Assembly (NCBI RefSeq): GCF_006974125.1
Contig: NZ_CP037858.1
Coordinates: 1,364,001 to 1,428,000 of the forward strand
From: Stenotrophomonas maltophilia
GTDB taxonomy: Bacteria > Pseudomonadota > Gammaproteobacteria > Xanthomonadales > Xanthomonadaceae
Direction: 5' to 3'
Length of the DNA: 64,000 nt
Part shown: piece by piece, positions 1-64,000 of the stretch
How positions within the stretch are numbered: the stretch's first letter is position 1
How the letters are laid out: every line of letters begins with the position of its first letter
Program-made: the position numbers and the translations under genes
The notes under the pieces: generated by a model
Database searches by the model: none
The model's input: the letters and a program-made list of their open reading frames with translations, nothing else
What the model was told of the DNA's origin: nothing

Positions 1-102
1 GTGCTGTACTGGATGCCGCCCTACTGCGTGGACGACGAACAACTGGAGCTGCTGGCACATACCACGCTGGCGGCGATTGACGAGGCGATTGCATGCGCGT
101 GA
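1..102 (+). CDS. bioA: BioA C-terminus (adenosylmethionine-8-amino-7-oxononanoate aminotransferase), partial
   Basis: The window opens inside this gene; only the last 33 codons and the TGA stop are visible. The tail contains VLYWMPPYCVDDEQ. A V-x-Y-x-MPPY segment near the C-terminus is characteristic of BioA, the PLP-dependent aminotransferase that converts KAPA to DAPA in biotin synthesis. The stop overlaps the rsmE start by 10 bases, so the two genes are probably co-transcribed. The assignment rests on about 30 residues, so another class III aminotransferase cannot be excluded. Confidence 0.75.
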   Translation: MLYWMPPYCVDDEQLELLAHTTLAAIDEAIACA

Positions 103-830
103 CCCGCTGCCCCATCGACCTGGCGCTGCACAGCGGCCAGACCGTGACCCTGCCGGAAGAGACGGCCAACCATCTGGTGCGGGTGATGCGCCTGCGCGAG
201 GGTGATACCTGCGTGCTGTTCAACGGCGATGGCCACGACTACAGCGCCACCCTGACCGCGGCCGGCAAGCGCGAGGTGCAGGTGCGCATCGATGCAGTGC
301 AGGCCATCGACAATGAATCACCGTTGGCGATCACCCTGCTGCAAGGCATCGCGCGTGGCGAGAAGATGGACCTGATCCTGCAGAAGGCCACCGAGTTGGG
401 CGTGAGCGCCATCGTTCCGGTGAATGCCGAGCGCACCGAAGTGAAGCTGGATGCCGCGCGCGCGGAGAAGCGCGTAGCGCACTGGAACAACGTGGTGACC
501 TCGGCCTGCGGCCAGTCCGGGCGCGCGCGCATTCCCCAGGTGGGATCGCCGTTGTCACTGGCGCAGGCTGCGGCGACGCTGCCGGCCGATACGCTGCGGC
601 TGACGCTGGACCCCCTGGGCGCCCATCGCCTGTCGACACTGGACGCTGCGCCGACGGGCGGCATCGTGATCGCGATCGGCCCGGAAGGCGGGTGGTCGCC
701 GCGCGACCGCGATCAACTGGCGGCGGCCGGCTTCCAGGGGCTGCAGCTGGGCCCGCGCATCCTGCGCACGGAGACGGCCGGCCTGGCCGCGATCGCGGCA
801 TTGCAGGCGCGGCTGGGGGATCTGGGGTAA
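93..830 (+). CDS. rsmE: 16S rRNA (uracil-1498-N3)-methyltransferase RsmE
   Basis: A 245-residue protein of the SPOUT superfamily that methylates N3 of U1498 in the decoding region of 16S rRNA, using SAM. Visible family hallmarks are the N-terminal PUA-like part (NHLVRVMRLREGD, LFNGDG), the central QKATELGVSAIVPV segment, and the C-terminal knot signature IAIGPEGGWS followed by LGPRILRTETAG. Length is normal for RsmE. The ATG lies inside the end of bioA (10-base overlap), which supports translational coupling. A palindromic repeat pair follows 12 bases after the stop. Confidence 0.96.
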   Translation: MRVTRCPIDLALHSGQTVTLPEETANHLVRVMRLREGDTCVLFNGDGHDYSATLTAAGKREVQVRIDAVQAIDNESPLAITLLQGIARGEKMDLILQKATELGVSAIVPVNAERTEVKLDAARAEKRVAHWNNVVTSACGQSGRARIPQVGSPLSLAQAAATLPADTLRLTLDPLGAHRLSTLDAAPTGGIVIAIGPEGGWSPRDRDQLAAAGFQGLQLGPRILRTETAGLAAIAALQARLGDLG

Positions 831-842
831 GGCTGATGGGTG

Positions 843-906
843 GTAGTGCCGGCCGCTGGCCGGCATCCACGGAATCATGCGGTTGCCGGCCAGCGGCCGG
901 CACTAC
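843..906. repeat. Inverted pair of SMAG (GTAG) palindromes
   Basis: Two copies of a palindrome face each other: GTAGTGCCGGCCGCTGGCCG on the left, and its mirror ending CGGCCGGCACTAC on the right. This is the form of the SMAG (GTAG) repeats described from S. maltophilia. The pair sits between the convergent 3' ends of rsmE and chpC and could fold into a long hairpin acting as a transcript end for both. Confidence 0.85.
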
Positions 907-932
907 CGGGAATCCGACCGGCCGATTCCCGA

Positions 933-1397
933 TCAGGCCGCCAGCGAATCCAGTGCGGCTTCCAGCGCGTCCAGGTTTGGCAGCAATGCGCTCTGCTCAC
1001 CCAGCAACACGCGCATGTGCACGATCTGCGGCAGGGTTTCCTCGGAAGCATCGGCCAGCAGGCCATCGCGCGGCACCGAGATCAACTGCGGGAAATTCTG
1101 CGTAAGCAGCGCGTAGTACGGGCGCTGTGCGTTGCCGCTCAGGACCTTCAGCACCACCACTTTGTTGTGGCCGCCCACCGCTTCCTCGCCCAGCCCGGAA
1201 AGCCGCGCGAACGACACCAGCGGCACCTGCCAGCCGTGCCAGCCGATCTCGCCGACCAGCCAGCGCGGTGCATCGGAGACCGGCTGCACCGGCACCCGCG
1301 ACATCATTTCGGCCACGGTGGCATTGGGCAGCAGCACGCGCTCGTTGCCAGCCTGGATCAGGACGCCGCGGATTTCGTCATTGCTGGCATAGCTCAT
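933..1397 (-). CDS. chpC: CheW-like adaptor of the Chp pilus chemosensory system (ChpC)
   Basis: A 154-residue CheW-domain protein (GVLIQAGNERVLLPNATVAE, then VGEIGWHGWQVPLVSFARLSG). CheW adaptors couple receptors to the CheA-type kinase. It is the last gene of the pil-chp cluster, and its ATG overlaps the chpB stop (ATGA), so translation is probably coupled. The reading frame stays open further upstream, but only because it lies over chpB; the ATG at 1397 is chosen for the overlap and because the CheW fold starts there. ChpC is the usual name at this position in Pseudomonas and Xanthomonadaceae. Confidence 0.85.
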   Translation of the reverse strand: MSYASNDEIRGVLIQAGNERVLLPNATVAEMMSRVPVQPVSDAPRWLVGEIGWHGWQVPLVSFARLSGLGEEAVGGHNKVVVLKVLSGNAQRPYYALLTQNFPQLISVPRDGLLADASEETLPQIVHMRVLLGEQSALLPNLDALEAALDSLAA

Positions 1398-2728
1398 GGT
1401 GCGTCTCCGTTGTCGTCCTGCTCGCCCCAGCGCGCGGCGATGGCCTGCGCCAGGTCCTGCGGTTCGCCGGCCACCATGCCGGCAGCCACCACGGCGGTCG
1501 CCGCGGCCGGGTCGTAGCAGCCTTCCCCGACCTGGCCGGCCACCCAGGCACCCGCCGCAGCAAGGTCCAGTGCCGGCCCGACGTGGGCCAGGTCGGCACC
1601 GCTGAGCAGCACCAGCGCGGTGTGTTCCGCCGGCAGCGCGGCCAGCGAGATACCCTGCGCATCGCTGAGGAAATGCAGGCCGTCGGCTGTCACGCATACG
1701 CCGATGTCATCGGCCAGCACGTGTACTTCACCGGGGACGGCCCGCTGGCCGGCTTCGGCCAGCTGCACCGGCAACGGCGACACGCGTGCCATCTGCTTGA
1801 CCAGGTTGCCATAACGGCCGCCATCCAGGCGCATGTGCACCAGCACCGGCACGCTCAGCGACGACGGCAGCGCACCGAGCAGACGGCGCAGCGCATCCGG
1901 GCCACCAATGCCGGCCAGCACCAGCAGCGAACCGGCACGTGCGCCCGCGGGCGCCGCAGCATCCAGGTCCACCAGGCTGAGGTGATCGGTATCGAAGGAT
2001 GGCAGCGTTGCTTCCACCGCGGCGCTGTGGCCGGTGGCTGCGGATACGTCTGCTACGTCCTCGACCAGCGACCACGCGGTGTGGTCGAAGGAGACCGGCG
2101 GCGGGGCCGCTGCGGCCGGCGGGGCAACCGGCTGCATCGGCGCTGCATCCAGCGGCTCCGGCACGACCGGCTGCAGCGCGGCCAGTGCCTGCTCCAGCGC
2201 GATCGGTTCGTGCAGGTGCGCCGGTGGCGCGTACAGGCTGTCCGCCGGTACCTCGTCGGCCCAGCTCAATGCCTGGTCCAGATGCGGCAGAAGCGCTTCT
2301 TCCCGTGGTGCCGGCGGCGGTGCCGGGTGACCCGGTTCCAGCTGCAGGGCGGGTTCGTCTTCCGCACCCGGCGGCAGCACCTGCTGGTGACCGTGCAGCT
2401 TGGCGGCCAGGTGGCGGCCCCAGCGCTGTGCCTCCCAACCATCACGGCGCGCCGCCAGTTCGGCCTCGTCGAAGACCAGGGTCAGGCCCGGTGCGGACAG
2501 CACCGCTTCAAGCCGCTCCAGAGCATCCTCGATGGCCGCCTCCAGCGCGATCACCACGAACTGTGGACGCGCGTCCTGCAGCAGCTGCGGTTCCAGGCCG
2601 TTCGGGTCGTCTTCCAGCACCAGCTGCACATCGGCATGCGACAACGCCTCGCGCAGGCGCTCGCGCGCCGCGCCGGGACGGGCCAGCAGGGCGACGGCCG
2701 GGGCCGCCTGGGCTTCACTCACGGACAC
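1394..2728 (-). CDS. chpB: CheB-like protein (ChpB) lacking catalytic Ser and Asp
   Basis: 444 residues. Residues 1-120 resemble a receiver fold without a clear phospho-acceptor Asp, 120-260 are Ala/Pro-rich linker, and 264-430 match the CheB methylesterase domain. In active CheB the nucleophile is in G-A-S-T-G-G; here the segment is L-A-G-I-G-G (271-276), so Ser is Gly. The His of the triad survives (VHM, 297-299). The usual GMGxDG is SGADLAHVG (376-384), so Asp is probably Ala. The protein is therefore unlikely to demethylate receptors and may be structural or regulatory. It starts at GTG, overlaps the chpA end by 14 bases, and overlaps the chpC start. Confidence 0.8.
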   Translation of the reverse strand: MSVSEAQAAPAVALLARPGAARERLREALSHADVQLVLEDDPNGLEPQLLQDARPQFVVIALEAAIEDALERLEAVLSAPGLTLVFDEAELAARRDGWEAQRWGRHLAAKLHGHQQVLPPGAEDEPALQLEPGHPAPPPAPREEALLPHLDQALSWADEVPADSLYAPPAHLHEPIALEQALAALQPVVPEPLDAAPMQPVAPPAAAAPPPVSFDHTAWSLVEDVADVSAATGHSAAVEATLPSFDTDHLSLVDLDAAAPAGARAGSLLVLAGIGGPDALRRLLGALPSSLSVPVLVHMRLDGGRYGNLVKQMARVSPLPVQLAEAGQRAVPGEVHVLADDIGVCVTADGLHFLSDAQGISLAALPAEHTALVLLSGADLAHVGPALDLAAAGAWVAGQVGEGCYDPAAATAVVAAGMVAGEPQDLAQAIAARWGEQDDNGDAP

Positions 2729-5700
2729 GGGCGATCCCCAGCAGGTCGTACACGTTACGCATCAGGTCCAGCTCCTGGTACGGCTTGCCCAGGTAGCGCT
2801 GCACGCCGATCTCGAAGGCGCGCTGGCGGTGCTTGTCGCCGCTGCGCGAGGTGATCATCACGATCGGCACGTCCTTGTAGCGCGGGTCGGCGCGCATCGC
2901 GGTGGCGAGCTCGTAGCCATCCATGCGCGGCATCTCGATGTCCAGCAGCATCAGGTCGGGCACGCGTTCTTCCAGGCGCTCCAGTGCTTCCACACCGTCG
3001 CGGGCGACGCTGACCTCGAAGTTGTGGCGTTCGAGGATGCGCCCGGTGACCTTGCGCATGGTCAGCGAATCGTCCACCACCATCACCAGCGGCACCTGGC
3101 GCTCCTGGCGCGGCGCGTTGGCCAGCACCGGCAGCGTCGGGTTGGCGAGGAAGCGGCGCACCAGCGGCGCCACGTCCAGGATCACCACCACGCGGCCATC
3201 GCCGGTGATGGTGGCGCCGTAGATGCCCGGCACCGAAGCAATCTGCAGGCCGACCGGCTTGACCACGATTTCGCGGTTGCCCAGCACCTGGTCGATCGCC
3301 ACGGCGGCACGCAGGTCACCGGCACGGACCAGCAGCAACGGCGCCTGGTCCTGGCCATCGGCACGCGCCGGAGCCTGCCCGACCAGGCTGCCGAGGTCGT
3401 ACAGCGGATAGTCCTCGCCGCTGTAGCGATAGCTGCTGTCGGCCGCTTCGAAACGCTCGCGCGACAGGCGGCCGATGCCACTGACCGAGGCGACCGGCAC
3501 CGCAAAGGTGGTTTCGCCGATCTGCACGAACACCGCCTGGGTGACGGCCAGCGTCTGCGGCAGGCGCAGGGTGAAGCGCACGCCCTGGCCACGCACCGAC
3601 TGGATGTCGACCGAACCACCGAGCTGGCGCACTTCGTTGCGCACCACGTCCATGCCCACGCCTCGGCCTGCCAGCTGGCTGACCTGGTCGGCAGTGGTGA
3701 AACCGGAGGCGAAGATCAGGTTGTCCAGTTCCTGCTCGTTCGGCTGCGCATCGGCAGCCAGCAGGCCACGGTCGATGGCGCGGCGGCGGATCGCTTCGCG
3801 GTCCAGGCCGGCGCCGTCGTCGGCCACTTCCAGCACGATTTCCGAGCCTTCGCGGTGCAGGCGGATGGCGATCTCGCCCTCCTCCGGCTTGCCAGCGGCG
3901 CGACGCTGTTCCGGCGCTTCCAGGCCATGGGCCACGGAGTTGCGCAGCATGTGCTCCAGCGGCGCGACCATGCGATCGAGGACGTTGCGGTCCAGTTCGC
4001 CGTGAGTGCCTTCCAGGGTCAGGTGGACCTGCTTGCCGGTATCCATGCCGGACTGGCGGACCACGCGGCGCAGGCGCGGCACCAGGCCATCGAACGGCAC
4101 CATGCGCGCGCGCATCAGGCCGTCCTGCAGTTCCGAACTTACGCGGGACTGCTGCTGCAGCAGGGAGTCGTACTGGCGCGACAGATCGTCCAGCACGCCC
4201 TGCAGGCCACCAAGGTCGGCGGCGGACTCGTTCAGCGCACGGCTGAGCTGCTGCAGGGTGGAGAAACGGTCCAGTTCCAGTGGATCGAACTTCTGGTCAG
4301 CCTGGTCCTGCTCGCGCTGGTAGCGGGCGACGATCTGCGCCTCGGTTTCCAGATCGAGGCGGCGCAGCTGGTCGCGAAGACGCGCATTGGTGCGCTCCAG
4401 TTCACCCATCGCGCCACGGAAGGCACCGAGCTGCTGTTCCAGACGCGAGCGGTAGATCGCCACTTCACCGGCGTGGTTGACCAGTCGGTCGAGCAGGTCG
4501 GCGCGCACGCGCACCTGTTCCTGCTGCGGACGGGCCAACGGGTCTTCGTAGGCCACGCCTTCGGCCGGCAGCGGTGCCGACAGCGGAGCATCGGCCGGCG
4601 GCGTCAGCGGGCCCGCAGCCTGCGCCGGCACGGTCTCGGCCTCGCTGGCCGCACGCGCGGCCGCAGCGGCTGCCGCGATATCGGTGGTGGTGCGGACCTC
4701 GAAGACCTCCACCAGGTCCTGTGCAGGTTCCACCACGCGGTGGGCACCGGTCCGGGTGAGCAGCTGGTGCAGGCGGTCGAAGCCGCGCTCCAGCAGCTGC
4801 ACGTCGCGGCGTTCGATCTCGGTGCGGCCGGCCGCCACGGCTTCCAGCAGGGATTCGATGCTGTGGCCAAGGTCGCCGATGGCATTGATGCCCGCCATGC
4901 GTGCGCCACCCTTCAGGGTGTGCAGGTCACGCTGCAGGCCGGCCAGTACCTCTCGATCCTGCGGCGCATCGCGCAGTTCGCTGATCAGGCCATCGCAATG
5001 ATCGAGCAGATCCTTGCCTTCCTCGACGAAGATGTCGACCAGCTCGCGGTCGTACACACTGAAGTCGAGCGCATCGGCGCCGTCCGCGGTTTCTTCCGGA
5101 GTGGAGGCTTCTTCGTGGAGCGGTGCACGCTCCACAGCGTCGGCCTCGGCAGGTTCGGCATCGGCGTGGGCCGTGCCTTGGCCCGGTGCATCTTCCAGTT
5201 CGAAGAACCGTACCGGCTCGGCGGTGGCCTGCAGTGCTTCGGCAGCGCTCACCTCGTTCACCGTCGCCGGGGACGGCTGATCGGCGCTCTCTCCTTCGCC
5301 GACCGCCGCCTCCCCGCCGACGTCCGCATCCTCGGCAAAGGCTTCCGCCTCGCCCGGCGCGAGTTCGCTGGCCTGGAGGCCGAGCACGGGCCATTGCCCG
5401 TCGTCGTCCAGGGTCTGCTCTTCGTCGATCACGTGCAGGCCGGCCTCGAGCGCGGCTGCAAGCGTGACCGGTTCTGCAAAACCCGGCGCAGCCATTTCAT
5501 CCTGCAGGCTCGACAGCTCGCTGTCGAGTGGCAGTGCAGCAGCGCCGTCGTCAAGGCTGGCGTCGGCATCGCCCAGGTCAGCGGACATCGACGTATTCAG
5601 GTCGATTGCGTCAATCTCCACGGACGCCGGCATCTCATCGGCGTCGCGGTCATCCACCGGCAGCGCGCGGGCATCCAGGTAGGGCGACAGGTCGTCCGCG

Positions 5701-8700
5701 GCGGTCAGATCGGCCTCCGCGACCGGCGTCGTTGCGACGTCCAGGTCGGTCGTCGCAACAACCGGCTCGCTCTGGACCGGCTGGATCGATTCAATCGATC
5801 CGGTGCCTTCGGTGGTGGCTTCGCCTTCACCCGGTACCGATGGCCATCCGGCATCGAAGTATCGCGAAAGATCATCACTGCCGGTCAATTCGCCGACATC
5901 GAGGCCTGTGCCGATCACGCCCGCGGTCCCGGCGGCCTGCGCGTCGACCGCAAGCGGTTCCGGCTCAGGTCCGGCAGGTTCGACCCCAGGCGCGGCAGCT
6001 TCGAACGCAGGACCGGTCTCCAGCGCCAGATCCTCGTCGTCGTCCTCCAGCCCAACCATCGGCCAGCGCGCTTCCGGCAGTTCACCGGCCAGCGCCTGCA
6101 GGCGCTGCACCAGCGCTTCCTGCGGCGTGATGCGCGGCTGTTCGGCCTGCAGCGCTTCCATGGTCGCGGTGATCGCCTGCGCGGTCGCATCCAGCGCAGC
6201 CACGCCCTCGTCCCCCGGCACCACGTCTGCAGCCAGCGCGCGCTTGATGTAGGACTCGGCACCGCCGGTAACGGCCGTGATTTCCGGCACTTCGGTCATT
6301 GCGAAGGCGCCGTTCATGGTGTGCACCGCGCGCAGCAGCGCGTCGCTGACCGGCTGCGGCGCCTGCTGCGCCGAGCGCAGCCAGTCCTGCAGGGTCGCCT
6401 GGTGGACTTCCACTTCGGCTTCCAGGATCTCGCGCAGCACGCTGTCGATGTTGGCCTGCGTGCCCAAGGCTTCAGGCGCCGGGTCCGCATCGGCTTCAGC
6501 CTGTACCGACGCCATTGCTTCGGCCTCGAGGATGCGGCTGATCTCGTCCTCGCCATCGGCTTCGACCACCGGTGCGGCGGGCGCGGCCGCAACCGGCAGC
6601 GGTACGTAATAGGTTTCCTCACCCGCGCCGACGCGATCGGCAATGGCCTGCATCGCCTGCAGGTCCACGCTGATGCGCTGGCCATGACGCAGTGCGGCGT
6701 TCAGCTGCGGCAGCGCGGCATGTGCGTTGTCGACCATGGCCAGCACGGCTGGCGTCGCCGCGCGGCTGCCGTCGAGCACGCGGTTGAGCATGCCCTCGAT
6801 CTTCCACGCGAATTCGCCCAGGGTGCGTGCACCGACCAGTCGGCCACTGCCCTTGAGCGTGTGGAAGATGCGGCGGATAGGACGCAGACGGTCCATGTTG
6901 TCCGGCTGCAGGCGCCATGCCGGCAGCAACGTACCGAGGTTGGCCAGTTCGTCGTCGAACTCTTCCAGGAACACCTCGCGGATGTCCTCGTCGATGTTCT
7001 CGGCATCGTCGTCGAAACCCGCTTCGAAGCCGGCTTCTGTACCTTCCGCGTCGCCCCCGGCGAGCGGCGCTTCCGCATCGGCCGGCGTCCGGGCCGCCTG
7101 CGGATTGAAGTCCGCGGCGGCAGCGCTCAGCTCGGCAAAGAACTGCGCGTCGGCTTCGCTGAAATCAATCGGCGCAATGGTGTCGATGTCGATCATCGAC
7201 ACTGCCGGTGCCGGTACATCGCCAAGCGGTGCGGGCGTTTCCACCGGCATATCCACCGGGGTGATGTCCGGTTCTGCGGCAACAGGGTTTTCTTCCACCA
7301 CCGCAGGGGCGGTGGCATCGACGCTCTCCAGCGACGGATGCGGCCCGGCAGCGTCCTCCAGCGACAATGTCTCCATCGCATGCAGCGACAGCACGTCGTC
7401 GGCATTGTCCAGCGCATCGGCATCAAAACGGAACACGACGTCGTCGCTTGCAGAAACCGCATCATGTTCGGCGGCCACCGGGTCGAACACCGGTGCGGCA
7501 TGCGTGCCGGTCTCGATGGACAGCGTCGTGTCGGCGGCGTCCTCGACGTCCAGGCCAGTCGTCGCATCGGACTGCACCGGCAGCGTCGCCTCCGACAGCG
7601 TCCACTGCGTGGCGGCCCCCTGCCCTGCATCGGCCTGTTCGAAACTGACCGGATCGAAGCTGGCAAACGTCGGACTGCGCTCATCGTCCACTGGAGCGAG
7701 CGGATCGGCCTCCGGATGGAACGGTGCCAGATCCCATTGCGGGACTTCGGGCGCCGGCGCGCTGGAAGCGGCAAAGACCAGCGGTGCATCCGCCTCGTCA
7801 TGCAGCGACAGCGGCGCGGCGGCGACGGACCCCAGCCCACCGAACATCAAGCTGTTGTCCACCGCCGCCGGCGAAGGCGTGGCCGGTGGCGGATCGAAGG
7901 TGAAGTCCGGCAGCGGTACCGGCACCTCACCGGGTGCCGGCGCAGCAGACTGTACCGGGATCTCAATGGGCTCCGGCTGCAATGCCGTGGCCAGCAGCGG
8001 AACCGGCTCGCGCTCGATGGACTGCGGCGTAAACGTTGCCGCCTCGGCCGCATCGCGGTCCGGCAGTGGCCAGTAGCGCAGCGCCTCAAGGCTGCTGCGG
8101 GTGATGTCGAGGATGTCCTCGCGGCCCGGACGGCGGTCGCGCAGGGCTTCCAGGTAGTACTCCAGGCTGGCCATGGCGTCGGCCAGGGTGTCCAGCTGAC
8201 GGCCACTGGGCACGCGCTGGCGACCGATCAGCTCGGCTTCGATGTACTGCTGCACACCGCGCAGGTAATCGGCAGCCGTGCCAAGATCCAGCATGCGCAG
8301 CGCGCCGGAGACATCGCCCAGCAGGCGCGGCACGTCCTGCAGCTCGGCATGGTGCCAGCCGGTTTCGATGAAAGCGACGAAATGCTCGCGGGCGGCGGCG
8401 AAGTTGGCGATGGCCTCATGCGCCAGCACCTCTACCGTGCGCCGGTTCTCCACTGCGCTCGGATCGTCCTCGCCACTGCCGTCGGCACCCAGATGGGCGA
8501 CCTGGTCATCCAGCGAGGCATCCACGTAGAGCAGCGCACCGGCAATATCCAGCAGCAGGTTCTCGTCGATCTGCTGGCGGCCTTCCACCACGCCACGCAG
8601 TGCATCACGCTGCTGCACGACCACGCCGCGGGCCACGCCCAGGCCCATCATGCCCAGCGTATCGGCCACCGCGCCCAGTTCATTGGCCTGGATCTGCAGC

Positions 8701-9302
8701 TGTTCCGGCGCACCTCCGGTACGCAGGTGCAGGTCCAGTGCATCCTTGATGCGCAGCAGTTCTTCCTTCACCGCGCTGCCAACGGTGTCGAGCAGTTCGC
8801 GGTTGCGCCCGCTCAGGCTGCCACGCGCGTGGTCCAGTTCGGCCTCGGTGGCGGTGACGCTGTCCGGCGCGAACGCCAGCAGCACGCTGTCATGCACGCC
8901 TTCCTCGCCACGCGCGGCGCGGATCTCGTTGAGCAACGGCATCAACACGATCGGAATGTCGCGATGGCCGTTCTGCAGGCGCTCCAGGTAGTCGGGCAGC
9001 AGCACGCTGCCGCGCATCAGGGTCGCGCAGGCTTCATCGCGGTCGGCCACGCCACCGGCGCCGATGGCATGGGCCAGCTGTTCAAGCTCCTCGGCCACCA
9101 TCGCCGGGGCGTACAGCTCGACCATGCGCAGGGTGCCCTGCACCTGGTGCAGGTAGCCGGCGCAGATGCGCATGCGGCTGGCATCGGTCGGGTCTTCCGC
9201 GTAGTACTCGACCTCGTTGCGCACCTGACGCAGGGTCTCGTCCAGCTCCGGCTTGACCCAGCCCAGCGCTGCGTGGCTCATCGCATCGCGCAGACTGCTC
9301 AT
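2715..9302 (-). CDS. chpA: ChpA-type hybrid histidine kinase of the type IV pilus chemosensory system
   Basis: A 2195-residue CheA-like kinase. The N-terminal 450 residues resemble FimL/degenerate Hpt modules. An acidic Ala/Pro-rich linker follows, then three Hpt domains with phospho-acceptor His at about 814 (HTLKG), 994 (HTMNG) and 1461 (HTLKG). Next come the CheA dimerisation region, the ATPase (LRNSVAHG near 1787, GRGVGMDVV near 1880), a CheW domain, and a C-terminal receiver with Asp2121 (LLDIEMPRMDG). ChpA autophosphorylates and passes phosphate to PilG/PilH to control twitching. The start at 9302 (MSSLRDAM) is chosen because GGAG lies upstream and the longer frame adds only low-complexity sequence. 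It is encoded directly after pilJ; the pilK gene found here in Pseudomonas is absent. Confidence 0.93.
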   Translation of the reverse strand: MSSLRDAMSHAALGWVKPELDETLRQVRNEVEYYAEDPTDASRMRICAGYLHQVQGTLRMVELYAPAMVAEELEQLAHAIGAGGVADRDEACATLMRGSVLLPDYLERLQNGHRDIPIVLMPLLNEIRAARGEEGVHDSVLLAFAPDSVTATEAELDHARGSLSGRNRELLDTVGSAVKEELLRIKDALDLHLRTGGAPEQLQIQANELGAVADTLGMMGLGVARGVVVQQRDALRGVVEGRQQIDENLLLDIAGALLYVDASLDDQVAHLGADGSGEDDPSAVENRRTVEVLAHEAIANFAAAREHFVAFIETGWHHAELQDVPRLLGDVSGALRMLDLGTAADYLRGVQQYIEAELIGRQRVPSGRQLDTLADAMASLEYYLEALRDRRPGREDILDITRSSLEALRYWPLPDRDAAEAATFTPQSIEREPVPLLATALQPEPIEIPVQSAAPAPGEVPVPLPDFTFDPPPATPSPAAVDNSLMFGGLGSVAAAPLSLHDEADAPLVFAASSAPAPEVPQWDLAPFHPEADPLAPVDDERSPTFASFDPVSFEQADAGQGAATQWTLSEATLPVQSDATTGLDVEDAADTTLSIETGTHAAPVFDPVAAEHDAVSASDDVVFRFDADALDNADDVLSLHAMETLSLEDAAGPHPSLESVDATAPAVVEENPVAAEPDITPVDMPVETPAPLGDVPAPAVSMIDIDTIAPIDFSEADAQFFAELSAAAADFNPQAARTPADAEAPLAGGDAEGTEAGFEAGFDDDAENIDEDIREVFLEEFDDELANLGTLLPAWRLQPDNMDRLRPIRRIFHTLKGSGRLVGARTLGEFAWKIEGMLNRVLDGSRAATPAVLAMVDNAHAALPQLNAALRHGQRISVDLQAMQAIADRVGAGEETYYVPLPVAAAPAAPVVEADGEDEISRILEAEAMASVQAEADADPAPEALGTQANIDSVLREILEAEVEVHQATLQDWLRSAQQAPQPVSDALLRAVHTMNGAFAMTEVPEITAVTGGAESYIKRALAADVVPGDEGVAALDATAQAITATMEALQAEQPRITPQEALVQRLQALAGELPEARWPMVGLEDDDEDLALETGPAFEAAAPGVEPAGPEPEPLAVDAQAAGTAGVIGTGLDVGELTGSDDLSRYFDAGWPSVPGEGEATTEGTGSIESIQPVQSEPVVATTDLDVATTPVAEADLTAADDLSPYLDARALPVDDRDADEMPASVEIDAIDLNTSMSADLGDADASLDDGAAALPLDSELSSLQDEMAAPGFAEPVTLAAALEAGLHVIDEEQTLDDDGQWPVLGLQASELAPGEAEAFAEDADVGGEAAVGEGESADQPSPATVNEVSAAEALQATAEPVRFFELEDAPGQGTAHADAEPAEADAVERAPLHEEASTPEETADGADALDFSVYDRELVDIFVEEGKDLLDHCDGLISELRDAPQDREVLAGLQRDLHTLKGGARMAGINAIGDLGHSIESLLEAVAAGRTEIERRDVQLLERGFDRLHQLLTRTGAHRVVEPAQDLVEVFEVRTTTDIAAAAAAARAASEAETVPAQAAGPLTPPADAPLSAPLPAEGVAYEDPLARPQQEQVRVRADLLDRLVNHAGEVAIYRSRLEQQLGAFRGAMGELERTNARLRDQLRRLDLETEAQIVARYQREQDQADQKFDPLELDRFSTLQQLSRALNESAADLGGLQGVLDDLSRQYDSLLQQQSRVSSELQDGLMRARMVPFDGLVPRLRRVVRQSGMDTGKQVHLTLEGTHGELDRNVLDRMVAPLEHMLRNSVAHGLEAPEQRRAAGKPEEGEIAIRLHREGSEIVLEVADDGAGLDREAIRRRAIDRGLLAADAQPNEQELDNLIFASGFTTADQVSQLAGRGVGMDVVRNEVRQLGGSVDIQSVRGQGVRFTLRLPQTLAVTQAVFVQIGETTFAVPVASVSGIGRLSRERFEAADSSYRYSGEDYPLYDLGSLVGQAPARADGQDQAPLLLVRAGDLRAAVAIDQVLGNREIVVKPVGLQIASVPGIYGATITGDGRVVVILDVAPLVRRFLANPTLPVLANAPRQERQVPLVMVVDDSLTMRKVTGRILERHNFEVSVARDGVEALERLEERVPDLMLLDIEMPRMDGYELATAMRADPRYKDVPIVMITSRSGDKHRQRAFEIGVQRYLGKPYQELDLMRNVYDLLGIARVRE

Positions 9303-9402
9303 GGACGCGCTCCGTTCGCCGCCGCGCGGAAGCCGCGCGAGTTCTGGCGTGGGGAATGGAAATGCTTCATCGACTGGTTCCTTGCTCGCCGCCCTGCCCG
9401 CG

Positions 9403-11439
9403 TCACGCCGGCAGCTTGAAGTCGGCGACCGAACGACGCAGGTCGGCCGCCAGCTGCGCGAGGTGGCCGATCGATTCGGCGGTCTGCCCGGCACCCTGCG
9501 AGGTCTGGCCGGTGATCTGCCGGATCACGCCCATGGTGCGGGTGATGTCCGAGGCCGCGGCCGACTGCTGCTGGGCGGCGATGGAGATGTTCTTGATGAG
9601 GGTGTTCAGTGCATTGGACACGCGCTCGATTTCGGTCAGCGCGGTGCCGGCGTCCTCGGCCAGGCGTGCACCGGATACCACTTCGGCGGTGGTCTGCTCC
9701 ATCGAGGTGACCGCTTCGTTGGTATCGGCCTGAATGGCCTGCACCAGGTTCTCGATGCGTCGGGTCGCGCCGGAGGTACGTTCTGCCAGGCGCTGCACTT
9801 CGTCGGCCACGACCGCGAAACCGCGGCCCGCTTCACCGGCCGAAGCCGCCTGCACCGCCGCGTTCAACGCCAGGATGTTGGTCTGCTCGGAAATGTCGTT
9901 GATCAGTTCCACGATCGAGCCGATTTCCTGCGACGACTCGCCCAGGCGCTTGATGCGTTTGGAGGTTTCCTGGATCTGGTCGCGGATCTGGTCCATGCCC
10001 TGGATGGTCTCGCGCACCACGCCTGCACCCTCGGCGGCGATCACCACCGAACGCTGTGCCACGTCGGCCGATTCGGCCGAGTTGCGCGACACCTGCTCGA
10101 TGCTCGCCGCGATTTCGCCGATGCGGTCCGACGCCGAGGTGATCTGGTTGGCCTGGTGGCCCGCCGCCTCTGCCAGCTGCATGGCAGTGGCCTGGGTCTC
10201 CTGGGTGGACAGCGCGACCTTGGCCGAGGTGTCGTTGATGGTGGTCACCAGGTGGCGCAGCTCGTCGACCGCGTAATTGATTGCGTCGGCGATGGCGCCG
10301 GTCATGTCCTCGGTCACCGAGGCCTTCACCGTCAGGTCGCCCTCACCCAGCGAGGAGATTTCGTCCAGCAGCCGCATGATCGCCTGCTGGTTGCGACTGT
10401 TGAACTCCACCTGGGTCTGGTAGCGCAGTTCCTGCTCGCGCGAGCGGCTGCGCACGTTGGTGGAGACGAAGCCGATGATCGCGATCAGCGACAGCGCACC
10501 GGAGACCACGCCGATCCAGAAGTTCGGGAACAGGCGGGTATCGGACACCGAGCCGAACGAGGAAAACGCCTCGAACAGCTTGCGGCTGTCGTCCAGCATG
10601 TGCGCCGAGCCCTGGCCCAGCGCGGTGGCGGCCGACTGCGCGGCGAACAGCTGGCGCGAGCTGGCCAGGATCGCGTCGGCGTCCTGCTTCATCGCCTGCC
10701 ACTTCTGCTGCGACTGCTCCAGCGCGGCCACGGCGGCGGCACCGCGCACGGCAGTGATGCCCAGTTCTTCGTTGCCATTGCGCAGGCCGTCGAGCACCTG
10801 CGAGAACACGGTGATGTCGCGGGCCAGTGCATCGCCCGAGGTGGCAGCGGCGCTGCCACCGGCACGCATTTCGGTCACGCGGCGAGCCATCGAACCGGCC
10901 ACCACCACCTGCTGCAGCGCGCTGTACACCTGCGCCGACGGTGCGCCGGAGGCGGACATCGCACGCACCAGTTCGTTCAGCTGGGCCTGCAGGCCCGGCA
11001 CCGCGCCGGTGAAGTTGTTGGCGTTGCCGGCCAGTGCCAACACCGCCGGCTCGCTGGCGACCAGCTGCCCGGCCTGTTTGCCCAGCGGCGCCCAGGTTTC
11101 ACCCAGCGTGGTGATCGCGCCGGACACGCCCGGCTCCTTGCCGTAGCGCCCCTGCAGGGTCGACACGTTCTGTTCGATCGCGTTGCGGGTCGCCTTGAAG
11201 GCGGTGAACGCCTGCGCGTTGCCGCCCACCGCGTCACGGCCCTGGTTGGCCAGCTGCTGCGACAGCACCTGCAGGTCGGCGGCCTTGGAGCCGGCATCGG
11301 CCAGGCGACTGCCCTGCCAGGTGGCGACGCCGGTGTTGACGCCGAACAGGATCATCGATGCCAGCAGCAGGAACAGCCAGAGGTTGCTGCCGCCCAGCCG
11401 CAGCTTGCCGGTCTTGGTGGCGTCCGAAGCAGTACTCAT
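9403..11439 (-). CDS. pilJ: Type IV pilus methyl-accepting chemoreceptor PilJ
   Basis: A 678-residue inner-membrane receptor. TM1 is about residues 20-40 and TM2 about 303-328 ([17 protein letters not shown]), enclosing a helical periplasmic sensor domain. A HAMP-like segment and a long coiled-coil signalling domain follow, with the conserved hairpin tip near [15 protein letters not shown] and [15 protein letters not shown]. PilJ signals through PilI/ChpC to ChpA to control pilus extension and retraction. It lies 41 bases after pilI and about 100 bases before chpA. Confidence 0.95.
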
Positions 11440-11480
11440 CGTTCAACCTCGATCTTCAATGCAGGGGGCGATGCCCGGCC

Positions 11481-12011
11481 TCAGGCCGCGGCTTGCCGGA
11501 ATTCAGGGGTACGCGACAGCAGCGAGAGGGAGAACACACCCCAGTCGTGGCCGTCGGCGTGGAAGGCGCGATCGACGAAGTGGCCGTAACGCCCTTCGGC
11601 CAACGTACCGGCCGCGATCTGCTGGTCCAGTTCGAAGCTGCGCTGGCCGAACAGTTCATCGATGGTCAGGGCGACGTCGCCGCCGGCCTGGCGCATGATC
11701 AGCACGCGCTGGCCTTCCTGCTGCACGGTACGCGTGCCTTCCAGGAAGTACTTCAGGTCGACCACCGGGAACAGGTTGCCGCGCAGGTTGCCCACGCCCA
11801 GCAGCCACGGCTGCGCGCACGGCACCGGAGTCACCGGCGGCATCGGCACGATTTCCACCACTTCACGGAAATCGGACACCAGCCGGCGCTGGCCTACGCG
11901 GTACCCCACGCCACGCCAGAGGTCCTGGGCGAACTGCCGCTCGGGCAGCTGCACCGCATGGGCCAGGCTGCGCCGTTCGTAGGCTTCAAGAATGTCGAAG
12001 GGCGAGCGCAT
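11481..12011 (-). CDS. pilI: CheW-like pilus chemosensory adaptor PilI
   Basis: A 176-residue CheW-domain protein. The N-terminal helix MRSPFDILEAYERRSLAHA is typical of PilI, followed by the CheW beta-barrel (WLLGVGNLRGNLFPVVDL, VLIMRQAGGDVALTIDELFG). It should bridge PilJ and ChpA. The ATG shares one base with the pilH stop (TGATG), so translation is coupled in pilG-pilH-pilI-pilJ order. Confidence 0.94.
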   Translation of the reverse strand: MRSPFDILEAYERRSLAHAVQLPERQFAQDLWRGVGYRVGQRRLVSDFREVVEIVPMPPVTPVPCAQPWLLGVGNLRGNLFPVVDLKYFLEGTRTVQQEGQRVLIMRQAGGDVALTIDELFGQRSFELDQQIAAGTLAEGRYGHFVDRAFHADGHDWGVFSLSLLSRTPEFRQAAA

Positions 12012-12373
12012 CAGGCCACCAGTTCGTTGATCCGCGCGATCAGTTCATCCTCGCGCGGCGGCTTGACGATGTAGTCGGCCGCGCCCTGGCGCAAGCCCCA
12101 TGCCTTGTCGGTTTCCATCGCCTTGGTGCTGACGATGATCACCGGGATGTGCTTGATCGCCGCATCACGGGCCATCGCGCGGGTGGCCTGGAAGCCGCTC
12201 ATGCCGGGCAGGACCACGTCCATCAGCACCAGCTGCGGCACCTGGTCGCGGACCAGCTGCAGTCCATCCTCGGCGTTGTCCGCTTCCAGCACCTCGTGGC
12301 CGGCACGGCGCAGCCACTGGGTGAACACCGCGCGGTCGGTCGGTGAATCCTCGATCAGAACGATACGAGCCAT
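12011..12373 (-). CDS. pilH: Single-domain response regulator PilH
   Basis: A 120-residue stand-alone receiver. Visible are the acidic pair (IEDSPTDRA), the phospho-acceptor Asp in LVLMDVVLPGMSGFQ, the Thr/Ser switch (IIVSTKAMETDKAWG) and the Lys in YIVKPP. In the Pil-Chp pathway PilH opposes PilG and is linked to pilus retraction or to acting as a phosphate sink. Normal length; it lies 18 bases after pilG. Confidence 0.95.
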   Translation of the reverse strand: MARIVLIEDSPTDRAVFTQWLRRAGHEVLEADNAEDGLQLVRDQVPQLVLMDVVLPGMSGFQATRAMARDAAIKHIPVIIVSTKAMETDKAWGLRQGAADYIVKPPREDELIARINELVA

Positions 12374-12391
12374 TGTGCCTTTCCCCCCTGG

Positions 12392-12793
12392 TCAGGCGTT
12401 GACGTATGTGCGGATGGCACCCAGCAGTTCTTCACGCGTGAAAGGCTTCGTCAGGTATTGCTCCGAGCCGACGATGCGTCCCCGCGCCTTGTCGAACAGG
12501 CCATCCTTGGACGAGAGCATGATGACCGGGGTCGCCTTGAACAGCTGGTTGCCCTTGATCAGCGCACAGGTCTGGTACCCGTCCAGGCGCGGCATCATGA
12601 TGTCGACGAAGATGATCTGCGGTTGCTGGTCTGCGATCTTCGCAAGCGCTTCAAAGCCGTCGGTGGCGGTCACCACCTCGCAGCCTTCGCGCTTGAGCAG
12701 CGTTTCCGCAGTCCTGCGGATGGTCTTCGAATCATCGATGACCATCACCCGGAGTCCTGCGAGTTCCCCGCCCGCAGTCGTGTTTTCAGTCAT
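12392..12793 (-). CDS. pilG: Single-domain response regulator PilG
   Basis: A 133-residue receiver protein with a short N-terminal extension. It has VMVIDDSKTIRRTAETLLKR, phospho-acceptor Asp in IIFVDIMMPRLDGYQ, Ser switch in VIMLSSKDG and Lys in YLTKPFTREEL. In the Pil-Chp pathway phosphorylated PilG promotes pilus extension. It is the first gene of the minus-strand operon; its promoter should lie in the 240-base divergent gap shared with gshB. Confidence 0.95.
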   Translation of the reverse strand: MTENTTAGGELAGLRVMVIDDSKTIRRTAETLLKREGCEVVTATDGFEALAKIADQQPQIIFVDIMMPRLDGYQTCALIKGNQLFKATPVIMLSSKDGLFDKARGRIVGSEQYLTKPFTREELLGAIRTYVNA

Positions 12794-13033
12794 TGCCTAT
12801 CCCCAAGCGCACGGCCCGATCTCTGGCGGGGGCCGCTACGAAAGCGTATCTATATCGCACTTTCCGCGCCCGCTTCAAGGCCGCCCCATGGCGCGGGGCA
12901 TGGCACCCTCCTGAACGTGACGGGTTTCGCAATGACTGCGCGAGCGCCGGGCGGACGCTGCGTTGCAGTACGGCGGGGAGGCACGCGACCGGCGTTGCCG
13001 CTACCATCAACGCCTTGCCTGACAGGTGCGCCC

Positions 13034-13981
13034 ATGCCGTTGAACGTCATCGTGGTGATGGATCCCATCGCCCACATCAAGATCGCCAAGGACACCACCT
13101 TCGCCATGCTGCTGGAAGCCCAGCGCCGCGGCCATGCCCTGCACTACGTGCGCCCGGGCGGCCTGGCCCTGGAGGGCGGCGTGGCGGTGGCCCAGACCGC
13201 GCCATTGCAGGTGCGCGACGACCCGGCCGGCTGGTACGAGCTGGGCGCGTTCAGCCGCACCGAATTCGGCCCCGGCCAGATCGTGCTGATGCGCAAGGAC
13301 CCGCCGGTCGACGCCGAATACATCTATGACACCCAGGTGCTGGACGTGGCCGCAGCGGCCGGCGCCTGCGTGGTCAACAACCCGCAGGGCCTGCGCGACT
13401 ACAACGAGAAGCTGGCCGCCCTGCTGTTCCCGCAGTGCTGCCCGCCGACCCTGGTCAGCCGCGACGCCAAGGCATTGAAGGCCTTCGCGCTGGCGCATGG
13501 CCAGGCCGTGCTGAAGCCGCTGGACGGCATGGGTGGCCGCTCGATCTTCCGCAGCGGCCAGGGCGACCCGAACCTGAACGTCATCCTGGAAACCCTGACC
13601 GACGGCGGCCGCAGGATGGCACTGGCGCAGAAATTCATCCCGGACATCACCGCCGGCGACAAGCGCATCCTGCTGGTCGATGGCGAGCCGGTCGACTACT
13701 GCCTGGCGCGCATCCCGCAGGGTGATGAATTCCGCGGCAACCTCGCCGCCGGCGGGCGTGGCGAAGGCCGCCCGCTGAGCGAGCGCGACCGCTGGATCGC
13801 CGCCCAGGTCGGCCCGGAAATGAAGCGCCGCGGCATGCGCTTCGTCGGCCTGGACGTGATCGGCGATTACCTGACCGAGGTCAACGTGACCAGCCCGACC
13901 TGCGTGCGCGAACTGGATGCGCAGTACGGCCTGAACATTGCCGGCACCCTGTTCGACGCACTCGAGGCCGGCCTGCGCTGA
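13034..13981 (+). CDS. gshB: Glutathione synthetase
   Basis: A 315-residue ATP-grasp enzyme that joins gamma-glutamylcysteine and glycine to make glutathione. It has the family N-terminus (VVMDPIAHIKIAKDTTFAML), MRKDPPVDAEYIY, the ATP-grasp LKPLDGMGGRSIFR, RILLVDGEPV, and the end motif EVNVTSPTCVRELD. ATG at 13034 is chosen because family members start at this point; the frame stays open upstream but is not conserved-looking. It diverges from pilG and overlaps tonB. The gshB-tonB-pilG neighbourhood is also seen in Pseudomonas aeruginosa. Confidence 0.96.
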   Translation: MPLNVIVVMDPIAHIKIAKDTTFAMLLEAQRRGHALHYVRPGGLALEGGVAVAQTAPLQVRDDPAGWYELGAFSRTEFGPGQIVLMRKDPPVDAEYIYDTQVLDVAAAAGACVVNNPQGLRDYNEKLAALLFPQCCPPTLVSRDAKALKAFALAHGQAVLKPLDGMGGRSIFRSGQGDPNLNVILETLTDGGRRMALAQKFIPDITAGDKRILLVDGEPVDYCLARIPQGDEFRGNLAAGGRGEGRPLSERDRWIAAQVGPEMKRRGMRFVGLDVIGDYLTEVNVTSPTCVRELDAQYGLNIAGTLFDALEAGLR

Positions 13982-14865
13982 TGCCGTCCGCACCTGCCGT
14001 ACTGCCCCCGCCGCCGCGCGAAGCGCAACGGCTGGGGGCAACCATCGCGCTGTCGGTGCTGGTCCACGCCCTGCTGATCCTGGGCGTGGGCTTCGCCGTG
14101 AAGGGCGATGCGCCGCTGGTGCCGACGCTGGAAGTGATCTTCAGCCAGACCCGCACCGCGCTGACCCCGAAACAGGCCGATTTCCTGGCTGCGGCCAACC
14201 AGGAAGGGGGTGGCGAGCACGACCGCGCGCAGCGTCCGCGCGACAACCAGGCCGGCATCGTGCCGCAGGCCCAGTCCGGAATCAGCCCGGTTCCACAGCA
14301 GCAGCAATCGGCCGCGCCGGTTCCACCGCCACAGGCACGGGTGGTCAGCAGCCGCAATGGCGAAGAGGTGGTGGCGCAGGCACAGTCCCGCCCCACGCCG
14401 GATCAGCCCGAACCGGATGCGCCGTTGAGCGCACGCGAGCAGCGCGATGTGGAGATGGCGCGGCTGGCTGCCGAAGTGCATCTGCGCTCGGCGCAGTACG
14501 CCAAGCGTCCGAACCGCAAGTTCGTGTCGGCCAGCACGCGCGAGTATGCCTACGCCAATTACCTGCGCGCCTGGGTCGACCGTGCCGAGAAGGTGGGCAA
14601 CCTGAACTATCCGGACGAGGCCCGGCAGCGCCGCCTCGGCGGCCAGGTGGTGATCAGCGTGGGCGTGCGCCGCGATGGCAGCGTGGAGAACAGCCGGATC
14701 CTGCGTTCAAGCGGGACGCCGTTGCTGGATGAGGCGGCGCTGCGGGTGGTGAAGCTGGCGCAGCCGTTCCCGCCGTTGCCGAAGACCGAGGATGAGATCG
14801 ACATCCTGCAGGTTACCCGTACGTGGGTGTTCCTGCCGGGCGGCACCCTGCACGACGACCGGTAG
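13981..14865 (+). CDS. tonB: TonB-family energy transducer (TonB3-like)
   Basis: 294 residues: a short cytoplasmic N-terminus, one TM helix (about 20-40, ATIALSVLVHALLILGVGFA), a Gln/Pro-rich periplasmic linker (about 80-145) and a TonB C-terminal domain (YPDEARQRRLGGQVVISVGV, IDILQVTRTWVF). TonB proteins pass ExbBD energy to outer-membrane receptors; no exbBD is in the window. The ATG overlaps the gshB stop by one base. In P. aeruginosa the tonB copy at this locus (tonB3) is needed for twitching, so a role with the adjacent pil genes is plausible but inferred. Confidence 0.88.
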   Translation: MPSAPAVLPPPPREAQRLGATIALSVLVHALLILGVGFAVKGDAPLVPTLEVIFSQTRTALTPKQADFLAAANQEGGGEHDRAQRPRDNQAGIVPQAQSGISPVPQQQQSAAPVPPPQARVVSSRNGEEVVAQAQSRPTPDQPEPDAPLSAREQRDVEMARLAAEVHLRSAQYAKRPNRKFVSASTREYAYANYLRAWVDRAEKVGNLNYPDEARQRRLGGQVVISVGVRRDGSVENSRILRSSGTPLLDEAALRVVKLAQPFPPLPKTEDEIDILQVTRTWVFLPGGTLHDDR

Positions 14866-14875
14866 GGGTTTGTTG

Positions 14876-15069
14876 CCCGGGCCTGCGGCCCGGGACCCGC
14901 TGCAAGGCTGGAGCAACGTCAAAATCAACGTCAACAGCAGCGGTCAGGATGCTGGGCTTGGCGGGGCGGTGTCGGGCGGCGGGGACGCCGCAAGTACGTC
15001 CCTGTAGGCTTAGCCGCGGCATCCATGCCGCGGATACCCCGCCACCCGACACCGCCCCACCTCCGACAG
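14876..15069 (+). repeat. Paired-arm intergenic element A
   Basis: Starts with a hairpin at 14876-14894 (8-bp stem, TGC loop), then a CAAC-rich linker, arm 14960-14984, a 52-nt cap (14985-15036) and arm 15037-15061, which pairs at 23 of 25 positions. Tail TCCGACAG lies at 15062-15069. The cap holds two hairpins with TCCC or TCCA apices, the second being CCGCGGCATCCATGCCGCGG. It lies 3' of tonB and faces element B tail to tail. Together with B and the palindromes it fills the 494-base gap between tonB and tsaB, where no gene is visible. Confidence 0.8.
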
Positions 15070-15096
15070 ATCGCGGCGCATCATCGCTTTTGGTAG

Positions 15097-15138
15097 GTGT
15101 CGACCTTGGTCGACACACATCCACGCCACGCGTGGATG
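15097..15138. repeat. Two short palindromes between elements A and B
   Basis: GTGTCGACCTTGGTCGACAC at 15097-15116 is followed at 15118-15138 by a perfect palindrome (ATCCACGCC/CGTGGAT type). The same pair recurs at 54830-54873 beside element G. The second is a variant of the SMAG/GTAG repeat. Confidence 0.75.
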
Positions 15139-15208
15139 CGAGCGAAGCGACCCGCTTTTGACTTTGAATTTTCTTTTCTTGATTTTCCGTGGCGGACGCA
15201 CACGGAAA

Positions 15209-15320
15209 CTGTCAGAGGCCGGGCGGGTGGGCTGCGCAGGGGCGTGAGCCGCATGGATGCGGCGACCGAGCTTACATGGACGTACTTGCAGCGCCCCCTG
15301 CGCAGCCCACCCGCCCGGCC
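15209..15320 (-). repeat. Paired-arm intergenic element B
   Basis: Arms at 15217-15242 and 15295-15320 are perfectly complementary over 26 bp. The 52-nt cap (15243-15294), read on the minus strand, is identical at 51 of 52 positions to the cap of element G, 39 kb away, although the arms differ. The tail TCTGACAG (minus strand) is at 15209-15216. The next 50 bases run into the 3' end of tsaB; the last part, up to about 15372, is also found beside element D. Confidence 0.85.
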
Positions 15321-15359
15321 AAACCACGGCTTGTGCTTTCGCCCTCCGCCACGAGGGGC

Positions 15360-16073
15360 TCAGCCGTTGGCCTTCGCCTTCGCCTCGCGCGCGGCCTGCT
15401 GCTCGGCCAGGGTCAGTGCCACGTTGTCACGCAGGTACGCCGGCTCGACCTTCTCCGGTGCAATGGCTTCGCCGCGAGCGAACGCCGGCACCGCCAGTGC
15501 CAGTACATCCGATGCCCGCGGCAGCGCCGTCGCATCAAAGCCGCGCAGGCCGTTGCCCAGCTGGGCCACCAGTGCCCCCTCTGCTGCACCGAAACCGGTG
15601 CCGACACCGTAGGCCGACATCCCTCCCGGCAGCGCAACCGCAGCGGGTGCGCACACGCGTTCGGCATCACGAGCCACCGGCAGGCCGTCCACACGCTCGA
15701 AGCGCGCGACATACAGCTCGCCCATCCGTGCATCGATCGCCGACAGGATCTGCGTTTCTTCTGCCGGTGCCCGCAGCGCCAGCACCTGCAGCGTCGAGAC
15801 CGGCAACAGCGGGCGGTCCAGAGCCAGTGCGATGCCCTGGGCAATGGCGATCGCCAGGCGCACGCCAGTGAACGCACCGGGGCCGCGGCTGAGCGCAATG
15901 CCGTCCAGCTGGCGGCGGCTGATGCCGGCGTCGGCCAGCAGCGCCTCGGCCCACGGCAGGCTCAGTTCGGCATGCCGGCGCGGGGCGATCTCGAAGCGTT
16001 CCAGCACCTGCCCATCGACATGCAGGGCAACGGAACAGGCTTCGGTGGCGGTTTCAAAGGCGAGCAGTTTCAT
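15360..16073 (-). CDS. tsaB: tRNA threonylcarbamoyladenosine biosynthesis protein TsaB
   Basis: A 237-residue ASKHA-fold protein that partners TsaD/TsaE in making t6A37 on ANN-decoding tRNAs. Hallmarks are the start MKLLAFETATEACSVAL, the SRGPGAFTGVRLAIAIAQGI segment and LLPVSTLQVLAL. The last codons (NG-stop) fall in a 22-base sequence that is repeated next to element D, so the repeat reaches into the end of this gene. It lies 9 bases downstream of the YoaA-like helicase gene, as in E. coli (yoaA-tsaB). Confidence 0.94.
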   Translation of the reverse strand: MKLLAFETATEACSVALHVDGQVLERFEIAPRRHAELSLPWAEALLADAGISRRQLDGIALSRGPGAFTGVRLAIAIAQGIALALDRPLLPVSTLQVLALRAPAEETQILSAIDARMGELYVARFERVDGLPVARDAERVCAPAAVALPGGMSAYGVGTGFGAAEGALVAQLGNGLRGFDATALPRASDVLALAVPAFARGEAIAPEKVEPAYLRDNVALTLAEQQAAREAKAKANG

Positions 16074-16082
16074 CGGATCGGG

Positions 16083-18131
16083 TCAGAACAGGGGGAACGT
16101 GGCACCGGGCGCCGGCTCGGGGCCGGTCGCAACAGCGGCCGGGGCAGCCGCATCATCGGCCACGGGCGCCCATTGTGGCGTAAAGAAGGCCTGCACATCG
16201 GCCAGGCTGCGGGTACGGCGGAACGGCGGCAGTGAATCGAGGAAGACCCGACCATAGCCACGGTTGAGCAGGCGCGGGTCGCACAACACCAACACACCAC
16301 GGTCGCTCTCGCTGCGGATCAGGCGGCCGACGCCCTGTTTCAGCGCAATCACCGCCTGCGGCAGCTGCTCATCGCGAAACGGATTGCCGCCTTGGCTGCG
16401 GATCGCCTCCAGCCGTGCCTCGTACACCGGATCGTCCGGTGCCGCGAACGGCAGTTTGTCGATCATCACCACGCTCAGCGCCTCACCCACCACGTCCACG
16501 CCCTCGCGGAAACTGGCCGACCCCAGCAGCACGCCATTGCCCGATTCGCGGAAGCGCTGCAGCAGCGTCGCGCGCGGCGCCTCGCCCTGCACGAACAACG
16601 GCCATGGCCCATCACGCAGTGCCTCGGCGGCCTCGCGCAATGCACGGTGCGAGGCGAACAACAGGAATGCCCTGCCGTGCGAGGCCTGCAACACCGGCCG
16701 CAGGGTCTGGATCAGCGCAGTGCCGAAGCCACGTGCGGCCGGATCGGGCAGGCCTTCGGGCAGGTAGCACAGCGCCTGCTCGGGCCAATTGAATGGACTC
16801 GGCTGGACCAGCGTATGCGGGTCGTCCAGGCCCAGGCGGGTGGCGATGTGGTCGAAGCCACCGCCCACGGTCAGTGTCGCCGAGGTGAAGATCCATGCCG
16901 CGCGACTGCGCTCGCGATGCTCACGCAACGGGCCAGAGACATCCATCGGCGTGCGCTGGCAGCGGAAACCACGTGGCGTGAGCTCGTACCAGAGCACATC
17001 AGCGGCACTGGCTGTGTCCGCTGGATCGGTATCGAAGTCGAGCGTGGGCTCATCATCGCCCAGCCAGCGGCTGAGTCGCGAGACAGCCTCGCGCGCGCGC
17101 GCGTGGCAGGCATCCAGGCCCGCTGCCGCTTCGCGCAGCGGCTGCAGTGCCCGCTCCAGGGTCACCAACCCCGCCATCACCGTATCGAATCCGTCGCGCA
17201 CCTGTGGCATCGCCAGCGCGCGCCATTGCGTGCCACGCGACGGCAGTCCCTCCATCGCCAAGCGCAGCGCCAACAGCGACTGCTGCAACTGATCGACCGG
17301 TTCCTGCAGCGCCGACTGCGCGCCTCCCACGCCACGCGCTTCGGCCAGGCAGTCGCGGCCCAGTTCCTGCCACGGGCGCATGCCGAAACCTTCGCCGAAG
17401 AACTGCGCGGCCAGCTCGGGCAACTGGTGTGCCTCGTCGATGACGAAGGCCTGGGCCCCCGGCAGCAGTTCACCGAAACCGTCCTGCTTCAGGGCCAGAT
17501 CGGCCAGCAGCAGGTGATGGTTGACCACGACCACATCGGCGGCCTGCGCACGCTGCCGCGCACGCACCACGAAGCAGTCATCCCAGAACGGGCAGTCGGT
17601 ACCCAGGCAGTTGTCGACGGTGGAGGTGACCATCGGCAGCAGCGGCGAATCATCGGCCACGCCTTCCAGTTCGGCGATGTCACCGAACTCGGAACGACCG
17701 GACCAGGCCAGGATGCGCTGGAACTGCGCCGCCTGTTCAGGGCTGGAGAACCGCGGCTCGCCCCGCGCCTGCTGCAGGCGATAACGGCACAGGTAGTTCG
17801 CGCGTCCCTTCAGCAGCGCACTGCGCAGGCCGACACCGAGCGCCTGGCGCACGCGCGGCAGGTCACGGTGGTAGAGCTGGTCCTGAAGCGCGCGGGTACC
17901 GGTGGAAATGATGGTGCGCAACCCGGACAGCAGCACCGGCACCAGATAGGCGAAGGTCTTGCCGGTGCCGGTACCGGCCTCGGCCAGCAGCAGATCGCGC
18001 TGCTGCATCGCGTCGGCGATGGCTTCGGTCAGGCGCAGCTGGGCCGGGCGCGGGACGAAGGCGTCCAGATGCGAGGCGAGCGCGCCGCCGTCGCTGAGGG
18101 CTTCGCGGCTGGCATGGACAAGGTCGGACAT
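16083..18131 (-). CDS. yoaA: XPD/DinG-family ATP-dependent DNA helicase (YoaA-like)
   Basis: A 682-residue superfamily 2 iron-sulfur helicase. Walker A is AEAGTGTGKTFAYL and the DEAH box is FVIDEAHQLPE. Four cysteines of an Fe-S domain are seen (YLCRYRL, then CLGTDCPFWDDC). C-terminal motifs include LLGSASFREGVD and QGVGRLIRSESDRG. The start at 18131 (MSDLVHAS) is chosen; the longer frame adds 25 hydrophobic residues that read through a repeat element. Neighbourhood with tsaB favours YoaA over DinG. The role is likely DNA repair or processing of damaged replication intermediates. Confidence 0.9.
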   Translation of the reverse strand: MSDLVHASREALSDGGALASHLDAFVPRPAQLRLTEAIADAMQQRDLLLAEAGTGTGKTFAYLVPVLLSGLRTIISTGTRALQDQLYHRDLPRVRQALGVGLRSALLKGRANYLCRYRLQQARGEPRFSSPEQAAQFQRILAWSGRSEFGDIAELEGVADDSPLLPMVTSTVDNCLGTDCPFWDDCFVVRARQRAQAADVVVVNHHLLLADLALKQDGFGELLPGAQAFVIDEAHQLPELAAQFFGEGFGMRPWQELGRDCLAEARGVGGAQSALQEPVDQLQQSLLALRLAMEGLPSRGTQWRALAMPQVRDGFDTVMAGLVTLERALQPLREAAAGLDACHARAREAVSRLSRWLGDDEPTLDFDTDPADTASAADVLWYELTPRGFRCQRTPMDVSGPLREHRERSRAAWIFTSATLTVGGGFDHIATRLGLDDPHTLVQPSPFNWPEQALCYLPEGLPDPAARGFGTALIQTLRPVLQASHGRAFLLFASHRALREAAEALRDGPWPLFVQGEAPRATLLQRFRESGNGVLLGSASFREGVDVVGEALSVVMIDKLPFAAPDDPVYEARLEAIRSQGGNPFRDEQLPQAVIALKQGVGRLIRSESDRGVLVLCDPRLLNRGYGRVFLDSLPPFRRTRSLADVQAFFTPQWAPVADDAAAPAAVATGPEPAPGATFPLF

Positions 18132-18150
18132 CAGAGGGAAAGGATACCCG

Positions 18151-18353
18151 GCCGGGCGCTGCCCGGCACCCGTTTCAAGCCAGAGCACCAGCAAAAGCAA
18201 CGGCAACAGCTTGGTTCATGGCTCTGGGTTTCTACGTGCTGGGCGGGTCGGGAGGGGCAGGCAGGACACGCCGTAAACCCATCCCTGGGGGCTCGATGGC
18301 GCCATCCATGGCGCCAACGGTCCTGCCTGCCCCTCCCGACCCGCCTTCGACAG
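18151..18353 (+). repeat. Paired-arm intergenic element C
   Basis: Hairpin at 18151-18167 (GCCGGGC, GCT loop, GCCCGGC), a CAAC/AAAGC-rich linker, then arms at 18242-18266 and 18321-18345 that are perfectly complementary over 25 bp. The 54-nt cap holds CCCATCCCTGGG and GGCGCCATCCATGGCGCC. Tail TTCGACAG is at 18346-18353. The element lies just upstream of the yoaA start and faces element D. Confidence 0.85.
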
Positions 18354-18380
18354 TTTCCCGGTGACGGAGGGACGCGCTCC

Positions 18381-18406
18381 GTAGCGTCGAGCCTGCTCGA
18401 CTGGCA
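18381..18406. repeat. SMAG (GTAG) palindrome
   Basis: GTAGCGTCGAGCCTGCTCGA, a GTAG-led palindrome, sits in the 166-base spacer between the tails of elements C and D. Confidence 0.7.
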
Positions 18407-18519
18407 GCTCAGAAGCTGTGGCAGGAACGGGAAAAGAAGATGGACTACTGCGAGCGCGCGCAGCGCGCGACCCGCTTTTGATTTTCTTTTTCTTTTCCGT
18501 GGCTGGCCGCACACGGAAA

Positions 18520-18631
18520 TTGTCAGAGGTCGGGCGGGGTGGGTTCGCGGGGGTGTCCGCGGCATGGATGCCGCGGCCAAGCCCCCATGGATGGGTTCAC
18601 GGCGTCCCCCGCGAACCCACCCCGCCCGGCC
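18520..18631 (-). repeat. Paired-arm intergenic element D
   Basis: Arms at 18528-18553 and 18606-18631 pair at 25 of 26 positions with one G-T wobble. The 52-nt cap (18554-18605), read on the minus strand, holds CCCATCCATGGG and CCGCGGCATCCATGCCGCGG, both with TCCA apices. The tail reads TCTGACAA (minus strand, 18520-18527). Flanks on both sides are similar to those of element B, including a T-rich stretch and a CCGTGG/CACACGG hairpin at about 18466-18520. The gap 18132-18697 holds no gene, only elements C and D and a palindrome. Confidence 0.85.
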
Positions 18632-18697
18632 AAGCGCGGCTTTTGCTTCACGCGGCCAAACAGCCAGCCACGAGGGGCTGCGCCGTTGGCAGGAAAC

Positions 18698-19234
18698 CTA
18701 GTACCGCTTGATCCCAGGCACCGTGCAGCCTTCCAGCTGCGCATGCGCCGACACCGCATTCTCCTTCTCGCCCCGCGCCAGGCGCGACTGCTCGATCGTC
18801 GCCCAGTGCCGGCGGCACAGCGGCCCTGTCTTCGAGCCCAGGTCGACCGCCTTGCGTGCGAACGTCTCCGCCTGCGCCCACTGCCCCTGCAGCAGCGCCA
18901 GCTCGGCACGCTCCTGCAGCACCGCCGGATCACCAGCGACGATCTCCAGCGCATGGTCCAGGCTGCTGGCGGCACCGGCCAGATCGTTGGCCTGGCGTTG
19001 CGCCAGCGCGGTCACCCGCAGGTCTTCCACCTGCGAATCACGCAGCGGCTGCACCGACAGCTCCTTGTCGTCAGGACCTGCGGCCGCATCCACCGCCGCC
19101 AGGCGCTGTGCCGGCGTAGTGGTGTCGACCGGTTTGATCACCGGCGGTGCACTGCTCACGCAGGCGGCCAGGGCCAGGCTGAGGCCGGTCAGGGCCAGGG
19201 GCTGCAGCAGGGATCGCATGTTCATCGGCATCAT
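18698..19234 (-). CDS. Putative lipoprotein with TPR-like repeats
   Basis: 178 residues. A lipoprotein signal (LTGLSLALAAC, Cys at about residue 25) suggests membrane anchoring. After an unstructured stretch, residues 75-175 are Ala-rich helices resembling one or two tetratricopeptide repeats (NDLAGAASSLDHALEIV, GQWAQAETFARKAVDLG). The start overlaps the mrcB stop (ATGA); ATG codons at 19234, 19231, 19225 and 19219 are all possible. Position after PBP1b suggests a cell-envelope accessory role, by analogy with lipoprotein activators, but sequence alone does not prove this. Confidence 0.75.
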   Translation of the reverse strand: MMPMNMRSLLQPLALTGLSLALAACVSSAPPVIKPVDTTTPAQRLAAVDAAAGPDDKELSVQPLRDSQVEDLRVTALAQRQANDLAGAASSLDHALEIVAGDPAVLQERAELALLQGQWAQAETFARKAVDLGSKTGPLCRRHWATIEQSRLARGEKENAVSAHAQLEGCTVPGIKRY

Positions 19235-21669
19235 CGGCTCGGGGGAGGAGTGGCGGCGGGCGCCGCAGCAGGTTCGGCAGGCGGTTCCGGCTTGCGGTCC
19301 AGGCCGAACCAGCTGCGCCAGCCACCACCCTCGCCTTCAGCCTCGCCCTGCCCGTCCGGCGACACCGCCGGCGCACACGGAGCATAGGCCGGCGCATAGC
19401 CGACCACGAACGGGAAGCGGCGCGCTCCCGGGCAGCCCTCATCAGTCGTGTTGAGGCCGGTGGCGGCCACCGACTGCCAATCCAGGCCCTTGTTGCTGAC
19501 CCGCAGCGGCGCACTGGGAAGGCGCTGGAAGATGCCCGACCAGACCCGCATCGCGCCGGTGGCACCGTACAGGCCGGCCTGCTCGTTCTGGTCGTTGCCG
19601 ATCCAGATCACCGCCAGGTGATCACCCGTGTAACCGGCATACCAGCTGTCGCGACCATCGTTGGTGGTACCGGTCTTGCCGGCGGGCTGCAGGCGGCCCA
19701 GGCCATCGGCGTTCAAGCGCTGCGCGGTGCCGCTGGCAACCACCTGCTGCAGGCCGACACTGATCAGGTTGGCGGCAATCGAGTCGCCCTCCTGCGCCGG
19801 TGCCGGGGTCTTGTCGTAACGTTTGAGCAGCTTGCCCTGCGGATCGAGCACGCCACGCACCGCGTGCAGCGGCTGGATCTCGCCACCGGACGCCAGGAAC
19901 TGGTACAGCTGCGCCATCGCGTACGGGCTCTGGTCGGTCGAGCCGAGGATCACTGCAGGGTTGGCCTCTGCCTTGATGCCGGCCAGCACATGGATCAGCT
20001 GGGTCACGCGCTCGGGACCGACCTGCATGCCCACGCGCACCGTGGCCTGGTTGTAGGAATGCGCCAACGCATCGATCAGGCGCACCGTACCGTGGCTGCG
20101 GTTGTCCGCGTTGCCGGGGTTCCAGTTGCGGCCGCGGCCGAGCTGCACGGTCACCGGTGAATCATCGACCCAGCTGGCCAGCGAGTAACGATCCGGCTGC
20201 GCCAGCGCCAGCAGGTAGACGAACGGCTTCAGCAGCGAGCCGACCGGGCGCTGTGCTTCGATCGCGCGGTTGAAGCCGACTTCGGAAACCTCGCGGCTGC
20301 CGATCACCGCCAGCACGTCACCGTTGTGCACGTCGGTCAGCACCATGCCGGCCTGCAGTTCGGGACGGCGCTTGCTTTCCAGCGACTTGATGGTGCGGGT
20401 CACCGCGCCTTCGGCATAGGCCTGCGCGGACGGCGACATGCCGGTCATCACGCTCAGGCCGGCGCCCTGCAGCGCCGATTCCGGATAGTCATGGCCGAGC
20501 TGGCGGCGAACCAGGTCCACATAGGCCGGGAAGCGGTTGGCTGCCACCAGGCCCGGCGTCTTGGGCACGCCCAGCGGCGCCTTCAGCGCGCGCTGGTACT
20601 CGGCATCGTCGATCAGCGTCGCCTCGTGCAGCTTGCCCAGTACGAAATTGCGGCGATCCAGCGCGCGTTCCGGGTTGCGCCGCGGGTCGTAGAAGGACGG
20701 GCCCTTGACCAGGCCGATCAGCAGCGCGATCTGCTCGGTTTCCAGCGACTGCAGGTCACGGCCGAACCAGAACTCGGCGCCGGAAGACATGCCGTGGATG
20801 GCCTGGCTGCCGCGCTGGCCCAGGTACACCTGGTTGAGATAGGCCTCGAAGATGGTGCGCTTGTCGTAGCGCGCTTCCATGATCAGCGCGTACAGCACTT
20901 CGTTGAACTTGCGGGTGACCGTCTGTTCCTTGCCGATCCCGAGCAGACCGCTGCGGGCCAGCTGCTGGGTCAACGTGGAAGCACCCTGGCGGCTCTGGCC
21001 ACCGGAGCGGATCGTCACCCACACCGCGCGAGCAATGCCGGACAGATCGATGCCGTGGTGACGATTGAAGTCCTTGTCCTCCACCGCCTGCAGGCCGGTC
21101 ACCAGCAGGTCCGGCGCCTCGTCCATGCGGATCAGGCGGCGTTCTTCCTGCTTCTGCCCGTACAGGGTGGCAATACGTGCCGGGTCCAGGCGCGCAGCCT
21201 TCAGCGCCTTGCGGTTGTCGGCGTCACGCAGCGAGGCGACCGCACCGTCGGCCAGCGACAGTTCCAGCCGGCGCGGTGCGACGCGGCCATCCACGTCGTT
21301 GTAGCCACGGCTGGAAATGACGAAACGCCCGCCGTTCACCGCATAGGTGGCCGGCTCCTTGCCCTGCCCGTCATCGCGGTAGGCGGATGCGGCGAGCTCG
21401 GTCTTCAGGGTCGCCGCGTCCATCGCCTTGCCCGGCGTGAGCACCAGCGGGCGTGCGTACACGCGGGTCGGAATCTGCCAGCGAAGTTCGCCGAAGCGCT
21501 GGGTCACCTGTTGGTTCAGGTACAGCGTATAAGGGATCAGGAAGCCCAATCCCAACGCGACCGCAGCCATGCTCCAGGTGATCAGGCGACGCCGCCACAG
21601 CGGGCTGTCGTCCTGCTGGTCGTCGTCGTCGAAATCGTCGATGTCGTCGGAATCGTAGCGTCGGGGCAC
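19231..21669 (-). CDS. mrcB: Penicillin-binding protein 1b (bifunctional glycosyltransferase/transpeptidase)
   Basis: 812 residues. An acidic cytoplasmic tail (DDIDDFDDDDQQDD) precedes one TM helix (about 29-50). A UB2H-like region is followed by the family 51 glycosyltransferase with catalytic Glu in AVEDKDFNRHHGID and the GASTLTQQLARS motif. The transpeptidase has SxxK in VGSLLKPF (about 472), SYN in AHSYNQATV and KTGTTND (about 663). The C-terminal 60 residues are Pro/Ala/Gly-rich. It polymerises and crosslinks peptidoglycan at the inner membrane. The Tol-associated CpoB encoded at 48 kb is a known PBP1b regulator in E. coli. Confidence 0.95.
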   Translation of the reverse strand: MPRRYDSDDIDDFDDDDQQDDSPLWRRRLITWSMAAVALGLGFLIPYTLYLNQQVTQRFGELRWQIPTRVYARPLVLTPGKAMDAATLKTELAASAYRDDGQGKEPATYAVNGGRFVISSRGYNDVDGRVAPRRLELSLADGAVASLRDADNRKALKAARLDPARIATLYGQKQEERRLIRMDEAPDLLVTGLQAVEDKDFNRHHGIDLSGIARAVWVTIRSGGQSRQGASTLTQQLARSGLLGIGKEQTVTRKFNEVLYALIMEARYDKRTIFEAYLNQVYLGQRGSQAIHGMSSGAEFWFGRDLQSLETEQIALLIGLVKGPSFYDPRRNPERALDRRNFVLGKLHEATLIDDAEYQRALKAPLGVPKTPGLVAANRFPAYVDLVRRQLGHDYPESALQGAGLSVMTGMSPSAQAYAEGAVTRTIKSLESKRRPELQAGMVLTDVHNGDVLAVIGSREVSEVGFNRAIEAQRPVGSLLKPFVYLLALAQPDRYSLASWVDDSPVTVQLGRGRNWNPGNADNRSHGTVRLIDALAHSYNQATVRVGMQVGPERVTQLIHVLAGIKAEANPAVILGSTDQSPYAMAQLYQFLASGGEIQPLHAVRGVLDPQGKLLKRYDKTPAPAQEGDSIAANLISVGLQQVVASGTAQRLNADGLGRLQPAGKTGTTNDGRDSWYAGYTGDHLAVIWIGNDQNEQAGLYGATGAMRVWSGIFQRLPSAPLRVSNKGLDWQSVAATGLNTTDEGCPGARRFPFVVGYAPAYAPCAPAVSPDGQGEAEGEGGGWRSWFGLDRKPEPPAEPAAAPAATPPPSR

Positions 21670-21753
21670 GGGGATGCAGGCAGGTAGGGTCTGGCGAGTC
21701 TAACGCAGGCGCCGCGGTGGCTGGCAGGCGATGGCCCGCGGTTTCACTGCAGT

Positions 21754-22806
21754 TCAAGCAGCGCGCGGCGCCCGCCACCCGGCCCAGGCGCCCGCAAGCG
21801 CTGCCCAGCCCCCTTTCCAGCCGCCCCCCGCCAGGCAGACGTTGGCCAGGCGTGCGATCAACCGCGGCGCATCATGGACGATCCAGCCTGCCGGCACATC
21901 CACGCGGCGATACAGCTGCAGTCGCGACCACGCCATGCGCCAGGCGAGCGCGTGGAGTCCCTGGAAGCGCTCCGGCGCCACCACCACGCCACGCTGCCCC
22001 AGCAGATCGGCCAGGGCGAGCAGGCGCCGGGCCGTGCGCTGGCGTGCCTGCGAATCGAACAGATCGAGATGGCGCAGGCGTTGCAGGAAACCGCGGCGAC
22101 TGGCACCGATCTGGTTGTTGCCATGCTGCCGGTAGTCGATGGTCGGTTCGGCCAGCATGTCCAATCCTCCACGCAGCGATGCGTGGACCGCCAGCCATTC
22201 GTCGTGGCTCCAGCCCGGCGGGACCGGCAGCGATTCGGCCAGCAGGCCACGGCGCAGCGCACAGGTGGCACCGGTGATGAAGTTGCGCAGCAGGATCGCG
22301 TCGATCGCAAGGCCCGAGCGTTCCAGCTCGACTTCAGCCGGATGGACCACCAGTACCTCCAGCAGCCGCTGGCCCAGCGGCGCGCCCTGCGCGTCCACCA
22401 ACCGCGCATCGCTGTGCAGCAGCAACAGGCCCTGATCGGCGTGGAAGCGCTCCACGTAGCTGCGGACACGCCCCGGATGCCAGACATCATCCTGGTCGCA
22501 CAGGAACAGGATGTCGGCCTGGCAACGCATCAGTGCGTCGGCGAAATTGCGCACATAGCCGAGATTGCGCGCGTGCTGGACGATCTCGACACGGATGCCA
22601 AGCGCCTGTGCGCGCGGCACGAAGGCCTGCAGCAGCTGCGGCGTCTGGTCGCTGGAACCGTCATCGCCGATCATGATTTCGTTCACCGGAAGATCCTGGT
22701 CGAGGATGCTGTCCAGCTGGGCCTGCAGGTAGCGCGCACCGTTGTAGGTGCACAGCGCGACGCCAATGCGCTCGGCAGGGGCCGATCGGGATGGCGCGTC
22801 AGGCAT
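21754..22806 (-). CDS. Family 2 glycosyltransferase
   Basis: 350 residues with a GT-A fold at the N-terminus: VALCTYNGARYLQAQLDSIL, the nucleotide-binding IGDDGSSDQT, and a metal-site region ILFLCDQDDVWHPGR. This looks like rhamnosyl- or galactosyl-type transferases of surface polysaccharide synthesis; donor and acceptor are unknown. No TM helix is evident. The start is uncertain: ATG at 22806 is used, while an in-frame TTG at 22827 would add seven residues, and neither has a strong ribosome-binding site. It is followed by mrcB 84 bases downstream. Confidence 0.88.
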   Translation of the reverse strand: MPDAPSRSAPAERIGVALCTYNGARYLQAQLDSILDQDLPVNEIMIGDDGSSDQTPQLLQAFVPRAQALGIRVEIVQHARNLGYVRNFADALMRCQADILFLCDQDDVWHPGRVRSYVERFHADQGLLLLHSDARLVDAQGAPLGQRLLEVLVVHPAEVELERSGLAIDAILLRNFITGATCALRRGLLAESLPVPPGWSHDEWLAVHASLRGGLDMLAEPTIDYRQHGNNQIGASRRGFLQRLRHLDLFDSQARQRTARRLLALADLLGQRGVVVAPERFQGLHALAWRMAWSRLQLYRRVDVPAGWIVHDAPRLIARLANVCLAGGGWKGGWAALAGAWAGWRAPRAA

Positions 22807-22878
22807 CGAACGTACTCGCGGAAACAAGGGCCGGGGGATGGTAGCAGAGCCCCCCAGGCGGATGGATACGGTGGCTGG

Positions 22879-23769
22879 CTAGCCGTTGCCGGGATGCGCA
22901 GCGATCCGCTGCAGGGCCTGGGCCGCGCTCATCGGTCGCCACGTGTCCGCGTCAGGCTGGAACGGCCGCGGATGTACGCCCAGCAGCGCCTGCAGCGGGC
23001 CGTTGTCCGCAATCAGATCCTGCTGCAGGCGTGACACCGGACCACGCGCTCGCGGCAGCACCGCAGCCAGGCCTCGCAGTGCACCGCCCGGCAACGGCAG
23101 CGCCAATGTTGGCTGTGCCAGGCTGGCGTGCACGCGGCGGAACATCGCGTGGTACGGCAGGCGCTCGCCGCCGCCGATTTCCAGCACCCGCGCCGACGCT
23201 GCGCCGGTGGCGATGCAGGCCACCACGGTGCGGGCGATATCGTCGGCATGCACCGGTTGACGCAGGCCTCCCACCAGCGGTATCGGAAACAGGCGCAGAC
23301 GCAGCGCACGCTGCACGATCGGGGTGATGCTGCGGTCGATGCCGGCCCCATAGATCAGGGTTGGCCGCAGGATCGTCCACCCCATGCCAAGACGTTCGGC
23401 CTGCGCAATCAGGCCCGCCTCGCCCCGCTGCAGCATCGCCACAACGTCCTGTTCGTCGGCCTGCTCGGAATGCTGCTTGCTCAGCACGCTCATCGAACTG
23501 GTGGCGATGACCTGCCGCGCCGGGGCCGCCGTCTGCCGCGACAACCATTGTGCCAATGCTTCAAGGGGGCCAAAGCTGGCAATGGCCTGCCACTCCGGAG
23601 ACGGCACGCTGTCCAGCGCAGCCGCCAGATCCCCACACAGCCAATGCACGCCGTCCTGTGCCGGTTGCGGTCGCCGGCTCACCGCCTGTACACGCCCATG
23701 CGCCTGCACCAGGCGCGGCAGCAGGAACCGGCCGATCTGGCTGGTGGCTCCGGAAACGAGGACGGTCAT
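22879..23769 (-). CDS. NAD-dependent epimerase/dehydratase-family protein
   Basis: 296 residues of the extended short-chain dehydrogenase type. It has the Rossmann motif VLVSGATSQIGRFLLPRLV, a possible catalytic region (TSSMSVLSKQHS) and RPTLIYGAGIDRSI, in which the Tyr-x3-Lys is not obvious. It resembles nucleoside-sugar epimerases or complex-I assembly-type reductases; the substrate is unknown. The ATG at 23769 is preceded by GGAG at 5-base spacing, which decides against the GTG two codons upstream. It is next to a glycosyltransferase, so a surface-sugar role is possible. Confidence 0.82.
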   Translation of the reverse strand: MTVLVSGATSQIGRFLLPRLVQAHGRVQAVSRRPQPAQDGVHWLCGDLAAALDSVPSPEWQAIASFGPLEALAQWLSRQTAAPARQVIATSSMSVLSKQHSEQADEQDVVAMLQRGEAGLIAQAERLGMGWTILRPTLIYGAGIDRSITPIVQRALRLRLFPIPLVGGLRQPVHADDIARTVVACIATGAASARVLEIGGGERLPYHAMFRRVHASLAQPTLALPLPGGALRGLAAVLPRARGPVSRLQQDLIADNGPLQALLGVHPRPFQPDADTWRPMSAAQALQRIAAHPGNG

Positions 23770-23832
23770 CGGCACTCCGTGGGGATGTTGCGAGGGGTGG
23801 CTACTATAGCGGCCCCTCCGGCAGCGGCGGGC

Positions 23833-25404
23833 TCAGGGCGACGACACCCCGATGTCACGCAGCCGCTGCCGCAACTGCTGGTACTCACTGCTGGAAGTGC
23901 CAACGCCAAGCTCGCCCGCCTGCTGGAGCGCACGTTCAGCAAAGGCGACATCACCGTTGCCCAATCGCTCGCTGCCGATCGCAAGCCAACGCTGCGCGAG
24001 GCGCTGGCGGGCCGCAGGCAGGCCACCCGCGGTGGGGGCCAGCGTCTGCCAGGCCTGCAGGCAGGCACCTGCAGCCTGCACCCGGTTCTGCCGCAGGTTG
24101 TCGTCGAAGCAACTGCGACTGGCGGGCAGCAGGCGCGCGGCAGCGGCCTTCACCCGTGCATCGCGCGGTGCCAGCGCCTGTGCTTCGCGCAGGGCATCGA
24201 ATGCGCTGTGCCCCGGCGGGCTGATCCATTGCCCTGCGCGCTCGGCGCGTTCGATCCGGCGCAGGTGATCGCGCAGCTCGCGTTCACGCTGCGCGTTGCC
24301 CACCGCGGGCTGCTGCAGTGCCCCACGGGCCTGCCGTGCACGCTGCAGGCGCTGCGCCAGTTGCTGTTGTGCCGCCTGCGAAGCGCCCAGCGCTTCCGCC
24401 AGCACGGCATCACGCTGCGCCGCCTCGAACTGGAAATCGTCGGCCTGGACCTGGCTTCGCGCCAGCACCGCCTGCAGCACCTGCTCACGGCCCCGCTGGG
24501 CAGTGGGATCATCCGGCGCCACCGCCAGCACGGCCAGGAACCCCTTTGCGGCACCTTCCAGCTGCTGTCGTTTCAGTGCGCGCTGTGCCTGCCGCAAGCG
24601 CTCGTCGACCGCCCGTGCCAGTGCCTCCTGGCTGGCGGGCAGATCGGCGTGGCCTGCGTCGAACAGGCGCGCGCGCTGCAACGTCGCAGCGGATTCAGCC
24701 AGTTCCCCGCGTCCGGCCAGCGTGCGCGCGTGCTGCAGCAGATCGCTCAGTGCGTCCTCGCGCCCCTCCAGAGCAGGCAGGTTGTCCGGCTGCAGTGCCA
24801 GGATACGCTGGAACAGCGGCAACGCACTGCTGTCGCCATCGTCCAGCCGGCCGGCCGCGAACGCGTTGCGAGCCTGGGCCAGCAACGCGCCTATACCGGC
24901 GCCGGCGCTACGCCGCGCCTGCAGTTGCCGGGCCACGGCGTCGGCGTCGCCCTGCGGCACCTGCAGCTCGCGGGCCAGCGCCAGTGACTGCGCGCTGCCG
25001 TCAAGATCGTCGCGCTGCAGCTTGTCGCGGGCCTGCTGCAGGGCCGCCGCTGCGGTTCGTGCAAGGCCCTGGCGGGCCTGCGGCCGATCACCATCCAGTG
25101 CCAGCACCGCCTGGTAGCGCTCCCGCGCACCACTGCCGTCGGCCGCACTCAGCCGGCCGGCGGCGAGCGCACGATCACCTTCGACCAGCAGCTGTTCGAT
25201 CTGCGGCTCATCCCAGAACCAGTCGGCCAGCGGCTTGCGCAGCAGCACCAGCAGCACGAACACCGCCAGCGCCGCGACCAGCGCCCAGCGCCAGACCCGC
25301 CGCGCATGACGTGCCTGCAGCCACCACCAGCGGCCTTCGCGACGGACGCGATCCAGCGCAGGATGTTCAGCGCCATGCGGGCGATGCGGGGGCTCGCGTT
25401 CCAT
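23833..25404 (-). CDS. Membrane-anchored TPR-like protein of unknown function
   Basis: 523 residues. A basic cytoplasmic N-terminus (WWWLQARHARRVWRW) precedes one TM helix (about 41-60, ALVAALAVFVLLVLL). The rest is Ala/Leu/Gln/Arg-rich helical repeats, probably divergent tetratricopeptide units (ALPLFQRILALQPDNLPALEG; GAAKGFLAVLAVAPDDPTAQ). It is predicted to sit in the inner membrane with a periplasmic repeat domain. No enzyme motif is seen. It lies 30 bases downstream of relA and may share its transcript. Confidence 0.72.
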   Translation of the reverse strand: MEREPPHRPHGAEHPALDRVRREGRWWWLQARHARRVWRWALVAALAVFVLLVLLRKPLADWFWDEPQIEQLLVEGDRALAAGRLSAADGSGARERYQAVLALDGDRPQARQGLARTAAAALQQARDKLQRDDLDGSAQSLALARELQVPQGDADAVARQLQARRSAGAGIGALLAQARNAFAAGRLDDGDSSALPLFQRILALQPDNLPALEGREDALSDLLQHARTLAGRGELAESAATLQRARLFDAGHADLPASQEALARAVDERLRQAQRALKRQQLEGAAKGFLAVLAVAPDDPTAQRGREQVLQAVLARSQVQADDFQFEAAQRDAVLAEALGASQAAQQQLAQRLQRARQARGALQQPAVGNAQRERELRDHLRRIERAERAGQWISPPGHSAFDALREAQALAPRDARVKAAAARLLPASRSCFDDNLRQNRVQAAGACLQAWQTLAPTAGGLPAARQRLAQRWLAIGSERLGNGDVAFAERALQQAGELGVGTSSSEYQQLRQRLRDIGVSSP

Positions 25405-25434
25405 GCGTGCAGGGTAGCCGGGGCAGCGTGAAGC

Positions 25435-27591
25435 TCAGCCGAGGCGACGTGCCTCGCTCACGCCCGGCAGCGCGTCCAGCTTGCCCAGCAGGTTCGACAG
25501 CTGGTCGTAGTCGCTGACCTTCAGCCGCAGGCGCAGATGGGCACGGCCACTGTTGCGCACGTTGTCACTGTGGATGTCCAGCACGTAGGCGTCTTCCTGG
25601 GCGATCAGGTTGGTGATGTCCTTCAGCAGCCAGCGTCGGTCGACCGCATCGACCACCACGTCCACCTCGTAGCCGCCCCCGGCCTGGCCCCATTCCACCG
25701 GCAGGATGCGCTGCGGGCTGGTGGCCGCCAGCCGGGCCAGCGCGGCACAGTCTGCCCGGTGCACGGTGACACCGCGGCTACGGGTGAGGTAGCCGACGAT
25801 CGGTTCGCCGGCCACCGGCTGGCAGCAGCGCGCCAGCTGCACCAGTAGGTTGCCCACGCCCTGCACCGTGAACTTGGACTTGCCCAGGTTCTCGCGGCGG
25901 GCGGTCGGGCGCGGAAGCGTCGGCGCAGGGGCCGGCTGGCTGGCCGCGCGTTCTGCTTCCAGCAGGGTTCGGCTGACCTGGTTCGGGCCGGTATCGCCCA
26001 GCGCCACCTGGATGTAGAGGTCATCAACGCTGTCGGCGTGGAACTTCTTCGCCGCCACCACCAGATCCGAATGCTGCAGGCCCAGGCGCTTCAGCTCGCG
26101 CTCGAGCAGTTCGCGCCCGGCCTGCACGTTGCGCGCGCGGTCCAGCTTGTGGAACCAGCTGCGCACCTTTTCGCGCGAGCGGTTGCTGGCCAGGAAGCCC
26201 AGCGCCGGCATCAGCCAGTCGCGGCGGGGGTCGGCTTCCTTGCCGGTGAGGATCTCGACGCGATCGCCGCTGCGCAGGCGATAGGTCAGCGGCACGATGC
26301 GGCCATTGACCTTGGCGCCACGGCAGCGGTGGCCCACCATCGTGTGTACCTGGTAGGCGAAATCAAGCGGCGTGGCTCCCTGTGGCAGGTCCAGCACCTC
26401 GTCCTTCGGGCTGAGCGCATAGACCCGGTCCTCGGTCAGCTCGGCGTCGAGTGCGCCGGCCAGCTCATTGCCCTGCCCGTCCTGTGCCTGCTCCAGCAGC
26501 TGGCGCATCCAGGTGATCTTGCGATCGAACGACTTTTCCGCGCCCTTGCCGCCTTCCTTGTACTTCCAGTGCGCGGCCACGCCCAGCTCGGCCTGCGAAT
26601 GCATCTCGTGGGTGCGGATCTGCACTTCGATCGTGCGCCCTTCCGGGCCGACCACGGCGGTGTGCAGCGAACGGTAGTCGTTGGCCTTCGGGCGTGCGAT
26701 GTAATCGTCGAACTCGCTCGGCACCGGCGCCCACAGCGCATGTACCACACCCAGCGCGGCGTAGCAGGCGGCCACGTCGTCGACCATCACCCGCACCGCG
26801 CGGATGTCGTACAGCTGGTCGAACGCCAGCCGCTTCTTCTGCATCTTCCGCCAGATGCTGTAGATGTGCTTGGGGCGGCCACTTACTTCGGCATGGATGC
26901 CCTGTGCGGCCAGCTCGCGCGACAGCTGCTTCTTCACGTTCTGCACGTAACGCTCGCGCGCCACGCGGGTTTCGTCCACTTCACGCGCGATGCGGCGATA
27001 GGTTTCCGGCTCCAGGTGGCGGAACGCCAGATCCTCCAGCTCCCACTTCAGCTGCCAGATGCCCAACCGGTTGGCCAGCGGCGCGTGGATGTCGCGGGTC
27101 AGCTGTGCCAGCGCCCGGCGCTGTTCGTCGTCCAGCTTGTCGGCAGCGCGCATTTTCGCAAGCTGCCGGGCCAGCAGGATCGGCACCACGCGCAGGTCGC
27201 GGATGATCGCCAGCAGCAGGCGGCGCAGGCCCTCGCTGTTGCGCCCGGCCTCCCGGCCAGCATGCAGCGCCCAGACCGGATCGGCGGCGTCCTGGCCGTC
27301 GAGCAGGCCGATCACCGCCGCCTTGTGGTTGCCCAGCGGCAGCTGGTCCAGGCTGGCGCGCAGGCCGGGAAGGTCGAACAACAGCGCGGCGACCACCGCG
27401 CCTTCGTCGGCCGAGAGCATCGACAACGCATCGAGGGTATCGCCCAGCACCGACCAGCTGGCGCGCATCTGGTGGTCGCAGTCCGGTGCTTCCCAGTGCT
27501 CGCGCAGGGCCTGGCGCAGCGGAGCGGGCAGCACCGCTGCGGAGGGACGGTTCAACAAGGCATCCAGGCCGGGGACAGAAGCGCGGTTCAC
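25435..27591 (-). CDS. relA: GTP pyrophosphokinase RelA
   Basis: A 718-residue long RSH protein that makes (p)ppGpp on stalled ribosomes. The HD hydrolase region is degenerate: the expected HDxxED is replaced around LLFDLPGL. The synthetase has RPKHIYSIWRKMQKK, the charged motif EFDDY (the RelA-type form rather than the SpoT RFKDY) and ARPKANDYRSLHTAVVGPEG. TGS (DEVLDLPQGATPLDFAYQVH), zinc-finger-like (ARCCQPVAGEPIVGYLTRSRG) and ACT domains follow. It should therefore be a synthetase-only enzyme. The upstream gap to the next divergent gene is 130 bases. Confidence 0.95.
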   Translation of the reverse strand: MNRASVPGLDALLNRPSAAVLPAPLRQALREHWEAPDCDHQMRASWSVLGDTLDALSMLSADEGAVVAALLFDLPGLRASLDQLPLGNHKAAVIGLLDGQDAADPVWALHAGREAGRNSEGLRRLLLAIIRDLRVVPILLARQLAKMRAADKLDDEQRRALAQLTRDIHAPLANRLGIWQLKWELEDLAFRHLEPETYRRIAREVDETRVARERYVQNVKKQLSRELAAQGIHAEVSGRPKHIYSIWRKMQKKRLAFDQLYDIRAVRVMVDDVAACYAALGVVHALWAPVPSEFDDYIARPKANDYRSLHTAVVGPEGRTIEVQIRTHEMHSQAELGVAAHWKYKEGGKGAEKSFDRKITWMRQLLEQAQDGQGNELAGALDAELTEDRVYALSPKDEVLDLPQGATPLDFAYQVHTMVGHRCRGAKVNGRIVPLTYRLRSGDRVEILTGKEADPRRDWLMPALGFLASNRSREKVRSWFHKLDRARNVQAGRELLERELKRLGLQHSDLVVAAKKFHADSVDDLYIQVALGDTGPNQVSRTLLEAERAASQPAPAPTLPRPTARRENLGKSKFTVQGVGNLLVQLARCCQPVAGEPIVGYLTRSRGVTVHRADCAALARLAATSPQRILPVEWGQAGGGYEVDVVVDAVDRRWLLKDITNLIAQEDAYVLDIHSDNVRNSGRAHLRLRLKVSDYDQLSNLLGKLDALPGVSEARRLG

Positions 27592-27721
27592 AGCATCGAG
27601 CAGGCAAGACAGAGGTTCCTACACTAGCGCCGGCGCCGTTCAGGGACAATCACCGCGGCCACCATCACCCGGCATGAAGACATGCCGCTACACTCGCGGG
27701 CAAACCCAGGAGAGTTCCGCC

Positions 27722-28258
27722 ATGCCCTCGATCGCCCCGCGTTTCCGCCCACGGCTGTTGGCCTGCGCCGCACTGCTGCTGTCCCTGTCGGCACCTGCGC
27801 TGGCCCAGCGCGTGGTGGACGGTGACCTGCAGCAGCAGATGTCGCCGACCGAGTTCAAGGCGGCCGGCCTGGACAAGCTGAGCGCGCAGGAACTGGCCAC
27901 GCTCAACCGCTGGCTGCAGGGCAAGGTCGAAGCAGCGACGACCCAGGCGGTAGCGGCGGTGCGCGAAGAAGCCCGCGAACAGGGCCGCCAGGAAGTGATC
28001 GTGAAGAACCGTGGGTTCTTCGGTTTCGGCAGCAGCGAGCCGATTACCGGCGTACTGCAGGGCGAGTTCCGTGGCTTCGGCAAGGGCCGTGTCTACGTGC
28101 TGGACAATGGCCAGGAATGGGAGCAGACCGACAGCACCAGCGTGGTCGGTGTGCGCAAGCAATCGCCCAAGGTCAGCATCAAGCCTGGCGTGATGGGCGT
28201 GTGGTACATGAAGGTGGACGGCGTGAACAGCCAGCCCAAGGTGCGCCGCTCCAAGTAG
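27722..28258 (+). CDS. Small exported protein of unknown function
   Basis: 178 residues with a signal peptide (CAALLLSLSAPALA, cleavage expected before QRVVDG). The first third of the mature part is helical and charged (SPTEFKAAGLDKLSAQEL), then NRGFFGFGSSEPITGVLQGEF leads into an OB-like beta segment (GRVYVLDNGQEWEQTD) and a basic C-terminus (KVRRSK). No catalytic motif is recognised; a similar secreted protein occurs in relatives by general recall. Start chosen at 27722 with AGGAGAG upstream; an earlier ATG at 27674 lacks a ribosome-binding site. The stop TAG is the first part of a GTAG repeat. Confidence 0.8.
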   Translation: MPSIAPRFRPRLLACAALLLSLSAPALAQRVVDGDLQQQMSPTEFKAAGLDKLSAQELATLNRWLQGKVEAATTQAVAAVREEAREQGRQEVIVKNRGFFGFGSSEPITGVLQGEFRGFGKGRVYVLDNGQEWEQTDSTSVVGVRKQSPKVSIKPGVMGVWYMKVDGVNSQPKVRRSK

Positions 28259-28281
28259 TAGATCCACGCCACGCGTGGATG
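28258..28281. repeat. SMAG (GTAG) palindrome
   Basis: GTAGATCCACGCCACGCGTG and its continuation form a palindrome whose GTAG shares the last base of the preceding stop codon. Confidence 0.75.
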
Positions 28282-28293
28282 ACATTCCACCGC

Positions 28294-28320
28294 ACCCCGC
28301 CGGTCATTGTCCGGCGGGGT
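28294..28320. terminator. Bidirectional hairpin between convergent genes
   Basis: ACCCCGCCGG, a 7-base loop, then CCGGCGGGGT: a perfect 10-bp stem between the 3' ends of the exported-protein gene and hrpA. There is no U-tract, so it may be a transcript-stabilising hairpin rather than a classical intrinsic terminator. Confidence 0.55.
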
Positions 28321-28331
28321 CGGGCCGGGGG

Positions 28332-31300
28332 TTACGAGGCCTGGCGCAATGCGGTCACCCGCTGCGCCAGCTTCTTCGCGGAGATGCCGGTGCGCGCGCC
28401 CAGCTCCTGCGCGAACAGCGACACCCGCAGCTCTTCCAGATCCCAGCGCAGCGCCTGCCATTGCGGGCGATCGCGCAGGCCCTGCTGCTCGCCCACCTCC
28501 AGCGCTTCCAGGAATGGGTGCAGTTCCAGCATGCGCACCTGATCACGCGGCGGATCACGCTTGGCGCGCTCGGTGCGCAGGATCATCGCCTTCAGGTAAC
28601 GCGGGTACTGGGCAAGGGCATCGGCCGGCGTATCGCGCAGGAAGCCGGGGTGGATCAGCCCGGCCAGCTGCGCTTCCATGTCGTCCAGGTTGCCGCGCGC
28701 CCAGCCCATCAACGGCGCCTCCAGCATCGGCTTCAGTTCCGCCACCAGCGCCAGGATGGACTCGGCCAGTTTCAGCCGCGACATCGCCTCGCCGAACAGG
28801 GTCTTGGCCGCATGCTCGCGGCGTTGCTCGAAGGCTGCCGCATCGCGGATGTCTTCCAGGCCTTCGGCCAGCACCGCGTTCATCGCCGCATCCACCAGGT
28901 CTCCACGCAGGCGTTCCTGCGATTCGATCGCGGCATACAGCAGGCCGGTCTTGGCGCCCACCGGCAACTGCTTGCGCGCCTGCTTGACCTTCTCGGCCAG
29001 GGCAATCTCCAGCAGCCGGCGCACGCCCAGCGGGTGTGCCTCCTGTGCCTGCTGCCGATCGGCGAAGATGCGCAGCGCCACGCTGTCGCCCTCGTCCAGC
29101 AGCGCCGGATAGGCCGGAACGCCGGCTTCACCGGGTACCTGCAGCGGAATCGGCGTGGCCGGGAACGTGCGCAGGCCGTCAGCCGCCATTTCGCGCCCGG
29201 CACGCGCTGCGAAGGCATCGCCGGCACGGCCACCAAATTTCGCGCGCAGCGCTTCCAGATCGCGCGAAGTGGCCAGCACCTTGCCCTGTTCGTCGCGCAG
29301 GCGCAGGTTCATGTGCAGGTGCGGTTCGATCGAACCCGGCTCGAAATCGAGCGCGGTCACCGTGGCGCCGGTTGCGCGTGACAGGAAACGCGCCAGCTCG
29401 CCAGTGATGGCATCGGCGCTGGGCTGCGGGAACGCCTCGAAGAACGCGCGTCCGAAATCCGGGGCCGGCACGTAGTTGCGGCGCATTGCCTTGGGCAGGC
29501 TGCGGATCAGCGCCGACGCCTTGTCGGCGACGAAGCCAGGTGCCAGCCAGCCCAGCTGCACCGGGTCCAGTGCATTGAGCAGGTGCAGCGGCACATCCAG
29601 GGTCACGCCGTCATCGTCGGCGCCCGGCTCGAAGCGGTAGTGCAGCGGCAAGCGCGCCTGGCCCAGCGCCAGGTACTTCGGGTAGCGCTCCTGCTCGCTG
29701 CCCTCGCCGGGCAGCAGGTCTGCCAGCGACCAGTGCAGGGTCTTGCGCTGTTCCGGCGCCAGTCCCTTCCACCAGGTATCCAGGCCCGCGGCCGAATGGA
29801 TCTGCGGCGGCACCCGGTCCAGGTACCAGCGTGCCTGCCAGTCTTCGTCGGCAACGATGCCGGCACGGCGCAGCTTGGCCTCTTCCTCGCGGGCCAGGTC
29901 CAGCACCTTCTGGTTGTCGGCCACGAAGCTGGCGCGGGTGTTGATCTCGCCGGTCACCAGCGCCTGGCGCACGAAGATGTCGTGCGCTTCAACGGGCTCG
30001 ATGCGGCCGTAGTGCACCGGCTTCTTCGGTGCCAGCACCAGGCCGAACAGGCTGATCTGCTCGGACGCCAGCACCTGTCCCTGCGCGCGCGACCAGTGCG
30101 GGTCGAAGTGCTTGCGCAGCAGCAGGTGCGGCAGCTCGGCGATCACCCAGTCCGGCTCGATGGCGGCCAGGGTCATGCCCCACACCTTCTGCGTGTCCAG
30201 CAGGTTGGCCACCAGCAACCACGGCGGCGGCCGCTTGGACAGCGCCGAACCCGGGAACGGCAGGAAGCGGCGCTGGCGTGGTGCCTGGAAATCGCCCTTC
30301 TCGGTGCGGTGGCCGATCTGCGTCGGCAGGCCCGCCACCAGCGCCCGGTGCAGGGTCTGGTAGGCGGCAGCGCGTGCACGTTCGCTGAAGCCGCCACCGG
30401 CGGGCGCCTGTTCCTTCTGCGCGCGCACCGCCACCGGTGCGGGTGCAGCCTCCGCTTTGCCTTCGCGGGCCAGGCGTGCAGCGCGGTGCAGCTGGCCGCG
30501 GGTAGCCTTTACCGCGGCTGCGTCATCACGCGCCGGGGCCGGCGCACTGCTGCCGGCCAGCAAGGGTGCCATCGACGCATCGACAGCCTCTTCCTTCCAG
30601 CCCAGTTCTTCGCACAGCAACCGCAGCTGCCGGTGCAGCTCACGCCACTCGCGCATGCGCAGGAAACCGAGGAAGTGGCGGCCGCACCAGTCGCGCAGCT
30701 TGGACTGGGTCAGGTCTTCATGGGCCTGCCGGTAGCCATCCCACAGGCGCAGCACGCCGACGAATTCCGAACGCCCATCGGCAAACTGCGCATGCGCGCT
30801 GTCGGCCGCACCACGCGCTTCGGGCGGGCGTTCGCGTGGGTCCTGGATGCCCAGGAACGAGGCGATCACCAGCATCGGCCGCAGGCAGCCGGCGGCCTGC
30901 GCGGCCACCAGCATGCGCGCCAGCTTCACGTCCACCGGCAGGCGGGCCATCTGCTTGCCGATGGTCGTCATGCGCCGTTCGGCGTCGATCGCGCCCAGTT
31001 CGGTCAGTTGCTGCCAGCCATCGGCCACCGCACGCTCGTCCGGGGCTTCCAGGAACGGGAATTCCTCGATGCGGCCCAGGCCCAGCTGCAGCATGCGCAG
31101 GATCACCCCGGCCAGGCTGGAGCGGCGGATCTCCGGATCGGTGAACTCCGGCCGCGCCTGGAAATCGGCTTCGGCGTACAGGCGGTAGCAGATGCCCTCG
31201 GCGATACGACCGCAGCGGCCCTTGCGCTGGTTGGCGCTGGCCTGCGAGATCGGCTCGATGTGCAGGCGGTCCAGCTTGTTGCGCGGGCTGTAGCGCTTGA

Positions 31301-32417
31301 CGCGGGCGAAGCCCGGATCGACCACGTAACGGATGCGCGGCACCGTCAGCGAGGTTTCCGCCACGTTGGTGGCCAGCACGATGCGCCGGTTCGGTCCGGG
31401 ATTGAATACCCGGTCCTGGTCCTGGTTGGACAGGCGCGCGTACAGCGGCAGCACCTCGGTGTTGCGGTACTTGCGCCGTTCCAGCGATTGGTGCGCATCG
31501 CGGATCTCGCGTTCGCCCGGCAGGAAGATCAGCACGTCGCCACGTGAATCCAGGCGGGTGATCTCGTCGATGGCCGACACGATGGCATCGTTGACGGTGC
31601 GTTCGCCCTGGTCTTCGCCCTCGCCTTCCAGCGCGCGGTAGCGCACTTCCACCGGGTAGGTACGGCCTTCGACGCTGATCACCGGCGCATTGTCGAAATG
31701 CTGGGCGAAGCGTTCGGTATCGATGGTGGCCGAGGTGACGATCAGCTTCAGGTCCGGGCGCTTGCGCAGCAGCTGCTTCAGGTAGCCCAGCAGGAAATCG
31801 ATGTTGAGGCTGCGTTCGTGCGCCTCGTCGACGATGATCGTGTCGTAGTTCGACAGCCAGCGGTCACTGGCGATTTCCGCCAGCAGGATGCCGTCGGTCA
31901 TGAACTTGATGCGGCTGTCGTCGCTGACCTTGTCGTTGAAGCGCACCTGGTAGCCCACCAGCTGGCCCAGTTCGCTCTGCAGTTCCTGCGCCACGCGGCT
32001 GGCCACCGCACGTGCGGCAATCCGTCGCGGTTGGGTGCAGCCGATCATGCCGGCCTGGCCACGGCCTGCGGCCAGGCACAGTTTCGGCAGCTGGGTGGTC
32101 TTGCCCGAGCCGGTTTCACCGGCAATCACCACCACCTGATGGTCGCGGATCAGCCCGATGATGGCGTCGGCTTCACGCGCAATCGGCAGCTGCGGGTCCA
32201 GAGTAATGGACGGCTGCTGTTGCGCCCGCACCTGCCGGCGCTGCACCGACGCCTGCAAGGCCTGCTCGAAGGTGGCGGCCAGCGCCGCATCCTGTGGCTT
32301 GGCCTGGCAACGCGAGAGCATCCCCAGCAAACGGCCCCGGTCGCGGCTCATGGCGCCGTCGATGGCGGCGCGCTGTTGGCGCAGGCGGGGCGATGGATTT
32401 TTATCGATAGAGTTCAT
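28332..32417 (-). CDS. hrpA: ATP-dependent RNA helicase HrpA
   Basis: A 1361-residue DEAH-box helicase, similar in size to E. coli HrpA (1300). Motif I is IAGETGSGKTTQLPK, Ia TQPRRIAARAVA, II VDEAHERSLN, III VTSATIDTERF, V ATNVAETSLTVP and VI ASANQRKGRCGRI. HA2, OB and the long HrpA-specific C-terminal region follow. Such enzymes remodel RNA-protein complexes and have been tied to mRNA processing and ribosome rescue. The ATG at 32417 is used; a TTG directly upstream is also in frame. It diverges from dps. Confidence 0.95.
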   Translation of the reverse strand: MNSIDKNPSPRLRQQRAAIDGAMSRDRGRLLGMLSRCQAKPQDAALAATFEQALQASVQRRQVRAQQQPSITLDPQLPIAREADAIIGLIRDHQVVVIAGETGSGKTTQLPKLCLAAGRGQAGMIGCTQPRRIAARAVASRVAQELQSELGQLVGYQVRFNDKVSDDSRIKFMTDGILLAEIASDRWLSNYDTIIVDEAHERSLNIDFLLGYLKQLLRKRPDLKLIVTSATIDTERFAQHFDNAPVISVEGRTYPVEVRYRALEGEGEDQGERTVNDAIVSAIDEITRLDSRGDVLIFLPGEREIRDAHQSLERRKYRNTEVLPLYARLSNQDQDRVFNPGPNRRIVLATNVAETSLTVPRIRYVVDPGFARVKRYSPRNKLDRLHIEPISQASANQRKGRCGRIAEGICYRLYAEADFQARPEFTDPEIRRSSLAGVILRMLQLGLGRIEEFPFLEAPDERAVADGWQQLTELGAIDAERRMTTIGKQMARLPVDVKLARMLVAAQAAGCLRPMLVIASFLGIQDPRERPPEARGAADSAHAQFADGRSEFVGVLRLWDGYRQAHEDLTQSKLRDWCGRHFLGFLRMREWRELHRQLRLLCEELGWKEEAVDASMAPLLAGSSAPAPARDDAAAVKATRGQLHRAARLAREGKAEAAPAPVAVRAQKEQAPAGGGFSERARAAAYQTLHRALVAGLPTQIGHRTEKGDFQAPRQRRFLPFPGSALSKRPPPWLLVANLLDTQKVWGMTLAAIEPDWVIAELPHLLLRKHFDPHWSRAQGQVLASEQISLFGLVLAPKKPVHYGRIEPVEAHDIFVRQALVTGEINTRASFVADNQKVLDLAREEEAKLRRAGIVADEDWQARWYLDRVPPQIHSAAGLDTWWKGLAPEQRKTLHWSLADLLPGEGSEQERYPKYLALGQARLPLHYRFEPGADDDGVTLDVPLHLLNALDPVQLGWLAPGFVADKASALIRSLPKAMRRNYVPAPDFGRAFFEAFPQPSADAITGELARFLSRATGATVTALDFEPGSIEPHLHMNLRLRDEQGKVLATSRDLEALRAKFGGRAGDAFAARAGREMAADGLRTFPATPIPLQVPGEAGVPAYPALLDEGDSVALRIFADRQQAQEAHPLGVRRLLEIALAEKVKQARKQLPVGAKTGLLYAAIESQERLRGDLVDAAMNAVLAEGLEDIRDAAAFEQRREHAAKTLFGEAMSRLKLAESILALVAELKPMLEAPLMGWARGNLDDMEAQLAGLIHPGFLRDTPADALAQYPRYLKAMILRTERAKRDPPRDQVRMLELHPFLEALEVGEQQGLRDRPQWQALRWDLEELRVSLFAQELGARTGISAKKLAQRVTALRQAS

Positions 32418-32503
32418 CAATCGGTTCGTTCAAAACTTTGAAAGCGACCAGTCATCGCGACCGGTTTATTGTGAAGGCCAACGATTCCACAAGGAGGAAC
32501 CCC

Positions 32504-33052
32504 ATGGCGAAGACCAAGAGCACGACCAAGGCCAAGACCGGCAAGCAGAAGCTTGCAGCGGCGGCACCGTCGGCACCGAACATCGATATCGGGATCACCC
32601 AGGGCGACCGCAAGAAGATCGCCGACGGTCTGTCGCGCTTCCAGGCCGATGCGTTCACGCTCTACCTGAAGACGCACAACTTCCACTGGAACGTGACCGG
32701 GTCGATGTTCAACTCGCTGCACACCATGTTCGAGACGCAGTACACCGAGCAGTGGGCGGCACTGGACGACGTGGCCGAGCGCATCCGCGCGCTGGGCTTC
32801 AATGCCCCGGGCTCCTACCGGGAATTCGCTGCGCTGACCTCGATCGCCGAGGAACCGGGCCTGACCGACAGTGCGGACTGGCGTGAAATGGTACGCCAGT
32901 TGGTGGTCGCCAACGAAGCGGTCTGCCGTACGGCACGTGAAGTGCTGGGGGTGGCGGCCAAGGGTGACGACGCTCCGACCGAGGATCTGATGACCCAGCG
33001 TCTGCAGACGCACGAGAAGTACGCCTGGATGCTGCGCTCCCTGCTGCAGTAA
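32504..33052 (+). CDS. dps: Dps-family DNA-binding ferritin-like protein
   Basis: 182 residues. A Lys-rich N-terminal tail (MAKTKSTTKAKTGKQKLAAA) fits DNA binding. The four-helix ferritin-like body carries the Dps signature: YLKTHNFHWNVTGSMFNSLH, then FETQYTEQWAALDDVAERIRALG with the inter-subunit ferroxidase residues His, Asp and Glu. Dps dodecamers store iron and protect DNA from peroxide. A strong AAGGAGG lies 7 bases upstream of the ATG at 32504 and decides the start. The 630-base gap after it holds repeat elements E and F and a terminator, with no gene. Confidence 0.95.
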   Translation: MAKTKSTTKAKTGKQKLAAAAPSAPNIDIGITQGDRKKIADGLSRFQADAFTLYLKTHNFHWNVTGSMFNSLHTMFETQYTEQWAALDDVAERIRALGFNAPGSYREFAALTSIAEEPGLTDSADWREMVRQLVVANEAVCRTAREVLGVAAKGDDAPTEDLMTQRLQTHEKYAWMLRSLLQ

Positions 33053-33068
33053 GGGATGGGGGTGTTCG

Positions 33069-33340
33069 GCAGGGCTGCGCCCTGCACCCGCAGAGGCCGA
33101 AGCAACAGCAACTGCCAGAGCAAGAGCAAGAGCTGGTTTCCTGTGGGTTGGCGGGGTGGGTCCGATTGCGGGAGACGCCGTAAACCCCGCTCCGCGGTCC
33201 GGCCCAGCCGCTGGCGGCTGTGCGTTCGGGCGCTTGCGAAGCAGTGCTTCGCAAGCAAAGCGCCCTCCCCCTTGGGGGCTTGGCAGCCGCATCCATGCGG
33301 CTGACACTCCCGCAACCGGACCCACCCCGCCCTTAGACAG
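33069..33340 (+). repeat. Paired-arm intergenic element E, with enlarged cap
   Basis: Hairpin at 33069-33085 (GCAGGGC, TGC, GCCCTGC), CAAC/AGCAAGAGC-rich linker, then arms at 33150-33174 and 33307-33331 pairing at 24 of 25. The cap is 132 nt instead of 52: it begins ACGCCGTAAACCC and ends GCCGCATCCATGCGGC like the other caps, but an extra stretch of about 80 bases with its own hairpin (GCGCTTGCGAAGC/GCTTCGCAAGC) is inserted. The tail TTAGACAG is at 33333-33340. It lies 3' of dps and faces element F. Confidence 0.8.
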
Positions 33341-33368
33341 GCTTCCGCGATCTGTCGGGCCAGAGCTG

Positions 33369-33409
33369 GGGGTCGGATCCGTTTTCCTGCGGAAAACGGA
33401 TCCGACCCC
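33369..33409 (+). terminator. Long perfect hairpin with T-rich tail
   Basis: GGGGTCGGATCCGTTTTCC at 33369-33387 pairs perfectly over 19 bp with 33391-33409 across a TGC loop, followed by ATTTTGTTTGT. This is a convincing intrinsic terminator on the plus strand, though 317 bases after dps. Imperfect relatives (GGTCGGATCC type) occur at 63564-63600 and 63649-63687, so it is also a repeated sequence. Confidence 0.75.
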
Positions 33410-33437
33410 ATTTTGTTTGTCGATATCTGACAGATTT

Positions 33438-33461
33438 CATCCACGCATGGCGTGGATCTAC
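33438..33461. repeat. SMAG (GTAG) palindrome
   Basis: CATCCACGCATGGCGTGGAT followed by CTAC: a GTAG repeat read from the minus strand, in the spacer between elements E and F. Confidence 0.75.
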
Positions 33462-33475
33462 GAGCCGCCGGCCAA

Positions 33476-33654
33476 CTGTCGAAGGCGGGGCGGTGTCGGA
33501 GTGCGGGGTGTCAGCCGCATGGATGCGGCTGCCAAGCCCCCAGGGACGGGTTCACGGCGTCCCCGCACTCCGACACCGCCCCGCCAACCCACGGATAGCC
33601 CGCTTTTGACGTTGACGTTGCCGTTGATTCGGCGGGTGCAGGGCGCAGCCCTGC
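33476..33654 (-). repeat. Paired-arm intergenic element F
   Basis: On the minus strand: hairpin at 33638-33654 (GCAGGGC, TGC, GCCCTGC), linker rich in CAACG, arms at 33561-33585 and 33484-33508 perfectly complementary over 25 bp, a 52-nt cap (33509-33560), and tail TTCGACAG at 33476-33483. The cap holds a CCCGTCCCTGGG-type hairpin and GCCGCATCCATGCGGC. It ends 29 bases before the recQ start. Confidence 0.85.
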
Positions 33655-33683
33655 CGACTCCCCCACCGGGGTAAACTAACCGG

Positions 33684-35485
<1,802 letters not shown>

Positions 35486-35489
<4 letters not shown>

Positions 35490-35560
35490 CGCCTGGCCGT
35501 GTCCGGCGACCCGCTGATTGGCCGCGCTTCGCGCTCGCCGGGCGTGGCCCGGCGCCACCC
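35486..35560. repeat. Degenerate inverted SMAG (GTAG) pair overlapping the recQ stop
   Basis: GTAGCGCCTGGCCGTGTCCGGC starts with the recQ stop codon; a mirror copy (CGCCGGGCGTGGCCCGGCGCCAC) ends at 35560. The last half has lost the exact CTAC end. Confidence 0.6.
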
Positions 35561-35634
35561 TGGTCGTGCTCCAACCTTGAACCGGCCATTCAGCCGGAAG
35601 TGCATCCACGCCCGCTTGCGGCTAGATTAGCGCC

Positions 35635-36018
35635 ATGTCCCTGGCCTCGACCCTGCTCCGTGTCGTGCTCATGCTCAGCCTGTTGCTCAACGGGCTGAAC
35701 GCGGCCATGGCCAGCGGTCATGAGGAAATGGGGCGGATGGCCCATGCCATGGCCGCCACGGTTGGAGGCGGCGATGCCGACTGCCACCACCACGCCGCCA
35801 TGCAGGCCGACGAGGCCCCGCAGGCCAAGGCCCCGGCCCACGACGCCCACTGCCAGATCAAGGACTGCGTGCGCAGTTGCGCCCAGCACCCGCTGCTGGT
35901 GGTGCAGCCGTTGCCGTACCTGGCGGGCCCGGCGTTGTCGCTGGCACCACAGCCGATGCCGGCCACCGGTCGCCCGTCGCCGCCGCTGCCGCCCATCTCA
36001 CGCCCTCCCATCGGCTGA
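35635..36018 (+). CDS. copL: CopL-family copper-resistance leader protein
   Basis: 127 residues with a hydrophobic N-terminus (LLRVVLMLSLLLNGLNAAMA) that looks like a signal peptide. The next part has potential Cu ligands (GHEEMGRMAHAM, DCHHHAAM, HDAHCQIKDCVRSCAQH), and the C-terminus is Pro-rich. In Xanthomonas and Stenotrophomonas, copL precedes copA-copB and is required for copper-induced expression of the operon; how it acts is unsettled. It starts 145 bases after recQ and is followed by copA after 75 bases. No clear ribosome-binding site precedes the ATG. Confidence 0.85.
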   Translation: MSLASTLLRVVLMLSLLLNGLNAAMASGHEEMGRMAHAMAATVGGGDADCHHHAAMQADEAPQAKAPAHDAHCQIKDCVRSCAQHPLLVVQPLPYLAGPALSLAPQPMPATGRPSPPLPPISRPPIG

Positions 36019-36093
36019 TTCCCCACGCACTGTGCGCCCTGCGCACCGAAGCCGGCGACCTGCCGGCGTCTTTCCGTGTCTGGAGTCTCCACC

Positions 36094-37917
36094 ATGAATA
36101 CCCGCAATCCCCCCGGTCCGGGCGCTGTGCCCATGCCGTCGCGACGCCTGTTCGTACAGGGTCTTGCCGCCGGTGGCGTGGTCGCCGGCATCGCTGCCGT
36201 CGGCGTGCCGCAGCGCGCGCTCGCCGCCGCTACTGCCGCCCCAAGGCTGGCCGGCGCCCCCGCCGTCCTCACCGACACCCGCGTCGAACTGGCCATCGGC
36301 GAATCGCTGGCCAATTTCACCGGCCGCACCCGCCCGGCAATCACCGTCAACGGCTCGCTGCCGGCCCCGATCCTGCGCTGGCGCGAAGGCCAGACCGTGG
36401 ACCTGTTCGTGCGCAACACGCTGGAACGCCATCCGACCTCGATCCACTGGCACGGCATCCTGCTGCCGGCCAACATGGACGGCGTGCCGGGCCTGAGCTT
36501 CAACGGCATCGGCCCCGGCGAGACCTACCACTACCACTTCCAGCTGAAGCAGTCGGGCACCTACTGGTACCACAGCCACTCGATGTTCCAGGAGCAGGCC
36601 GGCCTGTACGGCGCGCTGATCATCGACCCGGCCGAACCGGCGCCGTACCACCACGACCGCGAGCACGTGATCATGCTGTCCGACTGGACCGACATGGATC
36701 CCGGCGCGCTGTTCCGGCGCATGAAGAAGCTGGCGGCCTACGACAACTACTACATGCGTACGCTGCCGGACTTCCTGCGCGACGCGAAGCGCGACGGCTG
36801 GTCGGCGGCGCTGTCCGACCGCGGCATGTGGGGTCGGATGCGGATGACGCCGACCGACCTGTCCGACGTCAACGCAAACACCTATACCTACCTGATGAAC
36901 GGCACCGCCCCGGCCGGCAACTGGACCGGCCTGTTCCGCAGTGGCGAAAAAGTGCTGCTGCGCTTCATCAATGGCGGGTCGATGACCTACTTCGACGTGC
37001 GCATCCCCGGTTTGAAGATGACCGTGGTCGCCGCTGACGGCCAGTACATCCACCCGGTCAGCATCGACGAATTCCGCATCGCTCCCGCCGAAACCTACGA
37101 CGTGCTGGTGGAACCCACCGGCCAGGACGCCTTCACGATCTTCTGCCAGGACATGGGCCGCACCGGCTACGCCGCGGGCACACTGGCCGTACGTCATGGC
37201 TTGCAGGCGCCGATTCCCGAGCGCGACCCACGCGTGCTGCTGACCATGGCCGACATGGGCCACGGCATGTCGGGCCACGACATGGGCGGTGGTGGCCACG
37301 GCGGTCACAACATGGCCGCGATGAAGGGCATGGAAGGCGGCTGTGGCGCCAGCATGGGCCACGGCGCGCCCGCCGGCGGCGATACCGCCAAGGCACCGAA
37401 GCATCCGGCCAGCGAGCGTAACAACCCGCTGGTGGACATGCAGAGCTCGGCCACAGAACCGAAACTGGACGACCCCGGCATCGGCCTGCGCGACAACGGC
37501 CGCCAAGTGCTGACCTACGGCGCGATGCGCAGCCTGTTCGAGGACCCGGATGGCCGCGAGCCGAGCCGCGAGATCGAGCTGCACCTGACCGGCCACATGG
37601 AGAAATTCTCCTGGTCGTTCGATGGCATTCCGTTTGCCAGCGCCGAACCGCTGCGGCTGAACTACGGCGAGCGCATGCGCATCGTGCTGGTCAACGACAC
37701 CATGATGCAGCACCCGATCCACCTGCACGGCGTGTGGAGCGATCTGGAAAACGCGCAGAGCGAATTCCAGCTGCGCAAGCACACCATCGACATGCCGCCC
37801 GGCACGCGCCGCAGCTATCGCGTGCGCGCCGATGCCCTCGGCCGCTGGGCCTACCACTGCCATCTGCTGTACCACATGGAAGCGGGCATGATGCGCGAAG
37901 TGAGGATCGAAGAATGA
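36094..37917 (+). CDS. copA: Copper-resistance multicopper oxidase CopA
   Basis: 607 residues with a Tat signal (SRRLFVQGLAAGGVVAG). Three cupredoxin domains carry the copper ligands: IHWHGI and TYWYHSHSM in the N-terminal part, HPIHLHGVW and WAYHCHLLYHMEAGM at the C-terminus. A Met/His-rich loop at about 385-425 (MGHGMSGHDMGGGGHGGHNM) probably binds Cu(I). CopA oxidises Cu(I) in the periplasm. ATG at 36094 is preceded by GGAG; a GTG at 36076 is in frame but weaker. The copB start overlaps the stop by 4 bases. Confidence 0.95.
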   Translation: MNTRNPPGPGAVPMPSRRLFVQGLAAGGVVAGIAAVGVPQRALAAATAAPRLAGAPAVLTDTRVELAIGESLANFTGRTRPAITVNGSLPAPILRWREGQTVDLFVRNTLERHPTSIHWHGILLPANMDGVPGLSFNGIGPGETYHYHFQLKQSGTYWYHSHSMFQEQAGLYGALIIDPAEPAPYHHDREHVIMLSDWTDMDPGALFRRMKKLAAYDNYYMRTLPDFLRDAKRDGWSAALSDRGMWGRMRMTPTDLSDVNANTYTYLMNGTAPAGNWTGLFRSGEKVLLRFINGGSMTYFDVRIPGLKMTVVAADGQYIHPVSIDEFRIAPAETYDVLVEPTGQDAFTIFCQDMGRTGYAAGTLAVRHGLQAPIPERDPRVLLTMADMGHGMSGHDMGGGGHGGHNMAAMKGMEGGCGASMGHGAPAGGDTAKAPKHPASERNNPLVDMQSSATEPKLDDPGIGLRDNGRQVLTYGAMRSLFEDPDGREPSREIELHLTGHMEKFSWSFDGIPFASAEPLRLNYGERMRIVLVNDTMMQHPIHLHGVWSDLENAQSEFQLRKHTIDMPPGTRRSYRVRADALGRWAYHCHLLYHMEAGMMREVRIEE

Positions 37918-38948
37918 GCCGCTCACTCCTTTCCCCCAGCCTGCTGGCGCTGGGCCTGGCCGCCGCATTGCCGGTGTTCGCGCAGTCGCACACCGGGCAT
38001 GACATGGGCGCGATGGATCCGCCCGCGAAGGCCACGAAGTCCGCGAAAACCCCGGCCGAACCGGTCGATCATTCGAAGATGGATCATTCGAAGATGGACA
38101 TGGACGCGGCAGATCACGCCGGCATGGACCACTCGAAGATGGACCATGGCACAACGCAGCCAGCGGCGATGGACCATTCCAGGATGGATCACTCCAGGAT
38201 GGATCATGCGGCAATGGGCCACGGCACGCCCGCGACCACCAAACCGCGCGAGCCGATCCCGATTCCCACCGATGCCGACCGCGCTGCCGCATTCCCGCCG
38301 ATCGCGCATGGTGCGATGGAGCATGCACCGGAGATCAACAGCCTGCTGCTGATCGACCGGCTTGAGCATTGGGATGGCAAGACCAGCAACGGCCAGGCCT
38401 GGGAAGCCACGGGTTGGATCGGTGGCAACATCAACCGCCTGTGGCTGCGCACCGATGGTGAACGCAGCCGTGGCCGCACCGAATCGTCATCGTTGGAGGC
38501 TCTGTACGGCCGTAGCGTGTCGCCGTGGTGGGACGTGCTGGTCGGTGTACGCCAGGACTTCCGGCCAGCCGACTCGCGCACGTGGGCGGCCATTGGCATC
38601 CAGGGCCTGGCGCCGTACAAGTTCGAAAGCTCGGCCACGCTGTACATGGGTTCCGGTGGCCAGGTTCTGGCCACCGCCGAAGTCGAGTACGACGTGCTGC
38701 TGACCAACCGTTTGATCCTGCAGCCGCTGCTGGAAGCCACGGTGGCGGCCAAGGATGAACCGGCGTACGGCATCGGCCGCGGCCTGAACAAGGTCGAAGC
38801 CGGGCTGCGACTGCGCTATGAGTTCAGCCGCCGCTTCGCGCCGTACATCGGCATCAGCCACGAACGCAGTTTCGGCGACACCGCCGACTATGCCGGTGAC
38901 CACGCGCGCGACACGCGTTGGGTCGCCGGCGTCCGCATGTGGTTCTGA
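37914..38948 (+). CDS. copB: Outer-membrane copper-resistance protein CopB
   Basis: 344 residues. A signal peptide (LALGLAAALPVFAQ) is followed by a Met/His/Asp-rich domain to about residue 105, with seven or more MDHS-type repeats (HSKMDHSKMDMD, MDHSRMDHSRMDH) suited to binding Cu(I). The C-terminal 210 residues are the CopB beta-barrel (NINRLWLRTDGERSRG, YEFSRRFAPYIGISHERSFG, GVRMWF) ending in Phe as outer-membrane proteins often do. ATG overlaps the copA stop (ATGA), so the two are translationally coupled. Confidence 0.94.
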   Translation: MSRSLLSPSLLALGLAAALPVFAQSHTGHDMGAMDPPAKATKSAKTPAEPVDHSKMDHSKMDMDAADHAGMDHSKMDHGTTQPAAMDHSRMDHSRMDHAAMGHGTPATTKPREPIPIPTDADRAAAFPPIAHGAMEHAPEINSLLLIDRLEHWDGKTSNGQAWEATGWIGGNINRLWLRTDGERSRGRTESSSLEALYGRSVSPWWDVLVGVRQDFRPADSRTWAAIGIQGLAPYKFESSATLYMGSGGQVLATAEVEYDVLLTNRLILQPLLEATVAAKDEPAYGIGRGLNKVEAGLRLRYEFSRRFAPYIGISHERSFGDTADYAGDHARDTRWVAGVRMWF

Positions 38949-39029
38949 TCAGCGGATTGTGAGCAACCGCCAGCCCCGGCAACCGCCGGGGCCGGCTACA
39001 CTGCGGCCCGTTCCATTGCAGGCCCCGCC

Positions 39030-39542
39030 ATGTCGTTGCAGATCCGCCGCGCCACCCTCGCCGATGTCGACGCACTGTCGGCCATCGCCATCACCACCTA
39101 CAACGAAACCTGGGGCGACTCGTACCCGGCGCAGGAGCTGCTGGATTTCCTGCAGGCGCACTACAGCAGCGAACCGCAGCGCGCCGAACTGTCCGACCCG
39201 CGCAGTGCGATCTGGCTGCTGATGGACCGCGACAACGTGGTCGGTTATCTGGCCGCCGGTGCCAACACCCTGCCGCACACGGATGCACGCGAGGGCGACA
39301 TCGAACTGAAGCGGTTCTACATCCTGGCTGCACACCAGAACGGCGGCCATGGCGCACGCCTGATGGATGCGTTCATGGAGTGGCTGGACCACCCGCACCA
39401 CCGCACTCTGTGGGTGGGCGTGTGGGAAGAGAACTTCGGCGCGCAGCGCTTCTACGCGCGCTATGGCTGCAGCAAGGTCGGCGAGTACGACTTCATCGTC
39501 GGCGACACCCACGACCGCGAGCTCATCCTGCGCCGACCGTGA
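39030..39542 (+). CDS. GNAT-family N-acetyltransferase
   Basis: 170 residues of the GCN5-related acetyltransferase fold. The N-terminal beta strand IRRATLADVDALSAIA and the acetyl-CoA loop (AAHQNGGHGARLMDAFMEWL) are visible, then WVGVWEENFGAQRFYARYGC, which is the typical C-terminal part. The acceptor is unknown. It resembles the second GNAT protein at 60.0-60.5 kb closely in this last segment. It lies 80 bases after copB with its own likely promoter. Confidence 0.88.
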   Translation: MSLQIRRATLADVDALSAIAITTYNETWGDSYPAQELLDFLQAHYSSEPQRAELSDPRSAIWLLMDRDNVVGYLAAGANTLPHTDAREGDIELKRFYILAAHQNGGHGARLMDAFMEWLDHPHHRTLWVGVWEENFGAQRFYARYGCSKVGEYDFIVGDTHDRELILRRP

Positions 39543-39552
39543 CCGCATCCCT

Positions 39553-39614
39553 GTAGCGTCGAGCCATGCTCGACCATGGCCTGCAACATCCAGTCGAGCG
39601 TGGCTGGACGCTAC
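39553..39614. repeat. Inverted pair of SMAG (GTAG) palindromes
   Basis: GTAGCGTCGAGCCATGCTCG at the left and its mirror ending GGACGCTAC at the right form a long hairpin in the gap between the convergent acetyltransferase and zinc-ribbon genes. Confidence 0.8.
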
Positions 39615-39617
39615 AAA

Positions 39618-39945
39618 TCAGAAATCGAACAACTCCGACAGGAAGCTGTCCTTCTTCTTTTTCTTGTAGCCGTGGCCGTACTGCTGGCCACGGTTGTCCT
39701 CGTAGCGCTGGCCAAGGTGGCGGGTATCGCGATGCATCACCGGGGGGGGGCGCGGCGGCCGGCTGCGACTGCACCGGGGCCGGCGCTGGTACCGCAGCAC
39801 CAGCACCGGCGCGCTCGATGATCTTGTCCAGCTCGCCACGATCCAGCCACACGCCGCGGCAGCCCGGGCAGTAATCGATCTCGATGCCGTGGCGCTCGGC
39901 CATCTGCAGGGGCTGGGTCTTGCATACGGGGCACAGCATCGGCAT
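39618..39945 (-). CDS. TFIIB-type zinc-ribbon protein, reading frame broken at a nine-C tract
   Basis: The frame starting at 39945 encodes a zinc ribbon (MPMLCPVCKT... then IDYCPGCRGVWLDRGELDKI), i.e. two CxxC knuckles plus the WLDRGELDKI motif of this small family. At 39742-39750 the coding strand has nine C. Read as it stands, translation continues in the wrong frame to 39523 (140 residues). Removing one C restores a frame ending HRDTRHLGQ...GYKKKKKDSFLSELFDF at 39618 (108 residues), which looks like the genuine C-terminus because Lys-rich FLSELFDF tails are typical of this family. The tract could be a sequencing error, a fixed mutation or a slippage switch. Confidence 0.75.
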
Positions 39946-40088
39946 TGCTCCTGTCAGTCTGGCGTCGACTGTACCTGCCCGGTGATGACTGTGCGGCAAC
40001 GCATGACCGATGGCACAGGGACTTCCGGCGCGTGCCGGCGGAAGCGGCCGGCCCGACACTGCGGCCTTGTCCCGCAGGGAGTGCGCGC

Positions 40089-40856
40089 ATGACCATGCTG
40101 TCCCGCCTGCCCAACCCGGTGCGCCTGTTGCTGGTGCTGCTGGGCGTTGGCCTTGGCCTGAACCTGCGCGATATCGCCGCGTCCGTCGGTGCACCGATTC
40201 CTGCGCTGCTCATCCCCTATGGCGGCAGCCTGCTCGACAACGCGCTGGCCGTGCTGATGGCGCTGCTGCTGGCTGCGCTGCTGCATCCCCGCGGCACAGG
40301 CCTGATGGCCAGTCTCGGGCTGCGCGGCAACGGCTGGAGCGGCCCGGGGTGGGTGCTGCTGGCCAGCCTGCCGTGCTGGCTGGGCCTGGCGCTGTTGGGA
40401 ACGCCCAACACCGCACTGACCGCCCTCGACGCGGCAATGCTCACCATCCTGTTCCCACTGGCCGAGGAAGTACTGTTCCGCGGCCTGGGTTTCATCCTGC
40501 TGGTGAAGATCGTGCGTGGCCCGTGGCCCCTGCTCGCACTGCCGCAGGCGCTGCTGTTCGGCTGGGTGCACTGGCTGGGCTTCGGCGGCTTCGACGGCGG
40601 AGGCACCGCCCTGTTCGTCGGCGCGGTGATCGCACTGGGCGGCTTCGTCTTCGCCTGGCTGGACCATCTGGATGGCGACACCCTGTGGTGCGGTCTGTCC
40701 CTGCACATCTCGATGAACCTGGCGTGGAATGTGTTCAGCCTCGATGACGCCGTCGCGCTCGGCTGGCAGGCCACCAGCCTGCGCATCGGCACCGCGCTGC
40801 TGGCAGTGGCGGTGCTGGCCTGGCAGGTGCGCCGCCGGCGCCAGCATCGGCTGTAA
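40089..40856 (+). CDS. CPBP-family intramembrane protease
   Basis: 255 residues with about seven hydrophobic segments. Motif 1 is FPLAEEVLFRGLGFI (EExxxR), motif 2 GWVHWLGFGG (metal-binding His) and motif 3 SLHISMNLAWNVF (HxxxN), the signature of CAAX-protease/bacteriocin-processing (CPBP) membrane proteases. The substrate is unknown. The ATG at 40089 is used because the family begins there; the longer open frame reads through non-coding sequence. Confidence 0.88.
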   Translation: MTMLSRLPNPVRLLLVLLGVGLGLNLRDIAASVGAPIPALLIPYGGSLLDNALAVLMALLLAALLHPRGTGLMASLGLRGNGWSGPGWVLLASLPCWLGLALLGTPNTALTALDAAMLTILFPLAEEVLFRGLGFILLVKIVRGPWPLLALPQALLFGWVHWLGFGGFDGGGTALFVGAVIALGGFVFAWLDHLDGDTLWCGLSLHISMNLAWNVFSLDDAVALGWQATSLRIGTALLAVAVLAWQVRRRRQHRL

Positions 40857-40948
40857 CGCCCACTTAGCCTGGCGTGCACGCCGGGATCACCCCCGGCTTG
40901 CGCATACTTGCGCGCCTTTTCATTGCTGCTTTCCGGAGCTGTAGCGTC

Positions 40949-41371
40949 ATGTTGTTGTCCAAGCGCCACGTCGAACCCTGCGTCCTTCTGATCGAGGACG
41001 CCGAGGAAACCCGCGAGCTGAGCCGTCTTGCGCTGGAAAGCCAGGCCTGCCACGTAGTGGGCGTGAGCTCCGCCGAAGCAGCGCTGGGCCTGCTCGCCGC
41101 TGGCGAGCGTTTCGATCTGCTGTTCACCGACGTCAATCTGGGCCCGATCAGCGGCATTGAAGCCGCCAACCGGGTCCGCGGCCTGTATCCCCAGCTGCCG
41201 ATCCTGGTGACGTCGGGCATGGACCAGCACCAGGTGCTGCCGCAGCTGCGCGATGGCATCCATTTCCTGCCCAAGCCCTACAACATGAGCGAGCTGCTCG
41301 ATGCCATCCGGCTGTGCTTCCGGCATGCCGATGTGGGCGTGTTGACCGGACCGGACGCACAGGCGGCGTGA
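40949..41371 (+). CDS. Stand-alone response-regulator receiver
   Basis: 140 residues forming one receiver domain: acidic pair in VLLIEDAEETREL, phospho-acceptor Asp in LLFTDVNLGPISGIE, Thr/Ser switch in ILVTSGMD and Lys in FLPKPYNMSELLDAI. No output domain and no kinase gene next to it, so its partner is unknown. It may act by protein contact. The start at 40949 is preceded by GGAG at 13 bases; upstream frame extension is not supported. Confidence 0.88.
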   Translation: MLLSKRHVEPCVLLIEDAEETRELSRLALESQACHVVGVSSAEAALGLLAAGERFDLLFTDVNLGPISGIEAANRVRGLYPQLPILVTSGMDQHQVLPQLRDGIHFLPKPYNMSELLDAIRLCFRHADVGVLTGPDAQAA

Positions 41372-41386
41372 GGCATTGATCCACGC

Positions 41387-41409
41387 GCATCCACGCCATG
41401 CGTGGATGC
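41387..41409. repeat. SMAG-type palindrome
   Basis: GCATCCACGCCATGCGTGGA and continuation: a palindrome of the ATCCACGC family located between the convergent receiver and esterase genes. Confidence 0.65.
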
Positions 41410-41418
41410 CGCCCGCCA

Positions 41419-42357
41419 TCAACCGCTGCTGTACGGTCCGGTACCCGGAAACACCTTCAACAGCGCGCGGGTGATCATGTCCGGATACACGGTGAAGTGG
41501 TCCTCGTCATCGATCACCATGTTCTCCACCTTCAACGATCGCCCGCTGCCGCGCAGCTGCTCGGCGAATTCGGCGTTGTGGCGCAGCATGTCGTTGCGGG
41601 TGAAATAGCGCGGTTCGGGCTTGACCGTCTCGAAGCTGCCGACTGACAGCACCACCGTGGTCGGCTGCGCGGGCGTCGTTGCCTCGGCCTGCAGGCGCGG
41701 CACAAGATGGTTGTCGAACCACAGCGACGGGCTGGACAGGATGTAGGTGCGGAACATGTCCGGGCGCGTGGTCAGCACATAGGCGCCGAACAGGCCTCCG
41801 TAGGAATGACCCGCATAGGCGCGCCGCGCCGGATCGGTGCGATAGCGCGCGTCGATCATCGGCAGCACCTGCTCGGCGAGGAAATCGCGGTAGTGCGCCG
41901 CGCCGCCATAGCTGACGTCATCACTGTAGTCACGCGGATCGGTACGCGCCGGGTCGCTGGGCGTGTAATCGCGCGAGCGGCTCTGCTTGGAGGTCAGGCC
42001 CTCCTGCGGCGGCAGCCCGACCAGGATGAAATCCTCCAGGTTGACGCCCTTCTGCCCCACCATGTTGCGCACGCTGCGCACCAGCGGGAAGCTGTAAAGC
42101 GCATCGGTCACGTACAGCACCGGGTAGTGCTTTTCCGGATGCGCGGCGTAGTCGGCCGGCAACGCCACCCAGACCGGATAATCACGGCCGATTGGATCGT
42201 GCACGCGCAATGCCTCGGTATCCGGCAGTACCACGCCCGGCGTGGCGGCGACCGCACTTTCCTTCGCTTCATTCTGCGCTGCCGGCGGTGCCACCGACAT
42301 CGCACAGCCACTCACGGCCAGGCAGGCCGCCACACTCCATCCACGCACACGCTGCAT
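41419..42357 (-). CDS. Exported esterase of the esterase D/Fes type
   Basis: 312 residues. The N-terminus (WSVAACLAVSGCAM) looks like a lipoprotein signal with Cys at about residue 18. The alpha/beta-hydrolase core includes YPVLYVTDALYSFPL, the nucleophile elbow AYAGHSYGGLFGAYVL and the late His in DDEDHFTVYP. This domain (PF00756 type) occurs in siderophore esterases and mycolyl transferases; the substrate here is not known. It forms a tandem with a second PF00756-type gene at 42440-43291 (83-base gap), probably an old duplication. Confidence 0.85.
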   Translation of the reverse strand: MQRVRGWSVAACLAVSGCAMSVAPPAAQNEAKESAVAATPGVVLPDTEALRVHDPIGRDYPVWVALPADYAAHPEKHYPVLYVTDALYSFPLVRSVRNMVGQKGVNLEDFILVGLPPQEGLTSKQSRSRDYTPSDPARTDPRDYSDDVSYGGAAHYRDFLAEQVLPMIDARYRTDPARRAYAGHSYGGLFGAYVLTTRPDMFRTYILSSPSLWFDNHLVPRLQAEATTPAQPTTVVLSVGSFETVKPEPRYFTRNDMLRHNAEFAEQLRGSGRSLKVENMVIDDEDHFTVYPDMITRALLKVFPGTGPYSSG

Positions 42358-42439
42358 CTACACGCTCCCGTTGCGGGCGGCGCACCCGATGGCGCCGCTG
42401 CCGCATCCTTGCATGCTGCGCAACCCGCTGCCAGTGCGG

Positions 42440-43291
42440 TCAGGGCGAGGCCGGCGGCGGTGCCGGGAACAGCGTGCGCAGCGCCTGCAACGCGGCCGGA
42501 TGATAGATCGTGGCGTGGGTTTCTTCCGGCAGCGGAAGGTACTTCACCAGCGGCGACGGCGAGGCCTGTTCCAGCAGCGTAGCCAGCTGTGCCGTGGATT
42601 TGGCCAGTTCCGGCTGGCCGCTACTGGCCAGGAACACGCGCGGCTGCGCATGCGTCAACGCCGGCAGCTGCTTGGCGGCACCGGCCAGCATCGTGCCCCG
42701 GTTCCACCACAGGCTGGGGTCCAGCGCGATGTAGCTGTTGAACAGCGACGGCTCCTGCAGCAGCGTCTCGACCACGAACAGGCCGGCCAACGATTCGCCG
42801 ATCAGCGCGCGCTCGTCGGTGATCGGGTAGCGCTGGCGTACCTGCGGCATCAGTTCATCGCGCAGGAACGTGCGGTAGGCCGCCGAACCACCGATGCGCG
42901 GCGCGATCTTCTGGTCCTGCGGATCCTTGCTGGGGCCGGTCATGTCGCGGCGGCGCTCGGTGTTCTCGATGCCGACCAGCAGGAACGGACGCATGCTGCC
43001 ATTGCCGCTCAGCACCTGCACCAGCCCCGCCACATGCAGGAAATCCTCGCCGATGCCACCGTCGGGCATGTAGAGCACCGGCAGCGGCGCCTTCGGGTCC
43101 AGGCCCCACGGCTGCGGGCGGTAGACATTGATGCGGCGGGTCTCGCCCAGCGCCTTCGACGCGATGGTGAAGGTCTCGCCGATCACCAGCGGGGTTGCGG
43201 CAGCTGATTGTGCGGACAGCGCCGGTTCGGCCGCCATCAAGGGTGCGGCGGTGATGGCGGACAACAACAGCGACAGCACGATGAGGCGCAT
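42440..43291 (-). CDS. Exported esterase of the esterase D/Fes type
   Basis: 283 residues with a cleavable signal peptide (LIVLSLLLSAITAAPLMAAE). The hydrolase core has VYRPQPWGLDPKAPLPVLYM, the elbow ALIGESLAGLFVVETLL with Ser in GESLAG, and the late His in PEETHATIYH. It is close in type to the IroE/Fes group that cleaves catecholate siderophores, but substrate is unproven. The start at 43291 is chosen because signal-peptide sequence begins there with AGGA upstream; the frame runs open further but passes through repeats. It lies upstream of the related esterase at 41419. Confidence 0.85.
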   Translation of the reverse strand: MRLIVLSLLLSAITAAPLMAAEPALSAQSAAATPLVIGETFTIASKALGETRRINVYRPQPWGLDPKAPLPVLYMPDGGIGEDFLHVAGLVQVLSGNGSMRPFLLVGIENTERRRDMTGPSKDPQDQKIAPRIGGSAAYRTFLRDELMPQVRQRYPITDERALIGESLAGLFVVETLLQEPSLFNSYIALDPSLWWNRGTMLAGAAKQLPALTHAQPRVFLASSGQPELAKSTAQLATLLEQASPSPLVKYLPLPEETHATIYHPAALQALRTLFPAPPPASP

Positions 43292-43381
43292 GGGGAAAAC
43301 CCATCCTGGGAAAGAGACCGAGGATACCGCCCTGCCGCAGGCATTGGCGGCTTCGGCACGCTCAACACCCCTGCCAGATGC

Positions 43382-43405
43382 GTAGATCCACGCCATGCGT
43401 GGATG
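43382..43405. repeat. SMAG (GTAG) palindrome
   Basis: GTAGATCCACGCCATGCGTG and continuation, a canonical GTAG repeat upstream of the esterase gene. Confidence 0.8.
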
Positions 43406-43412
43406 GACCACT

Positions 43413-43478
43413 GTAGAGCCGAGCCCACGCTCGGCTCGGCATTGGCGCGAACCGCAGCCGAGCATGGCTCGGCTCTAC
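43413..43478. repeat. Inverted pair of SMAG (GTAG) palindromes
   Basis: GTAGAGCCGAGCCCACGCTC at the left and a mirror copy ending ATGGCTCGGCTCTAC at the right. This is a second GTAG subtype (GAGCCGAGC core), also present at 47690-47778. Confidence 0.8.
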
Positions 43479-44047
43479 AACACCTCACCCAGGCGCGGAC
43501 GCCAACACCTCGGTCGTCGCAAATGCACCGACATTTGAGGGCATGACTCGCTGGTCGTGCCACCACTGCAGGCGAAAATCACGCCAACTTTCCACGTGAT
43601 ACATCACGGCATCGTCGCCGCCACCAGCTGTTCTCGACATTTTCCACCGCGGTAAGCCCGGCGCAAGCATGAACACGTCGCGCGCTGTCGCTTGCTGCAT
43701 CAGATGTGCCTGCGCCACCATCGTCGCGCGCCTGGGTACTGCATTTCTCTTCGGAGAATCCTCATTGAAATCCAAGCGCGTGCGTAAACACCATGCAGCG
43801 CCACCGACAACGGGTGGCACCGGGCCTGCAAGCCCGTGATGACTGTAAGCATGTTGTTTGCGCTCACCCGCCGACACTGTCCCTGGACCGTGCCGGCGGG
43901 TGATCCGTCGGCCTTCATGGCGGGCGGTGCGTGGGGGTTTTCGGACCCGCCGGTTAACTGCTTACTGTCATCCCGGCTTGCAGCCACGCATCGCCTGCCA
44001 CCCGTCCTACGCGGTGGCATTCCCACCCCAGCGCCGAGGAAGCCGAC
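43479..44047. other. Region without a recognisable gene
   Basis: About 570 bases with no convincing coding region. A minus-strand frame at 43485-43877 (130 codons, or 78 from an internal Met) has no recognisable domain and no clear ribosome-binding site. The stretch 43650-43800 is less GC-rich than its neighbours. The last 150 bases should hold the promoter of the gene starting at 44048. Confidence 0.4.
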
Positions 44048-44404
44048 ATGAACCAGCGTCCGTCCTATGCTTCAGATTCCGCCAGCGTCAACGATGACGA
44101 CGACAACCCTTCGCCCGAACTGAGCAGCTTCCTGGGCTGCCTCAGACGCATCCGCGCGGGCGAAGGCGCCGATGACTTGCCCTGGCCTGAAACCAGCCTT
44201 TCCGCAGGGCGCGGGGTTGCCCTGTCGCGGGTGGAACGGGCCGCCATCGGCATGCTGACCGTGGCGGAAATGCTGCACGCAGCCAACCGTTGTCGATCGA
44301 TGGCAACACCGGAACGCCATCTGGATGAGGGCGTGGTCGAGGGGCTGTTCTTCGCCTGCCGCAGCCTGGCGGAGCTGGTGTGCCGGGATGTGCGGCCGGA
44401 GTAG
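44048..44404 (+). CDS. Hypothetical protein
   Basis: 118 residues, soluble, no recognised domain. The N-terminal 25 residues are Ser/Asp-rich and probably disordered (ASDSASVNDDDDNPSPE). The rest is helical with four Cys (FLGCLRRIRAG, ANRCRSM, FFACRSLAEL, LVCRDVRPE). GAGGAAG upstream of the ATG supports translation. No functional clue comes from its neighbours. Confidence 0.65.
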   Translation: MNQRPSYASDSASVNDDDDNPSPELSSFLGCLRRIRAGEGADDLPWPETSLSAGRGVALSRVERAAIGMLTVAEMLHAANRCRSMATPERHLDEGVVEGLFFACRSLAELVCRDVRPE

Positions 44405-44482
44405 ATACACCCGTGCCACGAACCGGCCCATACTGGGGCCGGACCGACCCCGAGTCCCATCGAAACCTACAAGGAGGTTTGC

Positions 44483-44800
44483 ATGTTGAATGTCGTGATC
44501 GTTGCCGCGCTGGCTGCTGGCCCCGCTGCATCCGTACCGTACGCCGATTGCCTGCTCAGCAACATTCAGCCTGGCCTGTCCGATCGCGCTGTGCAGCTTG
44601 TGCAGCAGGCCTGTGCCGCGAAGCACCCCGACAGTTTCCTTGCCTCGCTGGAACTGGAGCGCACCTACAGCGTCCAGCGGCAGGCGCGGTTCGATGCGGA
44701 TCGTACCGCGGCCGAGCGGGCCGCCAACGCCGCAGCCTCTGCCGCACAGGCAGCGGCGGAGCGCGAGGCGGCGCGAGCGCAGGGTGCCAAGGCCAAGTAG
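44483..44800 (+). CDS. Small exported hypothetical protein
   Basis: 105 residues with a short hydrophobic N-terminus (MLNVVIVAALAAGPAASV), probably a signal peptide. The mature part has the segment YADCLLSNIQPGLSDRAVQLVQQACAAKHPD, in which two Cys could pair, followed by an Ala/Glu/Arg-rich helix. The pattern DCxL...A...QAC is seen in small proteins of unknown function in related bacteria. A strong AAGGAGG precedes the ATG. An intrinsic terminator follows at 44821. Confidence 0.75.
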   Translation: MLNVVIVAALAAGPAASVPYADCLLSNIQPGLSDRAVQLVQQACAAKHPDSFLASLELERTYSVQRQARFDADRTAAERAANAAASAAQAAAEREAARAQGAKAK

Positions 44801-44820
44801 GGGTTGGCGCAAGCAACAAA

Positions 44821-44845
44821 AAAGGCACCGCTTGACGGTGCCTTT
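44821..44845. terminator. Bidirectional intrinsic terminator
   Basis: AAAGGCACCG, loop CTTGA, CGGTGCCTTT: a perfect 10-bp stem flanked by A-rich and T-rich ends. It ends both the plus-strand gene at 44483 and the minus-strand tRNA-Lys. Confidence 0.88.
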
Positions 44846-44872
44846 CTGAATGACCTGGGTCATTGGATGCAA

Positions 44873-44948
44873 TGGTGGGCCGTGAAGGATTCGAACCTTC
44901 GACCAAAAGATTAAAAGTCTTCTGCTCTACCGACTGAGCTAACGGCCC
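44873..44948 (-). tRNA. tRNA-Lys (anticodon TTT)
   Basis: A 76-nt cloverleaf on the minus strand: acceptor 5' GGGCCGT pairs with ACGGCCC at the 3' end, followed by A and an encoded CCA. The D arm has AGCTCAGTCGGTAGAGC, the anticodon loop is CTTTTAA with TTT, and the T arm is GGTTCGAATCC. It decodes AAA/AAG. Confidence 0.97.
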
Positions 44949-44981
44949 ATTGCACTGCCCCAGCCTTTCGGCGGGGTGGGC

Positions 44982-45012
44982 ATTCTACCCTACTTTGCCG
45001 GGCCGGGTGAAA
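44982..45012 (-). promoter_or_regulatory. Possible tRNA-Lys promoter
   Basis: On the minus strand TTTCAC (45007-45012) and TAGAAT (44982-44987) are separated by 19 bases, with a GC-rich stretch before the tRNA 5' end. This is a sigma70-like arrangement with a wide spacer, so it is only a candidate. Confidence 0.3.
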
Positions 45013-45026
45013 CCCTGGTGCGTCGA

Positions 45027-45052
45027 GGTTGCCGGCCAGCGGCCGGCACTAC
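45027..45052. repeat. SMAG (GTAG) palindrome
   Basis: GGTTGCCGGCCAGCGGCCGG followed by CACTAC: the same subtype as the repeat at 843-906, in single copy upstream of the HExxH protein gene. Confidence 0.75.
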
Positions 45053-45126
45053 CCGATCTGGTGAGCCCTCTTAAACCTTCCGGGCCTCCGACGCATCCCA
45101 GCTGTGATTCCTACCCGGAGCCGCGG

Positions 45127-46083
45127 ATGCGCCTGCCCTTCTGCCTCATTGCCGCCCTGCTGCTGCCCTGCGCAGCCCTGGCCGCCCCCTCCCAGGTCGT
45201 CACCGACGACATCGCCCGCTTCTGGGCCACCTACGACGCGGTGCGCGCCGAGCCCGATGCCGAGCGCCGGGTGGCGCTGGTCCAGCAGCGCTACATCGAT
45301 CCAGGCAGCCCCGGCCTGCATGCGCTGATGCAGGTGCGCAACTACACCGCCCGCGAGTACGCCGAGGCCATGCAGGCGTGGCCGCGCTTCTGGACCTCGG
45401 TACGCCCGCTCACCGCCAACGCGCAGCAGGCCAATGCCACGCTGAAGCGCGATCTGGCCGCGTTCCGTGCGCTCTACCCTGCCCTGCGCCCGGCCACCAT
45501 CACCTACGCGGTGGGCGTGCTGCGTACCGGTGGTACCACGCTGGGCGACAAGGTGCTGATCGGCGCGGAGATGGCGCTGGGCGATGAGCGCGTGGACGTG
45601 AGCGAGCTGCCGGAGAAGATGCGCGAGCGCCTGCGGATCTTCTACGACAGCCGTCCCGGCGCGAACAACGCGCAGAACAACCTGCACGAGTACGTGCATA
45701 CGCAGCAGCGCGAGACCACCGGCAGCGTGGCCCAGTACGCGGTACGCGAGGGTGTGGCCGAGTATGTGGCCGAACGGTTGAGCGGGCGTCGGCCGGCATT
45801 GCCGCTGTACACCTACGGGCCCGCGCACGAGGTGGAGATCCGCGCGCGTTTCGTCGCTGAAATGGACGGCGAGGATCTGGACAACTGGCTGTACAACAGC
45901 GCCCGCAACGCGTTCGGGGTGAGTGATGTGGGGTACTACGCCGGCTATCGCATCGCGCAGGAATATATGCGGCAGCAGGTCGATGAGAAGGTGGGGATCG
46001 CGCGGATGATCGAATTGGATTACACAGATCCGGCTGCAGTGCGGGCGTTTATTGAAGCGTCGGGGTGGTTGCAGCGGCGGTAG
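45127..46083 (+). CDS. Exported protein with HExxH motif, putative zinc metalloprotease
   Basis: 318 residues. A signal peptide (LIAALLLPCAALA) precedes SQVVTDDIARFW. The motif NNLHEYVHTQQRETTG contains HExxH (HEYVH), and a downstream REGVAEYVAERLSG could supply the third zinc ligand Glu. This resembles predicted Zn-dependent proteases of the DUF2268 kind. No pro-domain is obvious; substrate unknown. The start at 45127 is favoured by GGAG upstream and by the signal peptide. The stop TAG is part of a GTAG repeat. Confidence 0.78.
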   Translation: MRLPFCLIAALLLPCAALAAPSQVVTDDIARFWATYDAVRAEPDAERRVALVQQRYIDPGSPGLHALMQVRNYTAREYAEAMQAWPRFWTSVRPLTANAQQANATLKRDLAAFRALYPALRPATITYAVGVLRTGGTTLGDKVLIGAEMALGDERVDVSELPEKMRERLRIFYDSRPGANNAQNNLHEYVHTQQRETTGSVAQYAVREGVAEYVAERLSGRRPALPLYTYGPAHEVEIRARFVAEMDGEDLDNWLYNSARNAFGVSDVGYYAGYRIAQEYMRQQVDEKVGIARMIELDYTDPAAVRAFIEASGWLQRR

Positions 46084-46179
46084 CGCCGGGCCGTGCCCGG
46101 CGCACAGTGCCAACCAAGGTTGGCACCCACCGAGGGAAGTTCACATCCACCAGGGAAGCCGGCCAGCGGCCGGCTCTAC
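46080..46179. repeat. Cluster of three palindromic repeats
   Basis: GTAGCGCCGGGCCGTGCCCG (46080-46104, supplying the upstream stop codon), GTGCCAACCAAGGTTGGCAC (46107-46126) and a GTAG copy in reverse (46156-46179, ending CCGGCTCTAC). They fill the gap between the HExxH gene and queC, whose 3' ends converge. Confidence 0.8.
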
Positions 46180-46186
46180 CGTGCAA

Positions 46187-46852
46187 TCAGGCGTACAGCG
46201 TGGGGTCGGCCACGCCGGCCTCGGCGAAGCCCTGTGCGCGCAGGCGGCAGGCATCGCAATGGCCGCAGGCGGCGCCGTTGGCGTCGGCGTTGTAGCAGGA
46301 CACGGTCAGGCCGAAGTCCACGCCCAGGCGCACGCCTTCGCTGACGATCTGGCCCTTGCTGAGGAACTGCAGCGGGGCATGCACCTTGATGCCCGCGCCT
46401 TCCACGCCCGATTTGGTGGCCAGGTTGGCCAGCGCCTGGAACGCGGCCACGAACTCGGGGCGGCAGTCCGGGTAGCCGGAGTAGTCCACCGCGTTGACGC
46501 CGCAGAAGATGTCGTTGGCGCCGAGCACTTCGGCCCAGCCCAGGACCAGCGACAGCATGATGGTGTTGCGCGCCGGCACGTAGGTGACCGGGATGCCGGC
46601 ACCACCGGCCTCGGGCACGTCGATGTCGTCGGTCAGTGCCGAGCCGCCGATGCTGCGCAGGTCCACGTCCACGGTCTTGTGCGCGACCACGCCCTGGGCC
46701 TTGGCCACGCGGGCGGCGGCGTCCAGTTCGGAGGTGTGGCGCTGGCCATAGCGCACGCTCAGGGCATGCACGGCGAAGCCCTGTTCCTGGGCCATGGCGA
46801 TGACGGCGGCTGAATCCATGCCGCCGGAGAGAAGCACGACTGCCTTCTTCAT
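46187..46852 (-). CDS. queC: 7-cyano-7-deazaguanine synthase QueC
   Basis: A 221-residue enzyme that turns carboxydeazaguanine into preQ0 with ammonia and ATP, in queuosine synthesis. The PP-loop is [30 protein letters not shown] and the zinc-binding end ([20 protein letters not shown]) are typical. ATG at 46852 ([11 protein letters not shown]) starts where the family does; the longer frame adds 12 residues without support. It lies 78 bases downstream of queE, the preceding enzyme of the pathway. Confidence 0.96.
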
Positions 46853-46930
46853 GGGTAAAACATCCGGTTGGGAGGGGAAAGCCAGCACGCTGTCCCGCGC
46901 CGGAGTTACATCAGGGAACGTTGCCTGGGC

Positions 46931-47632
46931 TCATCGGCCCGGCTCGTCGTTCCACAGGATTTTATGCAACTGCATCTGGAAGCGCACCGGCAGCCGGTCT
47001 TCGACGATCCAGTCTGCCAGCTGCCGCGCAGTGATCTCGCCCTTGCTGGGCGAGAAGAACACGGTGCAACGCTTCACCAGCTCGTGTTCGGCCAGCAGGG
47101 CCTTGGCCCAGTCGTAATCCTCGCGGCTGCAGATGACGAACTTGATCTGGTCCCGGGCGGTCAGCAGCGGCAGGTTGTCCCAGCGGTTGCGCGCCACTTC
47201 GGCCGAGCCCGGGGTCTTGATGTCGACCACGCGCGATACGCGCGGGTCCACCGCGCTGACGTCCAGCGCGCCGGAGGTCTCCAGCGAGACGTCCATGCCG
47301 GCATCGCACAGCTTCTGCAGCAGCACCAGGCAGCGCTTCTGCGCCAGCGGCTCGCCGCCGGTCACGCAGACGTGACGCACGCCCTGCGCCAGCACCTCGG
47401 CCACGATGTCGTCGATGTCCCACCAGGTGCCGCCATGGAAAGCGTAGGCCGTATCGCAGTACTGGCAGCGCAGCGGGCAGCCGGTCAGGCGCACGAACAC
47501 GGTCGGCCAGCCGGCGGTATCGGCTTCGCCCTGCAGCGAGGTAAAGATCTCGGTGATCTTCAGGCGCGGCAGCGGCGACTGCACGATGTCGCTGGGGGTG
47601 GCGACGGCGTTGGACGGGGTAACGGCGGTCAT
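46931..47632 (-). CDS. queE: 7-carboxy-7-deazaguanine synthase QueE
   Basis: A 233-residue radical SAM enzyme that forms CDG from carboxy-tetrahydropterin. The cluster motif is TGCPLRCQYCDTAYAF (C-x3-C-x2-C), with TSLQGEADTAGWPTVFVRL before it and CVTGGEPLAQ after it. ATG at 47632 follows AAGAAG; a GTG at 47656 would add 8 residues. It probably forms an operon with queC. Upstream are two GTAG repeats and cpoB on the same strand. Confidence 0.95.
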   Translation of the reverse strand: MTAVTPSNAVATPSDIVQSPLPRLKITEIFTSLQGEADTAGWPTVFVRLTGCPLRCQYCDTAYAFHGGTWWDIDDIVAEVLAQGVRHVCVTGGEPLAQKRCLVLLQKLCDAGMDVSLETSGALDVSAVDPRVSRVVDIKTPGSAEVARNRWDNLPLLTARDQIKFVICSREDYDWAKALLAEHELVKRCTVFFSPSKGEITARQLADWIVEDRLPVRFQMQLHKILWNDEPGR

Positions 47633-47689
47633 GGCGGGCACTTCTTGGGGGGACACGTGGCGGGTGGGCTACCGTGGCCGGTAACGAAA

Positions 47690-47778
47690 GCAGCCGAGCA
47701 TGGCACGGCCCTACAACAGCAACCGGACGGGTTTGCCGGTCCGGAAACGAAAGCAGCCGAGCATGGGCTCGGCTCTAC
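47690..47778. repeat. Two SMAG-type palindromes in direct orientation
   Basis: AACGAAAGCAGCCGAGCATG occurs at about 47683 and again at about 47745, each followed by a mirrored end (CACGGCCCTAC; CTCGGCTCTAC). Between them is GGACGGGTTTGCCGGTCC. They separate cpoB from queE. Confidence 0.75.
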
Positions 47779-47808
47779 AGGGCAGCTATTGTACGCCCGG
47801 TCAGCGGA

Positions 47809-48627
47809 TCAGCGGATCTGCTTGCCCAGGCGGATGGACTGCAGCCGGTCCTGGGCGGTGCGCGCGGCGTCCGAGCCCGGGTACTGCGCCACGACGGTCT
47901 CCAGCGTCTGCTGGGCCTGGTCGACCTTGCCCTCGCCATACTGCGAGAGGCCAACCTTGAGCAGGCCGCCAGCGGCCTTGTCGTGGGTCGGATAGCGCGC
48001 GAGCAGTTCACGGAACTGGGTCTCGGCCATCGGGAAATTGCGGGTGGCGTAGTAGCTCTCGCCCAGCCAGTACAGCGCGTTCGGCGCGTAGACGCCGTTC
48101 GGATACAGCTGCAGGAAGCTCAGGAACAGCTGCGCCGAATCATCGTACTTGCCGGCCTTCAGCGAATCGAAGGCAACGTTGTAGGAGGTGCGCTCGTCGC
48201 CGGTGGCGGCAAGGCTGCCGGCATCACCATGGACCGAAGGCGGCCGCTCGGAAGTGGCCGCCGCTGCGGGTTTTGCCGGGGCCGGTGCGGCCTTCGGCGC
48301 GCTCGCCGGAACGGGCGGCAGGGCTGGGGCGGCATTGCCCCCTTCCAACCGGTTCAGGCGGCTGTCCAGATCCAGGTACTGGTCCTGGGCGGACTGCTTG
48401 AGCTGGGCGTTGTCGTGCTGCAACTGCTCGATCGAGGCCTGCAGGCTGGTGACCTGCTGCCGCAGCTGGTTGATCTGGTTCAACAGGTCCTGGTTGGCAC
48501 TGTTGTTGTACATCTGCTGCTCGAGCGCGCCGACACGGTCAGCCAGGCTCTGTCGCTGTGCATGCGCCGGTGCGGCAGCCACGAGGGCTGCCGCAACGAC
48601 CAGCATCAGTTTGATGCCAATGCGCAT
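47809..48627 (-). CDS. cpoB: Cell division coordinator CpoB (YbgF)
   Basis: 272 residues: signal peptide (LVVAAALVAAAPAHA), a coiled-coil trimerisation segment (about 30-95, QLRQQVTSLQASIEQLQ), an Ala/Pro-rich linker, then three TPR units (ERTSYNVAFDSLKAGKYDDS, ALYWLGESYYATRNFPMAE, KVDQAQQTLETVVAQYPGSD). In E. coli CpoB sits in the periplasm and ties PBP1b activity to the Tol-Pal machine. It is encoded 3 bases after pal. Confidence 0.95.
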   Translation of the reverse strand: MRIGIKLMLVVAAALVAAAPAHAQRQSLADRVGALEQQMYNNSANQDLLNQINQLRQQVTSLQASIEQLQHDNAQLKQSAQDQYLDLDSRLNRLEGGNAAPALPPVPASAPKAAPAPAKPAAAATSERPPSVHGDAGSLAATGDERTSYNVAFDSLKAGKYDDSAQLFLSFLQLYPNGVYAPNALYWLGESYYATRNFPMAETQFRELLARYPTHDKAAGGLLKVGLSQYGEGKVDQAQQTLETVVAQYPGSDAARTAQDRLQSIRLGKQIR

Positions 48628-48630
48628 GGA

Positions 48631-49149
48631 TTACTGCGCGGTGTAGACGATTTCGACGCGACGGTTCTGCGACCAGCAGGACTCGTTCGACTCGGTGCAG
48701 ACCGGACGCTCTTCACCGTAGGACACGACGGTCAGCTGCGAAGCCGAGCCACCGTTGGCCTGCAGGGCCGAGTTGACGCCGTTGCCACGACGCTCGCCCA
48801 GGGCCTGGTTGTACGCGCGCGAACCGCGCTCGTCGGTGTGACCCTGCAGGGTGATGCGCGAGGACGGACGGTCACGCAGGTACTTGGCGTGGCAAGCCAT
48901 GATGGCCTGGAATTCCGGCTTCACGTCTTCCTTGTCCAGGTCGAAGTAGACAACGCGCTGGCGCAGGCAAGCGTCGGTGTCCAGGTCGCCCGGGCCGTAC
49001 AGGCCGGAGGTCGACGGACCGGTCGGGGTGGTGGTCGAGGTGCCGGTGTCGACCGGGGCTGCCGGCTCTTCCTTCACCTTCTTCGAGCAACCGGCCAGGA
49101 CGGCCACAGACAGCAGGGAAACAAGCAGAACGCGGGTGGACTTGTTCAT
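48631..49149 (-). CDS. pal: Peptidoglycan-associated lipoprotein Pal
   Basis: 172 residues. The lipobox is LAGC (Cys21), then a Thr/Pro-rich linker and an OmpA-like domain with the peptidoglycan-binding segment LQGHTDERGSRAYNQALGE and RRVEIVY. Pal anchors the outer membrane to the wall and binds TolB. It lies in the tol operon between tolB and cpoB. Confidence 0.97.
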   Translation of the reverse strand: MNKSTRVLLVSLLSVAVLAGCSKKVKEEPAAPVDTGTSTTTPTGPSTSGLYGPGDLDTDACLRQRVVYFDLDKEDVKPEFQAIMACHAKYLRDRPSSRITLQGHTDERGSRAYNQALGERRGNGVNSALQANGGSASQLTVVSYGEERPVCTESNESCWSQNRRVEIVYTAQ

Positions 49150-49213
49150 GGCGATACCTTTGTGGCTCCTAGGCCGATGAGGGGTTCAAGACAACGAAAA
49201 TATTAACACTCTT

Positions 49214-50533
49214 TTAGCGCTGGGTACGGTATGGGGACCATGCCGGTTCGCGCACATCACCATCGGCCAGGACCAGGCGCTGGCGGACCCGCGCATCGGC
49301 CGAGACGGCATACAACACACCACGGCCACCTTCGCGGGCGGCGTACAACACCATGCTTGCGTTGGGCGCAAAGCTCGGCGATTCATCCAGCGAACCCGGG
49401 GACAGCGTGCTCCAGCGCGGCGAACCCAGCGAGCTGTCCATCATCGCGATCTTGTAGCTGTTGCCCGAACCCTGGGCGACGGCGATCTTCTTGCCGTCGT
49501 AGGACACCGAGGGCTTGGCATTGTAGTTGCCCTGGAAGGTCACGCGCTCGGCGCTGCCGCCGCCTGCGCCGACCTTGTAGACCTGCGGACGGCCGCCACG
49601 GTCGGAGGTGAAGTACACCGCGCTGCCGTCCGGCGCCCAGGTCGGCTCGGTATCGATGGCGAAGTGGTTGGTCAGCTGGGTCAGCTGCTTGCTGCCCAGG
49701 TCCATCACGTAGATTTCCGGGTTGCCCGAACGCGACAGGGTCAGGGCCAGCTTGCGGCCGTCCGGCGAAAACGCCGGGGCGCTGTTGATGCCGCGGAAGC
49801 TGGTGACCAGCTCACGCGCGCCGGTGCCGATGTTCTGGATGTAGATGGCCGAATTGCCACGCTCGAAGCTGACGTAGGCCAGCTTGCTGCCATCCGGGCT
49901 CCACGACGGCGACAGCAGCGGCTCGGCCGAACGCACGATGGTCTGCGGGTTGTAGCCGTCGGAGTCGGCCACCATCAGCGCATAGCGCATGGCGTCGCCC
50001 TTGCCGCTGGCGGTCACGTAGGCGATGCGGGTCCAGAAGGCGCCGCGCACACCGGTGATCTTCTCGTAGATGGCGTCGGCCATCTGGTGGGCAACGTCGC
50101 GCATGGCGTTGCCACGGGCGGTCATCGCCAGGCCCAGCAGGCGCTCGCCCTTGGGTACGTCGAACAGTTCGTACTCGACGCGGTAGGCGCCAGCACCGGC
50201 GTCGAGCACGCGGCCGACCACGATGTAGTTCTGCTTCAGCGCACGCCAGGTGGCGAACTGGATGTCACCGCCGCGCACCGGCTTCTCGACGATCTGCGCT
50301 TCGGGCAGCGTGCGGAACTGGCCCGAACGCTCCAGGTCGGCACGGACCACGCCAGCGACGTCGGTCTGCGGTGCAGCCGCCGAACCCTGGTAGGGCATCG
50401 GCACGATGGTGATCGGCAACGCGGAGGCATTGCCGCCGATGATGTCGATATCCAGCCCCTTCTGCTGCGCGACGGCAGCAAAGGGCAGCAACAGGGCCGC
50501 AAACACGGCAAGCCAGCGAGGCATCTTTTTCAT
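49214..50533 (-). CDS. tolB: Tol-Pal system protein TolB
   Basis: 439 residues: signal peptide (WLAVFAALLLPFAAVAQ), an N-terminal domain (IDIIGGNASALPITIVPMPY) and a six-bladed beta-propeller with repeats such as LLSPSWSPDGSKLAYVSF, APAFSPDGRKLALTLS and EPTWAPDGSAVYFTSD. TolB shuttles between Pal and TolA in the periplasm. The start at 50533 (MKKMPRW) is chosen as signal-peptide start; upstream frame is non-coding. A 284-base gap separates it from tolA, so it may have its own promoter. Confidence 0.97.
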   Translation of the reverse strand: MKKMPRWLAVFAALLLPFAAVAQQKGLDIDIIGGNASALPITIVPMPYQGSAAAPQTDVAGVVRADLERSGQFRTLPEAQIVEKPVRGGDIQFATWRALKQNYIVVGRVLDAGAGAYRVEYELFDVPKGERLLGLAMTARGNAMRDVAHQMADAIYEKITGVRGAFWTRIAYVTASGKGDAMRYALMVADSDGYNPQTIVRSAEPLLSPSWSPDGSKLAYVSFERGNSAIYIQNIGTGARELVTSFRGINSAPAFSPDGRKLALTLSRSGNPEIYVMDLGSKQLTQLTNHFAIDTEPTWAPDGSAVYFTSDRGGRPQVYKVGAGGGSAERVTFQGNYNAKPSVSYDGKKIAVAQGSGNSYKIAMMDSSLGSPRWSTLSPGSLDESPSFAPNASMVLYAAREGGRGVLYAVSADARVRQRLVLADGDVREPAWSPYRTQR

Positions 50534-50817
50534 GGAGCGCTCAATAAGGGGGAAACCGGAACGAGGGATAACAAAGCGGAAGTGAACCGCTTCGCAATCA
50601 TGAACCAAGGGTACGTGAATTCCGGGTCAGTTCCAGCCCGTCCTCTCACGCACCGTTAACGTCGTGGCTAACATCGCGCCCGCCTGCCCCGTCACGCCGC
50701 CCTGCGGGGCGGTGTTCGACAGCAGTCCACAGACTGCCCGGCCGGAACCGGGCCCACCAGAGGCAAGCGCGACATCCGTTGGCGTGGGCGGCCTGATGAC
50801 CGCCCTGCCTCGCCCGA

Positions 50818-51859
50818 TCAATCCTGAGCGGTAAAGGTCAGATTGAGCGTGCGGTTGAACACCGACTCGAAGCCCCGGTACGGCAGCGGCTGGGCGTTGA
50901 GCACAGCGGCCTCGATCGAGCGCTTGCCGGCCTCGTCATAGGGGCAATTTGCACCGACCTTGGCCTGCAGCACCTGTCCACCCGGGATCTGGGTGATGGT
51001 CACCTGGCACCTCTGCCCCAGCGGCACGCTGTCCGGGCGGGTCCAGGTATCACGCACCTTGGCCTGGATCGCCGCAACGTACTTGGCAGTCAGATCGTCG
51101 CTGTTGCCACCACCACCGGCAGCCGGTTGGGAGGCACCGCTGGAACCGGCAGCGGCACTGCCGGCGGCATTGCGCGCGGCGGCCACCTGGCGCAGCTTCT
51201 GCTCGGCCAGCTTGGCTTCCTTCTCGGCCTGCTCGCGGCGGGCACGGATCTCGGCGATCTTCTTCTGCTTCTCGGCCTCGGCCTTGTCAGCGGCCACGCG
51301 CTCCTGCTCGGCCTGCTTCTTCTTCTCGTCCGCTTCCTGCTGCTTGGCCAGGCGCAGCTTCTGCTCCGCCTCTTCCTGGCGCTTGCGTTCGGTCAGGTCG
51401 ATCTGCTCCTGGCGGCGCTTGGCTTCCTGTTCCTGCTTGGCCTTCTCCTGCGAGATGGCCAGCGCGCTCACCGCTTCCTGATCCTTGGTGTCCGGCTGCG
51501 CGACGCGCTCCTGCGCCTGTTGCTGCTGCGGCGTGGGGGCGTCCTGCGGGCGCGGCTCGGGGATCGGCTGCGGCGGCGGGATGGTGTCTTCCGGCACCGG
51601 GACCGGCTCGGCCACCGGCGGCGGCAGGTCTTCCAGCTTTTCCGACTGGCGCAGGGCCTGGCGCGCGGCAGAAGCCTCCGACGCAGACAGCGCCAGGCTG
51701 GCCTCGACCGACGGATCACCCGCGGCGGCGTCGGTGTTGCGCTCGGGTGACCAGAACCAGGCCACGATGAAGACCAGCGCGACCAGCAGGTGCACCAGCA
51801 ACGCCAGCGCCAGGGGCAGGCCCCAACCAGGTTCGCGCTGCTGTGGAGGTGGCAGGGCG

Positions 51860-51870
<11 letters not shown>
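50818..51870 (-). CDS. tolA: Tol-Pal system protein TolA
   Basis: 350 residues: one TM helix (about 17-39, LPLALALLVHLLVALVFIV), a Pro-rich stretch, a long charged helix of Glu/Lys/Ala/Gln repeats (about 120-235) and a small C-terminal domain (YVAAIQAKVRDTWTRPDSVP, GQRCQVTITQIPGG). TolA spans the periplasm and connects TolQR to Pal. Its start overlaps the tolR end by 11 bases. Confidence 0.95.
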
Positions 51871-52288
<418 letters not shown>

Positions 52289-52312
52289 GGCTTGGACTCC
52301 CGGGTCAGGCGC

Positions 52313-53092
52313 TTACTCGTCGCCAGCGCTCTGGCGCTGCAGGATGGAGCTGAACTCTTCGGCAAAGGTCTCGAACCGCACCGACATGCGCTCAACGCGG
52401 GTGGTGAAGCGGTTGTAGGCCCACACTGCCGGGATGGCCACGAACAGGCCGATGGCGGTGGCGAACAGCGCTTCGGAGATGCCCGGGGCAACGGCGGCGA
52501 TGCCGGCCTGTGCGCCGCTGCTGATCATGTCGTGCATGGTCACCATGATGCCGAACACGGTGCCGACCAGGCCCACGTACGGGGCGGTCGAGCCGATGTT
52601 GGCCAACAGTTCCAGGTTGCGCTCGAGCTGGTCCACTTCGCGGGTGTAGGTGGTGCGCATGGCACGCTGTGCGCCTTCCAGCTGCGCGCGGCCGTCCAGC
52701 CGGCGCTTGTCGCGCAGGCGGGTGTATTCGCGGAAACCGGCTTCGAAGATGGCTTCCAGGCCGCCGACATTGCGGCTGCGGTCGGTGGCCGAGCTGTACA
52801 GCTTGCCCAGGTCGGCACCGGACCAGAAGCGGTTCTCGAACTCGTCGGCTTCACGGGTGGCCTGCTTGAACACGCGGGCCTTGCGGAAAATGATCACCCA
52901 GCTGACGAACGAGCCGACCAGCAGCAGCAGCACGATGATCTTCACCGGCAGGCTGGCCTTGGCCATCAGCTCGAGGTAGTTGATGCCGCCGCCGGTGGTG
53001 GCCTGGGCAAGGGTCTGGGTCGCGGCGTTGCTGACGTCGGCCGGCAGTGCCTCGGTGACCGTGGCCTGCAGGGCCAGGAGCGTTGCGATCAT
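52313..53092 (-). CDS. tolQ: Tol-Pal system protein TolQ
   Basis: 259 residues of the ExbB/MotA family with three TM helices: KIIVLLLLVGSFVSWVIIF, then YVGLVGTVFGIMVTMHDM and the third around EALFATAIGLFVAIPAVWAY. The conserved GLVGTVFGI and ISEALFATA segments line the proton channel. ATG at 53092 follows GAGGA at 8 bases. The gene lies 10 bases after ybgC. Confidence 0.96.
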   Translation of the reverse strand: MIATLLALQATVTEALPADVSNAATQTLAQATTGGGINYLELMAKASLPVKIIVLLLLVGSFVSWVIIFRKARVFKQATREADEFENRFWSGADLGKLYSSATDRSRNVGGLEAIFEAGFREYTRLRDKRRLDGRAQLEGAQRAMRTTYTREVDQLERNLELLANIGSTAPYVGLVGTVFGIMVTMHDMISSGAQAGIAAVAPGISEALFATAIGLFVAIPAVWAYNRFTTRVERMSVRFETFAEEFSSILQRQSAGDE

Positions 53093-53102
53093 CCGTTGTT
53101 CC

Positions 53103-53534
53103 TCAAAGTTCGGATTCGGGGTGGAGGTGGGGTTGCAGCATGGCAAGGACGGCCTCGTCCATGCCACGCGGGCGGAAACTGGCCGCTTCCAGTGCGGCGA
53201 TGCGGACCTGGGCCGACAGCAGCAGTTCGCCGTCGCGCAGGATCTGCTGCTCGAAGACCATGCTGGCCTTCTTCAGCTGGACCAGGCGGGCGCTCACCTG
53301 CAGGATGTCATCCAGCCGTGCCGGCCTGATGAAATCCATCTGCATCGAGCGCACCGCGAAGATCATGCCGTGCTCGATGCGCATGCGCTCCTGGCCGTAG
53401 CCCAGCGCGCGCATCCATTCGGTCCGGGCCCGTTCCATGAAGGCCACGTACCGGGCGTGGTAGACCACGCCACCGGCATCGGTATCTTCCCAGTAAATGC
53501 GTGTCGGCCAACTGAATCGCGGCTCAACCGACAT
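53103..53534 (-). CDS. ybgC: Acyl-CoA thioesterase YbgC
   Basis: 143 residues of the hot-dog fold. The catalytic region is [16 protein letters not shown] with the conserved Asp, followed by FMERARTEW. The tol-associated thioesterase hydrolyses short acyl-CoA or acyl-ACP and has been linked to phospholipid enzymes. It is the first gene of the tol block and overlaps the ruvB end by 11 bases, so ruvB-ybgC-tolQRA are likely co-transcribed. Confidence 0.94.
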
Positions 53535-54564
53535 CGGGAACCTCGGCGAACAGGTCCTGCGGCGGGTTCTTGGGTTTCAGGCCCATGTGCCGGTAGGCCT
53601 TGTGGGTGGCCATGCGGCCACGCGCGGTGCGCACCAGGAAGCCCTGCTGGATCAGGTAGGGTTCGACCACGTCTTCCAGCGTGCCGCGCTCTTCGGACAG
53701 CGCCGCGGCCAGCGATTCGATGCCGACCGGGCCACCATCGAAGTAGTCCACCATTGTTTTCAGCAGGCGCCGGTCGAGCTCGTCGAAGCCTTCCGGGTCG
53801 ACCTTGAGCATCTTCATCGCAGCCTGGGCCACGGGCTCGTCGATGTGGCCACCGGCCTTGACCTGCGCGTAGTCGCGCACGCGTCGCAGCAGGCGGTTGG
53901 CGATACGCGGCGTACCACGCGCGCGGCGCGCGATCTCCCCTGCCCCATCGGCGGTGCAGTCGATGCCGAGGATGCTGGCGGAGCGGCGCACGATCCGGGT
54001 CAGTTCCTCGACGCTGTAGAACTCCAGGCGCTGGACGATGCCGAAGCGGTCGCGCAGCGGCGCGGTCAGCAGGCCGGCGCGGGTGGTGGCGCCGATCAGG
54101 GTGAACGGCGGCAGGTCGATCTTGATCGAGCGCGCCGCGGGGCCCTCGCCGATCATGATGTCGATCTGGAAGTCTTCCATGGCTGGGTACAGCACTTCCT
54201 CGACCACCGGCGACAGGCGATGGATCTCGTCGATGAACAGCACGTCGTGCGGCTGCAGGTTGGTCAGCAGCGCGGCCAGGTCGCCGGCCTTTTCGATCAC
54301 CGGGCCGGAAGTCACGCGCAGGGCCACGCCCAGTTCGTTGGCAATGACGTGGCTGAGGGTGGTCTTGCCCAGGCCCGGCGGGCCGAAGATCAGCACGTGG
54401 TCGAGCGCGTCGCCACGCCCCTTGGCCGCCTGGATGTAGATTTCCATCTGCTCGCGCACCGGCACCTGGCCGAGGTAATCGGCAAGGCGCTTGGGGCGGA
54501 TGCTGGCGTCGGCGGCGTCATCCTCGCGGGTGGCGCCGGCGCCGATGATGCGGTCGTCGGTCAT
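53524..54564 (-). CDS. ruvB: Holliday junction branch-migration helicase RuvB
   Basis: A 346-residue AAA+ motor. Walker A is [15 protein letters not shown], Walker [13 protein letters not shown], sensor 1 [11 protein letters not shown], sensor 2 [15 protein letters not shown]; a winged-helix C-terminus follows ([17 protein letters not shown]). It drives branch migration with RuvA. ATG at 54564 (MTDDRIIG) is the family start. It is separated from ruvA by kup and about 545 bases of repeats, unlike the contiguous ruvAB of E. coli. Confidence 0.97.
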
Positions 54565-54596
54565 GTGCTGATTATGCGGCAAAAGTACGGGTTTCG

Positions 54597-54781
54597 GCCG
54601 GGCTGCGCCCGGCACCCGCAGAGGCAACGGCAACATCCAGAGCAACAGCCGTAGCGGGCTTCCTGGGGAATGGCGGGGTGGGTCCGGTTGCGGGGGACGC
54701 TGCAAGTACGTCCATGTAAGCTCGGTCGCCGCATCCATGCGGCTCACGCCCCCGCAACCGGACCCACCCCGCCTTCGACAG
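54597..54781 (+). repeat. Paired-arm intergenic element G
   Basis: Hairpin at 54597-54613 (GCCGGGC, TGC, GCCCGGC), linker with GCAACGGCAAC and AGCAACAGC, arms at 54672-54696 and 54749-54773 perfectly complementary over 25 bp, a 52-nt cap (54697-54748) with TACGTCCATGTA and GCCGCATCCATGCGGC, and tail TTCGACAG at 54774-54781. The cap matches that of element B at 51 of 52 positions. It is the only unpaired copy and sits upstream of ruvB. Confidence 0.85.
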
Positions 54782-54829
54782 GTTTCTGCGATCTGTCTGG
54801 ATGGCGTGGCCTGTGCCTGCTCTTGGTGG

Positions 54830-54873
54830 GTGTCGACCTTGGTCGACACGGTAGATCCACGCCATGCGTGGAT
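54830..54873. repeat. Two palindromes, including a SMAG (GTAG) copy
   Basis: GTGTCGACCTTGGTCGACAC (54830-54849) and GTAGATCCACGCCATGCGTG with its continuation (54851-54873). The same two-palindrome arrangement follows element A. Confidence 0.75.
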
Positions 54874-54941
54874 TGAACAGAGGGGGAGAGTTGGCTCAGC
54901 TTCTGGCGCGCGGTGCCTCCGCAAGCGGAGCCCCCTTGTTG

Positions 54942-55060
54942 TTCAAGGGGGCGCGCCGATAGGCGGGGGGATAAGGTGGAATGCGCGGAACGCCGGCGCC
55001 AAAGGCGCCTGCGTTTCAAGGGGGCACGCCGACAGGCGCGGGGATAAGGTGGAATGCGCG
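54942..55060. repeat. Two 46-bp direct repeats with internal hairpins
   Basis: Units at 54942-54987 and 55015-55060 match at 43 of 46 positions and share GGGGATAAGGTGGAATGCGC. Hairpins lie around them: CTCCG/CGGAG, CCCCCTTG/CAAGGGGG at 54931-54951 and GGCGCC-AAA-GGCGCC between the units. No reading frame with a recognisable product is present. Function unknown; it occupies the 3' side of kup. Confidence 0.7.
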
Positions 55061-55097
55061 CGGGGCCCGCGGTTTGCGCAGCAAATCGTGGGACGTA

Positions 55098-55128
55098 GCG
55101 CAGGTGGAGATTAAATCTCCACCTGCGC
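55098..55128. terminator. Perfect hairpin overlapping the kup stop codon
   Basis: 15-bp arms (GCGCAGGTGGAGATT and its complement) around a single base. On the minus strand the left arm is the last coding part of kup and the TAA stop lies at the hairpin tip, at 55111-55113. A stem of this length should stop RNA polymerase or protect the 3' end. It is not followed by a T-run. Confidence 0.65.
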
Positions 55129-57030
55129 ACCGAGTTCGACGAGGCGGTTGCCCGGGATGCGGAAGAAGCCCGTGGCCGGGGCCGCGTTGCGATGCATCAG
55201 CGCGAACAGCTTGTCGCGCCAGATCGGCATGCCGCGATTGGCGGTGGCCACGATGGTCTCGCGGCTGGCGAAGAAGGTGGTGTCCATCGGGTCGAAGTAG
55301 ATGCCGCCGTGGTCGCACGAGCGCATCAGCGCCAGCGGCACGTCCGGGGTCTCCATGAAGCCGAAGCGCACGTAGACCCGGTAGAACTCGTCGCCCACCG
55401 ATTCGATCTTCAATCGCTGCCCCTCCGGCGCGTACGGCACCGGCAGCGTGACCACGTGCAGGAACACGTTGCGCTCGTGCAGCACCTTGTTGTGCTTGAG
55501 GTTGTGCATCAGCGCATGCGGGGCCACGGTCGGGTCGGCGGTGAGGAACACTGCGGTGCCCGGCACGCGCACCGGCGGTGCCAGCATCAGGCCCGGCAGG
55601 AAGGTATCCAGGCGGATGCCGTCCTTGCGGATCTCATCGCGCAGCAGTTCGCGGCCACGGCGCCAGGTGCGCATCATGGTGAACAGGAAGATGCCCAGCA
55701 CCACCGGGAACCAGGCACCCTGCAGCAGCTTGGCGCCGTTGGCGATGACAAAGCCGAGGTCGATGATGAAGAACACCACGCACAGCGGCAGCAGCCAGGC
55801 GCGTGCCTTCGGCCACAGCGAGCGGGCCACCAGGGCCAGCAGCAGGGTATCGATCAGCATGGTGGCCGACACCGAGATGCCGTAGGCCACGGCCAGGTTG
55901 GACGAGCTGCGGAAGGCCAGCACCAGGCCGATCACCATCACCGCAATGCCCCAGTTGATGCCCGGGATGTAGATCTGGCCGATGGTGTCGTGCGAGGTGT
56001 GCTTGATGCGCATGCGCGGGATGTAGCCCAGCTGCATGGCCTGGCGCGAGACCGAGAACGCGCCGGTGATCACCGACTGCGAGGCGATCACCGCCGCCAT
56101 CGTGGCCAGGATGATCATCGGGTACAGCGCCCACGACGGCACGGCCTCGAAGAATGGATTCTTCAGCGCCTCGGGATGATTGAGCACCAGCGCGCCCTGC
56201 CCCAGGTAGTTCAGCACCAGGCACGGCAGCACGAAGAAGTACCAGGCATGGCGGATCGGCTTGGCACCGAAGTGGCCCATGTCGGCGTACAGCGCTTCGC
56301 CGCCGGTCACCGCCAGCACCACCGCACCGAGGATGAAGATGCCGTGCCAGCTGTGCTCCATGAAGAAGCGGATCGCCCACCACGGGTTGAAGGCCTTGAG
56401 CACTTCCGGCGCGTCGACGATGTTGTAGATGCCGATTGCCGCAAGCGAGATGAACCAGACCGAGGTGATCGGGCCGAACGCCTTGCCGATCTTCTCGGTA
56501 CCGAAGCGCTGCGCGGCAAACACCATCAGCAGCACCACCACCGTGATCGGCACGATGAAGGCATGCAGGCCGGGGGCTGCCACCTCCAGGCCCTCGACCG
56601 CACCCAGCACTGAAATGGCCGGAGTGATCACGCCGTCGCCGAAGAACAGCGAGGCGCCGAAGATGCCGAGGATGCCCACCACGTAGGCCGAGCGCGACCC
56701 GTTGCGCAGCGTGCGCTGGGTCAGCGCCATCAGCGCCATGATGCCGCCCTCGCCGTCATTGTCGGCGCGCATGATGATGGTCACGTACTTCAGCGTGACC
56801 ACGATGTTCAGCGCCCAGAATGCCAGCGAAAGCACGCCCAGCACGGTGTCGTGGTCGCTGTTGAGCCCGTAGTGCGGCGAGAAGGCCTCCTTCAGGGTGT
56901 ACAGCGGGCTGGTACCGATATCGCCGAAGACCACGCCGATCGCACCGATGATCAGCGCCATGCCTCCGGCTGGAGGAGCGTGACCGTGGCCGCCGGGGGC
57001 AGCTGCGTGCGGGGTTTGACTGCTGGACAT
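55111..57030 (-). CDS. kup: Low-affinity potassium uptake transporter Kup
   Basis: 639 residues of the KUP/HAK/KT K+:H+ symporter family, with about 12 TM helices in the first 450 residues and a cytoplasmic C-terminus. Signature [19 protein letters not shown] near the start, [13 protein letters not shown] in TM3 region and [20 protein letters not shown]. The Gly/His-rich N-terminal tail ([12 protein letters not shown]) is unusual but short. It lies 49 bases after ruvA and splits the ruv genes. Confidence 0.95.
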
Positions 57031-57079
57031 GGGACTCCTGGCGAAGCTCAGGCGGTTCGTTGTAGGAAAGGAATGCGGA

Positions 57080-57673
57080 TCAGCGCAGCGCCGACTGCAG
57101 CGCCTTGCGGATCACGGTGGCCACTTCGTCGCCTTCATTGAAGGCGTCCCGGGCCATGCGGGCGGCTTCAGCCGGCTTGTAGCCCAGCTGCTGCAGCGCC
57201 ACGGTGGCGTCGGACAGCGGGTCGGCCGGGGCCGGGCCGCTGCCGGTGGGCAGCGCGCCGCCGGCACCGAACTGGGCGGCGCGGTCGCGCAGTTCCAGCA
57301 CCATGCGCTCGGCGGTCTTCTTGCCGATGCCCGGGATGCGGGTCAGCGCGGTGATGTCACCGGCCTGGACCATGCGCGCAAACTCCTCGACGGTGACGCC
57401 GGACAGCACGGCCAGCGCGATCTTCGCGCCGATGCCACTGACCTTCTGCACGTCGCGGAACAGGCGCCGCTCGCCTTCGCGCAGGAAGCCATACAACGAG
57501 ACGCTGTCTTCCTTCTGCGAGTAATGGGTGTACAGGGTGACCTCGCGGCCGAGCTCGGGCAGGTCATAGAAGGTGCTCATCGGCGCCTCCAGCTCGTAGC
57601 CCACTCCGTTCACGTCCACCACCAGCCACGGCGGCGCCTTGTAGGCGACGATGCCGCGCAGTCGACCGATCAT
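57080..57673 (-). CDS. ruvA: Holliday junction-binding protein RuvA
   Basis: A 197-residue protein: N-terminal OB domain ([20 protein letters not shown]), two helix-hairpin-helix motifs ([31 protein letters not shown]) and a flexible linker before the RuvB-binding domain III ([20 protein letters not shown]). GAGGAG upstream of the ATG at 57673 decides the start. It lies 13 bases after ruvC. Confidence 0.97.
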
Positions 57674-57686
57674 TGCGTGCAGCTCC

Positions 57687-58208
57687 TCATTTGCGGCCCC
57701 ACGCCTGGCGGGCACTGAGCCCCAGGCGGTTGGCCGTCGCCCTTACGTGGGCATGGGTGATCGCCACCGCCAACGCGTCGGCCGCGTCGGCCTGCAGCTT
57801 GGTTTTCAGGTTGAGCATGAGCCCGACCATGTGTTGAACCTGTTGCTTTTCGGCACCACCGCGCCCGACCACCGCCAGCTTGATCTCGCTGGCCGCGTAC
57901 TCGTGCACCGGCAGGTCGCGCAGCACCACGGCCGAGATCGCCGCGCCACGGGCCTGGCCCAGCTTCAGCGCCGAATCGGGGTTGCGCGCCATGAACACGC
58001 GTTCGATGGCCACTTCCTGTGGCTCGTATTCGCGGCACAGGTCGGCCAGGCCCAGCACCAGCAGCTTCATGCGCTGCGGGAAGTCGTCGGCGCCCAGCAG
58101 CACCAGCGGCTGGTGATGCACGTGGCTGACGCGGCCGGTGGCATCGACATCAATGATGCCCACCCCGGTCCGCTGCGAACCGGGGTCGATGCCGAGGATG
58201 CGGGTCAT
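57687..58208 (-). CDS. ruvC: Holliday junction resolvase RuvC
   Basis: A 173-residue RNase H-fold nuclease that cuts Holliday junctions. Acidic residues are seen in [13 protein letters not shown] (Asp7), [16 protein letters not shown] and the C-terminal [14 protein letters not shown]. Normal length. It leads ruvA, with yebC 105 bases upstream, an order (yebC-ruvC-ruvA) common in Gammaproteobacteria. Confidence 0.97.
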
Positions 58209-58313
58209 GCTGCGCTCCTGGCGGGGCGGAACGGAATGCGCTGGCAGGCGTATGGGCTCATGACTGTCCGCGGTGACCGTTCAACGGCCCGCGCCCAGGC
58301 CGTCAAAGACGGC

Positions 58314-59045
58314 TCAGGCGTAGGCGTCGGCGCCGAGTTCGGCGTTGGAGTACACGTCCTGCACGTCGTCCAGGTCTTCCAGCATGTCCAGCAGCTTCTT
58401 GACCTGAAGGGCGACGTCGCCTTCGACCTTGATGTCGTTGTCGGCGCGGAAGGTGATCTCGGCGTGGTCGGCGACATGGCCCGCAGCGGTCATTGCATCC
58501 TTGACCGCGTTGAACGCGTCAGGGCTGGTGACCACATCGATCGAGCCATCGTCCGGATAGACCACGATGTCATCGGCGCCGGCCTCGATGGCCGCTTCGG
58601 TGATGGCTTCCTCGTCGGCGCCCGGGGCGAAGCTGAGCACGCCCAGGCGCTTGAACATGAAGGCCACCGAGCCTTCGGTGCCCATGTTGCCGCCGCACTT
58701 GCTGAACGCATGGCGGACATCGGCCACGGTGCGCACGCGGTTGTCGGTCAGGCAGTCGACGATCACGGCCACGCCACCCGGGGCGTAGCCCTCGTAGCGG
58801 ATTTCCTCGTAATCGACGCCTTCCAGTTCACCGGTGGCCTTCTTGATGGCGCGTTCGATCACGTCCTTGGACATGTTCACGGCCAGGCCCTTGTCCATCG
58901 CCACGCGCAGGCGCGGGTTGTTGTTGGGGTCGCCTCCACCGCCGCGCGCGGCAACGCCGATCTCACGGATGATCTTGGTGAAAATCTTGCCGCGCTTCGC
59001 GTCGGACGCGTTCTTGCGGGCTTCGATGGAGGGGCCTCTACCCAT
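58314..59045 (-). CDS. yebC: YebC/PmpR-family protein
   Basis: 243 residues beginning [20 protein letters not shown], with [15 protein letters not shown] and the acidic middle typical of the YebC/TACO1 family. Members were described as transcription regulators and more recently as factors helping ribosomes at difficult peptide sequences. It precedes ruvC, as is usual. The first residues are unusual in having GPS in place of the common HKW. Confidence 0.95.
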
Positions 59046-59143
59046 GGGTGCTACCGTCTGGCTGCTTCAGGATCAAGGCGCGGATTCTACCTGATCGGGG
59101 GCGGCAACCGTGTCTAGGGCTGAAGTGGTGTCGGGAAGGCACC

Positions 59144-59166
59144 ATCCCCGCATGGCGTGGATCTAC
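59144..59166. repeat. SMAG (GTAG) palindrome
   Basis: ATCCCCGCATGGCGTGGATC followed by TAC: an imperfect GTAG copy in reverse orientation. Confidence 0.65.
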
Positions 59167-59205
59167 TGCCGCCGGGCATTGCCGGGCGAACAGCGTGCGA
59201 ACCAA

Positions 59206-59277
59206 GGTTCGCACCCACCAGGGCAGGACGGTTCGCACCCACCAGGGCAGGACGGTTCGTACCCACCCAGACAGGCC
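59206..59277. repeat. 24-bp unit repeated three times
   Basis: GGTTCGCACCCACCAGGGCA plus GGAC occurs at 59206-59229 and 59230-59253 exactly, then in a diverged third copy at 59254-59277. The first unit is the right half of a palindrome of the GTGCGAACC/GGTTCGCAC type, so the array looks like tandem growth from such a palindrome. No spacers, so not a CRISPR array. Confidence 0.8.
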
Positions 59278-59278
59278 G

Positions 59279-59304
59279 GTAGCGCCGGGCCATGCCCGGC
59301 GAAC
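59279..59304. repeat. SMAG (GTAG) palindrome
   Basis: GTAGCGCCGGGCCATGCCCG and continuation, ending a few bases before the stop codon of the minus-strand hydrolase gene. Confidence 0.75.
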
Positions 59305-59308
59305 CGCC

Positions 59309-59941
59309 TCACGCGGCGGCGGCATCGCGGCTGTGGTCGAACTGGCCGTGGCGCAGGAAATGCGCGGTCTGCCGCGCGGCATCGGGCGATACCACCAGGC
59401 CGCTGTGGCTGGTACGCACCACGCAATGGTCGGCCAGGCCCGGCAGGCGGGTTTCGGCCAGGGCCACGGTACCATCGGAGGCGTCGTCCATCGCGCCCAG
59501 CAGACTGCCCAGTCCATGCGGTACCGAACCGGCAATCAGGCCGACCTCGGCCTTGCCCTGCCAGTCCGGCAGGCCGTCCAGCAGCAGCTCGCTGCTGCGA
59601 CCCAGCGCCAGGCCCCAGCCATGATCGGACAACGAGCGCGCAGTGCCACTGCCGCGCAGCGGCGAGCCGAGACAGACCACACGCTGCACCGGCAGCTGAG
59701 GATTGCGCCGCAGCGCTTCCAGCGCCAGCAGCCCACCCAGGCTGTGGCCGACCAGCGACAGCGGGCCGGCGTCGGCCAGCCGCTCCAGCAGCTGCGGCAC
59801 CGCCACGTCCGGGCCACCGAACACCGAGGAATAGCCGAACGCGTGCACCTGGAAGCCGCGCGCGCGCAGGCGCCAGGCCAGCGGCCCGACCCAGGCGCGG
59901 GCATTCCAGATGCCATGCAGCAGCAATACGGGGGGAGTCAT
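59309..59941 (-). CDS. Lipase-like alpha/beta hydrolase
   Basis: 210 residues. It begins VLLLHGIWNARAWVGPLA, has the nucleophile elbow LSLVGHSLGGLLALEAL (GHSLG), a strand VVCLGSPLRGSGTA and the late His in ADHCVVRTSHSGLVVSPDA. No signal peptide, so probably cytoplasmic. It resembles small triacylglycerol-lipase-like or PGAP1-like hydrolases in Xanthomonadaceae; substrate unknown. The upstream GNAT gene starts 75 bases away on the same strand. Confidence 0.85.
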   Translation of the reverse strand: MTPPVLLLHGIWNARAWVGPLAWRLRARGFQVHAFGYSSVFGGPDVAVPQLLERLADAGPLSLVGHSLGGLLALEALRRNPQLPVQRVVCLGSPLRGSGTARSLSDHGWGLALGRSSELLLDGLPDWQGKAEVGLIAGSVPHGLGSLLGAMDDASDGTVALAETRLPGLADHCVVRTSHSGLVVSPDAARQTAHFLRHGQFDHSRDAAAA

Positions 59942-60016
59942 GCAAACAGCCTGGCAGTCAGCGGGGCAGGAACGTAGGGTGATTGAACACGCGCGCGCAG
60001 CAAGCGGCGGTGAACA

Positions 60017-60538
60017 TCAGGCCGCGCGCGGTGTGCGGCGCAGGATGAATTCGAGATCGTTCGTGTCGCCCACCGGGAACAGGTATTCGCCGGCCTTCTC
60101 GAAACCGTAGCGGGCGTAGAAGCGCTGTGCGCCGAAGTTTTCCGACCACACGCCCAGCCACAGGGTGCGTGGGCCTTCGTGTTCCAGCCAGGCCAGCGCG
60201 GTTTCCAGCAGGCGGCTGCCCCAGCCACAGCTCTGCTGGGTCTTGACCAGGTACAGGCGCTTGAGTTCGCCGTCACCGGGCTTCACGTCCGCATGCGGCA
60301 GGCCACAGGGGCCGGCGGCGGCATGGCCGACCGCCTCCCCGTCCAGCTCCAGCAGCCACACCGCGTAGTCCGGGTGGGCCAGGATCACGCGCTGGCGCTC
60401 GACCGTATAGGCCTCCTCAAGGAAGGCCTGAAGGTCCTGCGGCGGATACAGATGGCCGAAGGTTTCGGTGAACGTGCGGGCGGCCAGCGCCGACAGGGTC
60501 GGCGCGTCGTCCACAGTGGCGCGGCGGATCGAATACAT
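60017..60538 (-). CDS. GNAT-family N-acetyltransferase
   Basis: 173 residues with the GCN5-related fold: IRRATVDDAPTLSALAARTF, acetyl-CoA loop KTQQSCGWGSRLLETALAWL and WLGVWSENFGAQRFYARYGF. The last segment is nearly identical in type to the acetyltransferase at 39030-39542, so the two are paralogues about 21 kb apart. The start at 60538 (MYSIRRA) fits the family. The frame stays open upstream to 60736, but that part is the antisense of the acidic protein gene and gives only Lys/Arg-rich sequence. Confidence 0.87.
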   Translation of the reverse strand: MYSIRRATVDDAPTLSALAARTFTETFGHLYPPQDLQAFLEEAYTVERQRVILAHPDYAVWLLELDGEAVGHAAAGPCGLPHADVKPGDGELKRLYLVKTQQSCGWGSRLLETALAWLEHEGPRTLWLGVWSENFGAQRFYARYGFEKAGEYLFPVGDTNDLEFILRRTPRAA

Positions 60539-60569
60539 GCAGGAAGTTGACGTCAGCGCGAAGGGGCGG

Positions 60570-60887
60570 TCAAGCCTTTTCCGAAGATTCCGCTTCTTCG
60601 TCTTCCTCGTCCTCTTCCTCGTATTCCTCTTCGTCCTCTTCTTCCTCGCCTTCCTCGTCCTCGTCGTACTCTTCCTCTTCGTCGTCCTCGTAATCCTCGA
60701 CGCCGAAGTCTTCACCGTCCCAGCGGCCTTCGCCATCGGCGACGAAGGTCAGGGCCATCGCCGCCGGGTTGGTACCGACGCGGACCAGCCAACCACCGAA
60801 CACGCGTGCACGCTCGGTGACCAGATTGGCCTCGGCGCCTTCATTGCCCAGCTTTTCCCACTCCAGCGAAAACGCGAACTCGGTCAT
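60570..60887 (-). CDS. Small protein with strongly acidic C-terminal tail
   Basis: 105 residues. Residues 1-62 form a possible beta-rich domain (FAFSLEWEKLG, RVFGGWLVRVGTNPAAMALTFV). Residues 63-105 are almost entirely Glu, Asp and Tyr. No known domain recognised. Acidic tails of this kind occur in nucleic-acid mimics, chaperone-like proteins and cation binders; none can be chosen here. It lies 16 bases after aspS and 31 bases before the GNAT gene on the same strand. Confidence 0.75.
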   Translation of the reverse strand: MTEFAFSLEWEKLGNEGAEANLVTERARVFGGWLVRVGTNPAAMALTFVADGEGRWDGEDFGVEDYEDDEEEEYDEDEEGEEEEDEEEYEEEDEEDEEAESSEKA

Positions 60888-60903
60888 TGCCTGGATCTCC
60901 TGA

Positions 60904-62655
60904 TCAGTTGGTCTTGGGGCGAACCTGGATGTGCACTTCGGCCAGCTGCGCGTCGACGATCGGCGACGGCGCGTCGGTCATCAGATCCTGTGCACCGGTG
61001 GTCTTCGGGAACGGGATGACGTCGCGGATCGACTCGGTGCCGGCCATCAGCGCGGCGATGCGGTCGATGCCGAAGGCGATGCCACCGTGCGGCGGCGCGC
61101 CGTAGTTCAGCGCGTCGAGCAGGAAGCCGAACTTGGCGCGGGCCTCTTCGGCGCCGATGCCGAGCAGCTCGAACACCGCGCTCTGCATGTCCGGACGGTG
61201 GATACGGATCGAACCGCCGCCGATCTCATTGCCGTTGAGCACCATGTCGTAGCCGCGCGAAACGGCGGTACGGGCATTGGCGCGCAGGTCGGCGATGTCG
61301 TCCACGGCCGGTGCGGTGAAGGGGTGATGCAGGGCGACGTAGCGCTGCTCTTCCTCGTCCCACTCGAACATCGGGAAGTCGGTGACCCACAGCGGCGCCC
61401 AGCCATCGGCGACCAGGCCGAAGTCCTTGCCGGCCTTCAGGCGCAGCGCGCCCATGAAGTCGGAGACCTTGTTGTAGCCACCGGCGCCGAAGAACACGAT
61501 GTCGCCGTTGCCGGCGCCGACGTGGGCCACCAGCGCAGCGAAGGATTCCTCGCTGAAGAACTTCTGGATCGGCGAGCTGACTTCGCCGTTGTCGGCGATC
61601 TTGATGTAGGCCAGGCCTTTGGCGCCGTACTTGGCGGCATGCGCGGCGTACTCGTCGATCTGCTTGCGGCTCAGCGACGCACCGCCCGGGATGCGCAGCG
61701 CGGCGACGCGGCCTTCGGCATCATTGGCCGGGCCGGTGAACACCGGGAACTCACTGTCCTTGACCAGCTCGGCCACGTCGACCAGTTCCAGCGCGATGCG
61801 CAGGTCCGGCTTGTCCGAACCGTAGCGACGCATCGCCTCGGCCCAGGTCATGCGCGGGAAGGTGGCGGCCAGCTCGACATCGACCACTTCCTTGAAGATC
61901 GCGCGGATCATCGACTCGACGAAGTCCTGCACGTCCTGCTCGCGGACGAAGGCGAATTCCATGTCCAGCTGGGTGAACTCCAGCTGGCGGTCGGCACGCA
62001 GGGCCTCGTCACGGAAGCAGCGCGCGATCTGGTAGTAGCGGTCGAAGCCGGCCACCATGAGGATCTGCTTGAACAGCTGCGGGCTCTGCGGCAGGGCGTA
62101 GAACTCACCCGGATGCATGCGCGCCGGCACCAGGAAGTCGCGCGCGCCTTCCGGGGTGGCCTTGGTCAGGATCGGGGTCTCGATGTCCTGGAAACCCTTC
62201 TCGTCCAGGTGGCGGCGCAGGGCCTGCACCAGCTTGATGCGGGTGCGCTGCATGCGCTGCATTTCCGGACGGCGCAGATCCAGGTAGCGGTACTTCAGGC
62301 GGGTTTCTTCGCCCGGGTTCTCGTGGGCGTGGAACGGCAGCGGCGCGGCCTTGTTCAGCACGGTGATGGCGGTGGCGATCACTTCCACCTTGCCGGTGCG
62401 CATCTTGTCGTTCACCGCGTGGCGGGCACGCACGACGCCTTCCACCTGCAGCACATCCTCGTAGCCCAGCGACGCGGCCACGGCGAACACCTCGGCGTTG
62501 TCGACCTCCACCGTCACCTGCACGATGCCCTCATGATCCCGGAGATCGATGAAGCAGACGCCGCCCTGGTTACGGGCCACGTCGGTCCAGCCGGCGAGGG
62601 TGACAGTCTGGCCAATCAGGGTCTCGTCGACCAGGCCGCAGAAGTGGGTACGCAT
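60904..62655 (-). CDS. aspS: Aspartyl-tRNA synthetase
   Basis: A 583-residue class II synthetase of the bacterial type. OB-fold anticodon domain at the N-terminus ([20 protein letters not shown]), motif 1 near [20 protein letters not shown], motif 2 [21 protein letters not shown], the bacterial GAD insertion (about 290-410) and motif 3 [17 protein letters not shown]. It charges tRNA-Asp. The start at 62655 (MRTHFCG) is the family start with GGAGC upstream. Confidence 0.97.
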
Positions 62656-62813
62656 GGGGGGAAGCTCCGCTGGAGAACGCCGGCACCGGATGGGGGCCGG
62701 AAAGCCTCGTATTCTGCGGCCGAGGCCCCGGCCGGGGCAAATCCGGCCAGTCACACCGGCTTGATCGCCCCCCTCCCTATAGTCGGGCACCTGCCACCGT
62801 ATGGGATGCCGCC

Positions 62814-63557
62814 ATGAAACCGCTGTCCCTGGCCAGCCTGGCCGTAACCCTCAGCCTGGGTGCCCTGGGCACCCTTGCCCTGCCCGCCCCGTCCGCCGCT
62901 GCGCAGAACGGGGTGATCCGCTGCGAAAGCCAGAGCAACCGCGAACGGGTCTGCAACACCGGCTGGCGCGGCGCGCAGCTGGTCCGCCAGTTGTCTGGCA
63001 GCCCCTGCGAGGAAGGGCGCTCCTGGGGCAGCCGCAATGGCAGCATCTGGGTCACCAACGGCTGCCGCGCCGAGTTCGTCGAGGCCCGTGGTGGCTGGGG
63101 CGGCGGCAATGGCGGTGGCTGGGGCGGCAACAACGGTCGACCCGGCGAGACCATCCGCTGCGAAAGCCAGAACAATCGCGAGCGCAGCTGCCCGGTCGGC
63201 TGGCGCAATGCCCGCCTGGTCCGCCAGTTGTCCGGCAGTCCTTGCGACGAGGGCCGTACCTGGGGTGTGCGCAACGGCGCGCTGTGGGTCAGCAATGGCT
63301 GCCGCGCCGAATTCGCCGAGGCCCGCGGCTGGGGCGGCGGTGGCGGTGGCTGGGGCGGTGGCAACAGCAACTATTCGGTCACCTGCAGCAGCAACAACAA
63401 CCGTTCGCAGACCTGCGACTGGGATGACCGCCAAGGCCGGCCGGTGCTGCAGCAGCAGTTGTCGGGCAGCGCCTGCCAGGAAGGCCGCAGCTGGGGTTAC
63501 TCGCGTGGCCAGGTGTGGGTGAGCAACGGCTGCCGGGCGCGTTTCGGCACGCGGTGA
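62814..63557 (+). CDS. Exported three-repeat DUF3011 protein
   Basis: 247 residues: signal peptide ([21 protein letters not shown]), then three repeats of about 55 residues, each with xRCESQxNRERxC or a variant, [15 protein letters not shown] and VWVxNGCRAEF. The Cys pattern suggests paired disulfides. The first two repeats are followed by Gly/Trp-rich linkers ([11 protein letters not shown]). This matches the DUF3011 family of secreted proteins; function unknown. The third repeat is the most diverged ([12 protein letters not shown]). Confidence 0.88.
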
Positions 63558-63563
63558 GCATGA

Positions 63564-63600
63564 GGTCGGATCCCTGGCCAGCGGCCAGGGCTCTGACCCC
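63564..63600. repeat. Hairpin repeat of the GGTCGGATCC family
   Basis: GGTCGGATCCCTGGCC, short loop, GGCCAGGGCTCTGACC: an imperfect stem related to the terminator at 33369-33409. It starts 6 bases after the DUF3011 gene stop and may act as its terminator. Confidence 0.65.
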
Positions 63601-63612
63601 ATCAGGCATCCC

Positions 63613-63637
63613 GCATCCACGCATGGCGTGGATCTAC
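63613..63637. repeat. SMAG (GTAG) palindrome
   Basis: GCATCCACGCATGGCGTGGA followed by TCTAC, a GTAG copy in reverse orientation. Confidence 0.75.
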
Positions 63638-63648
63638 TGGGGATTTTT

Positions 63649-63687
63649 CCGGGTTCGGAGCCCTCCGCAGGACGGATCCGAACCCGG
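63649..63687. repeat. Hairpin repeat of the GGTCGGATCC family
   Basis: CCGGGTTCGGAGCC, loop, GGATCCGAACCCGG: related to the stems at 33369 and 63564. On the minus strand it follows the stop of the unknown gene at 63690 by 2 bases and has a run of A/T (ATTTTT on the plus strand at its left edge), so it may terminate that gene. Confidence 0.6.
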
Positions 63688-63689
63688 GA

Positions 63690-64000
63690 TCAGGGTGCGG
63701 GTGCCTTCTCGTCGCCCCACGGCGCCGGCGGCAGGTCGACCGGCTTGTTCAGGTCGAACTGCACACGGAACCGACGGCCCTCCGGGCGCGTCAGCTCGTA
63801 GACGAACGTCTGGTCCGGATCGATCTCCATCGCCCAGGTGTTGTGCGTGGAAGCCAGCATGTCGGCACGGCGGAACATCGCCACCGAATCCGCATCGGCC
63901 GGGAACTGCTGACGCTCGCCAGTTCCCGGCGGCGTGCTGTCGCCACCGTACAGGGTGATCGCGTCGGGGCTGCCGCCTTCATGGCGATGGTCGTGCTTCA
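63690..64000 (-). CDS. Unknown protein, C-terminal part only
   Basis: The last 102 codons of a minus-strand gene whose start lies beyond the window. The visible part begins KHDHRHEGGSPDAITLYGGD, has RRADMLASTHNTWAMEIDPD and FVYELTRPEGRRFRVQFDLN, and ends PAPWGDEKAPAP. The His-rich start of the visible part could bind metal. No family recognised. Confidence 0.7.
   Translation of the reverse strand, partial: KHDHRHEGGSPDAITLYGGDSTPPGTGERQQFPADADSVAMFRRADMLASTHNTWAMEIDPDQTFVYELTRPEGRRFRVQFDLNKPVDLPPAPWGDEKAPAP

Follow-up and report, generated by a model that had tools for sequence, protein, structure and literature searches.

The genome of Stenotrophomonas maltophilia examined here carries at least 154 intergenic copies, at 97 sites, of a 102-104 bp palindrome bounded by conserved flanks (TTCGACAG and GTGGG(T/A)T), and we propose, with a probability of about 0.57, that this repeat is selected as an RNA and forms a predicted two-site platform for CsrA/RsmA. 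Its copy number, fold, strand, loop motif and class-wide conservation are documented below, and its loop sequences make CsrA/RsmA the probable ligand. On the strand that displays GGA (the GGA strand, the proposed RNA strand), the predicted fold is a 25-bp stem, variable between copies, that leads through a three-way junction into two short hairpins. Because this RNA fold displays two CsrA/RsmA docking sequences, the elements may constitute a dispersed regulator-binding set rather than junk.

Seven copies, A to G, lie in the window, that is, the whole 64,000-nucleotide stretch analyzed, and all seven lie at the coordinates originally given, with arms of 25-26 bp. Element A (14960..15061, GGA strand −) is placed between convergent genes at 13981-14865 (+) and 15360-16073 (−), head-to-head with B (15217..15320, GGA strand +); C (18242..18345, −) is partnered by D (18528..18631, +) and the long-form E (33150..33331, −) by F (33484..33585, +), while G (54672..54773, −) is unpaired. 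Loop I reads CATGGATG, which fits CANGGANG, in A (15020..15027, −), B (15252..15259, +), C (18303..18310, −), D (18563..18570, +), E (33290..33297, −), F (33518..33525, +) and G (54732..54739, −). Loop II reads CAGGGACG in A (14997..15004, −) and F (33541..33548, +), CATGGACG in B (15275..15282, +) and G (54709..54716, −), CAGGGATG in C (18280..18287, −) and CATGGATG again in D (18586..18593, +). Loop II of E has an extra hairpin module of ~80 nt inside it, and the intact loop I is the sole remaining CANGGANG site of that copy. The cap is 52 nt as described and enlarged in E, and that of C, which had been set apart as longer, is also 52 nt if the C arms are taken as 26 bp. The sequence TYNGACAG, said to follow the arm in every copy, does so in five of them (A, B, C, F and G), whereas in D its place is taken by TCTGACAA and in E it is displaced by a single base.

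A model built from the seven copies, as originally suggested, returned 146 matches in the own genome; the count rose to 154 when the retrieved stretches were rescanned (with weak scores of ~30 bits for two of them, in L073 and L078). Chance or artefact is rejected by these 146 matches and by a covariation score of 0.600, compared with 0.160 in shuffled alignments and at most 0.111 when slid (107 of the 154 copies). This set was restricted to 102- or 104-nt copies, reduced to 114 by removal of duplicates and freed by hand of 7 low-scoring ones, a filter that favours well-paired copies, and hence unfiltered counts are given beside filtered ones. In the 107 copies 22 of 28 pairs vary on both sides and 99.3% of cells are paired; elsewhere in the class (29 copies, 28 other genomes) the corresponding figure is 24 of 28 pairs.

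The two strands are distinguished by their mismatches. On the GGA strand G·U exceeds A·C by 24:1 in the 107 own copies (21 other mismatches besides) and by 117:34 in 151 unfiltered ones (252 other mismatches, many from out-of-register copies). For other genera (90 distinct copies) the ratio is 88:15, or 88:9 minus the loop-closing pair, and it is 13:5 in the 29-copy set (13:1 minus that pair), where the asymmetry is weak at the sequence level (7 vs 3, p 0.17); these cross-genus alignments were fitted to a GGA-strand model and lean to it, while the own-genome set was found with the opposite-strand model. The proposed selection on RNA or cruciform structure is thus strongly supported, by covariation and strand asymmetry, for a folded single strand, with the informative strand being the opposite of the one first described, and we consider it very probable that the GGA strand has been selected as the folded strand. 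On that strand the reported TCCA and TCCC apices become ANGGAN loops, and the arms admit G·U pairs. The arms of A, D and E that had been counted as imperfect (23/25, 25/26 and 24/25) contain four non-Watson-Crick pairs, and as all four are G·U on the GGA strand, all seven window copies are fully paired there, G·U counted.

The claim of covarying arms needs some revision, in that the two sides indeed vary in concert, yet some of the divergence among copies reflects exchange of the whole inner arm and cap as a block, including between copies at one locus, and not paired point changes alone. Such exchange keeps the arms paired without selection, and it favours the view that the element is functionless repeat DNA whose palindromes owe their perfection to templated repair and gene conversion. 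This view is very improbable, since repair should be strand-symmetric and not give the 24:1 and 88:15 excesses of G·U, and would not spare from constraint just the N positions of CANGGANG. Pairing of partner arms with each other is also rejected, as the arms of paired copies resemble each other slightly less than random ones do (0.588 vs 0.619 ± 0.015).

The loops are what suggest the ligand. CANGGANG is the CsrA/RsmA consensus, presented in an ANGGAN hexaloop (PMC6849547, PMC7652899), and one CsrA dimer is described as bridging sites 10-63 nt apart (PMC7652899). The element loops are likewise ANGGAN hexaloops closed by C-G (CANGGANG), and 135 of the 154 own copies have two such sites, always 23 nt apart (start to start), a spacing within the published bridging range of one dimer. 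With 16 copies that have a single site, the genome has ~286 canonical sites; long-form caps disrupt one or both sites in 13/154 copies. A database pattern in which both loops were entered as N gave at least 86 matches, 71 of them outside Stenotrophomonas (from 80 listed of 118 stretches), and ANGGAN occupied both loops in 84 of the 86 listed, with the two N positions free. The junction bases T and A and the TTYAC bulge, whose conservation is similar to that of the loops, are not accounted for by CsrA alone. Of the 69 genomes with elements 64 have csrA, as do 249 of the remaining 300, a co-occurrence of little weight because the gene is common in the class (313/369). One 98% complete draft, G275, has nine element matches and no csrA match, and the four other exceptions are less complete.

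The placement of the elements also has to be explained. Convergent-gene gaps make up 40 of the 97 element sites, compared with 21 of the 233 remaining gene neighbours in those stretches, and for 101 of the 154 copies a gene end lies toward the TCC 5′ side, the stop codon a median of 81 nt upstream, the adjoining gene more often reading the element in the non-GGA orientation, which counts against the platform reading. This placement, and the very stable computed folds, would be expected of a structural 3′-end hairpin that blocks exonucleases or convergent read-through with no dedicated protein ligand. We regard such a role on its own as improbable, since stability requires neither two ANGGAN loops nor class-wide bulge and junction bases, and there is no terminator call at A-D. 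Of the 3′-end or terminator function originally suggested, it is the placement after stop codons that is supported. The one intrinsic terminator called in 14800-18800 is in the A-B gap, and copies A-D, which do not combine a hairpin with a T-run, are rejected as intrinsic terminators.

A model finds the family in at least 69 of 369 genomes, distributed over the gammaproteobacterial class, and such counts are lower bounds because only 11-150 candidates were scored per genome. In the own genome 114 of the 154 copies sit in head-to-head pairs, an arrangement found at 57 of 57 two-copy sites, and at 66 loci outside Stenotrophomonas (80 listed minus 14 Stenotrophomonas loci) neighbouring copies are −+ in 14 cases, +− in five and in the same orientation in none. 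Gene context in the other genera was left out, with crude ORF picking there giving an ORF overlap for 27 of 72 clusters. The alternating orientation, the strict conservation of junction and bulge bases, and the occurrence in S. maltophilia of self-complementary ‘TIR’ repeats associated with a gene of Y1 type (PMC3733652) would all be in keeping with a mobile, non-autonomous element. Its GGA strand would be recognized as ssDNA in the way that an HUH transposase recognizes a REP, the transposase contacting the forked hairpin, the bulge and the loops, and ssDNA likewise tolerates G·T wobble. This origin is nevertheless unlikely. None of 83 Y1/RAYT loci examined (79 in the genus, 60 of 71 further genus loci having been taken among the Y1 matches listed) has an element within ~1.5 kb, the sole listed match there (11 bits, E 0.33) not being credible. 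The proposed search for a RAYT or other transposase with matching ends thus gave none at these loci, a RAYT/TIRYT-carried repeat is rejected, and of the mobile palindrome first envisaged the high copy number is retained and the Y1/RAYT carrier gene is not. Most of the related genomes compared at two sites (best 30 of 61 genomes) have these occupied, and they reveal deletions, not clean insertions; of the A/B orthologues, both L217 and L219 carry an internal deletion, and L226 is a possible empty site with no defined target duplication. Carriage by plasmid or phage is rejected by the lack of any such match to copy G (blastn, E 1e-3). The genes enclosed by two wide pairs, one with a weak DUF4253 match below cut-off and the other a KDPG aldolase, do not encode transposases. 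It would, in addition, take coincidence for an unrelated protein to share CANGGANG down to its free positions.

The elements would be transcribed by read-through from neighbouring genes. Because the members of a pair face each other, read-through from any neighbour would serve, and a transcript entering a head-to-head pair from either side would contain one copy, and no more, in the orientation that binds. If CsrA/RsmA is the ligand, each element RNA could then hold one CsrA/RsmA dimer, and the 154 or more copies might jointly act as a dispersed sink that frees RsmA, and/or protect or tune locally the 3′ ends they occupy. There is no excess of promoters in pair gaps (5.38 observed vs 5.62 shuffled, 55 pairs), and thus nothing to point to a dedicated sRNA gene; own divergent promoters in these gaps, scoring not above shuffles, are rejected, and promoters toward and away from 44 unpaired copies are nearly equal (3.64 vs 3.51). 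We suggest, tentatively, that class-wide the repeated palindromes could be a distributed CsrA/RsmA sponge, with ~286 predicted sites per such genome. If true, this sponge would buffer CsrA in proportion to total transcription, with no specialized sponge RNA gene required, and the elements may persist by exploiting CsrA/RsmA binding. If the platform reading is right, intergenic repeats of Stenotrophomonas, Xanthomonas and many gammaproteobacteria would join the Csr/Rsm regulon, Stenotrophomonas would gain candidate RsmA-sequestering RNAs, and a palindromic repeat would have been shaped by an RNA-binding protein and not a transposase.

The widespread, unexplained Ysr224 (Rfam RF02770), a Yersinia sRNA, would likewise gain a ligand and an opposite working strand. 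It is the nearest named relative, its whole model (1-107) aligning to copy C (E 9.4e-6) with the same two-hairpin order and with the loop and bulge sequences of the element in complement. In the own genome (150 of 1188 candidates scored) 58 of 58 listed matches fall on elements, on the non-GGA (TCC) strand, and all 58 are below the gathering cut-off (best 43.9 vs 70 bits). Ysr224 is annotated on the TCC strand, opposite to the proposed RNA strand of the element, and this likewise counts against the platform reading. It is described as multi-copy and transcribed, with copies that differ in expression in Y. ruckeri, and is ranked among the most prevalent sRNAs; the accounts of it consulted mention several copies but describe no family of intergenic repeats and no CsrA sites. 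The early caveat that the copies might belong to a known repeat family is thereby borne out in part, Ysr224 being a distant relative, and by analogy the small-RNA role first suggested would be in line with this transcribed Yersinia RNA.

CsrB, RsmY, RsmZ and Xanthomonas RsmU also present several GGA hairpin loops of the same consensus, but these are single sRNA loci whereas the element is a dispersed palindrome. RsmU, which is 3′-UTR-derived and binds RsmA (PMC7694677), is rejected as a family member, as comEA has no adjoining element in eight Xanthomonas genomes (0/8 genes; in two, one element is >1 kb away). TwoAYGGAY (RF01731) has two CsrA-like hairpins on a poorly conserved outer stem, and the reverse complement of Bacillaceae-1 (RF01690), a motif of doubtful strand, also has two; they are known from Clostridia and Bacillales/Lactobacillales (PMC4333381), and neither has a match up to E = 10 in 14850-18720 (copies A-D).

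The REPs/SMAGs of Stenotrophomonas resemble the element in being palindromic, intergenic, numerous and arranged in oppositely oriented pairs. They are, however, 20-40 bp palindromes with a GTAG head that flank a RAYT (Y1) gene, whereas the element is 102-104 bp, has no GTAG head and adjoins such a gene at 0/83 loci, and it differs from REPs, SMAGs and TIRs alike in its class-wide conserved cap and the absence of a nearby Y1 gene. The ‘1152’ TIR repeats of S. maltophilia K279a are self-complementary, close together and tied to a Y1-type transposase gene that they flank (PMC3733652), a position the element takes at 0/79 Y1 loci of the genus taken among the matches listed; the element may be linked with these repeats, which were compared by description. 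REP-like hairpins, judged from sequence and to be compared with the REP types tabulated in PMC2817692, are present at ~15092-15137 in the A-B gap (15062..15216, no strand).

All seven palindromes were confirmed in the window at the positions of the original prediction, and further copies occur throughout the single-contig genome (4.55 Mb) from which the window was taken. A model built from the seven copies (R1) gave at least 146 matches in this genome, a lower bound because only 150 of 1769 candidates were scored, and a rescan of the fetched surroundings identified 154 copies, two of them weak, at 97 sites. Forty sites contain one copy and 57 contain two, which are head-to-head in every case, separated by 110-259 nt in 48 of the 49 pairs first listed and by 902 nt in the other. 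According to our own codon-model gene caller, an ordinary gene lies inside each of two wide pairs, and elsewhere no called gene is overlapped by any site. Flanking genes are convergent at 40 of the 97 sites, whereas this holds for 21 of the 233 other pairs of adjacent genes in these regions (Fisher p ~1e-10), and in 101 of the 154 copies a gene end is found towards the 5′ side of the strand that carries TCC in its cap loops (the TCC strand), with a median distance to the stop codon of 81 nt.

The consensus from 107 copies has 28 pairs, of which 22 show changes on both sides, with pairing in 99.3% of cells. The covariation of the paired arms that had been predicted is very strong (score 0.600, versus 0.160 when shuffled and at most 0.111 when slid), but the strand supported by mismatches is the complement of the one on which it was described. 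Inner arms and caps are exchanged whole between copies, so block transfer alone could yield such covariation. The kind of mismatch, on the other hand, separates the strands, because a G·U pair kept on one reads as A·C on the other. The G·U to A·C ratio on the strand with GGA in its cap loops (the GGA strand) is 24:1 in the 107 copies, which contain 21 other mismatches, and 117 to 34 in the unfiltered set of 151, with 252 others; all four imperfect arm pairs in the window copies are also G·U on this strand. Among 90 distinct copies from other genera the ratio is 88:15 (88:9 excluding the loop-closing pair), while 29 copies from another class sample gave 13 G·U and 5 A·C, an asymmetry that is not significant in a per-sequence test, or 13:1 excluding the loop-closing pair.

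On the GGA strand the cap forms a three-way junction with invariant junction bases and two hairpins, I and II, the second of which has a TTYAC bulge. The loop of each hairpin has the sequence C-A-N-G-G-A-N-G. Across 29 copies taken from 28 other genomes, each of the six named letters is conserved in 28 or all 29, and both N positions are variable. To avoid circularity, the GTDB species collection was scanned with a pattern that left all 12 loop positions free. This gave at least 86 matches in the 80 loci listed, 71 of them from outside Stenotrophomonas (including Xanthomonas, Marinobacter, Alteromonas, Methylomonas, Ectothiorhodospira, Microbulbifer and Pantoea), and 84 of these 86 have ANGGAN in both loops. 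Two such sites, always spaced by 23 nt, are present in 135 of the 154 copies in the window's own genome, with one site in 16 and none in three. The Rsm consensus published in PMC6849547 is CANGGANG, and PMC7652899 reviews ANGGAN hexaloops and how sites separated by 10-63 nt are bridged. With this fold, strand, motif, spacing and conservation, the element is proposed to be an RNA platform for CsrA/RsmA. It would be transcribed by read-through from neighbouring genes (no excess of promoters was found in the pair gaps), and the head-to-head layout would place one copy in the GGA orientation in a transcript from either flank, to which CsrA/RsmA may then bind and exert an effect.

Two points argue against such a platform. 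The bulge and junction are conserved though CsrA need not read them, and Rfam assigns Ysr224 to the opposite strand. On its TCC strand the cap can be aligned with the Ysr224 model, at a score below the Rfam cut-off, and all 58 matches listed in the window's own genome are on elements. Ysr224 is described as expressed from several copies in Y. ruckeri (PMC12112432) and as one of the most prevalent sRNAs (PMC9029176). The TIR repeats of S. maltophilia, described as self-complementary in PMC3733652, may or may not be the same family. Text searches of the open-access literature found no published repeat family with CsrA sites.

The chief rival to the CsrA/RsmA platform is a mobile element acting at the level of single-stranded DNA, but the suggested search for a RAYT or transposase partner found a Y1 gene associated with the element at none of 83 Y1 loci. 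Orthologues were compared in the best 30 of 61 genus genomes, own included, where no clean insertion was seen at the sites of window pairs A/B or E/F. A model of the GGA strand (R2) matched two copies at A/B in 18 genomes, one in six and none in six, and two copies at E/F in 22, one in six and none in two. The A/B loci without a match include two short contigs (L204, L223) and two fused remnants (L217, L219); L230 has a long-form copy missed by R2, and L226 lacks the element and retains the hairpin and hexamer repeat upstream of it. Outer arm ends are constant, and inner arms and cap alternate among a few types. Given this occupancy in most orthologues, the stable outer arms and the switching interiors, both sites are old and their interiors have been exchanged between copies.

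R2 matched 69 of 369 genomes (61 of 271 genera) in a class sample and 36 of 398 in a phylum sample, all 36 in this class, although the share of the 398 from outside it is not given. Within the genus the distribution is patchy, with no R1 match in 11 of 49 genomes. Of the 69 element-bearing genomes 64 have csrA, as do 249 of the 300 others (Fisher p 0.04); when the comparison is limited to good genomes, the counts are 56 of 57 and 224 of 257 (p 0.01). This is weak evidence, because csrA occurs in most genomes of either group and the genomes are related to one another.

Two different hairpin modules of ~80 nt enlarge 13 of the 154 caps, among others at window 33150-33331 and at L043, L058, L070, L083, L097, L099, L100, L109, L117 and L121. 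One occupies loop II only (seven copies), the other loop I only (four), and both occur together in L081 and L117; each disrupts the GGA site of its loop. Matches to the module patterns in fetched stretches of the genome were all inside elements (11/11 and 7/7).

Many copies are preceded by a GC-rich hairpin, which ends in ACCCGC, and then an array of CAACGG-like hexamers (for example window 14866-14959 and 33060-33149; L226). This combination seems to be a separate 3′-end feature because it persists in L226 without the element. REP/SMAG-like hairpins are located at 842-907, 15092-15137 and 39552-39615 in the window, and REP-like units are also found within pair gaps. In the gap between E and F, the two 19-bp arms of an inverted repeat match perfectly around a 3-nt loop (33369-33409). 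A C4 antisense RNA (43913-44005; RF01695, 60.6 bits) lies near a tRNA gene (44876-44948), which suggests phage-like DNA. In L286, a stretch of 8 kb, three copies of the Xanthomonas sRNA sX9 (2408-2483, 4208-4283 and 6210-6285) lie near an element; sX9 looks likewise repetitive.
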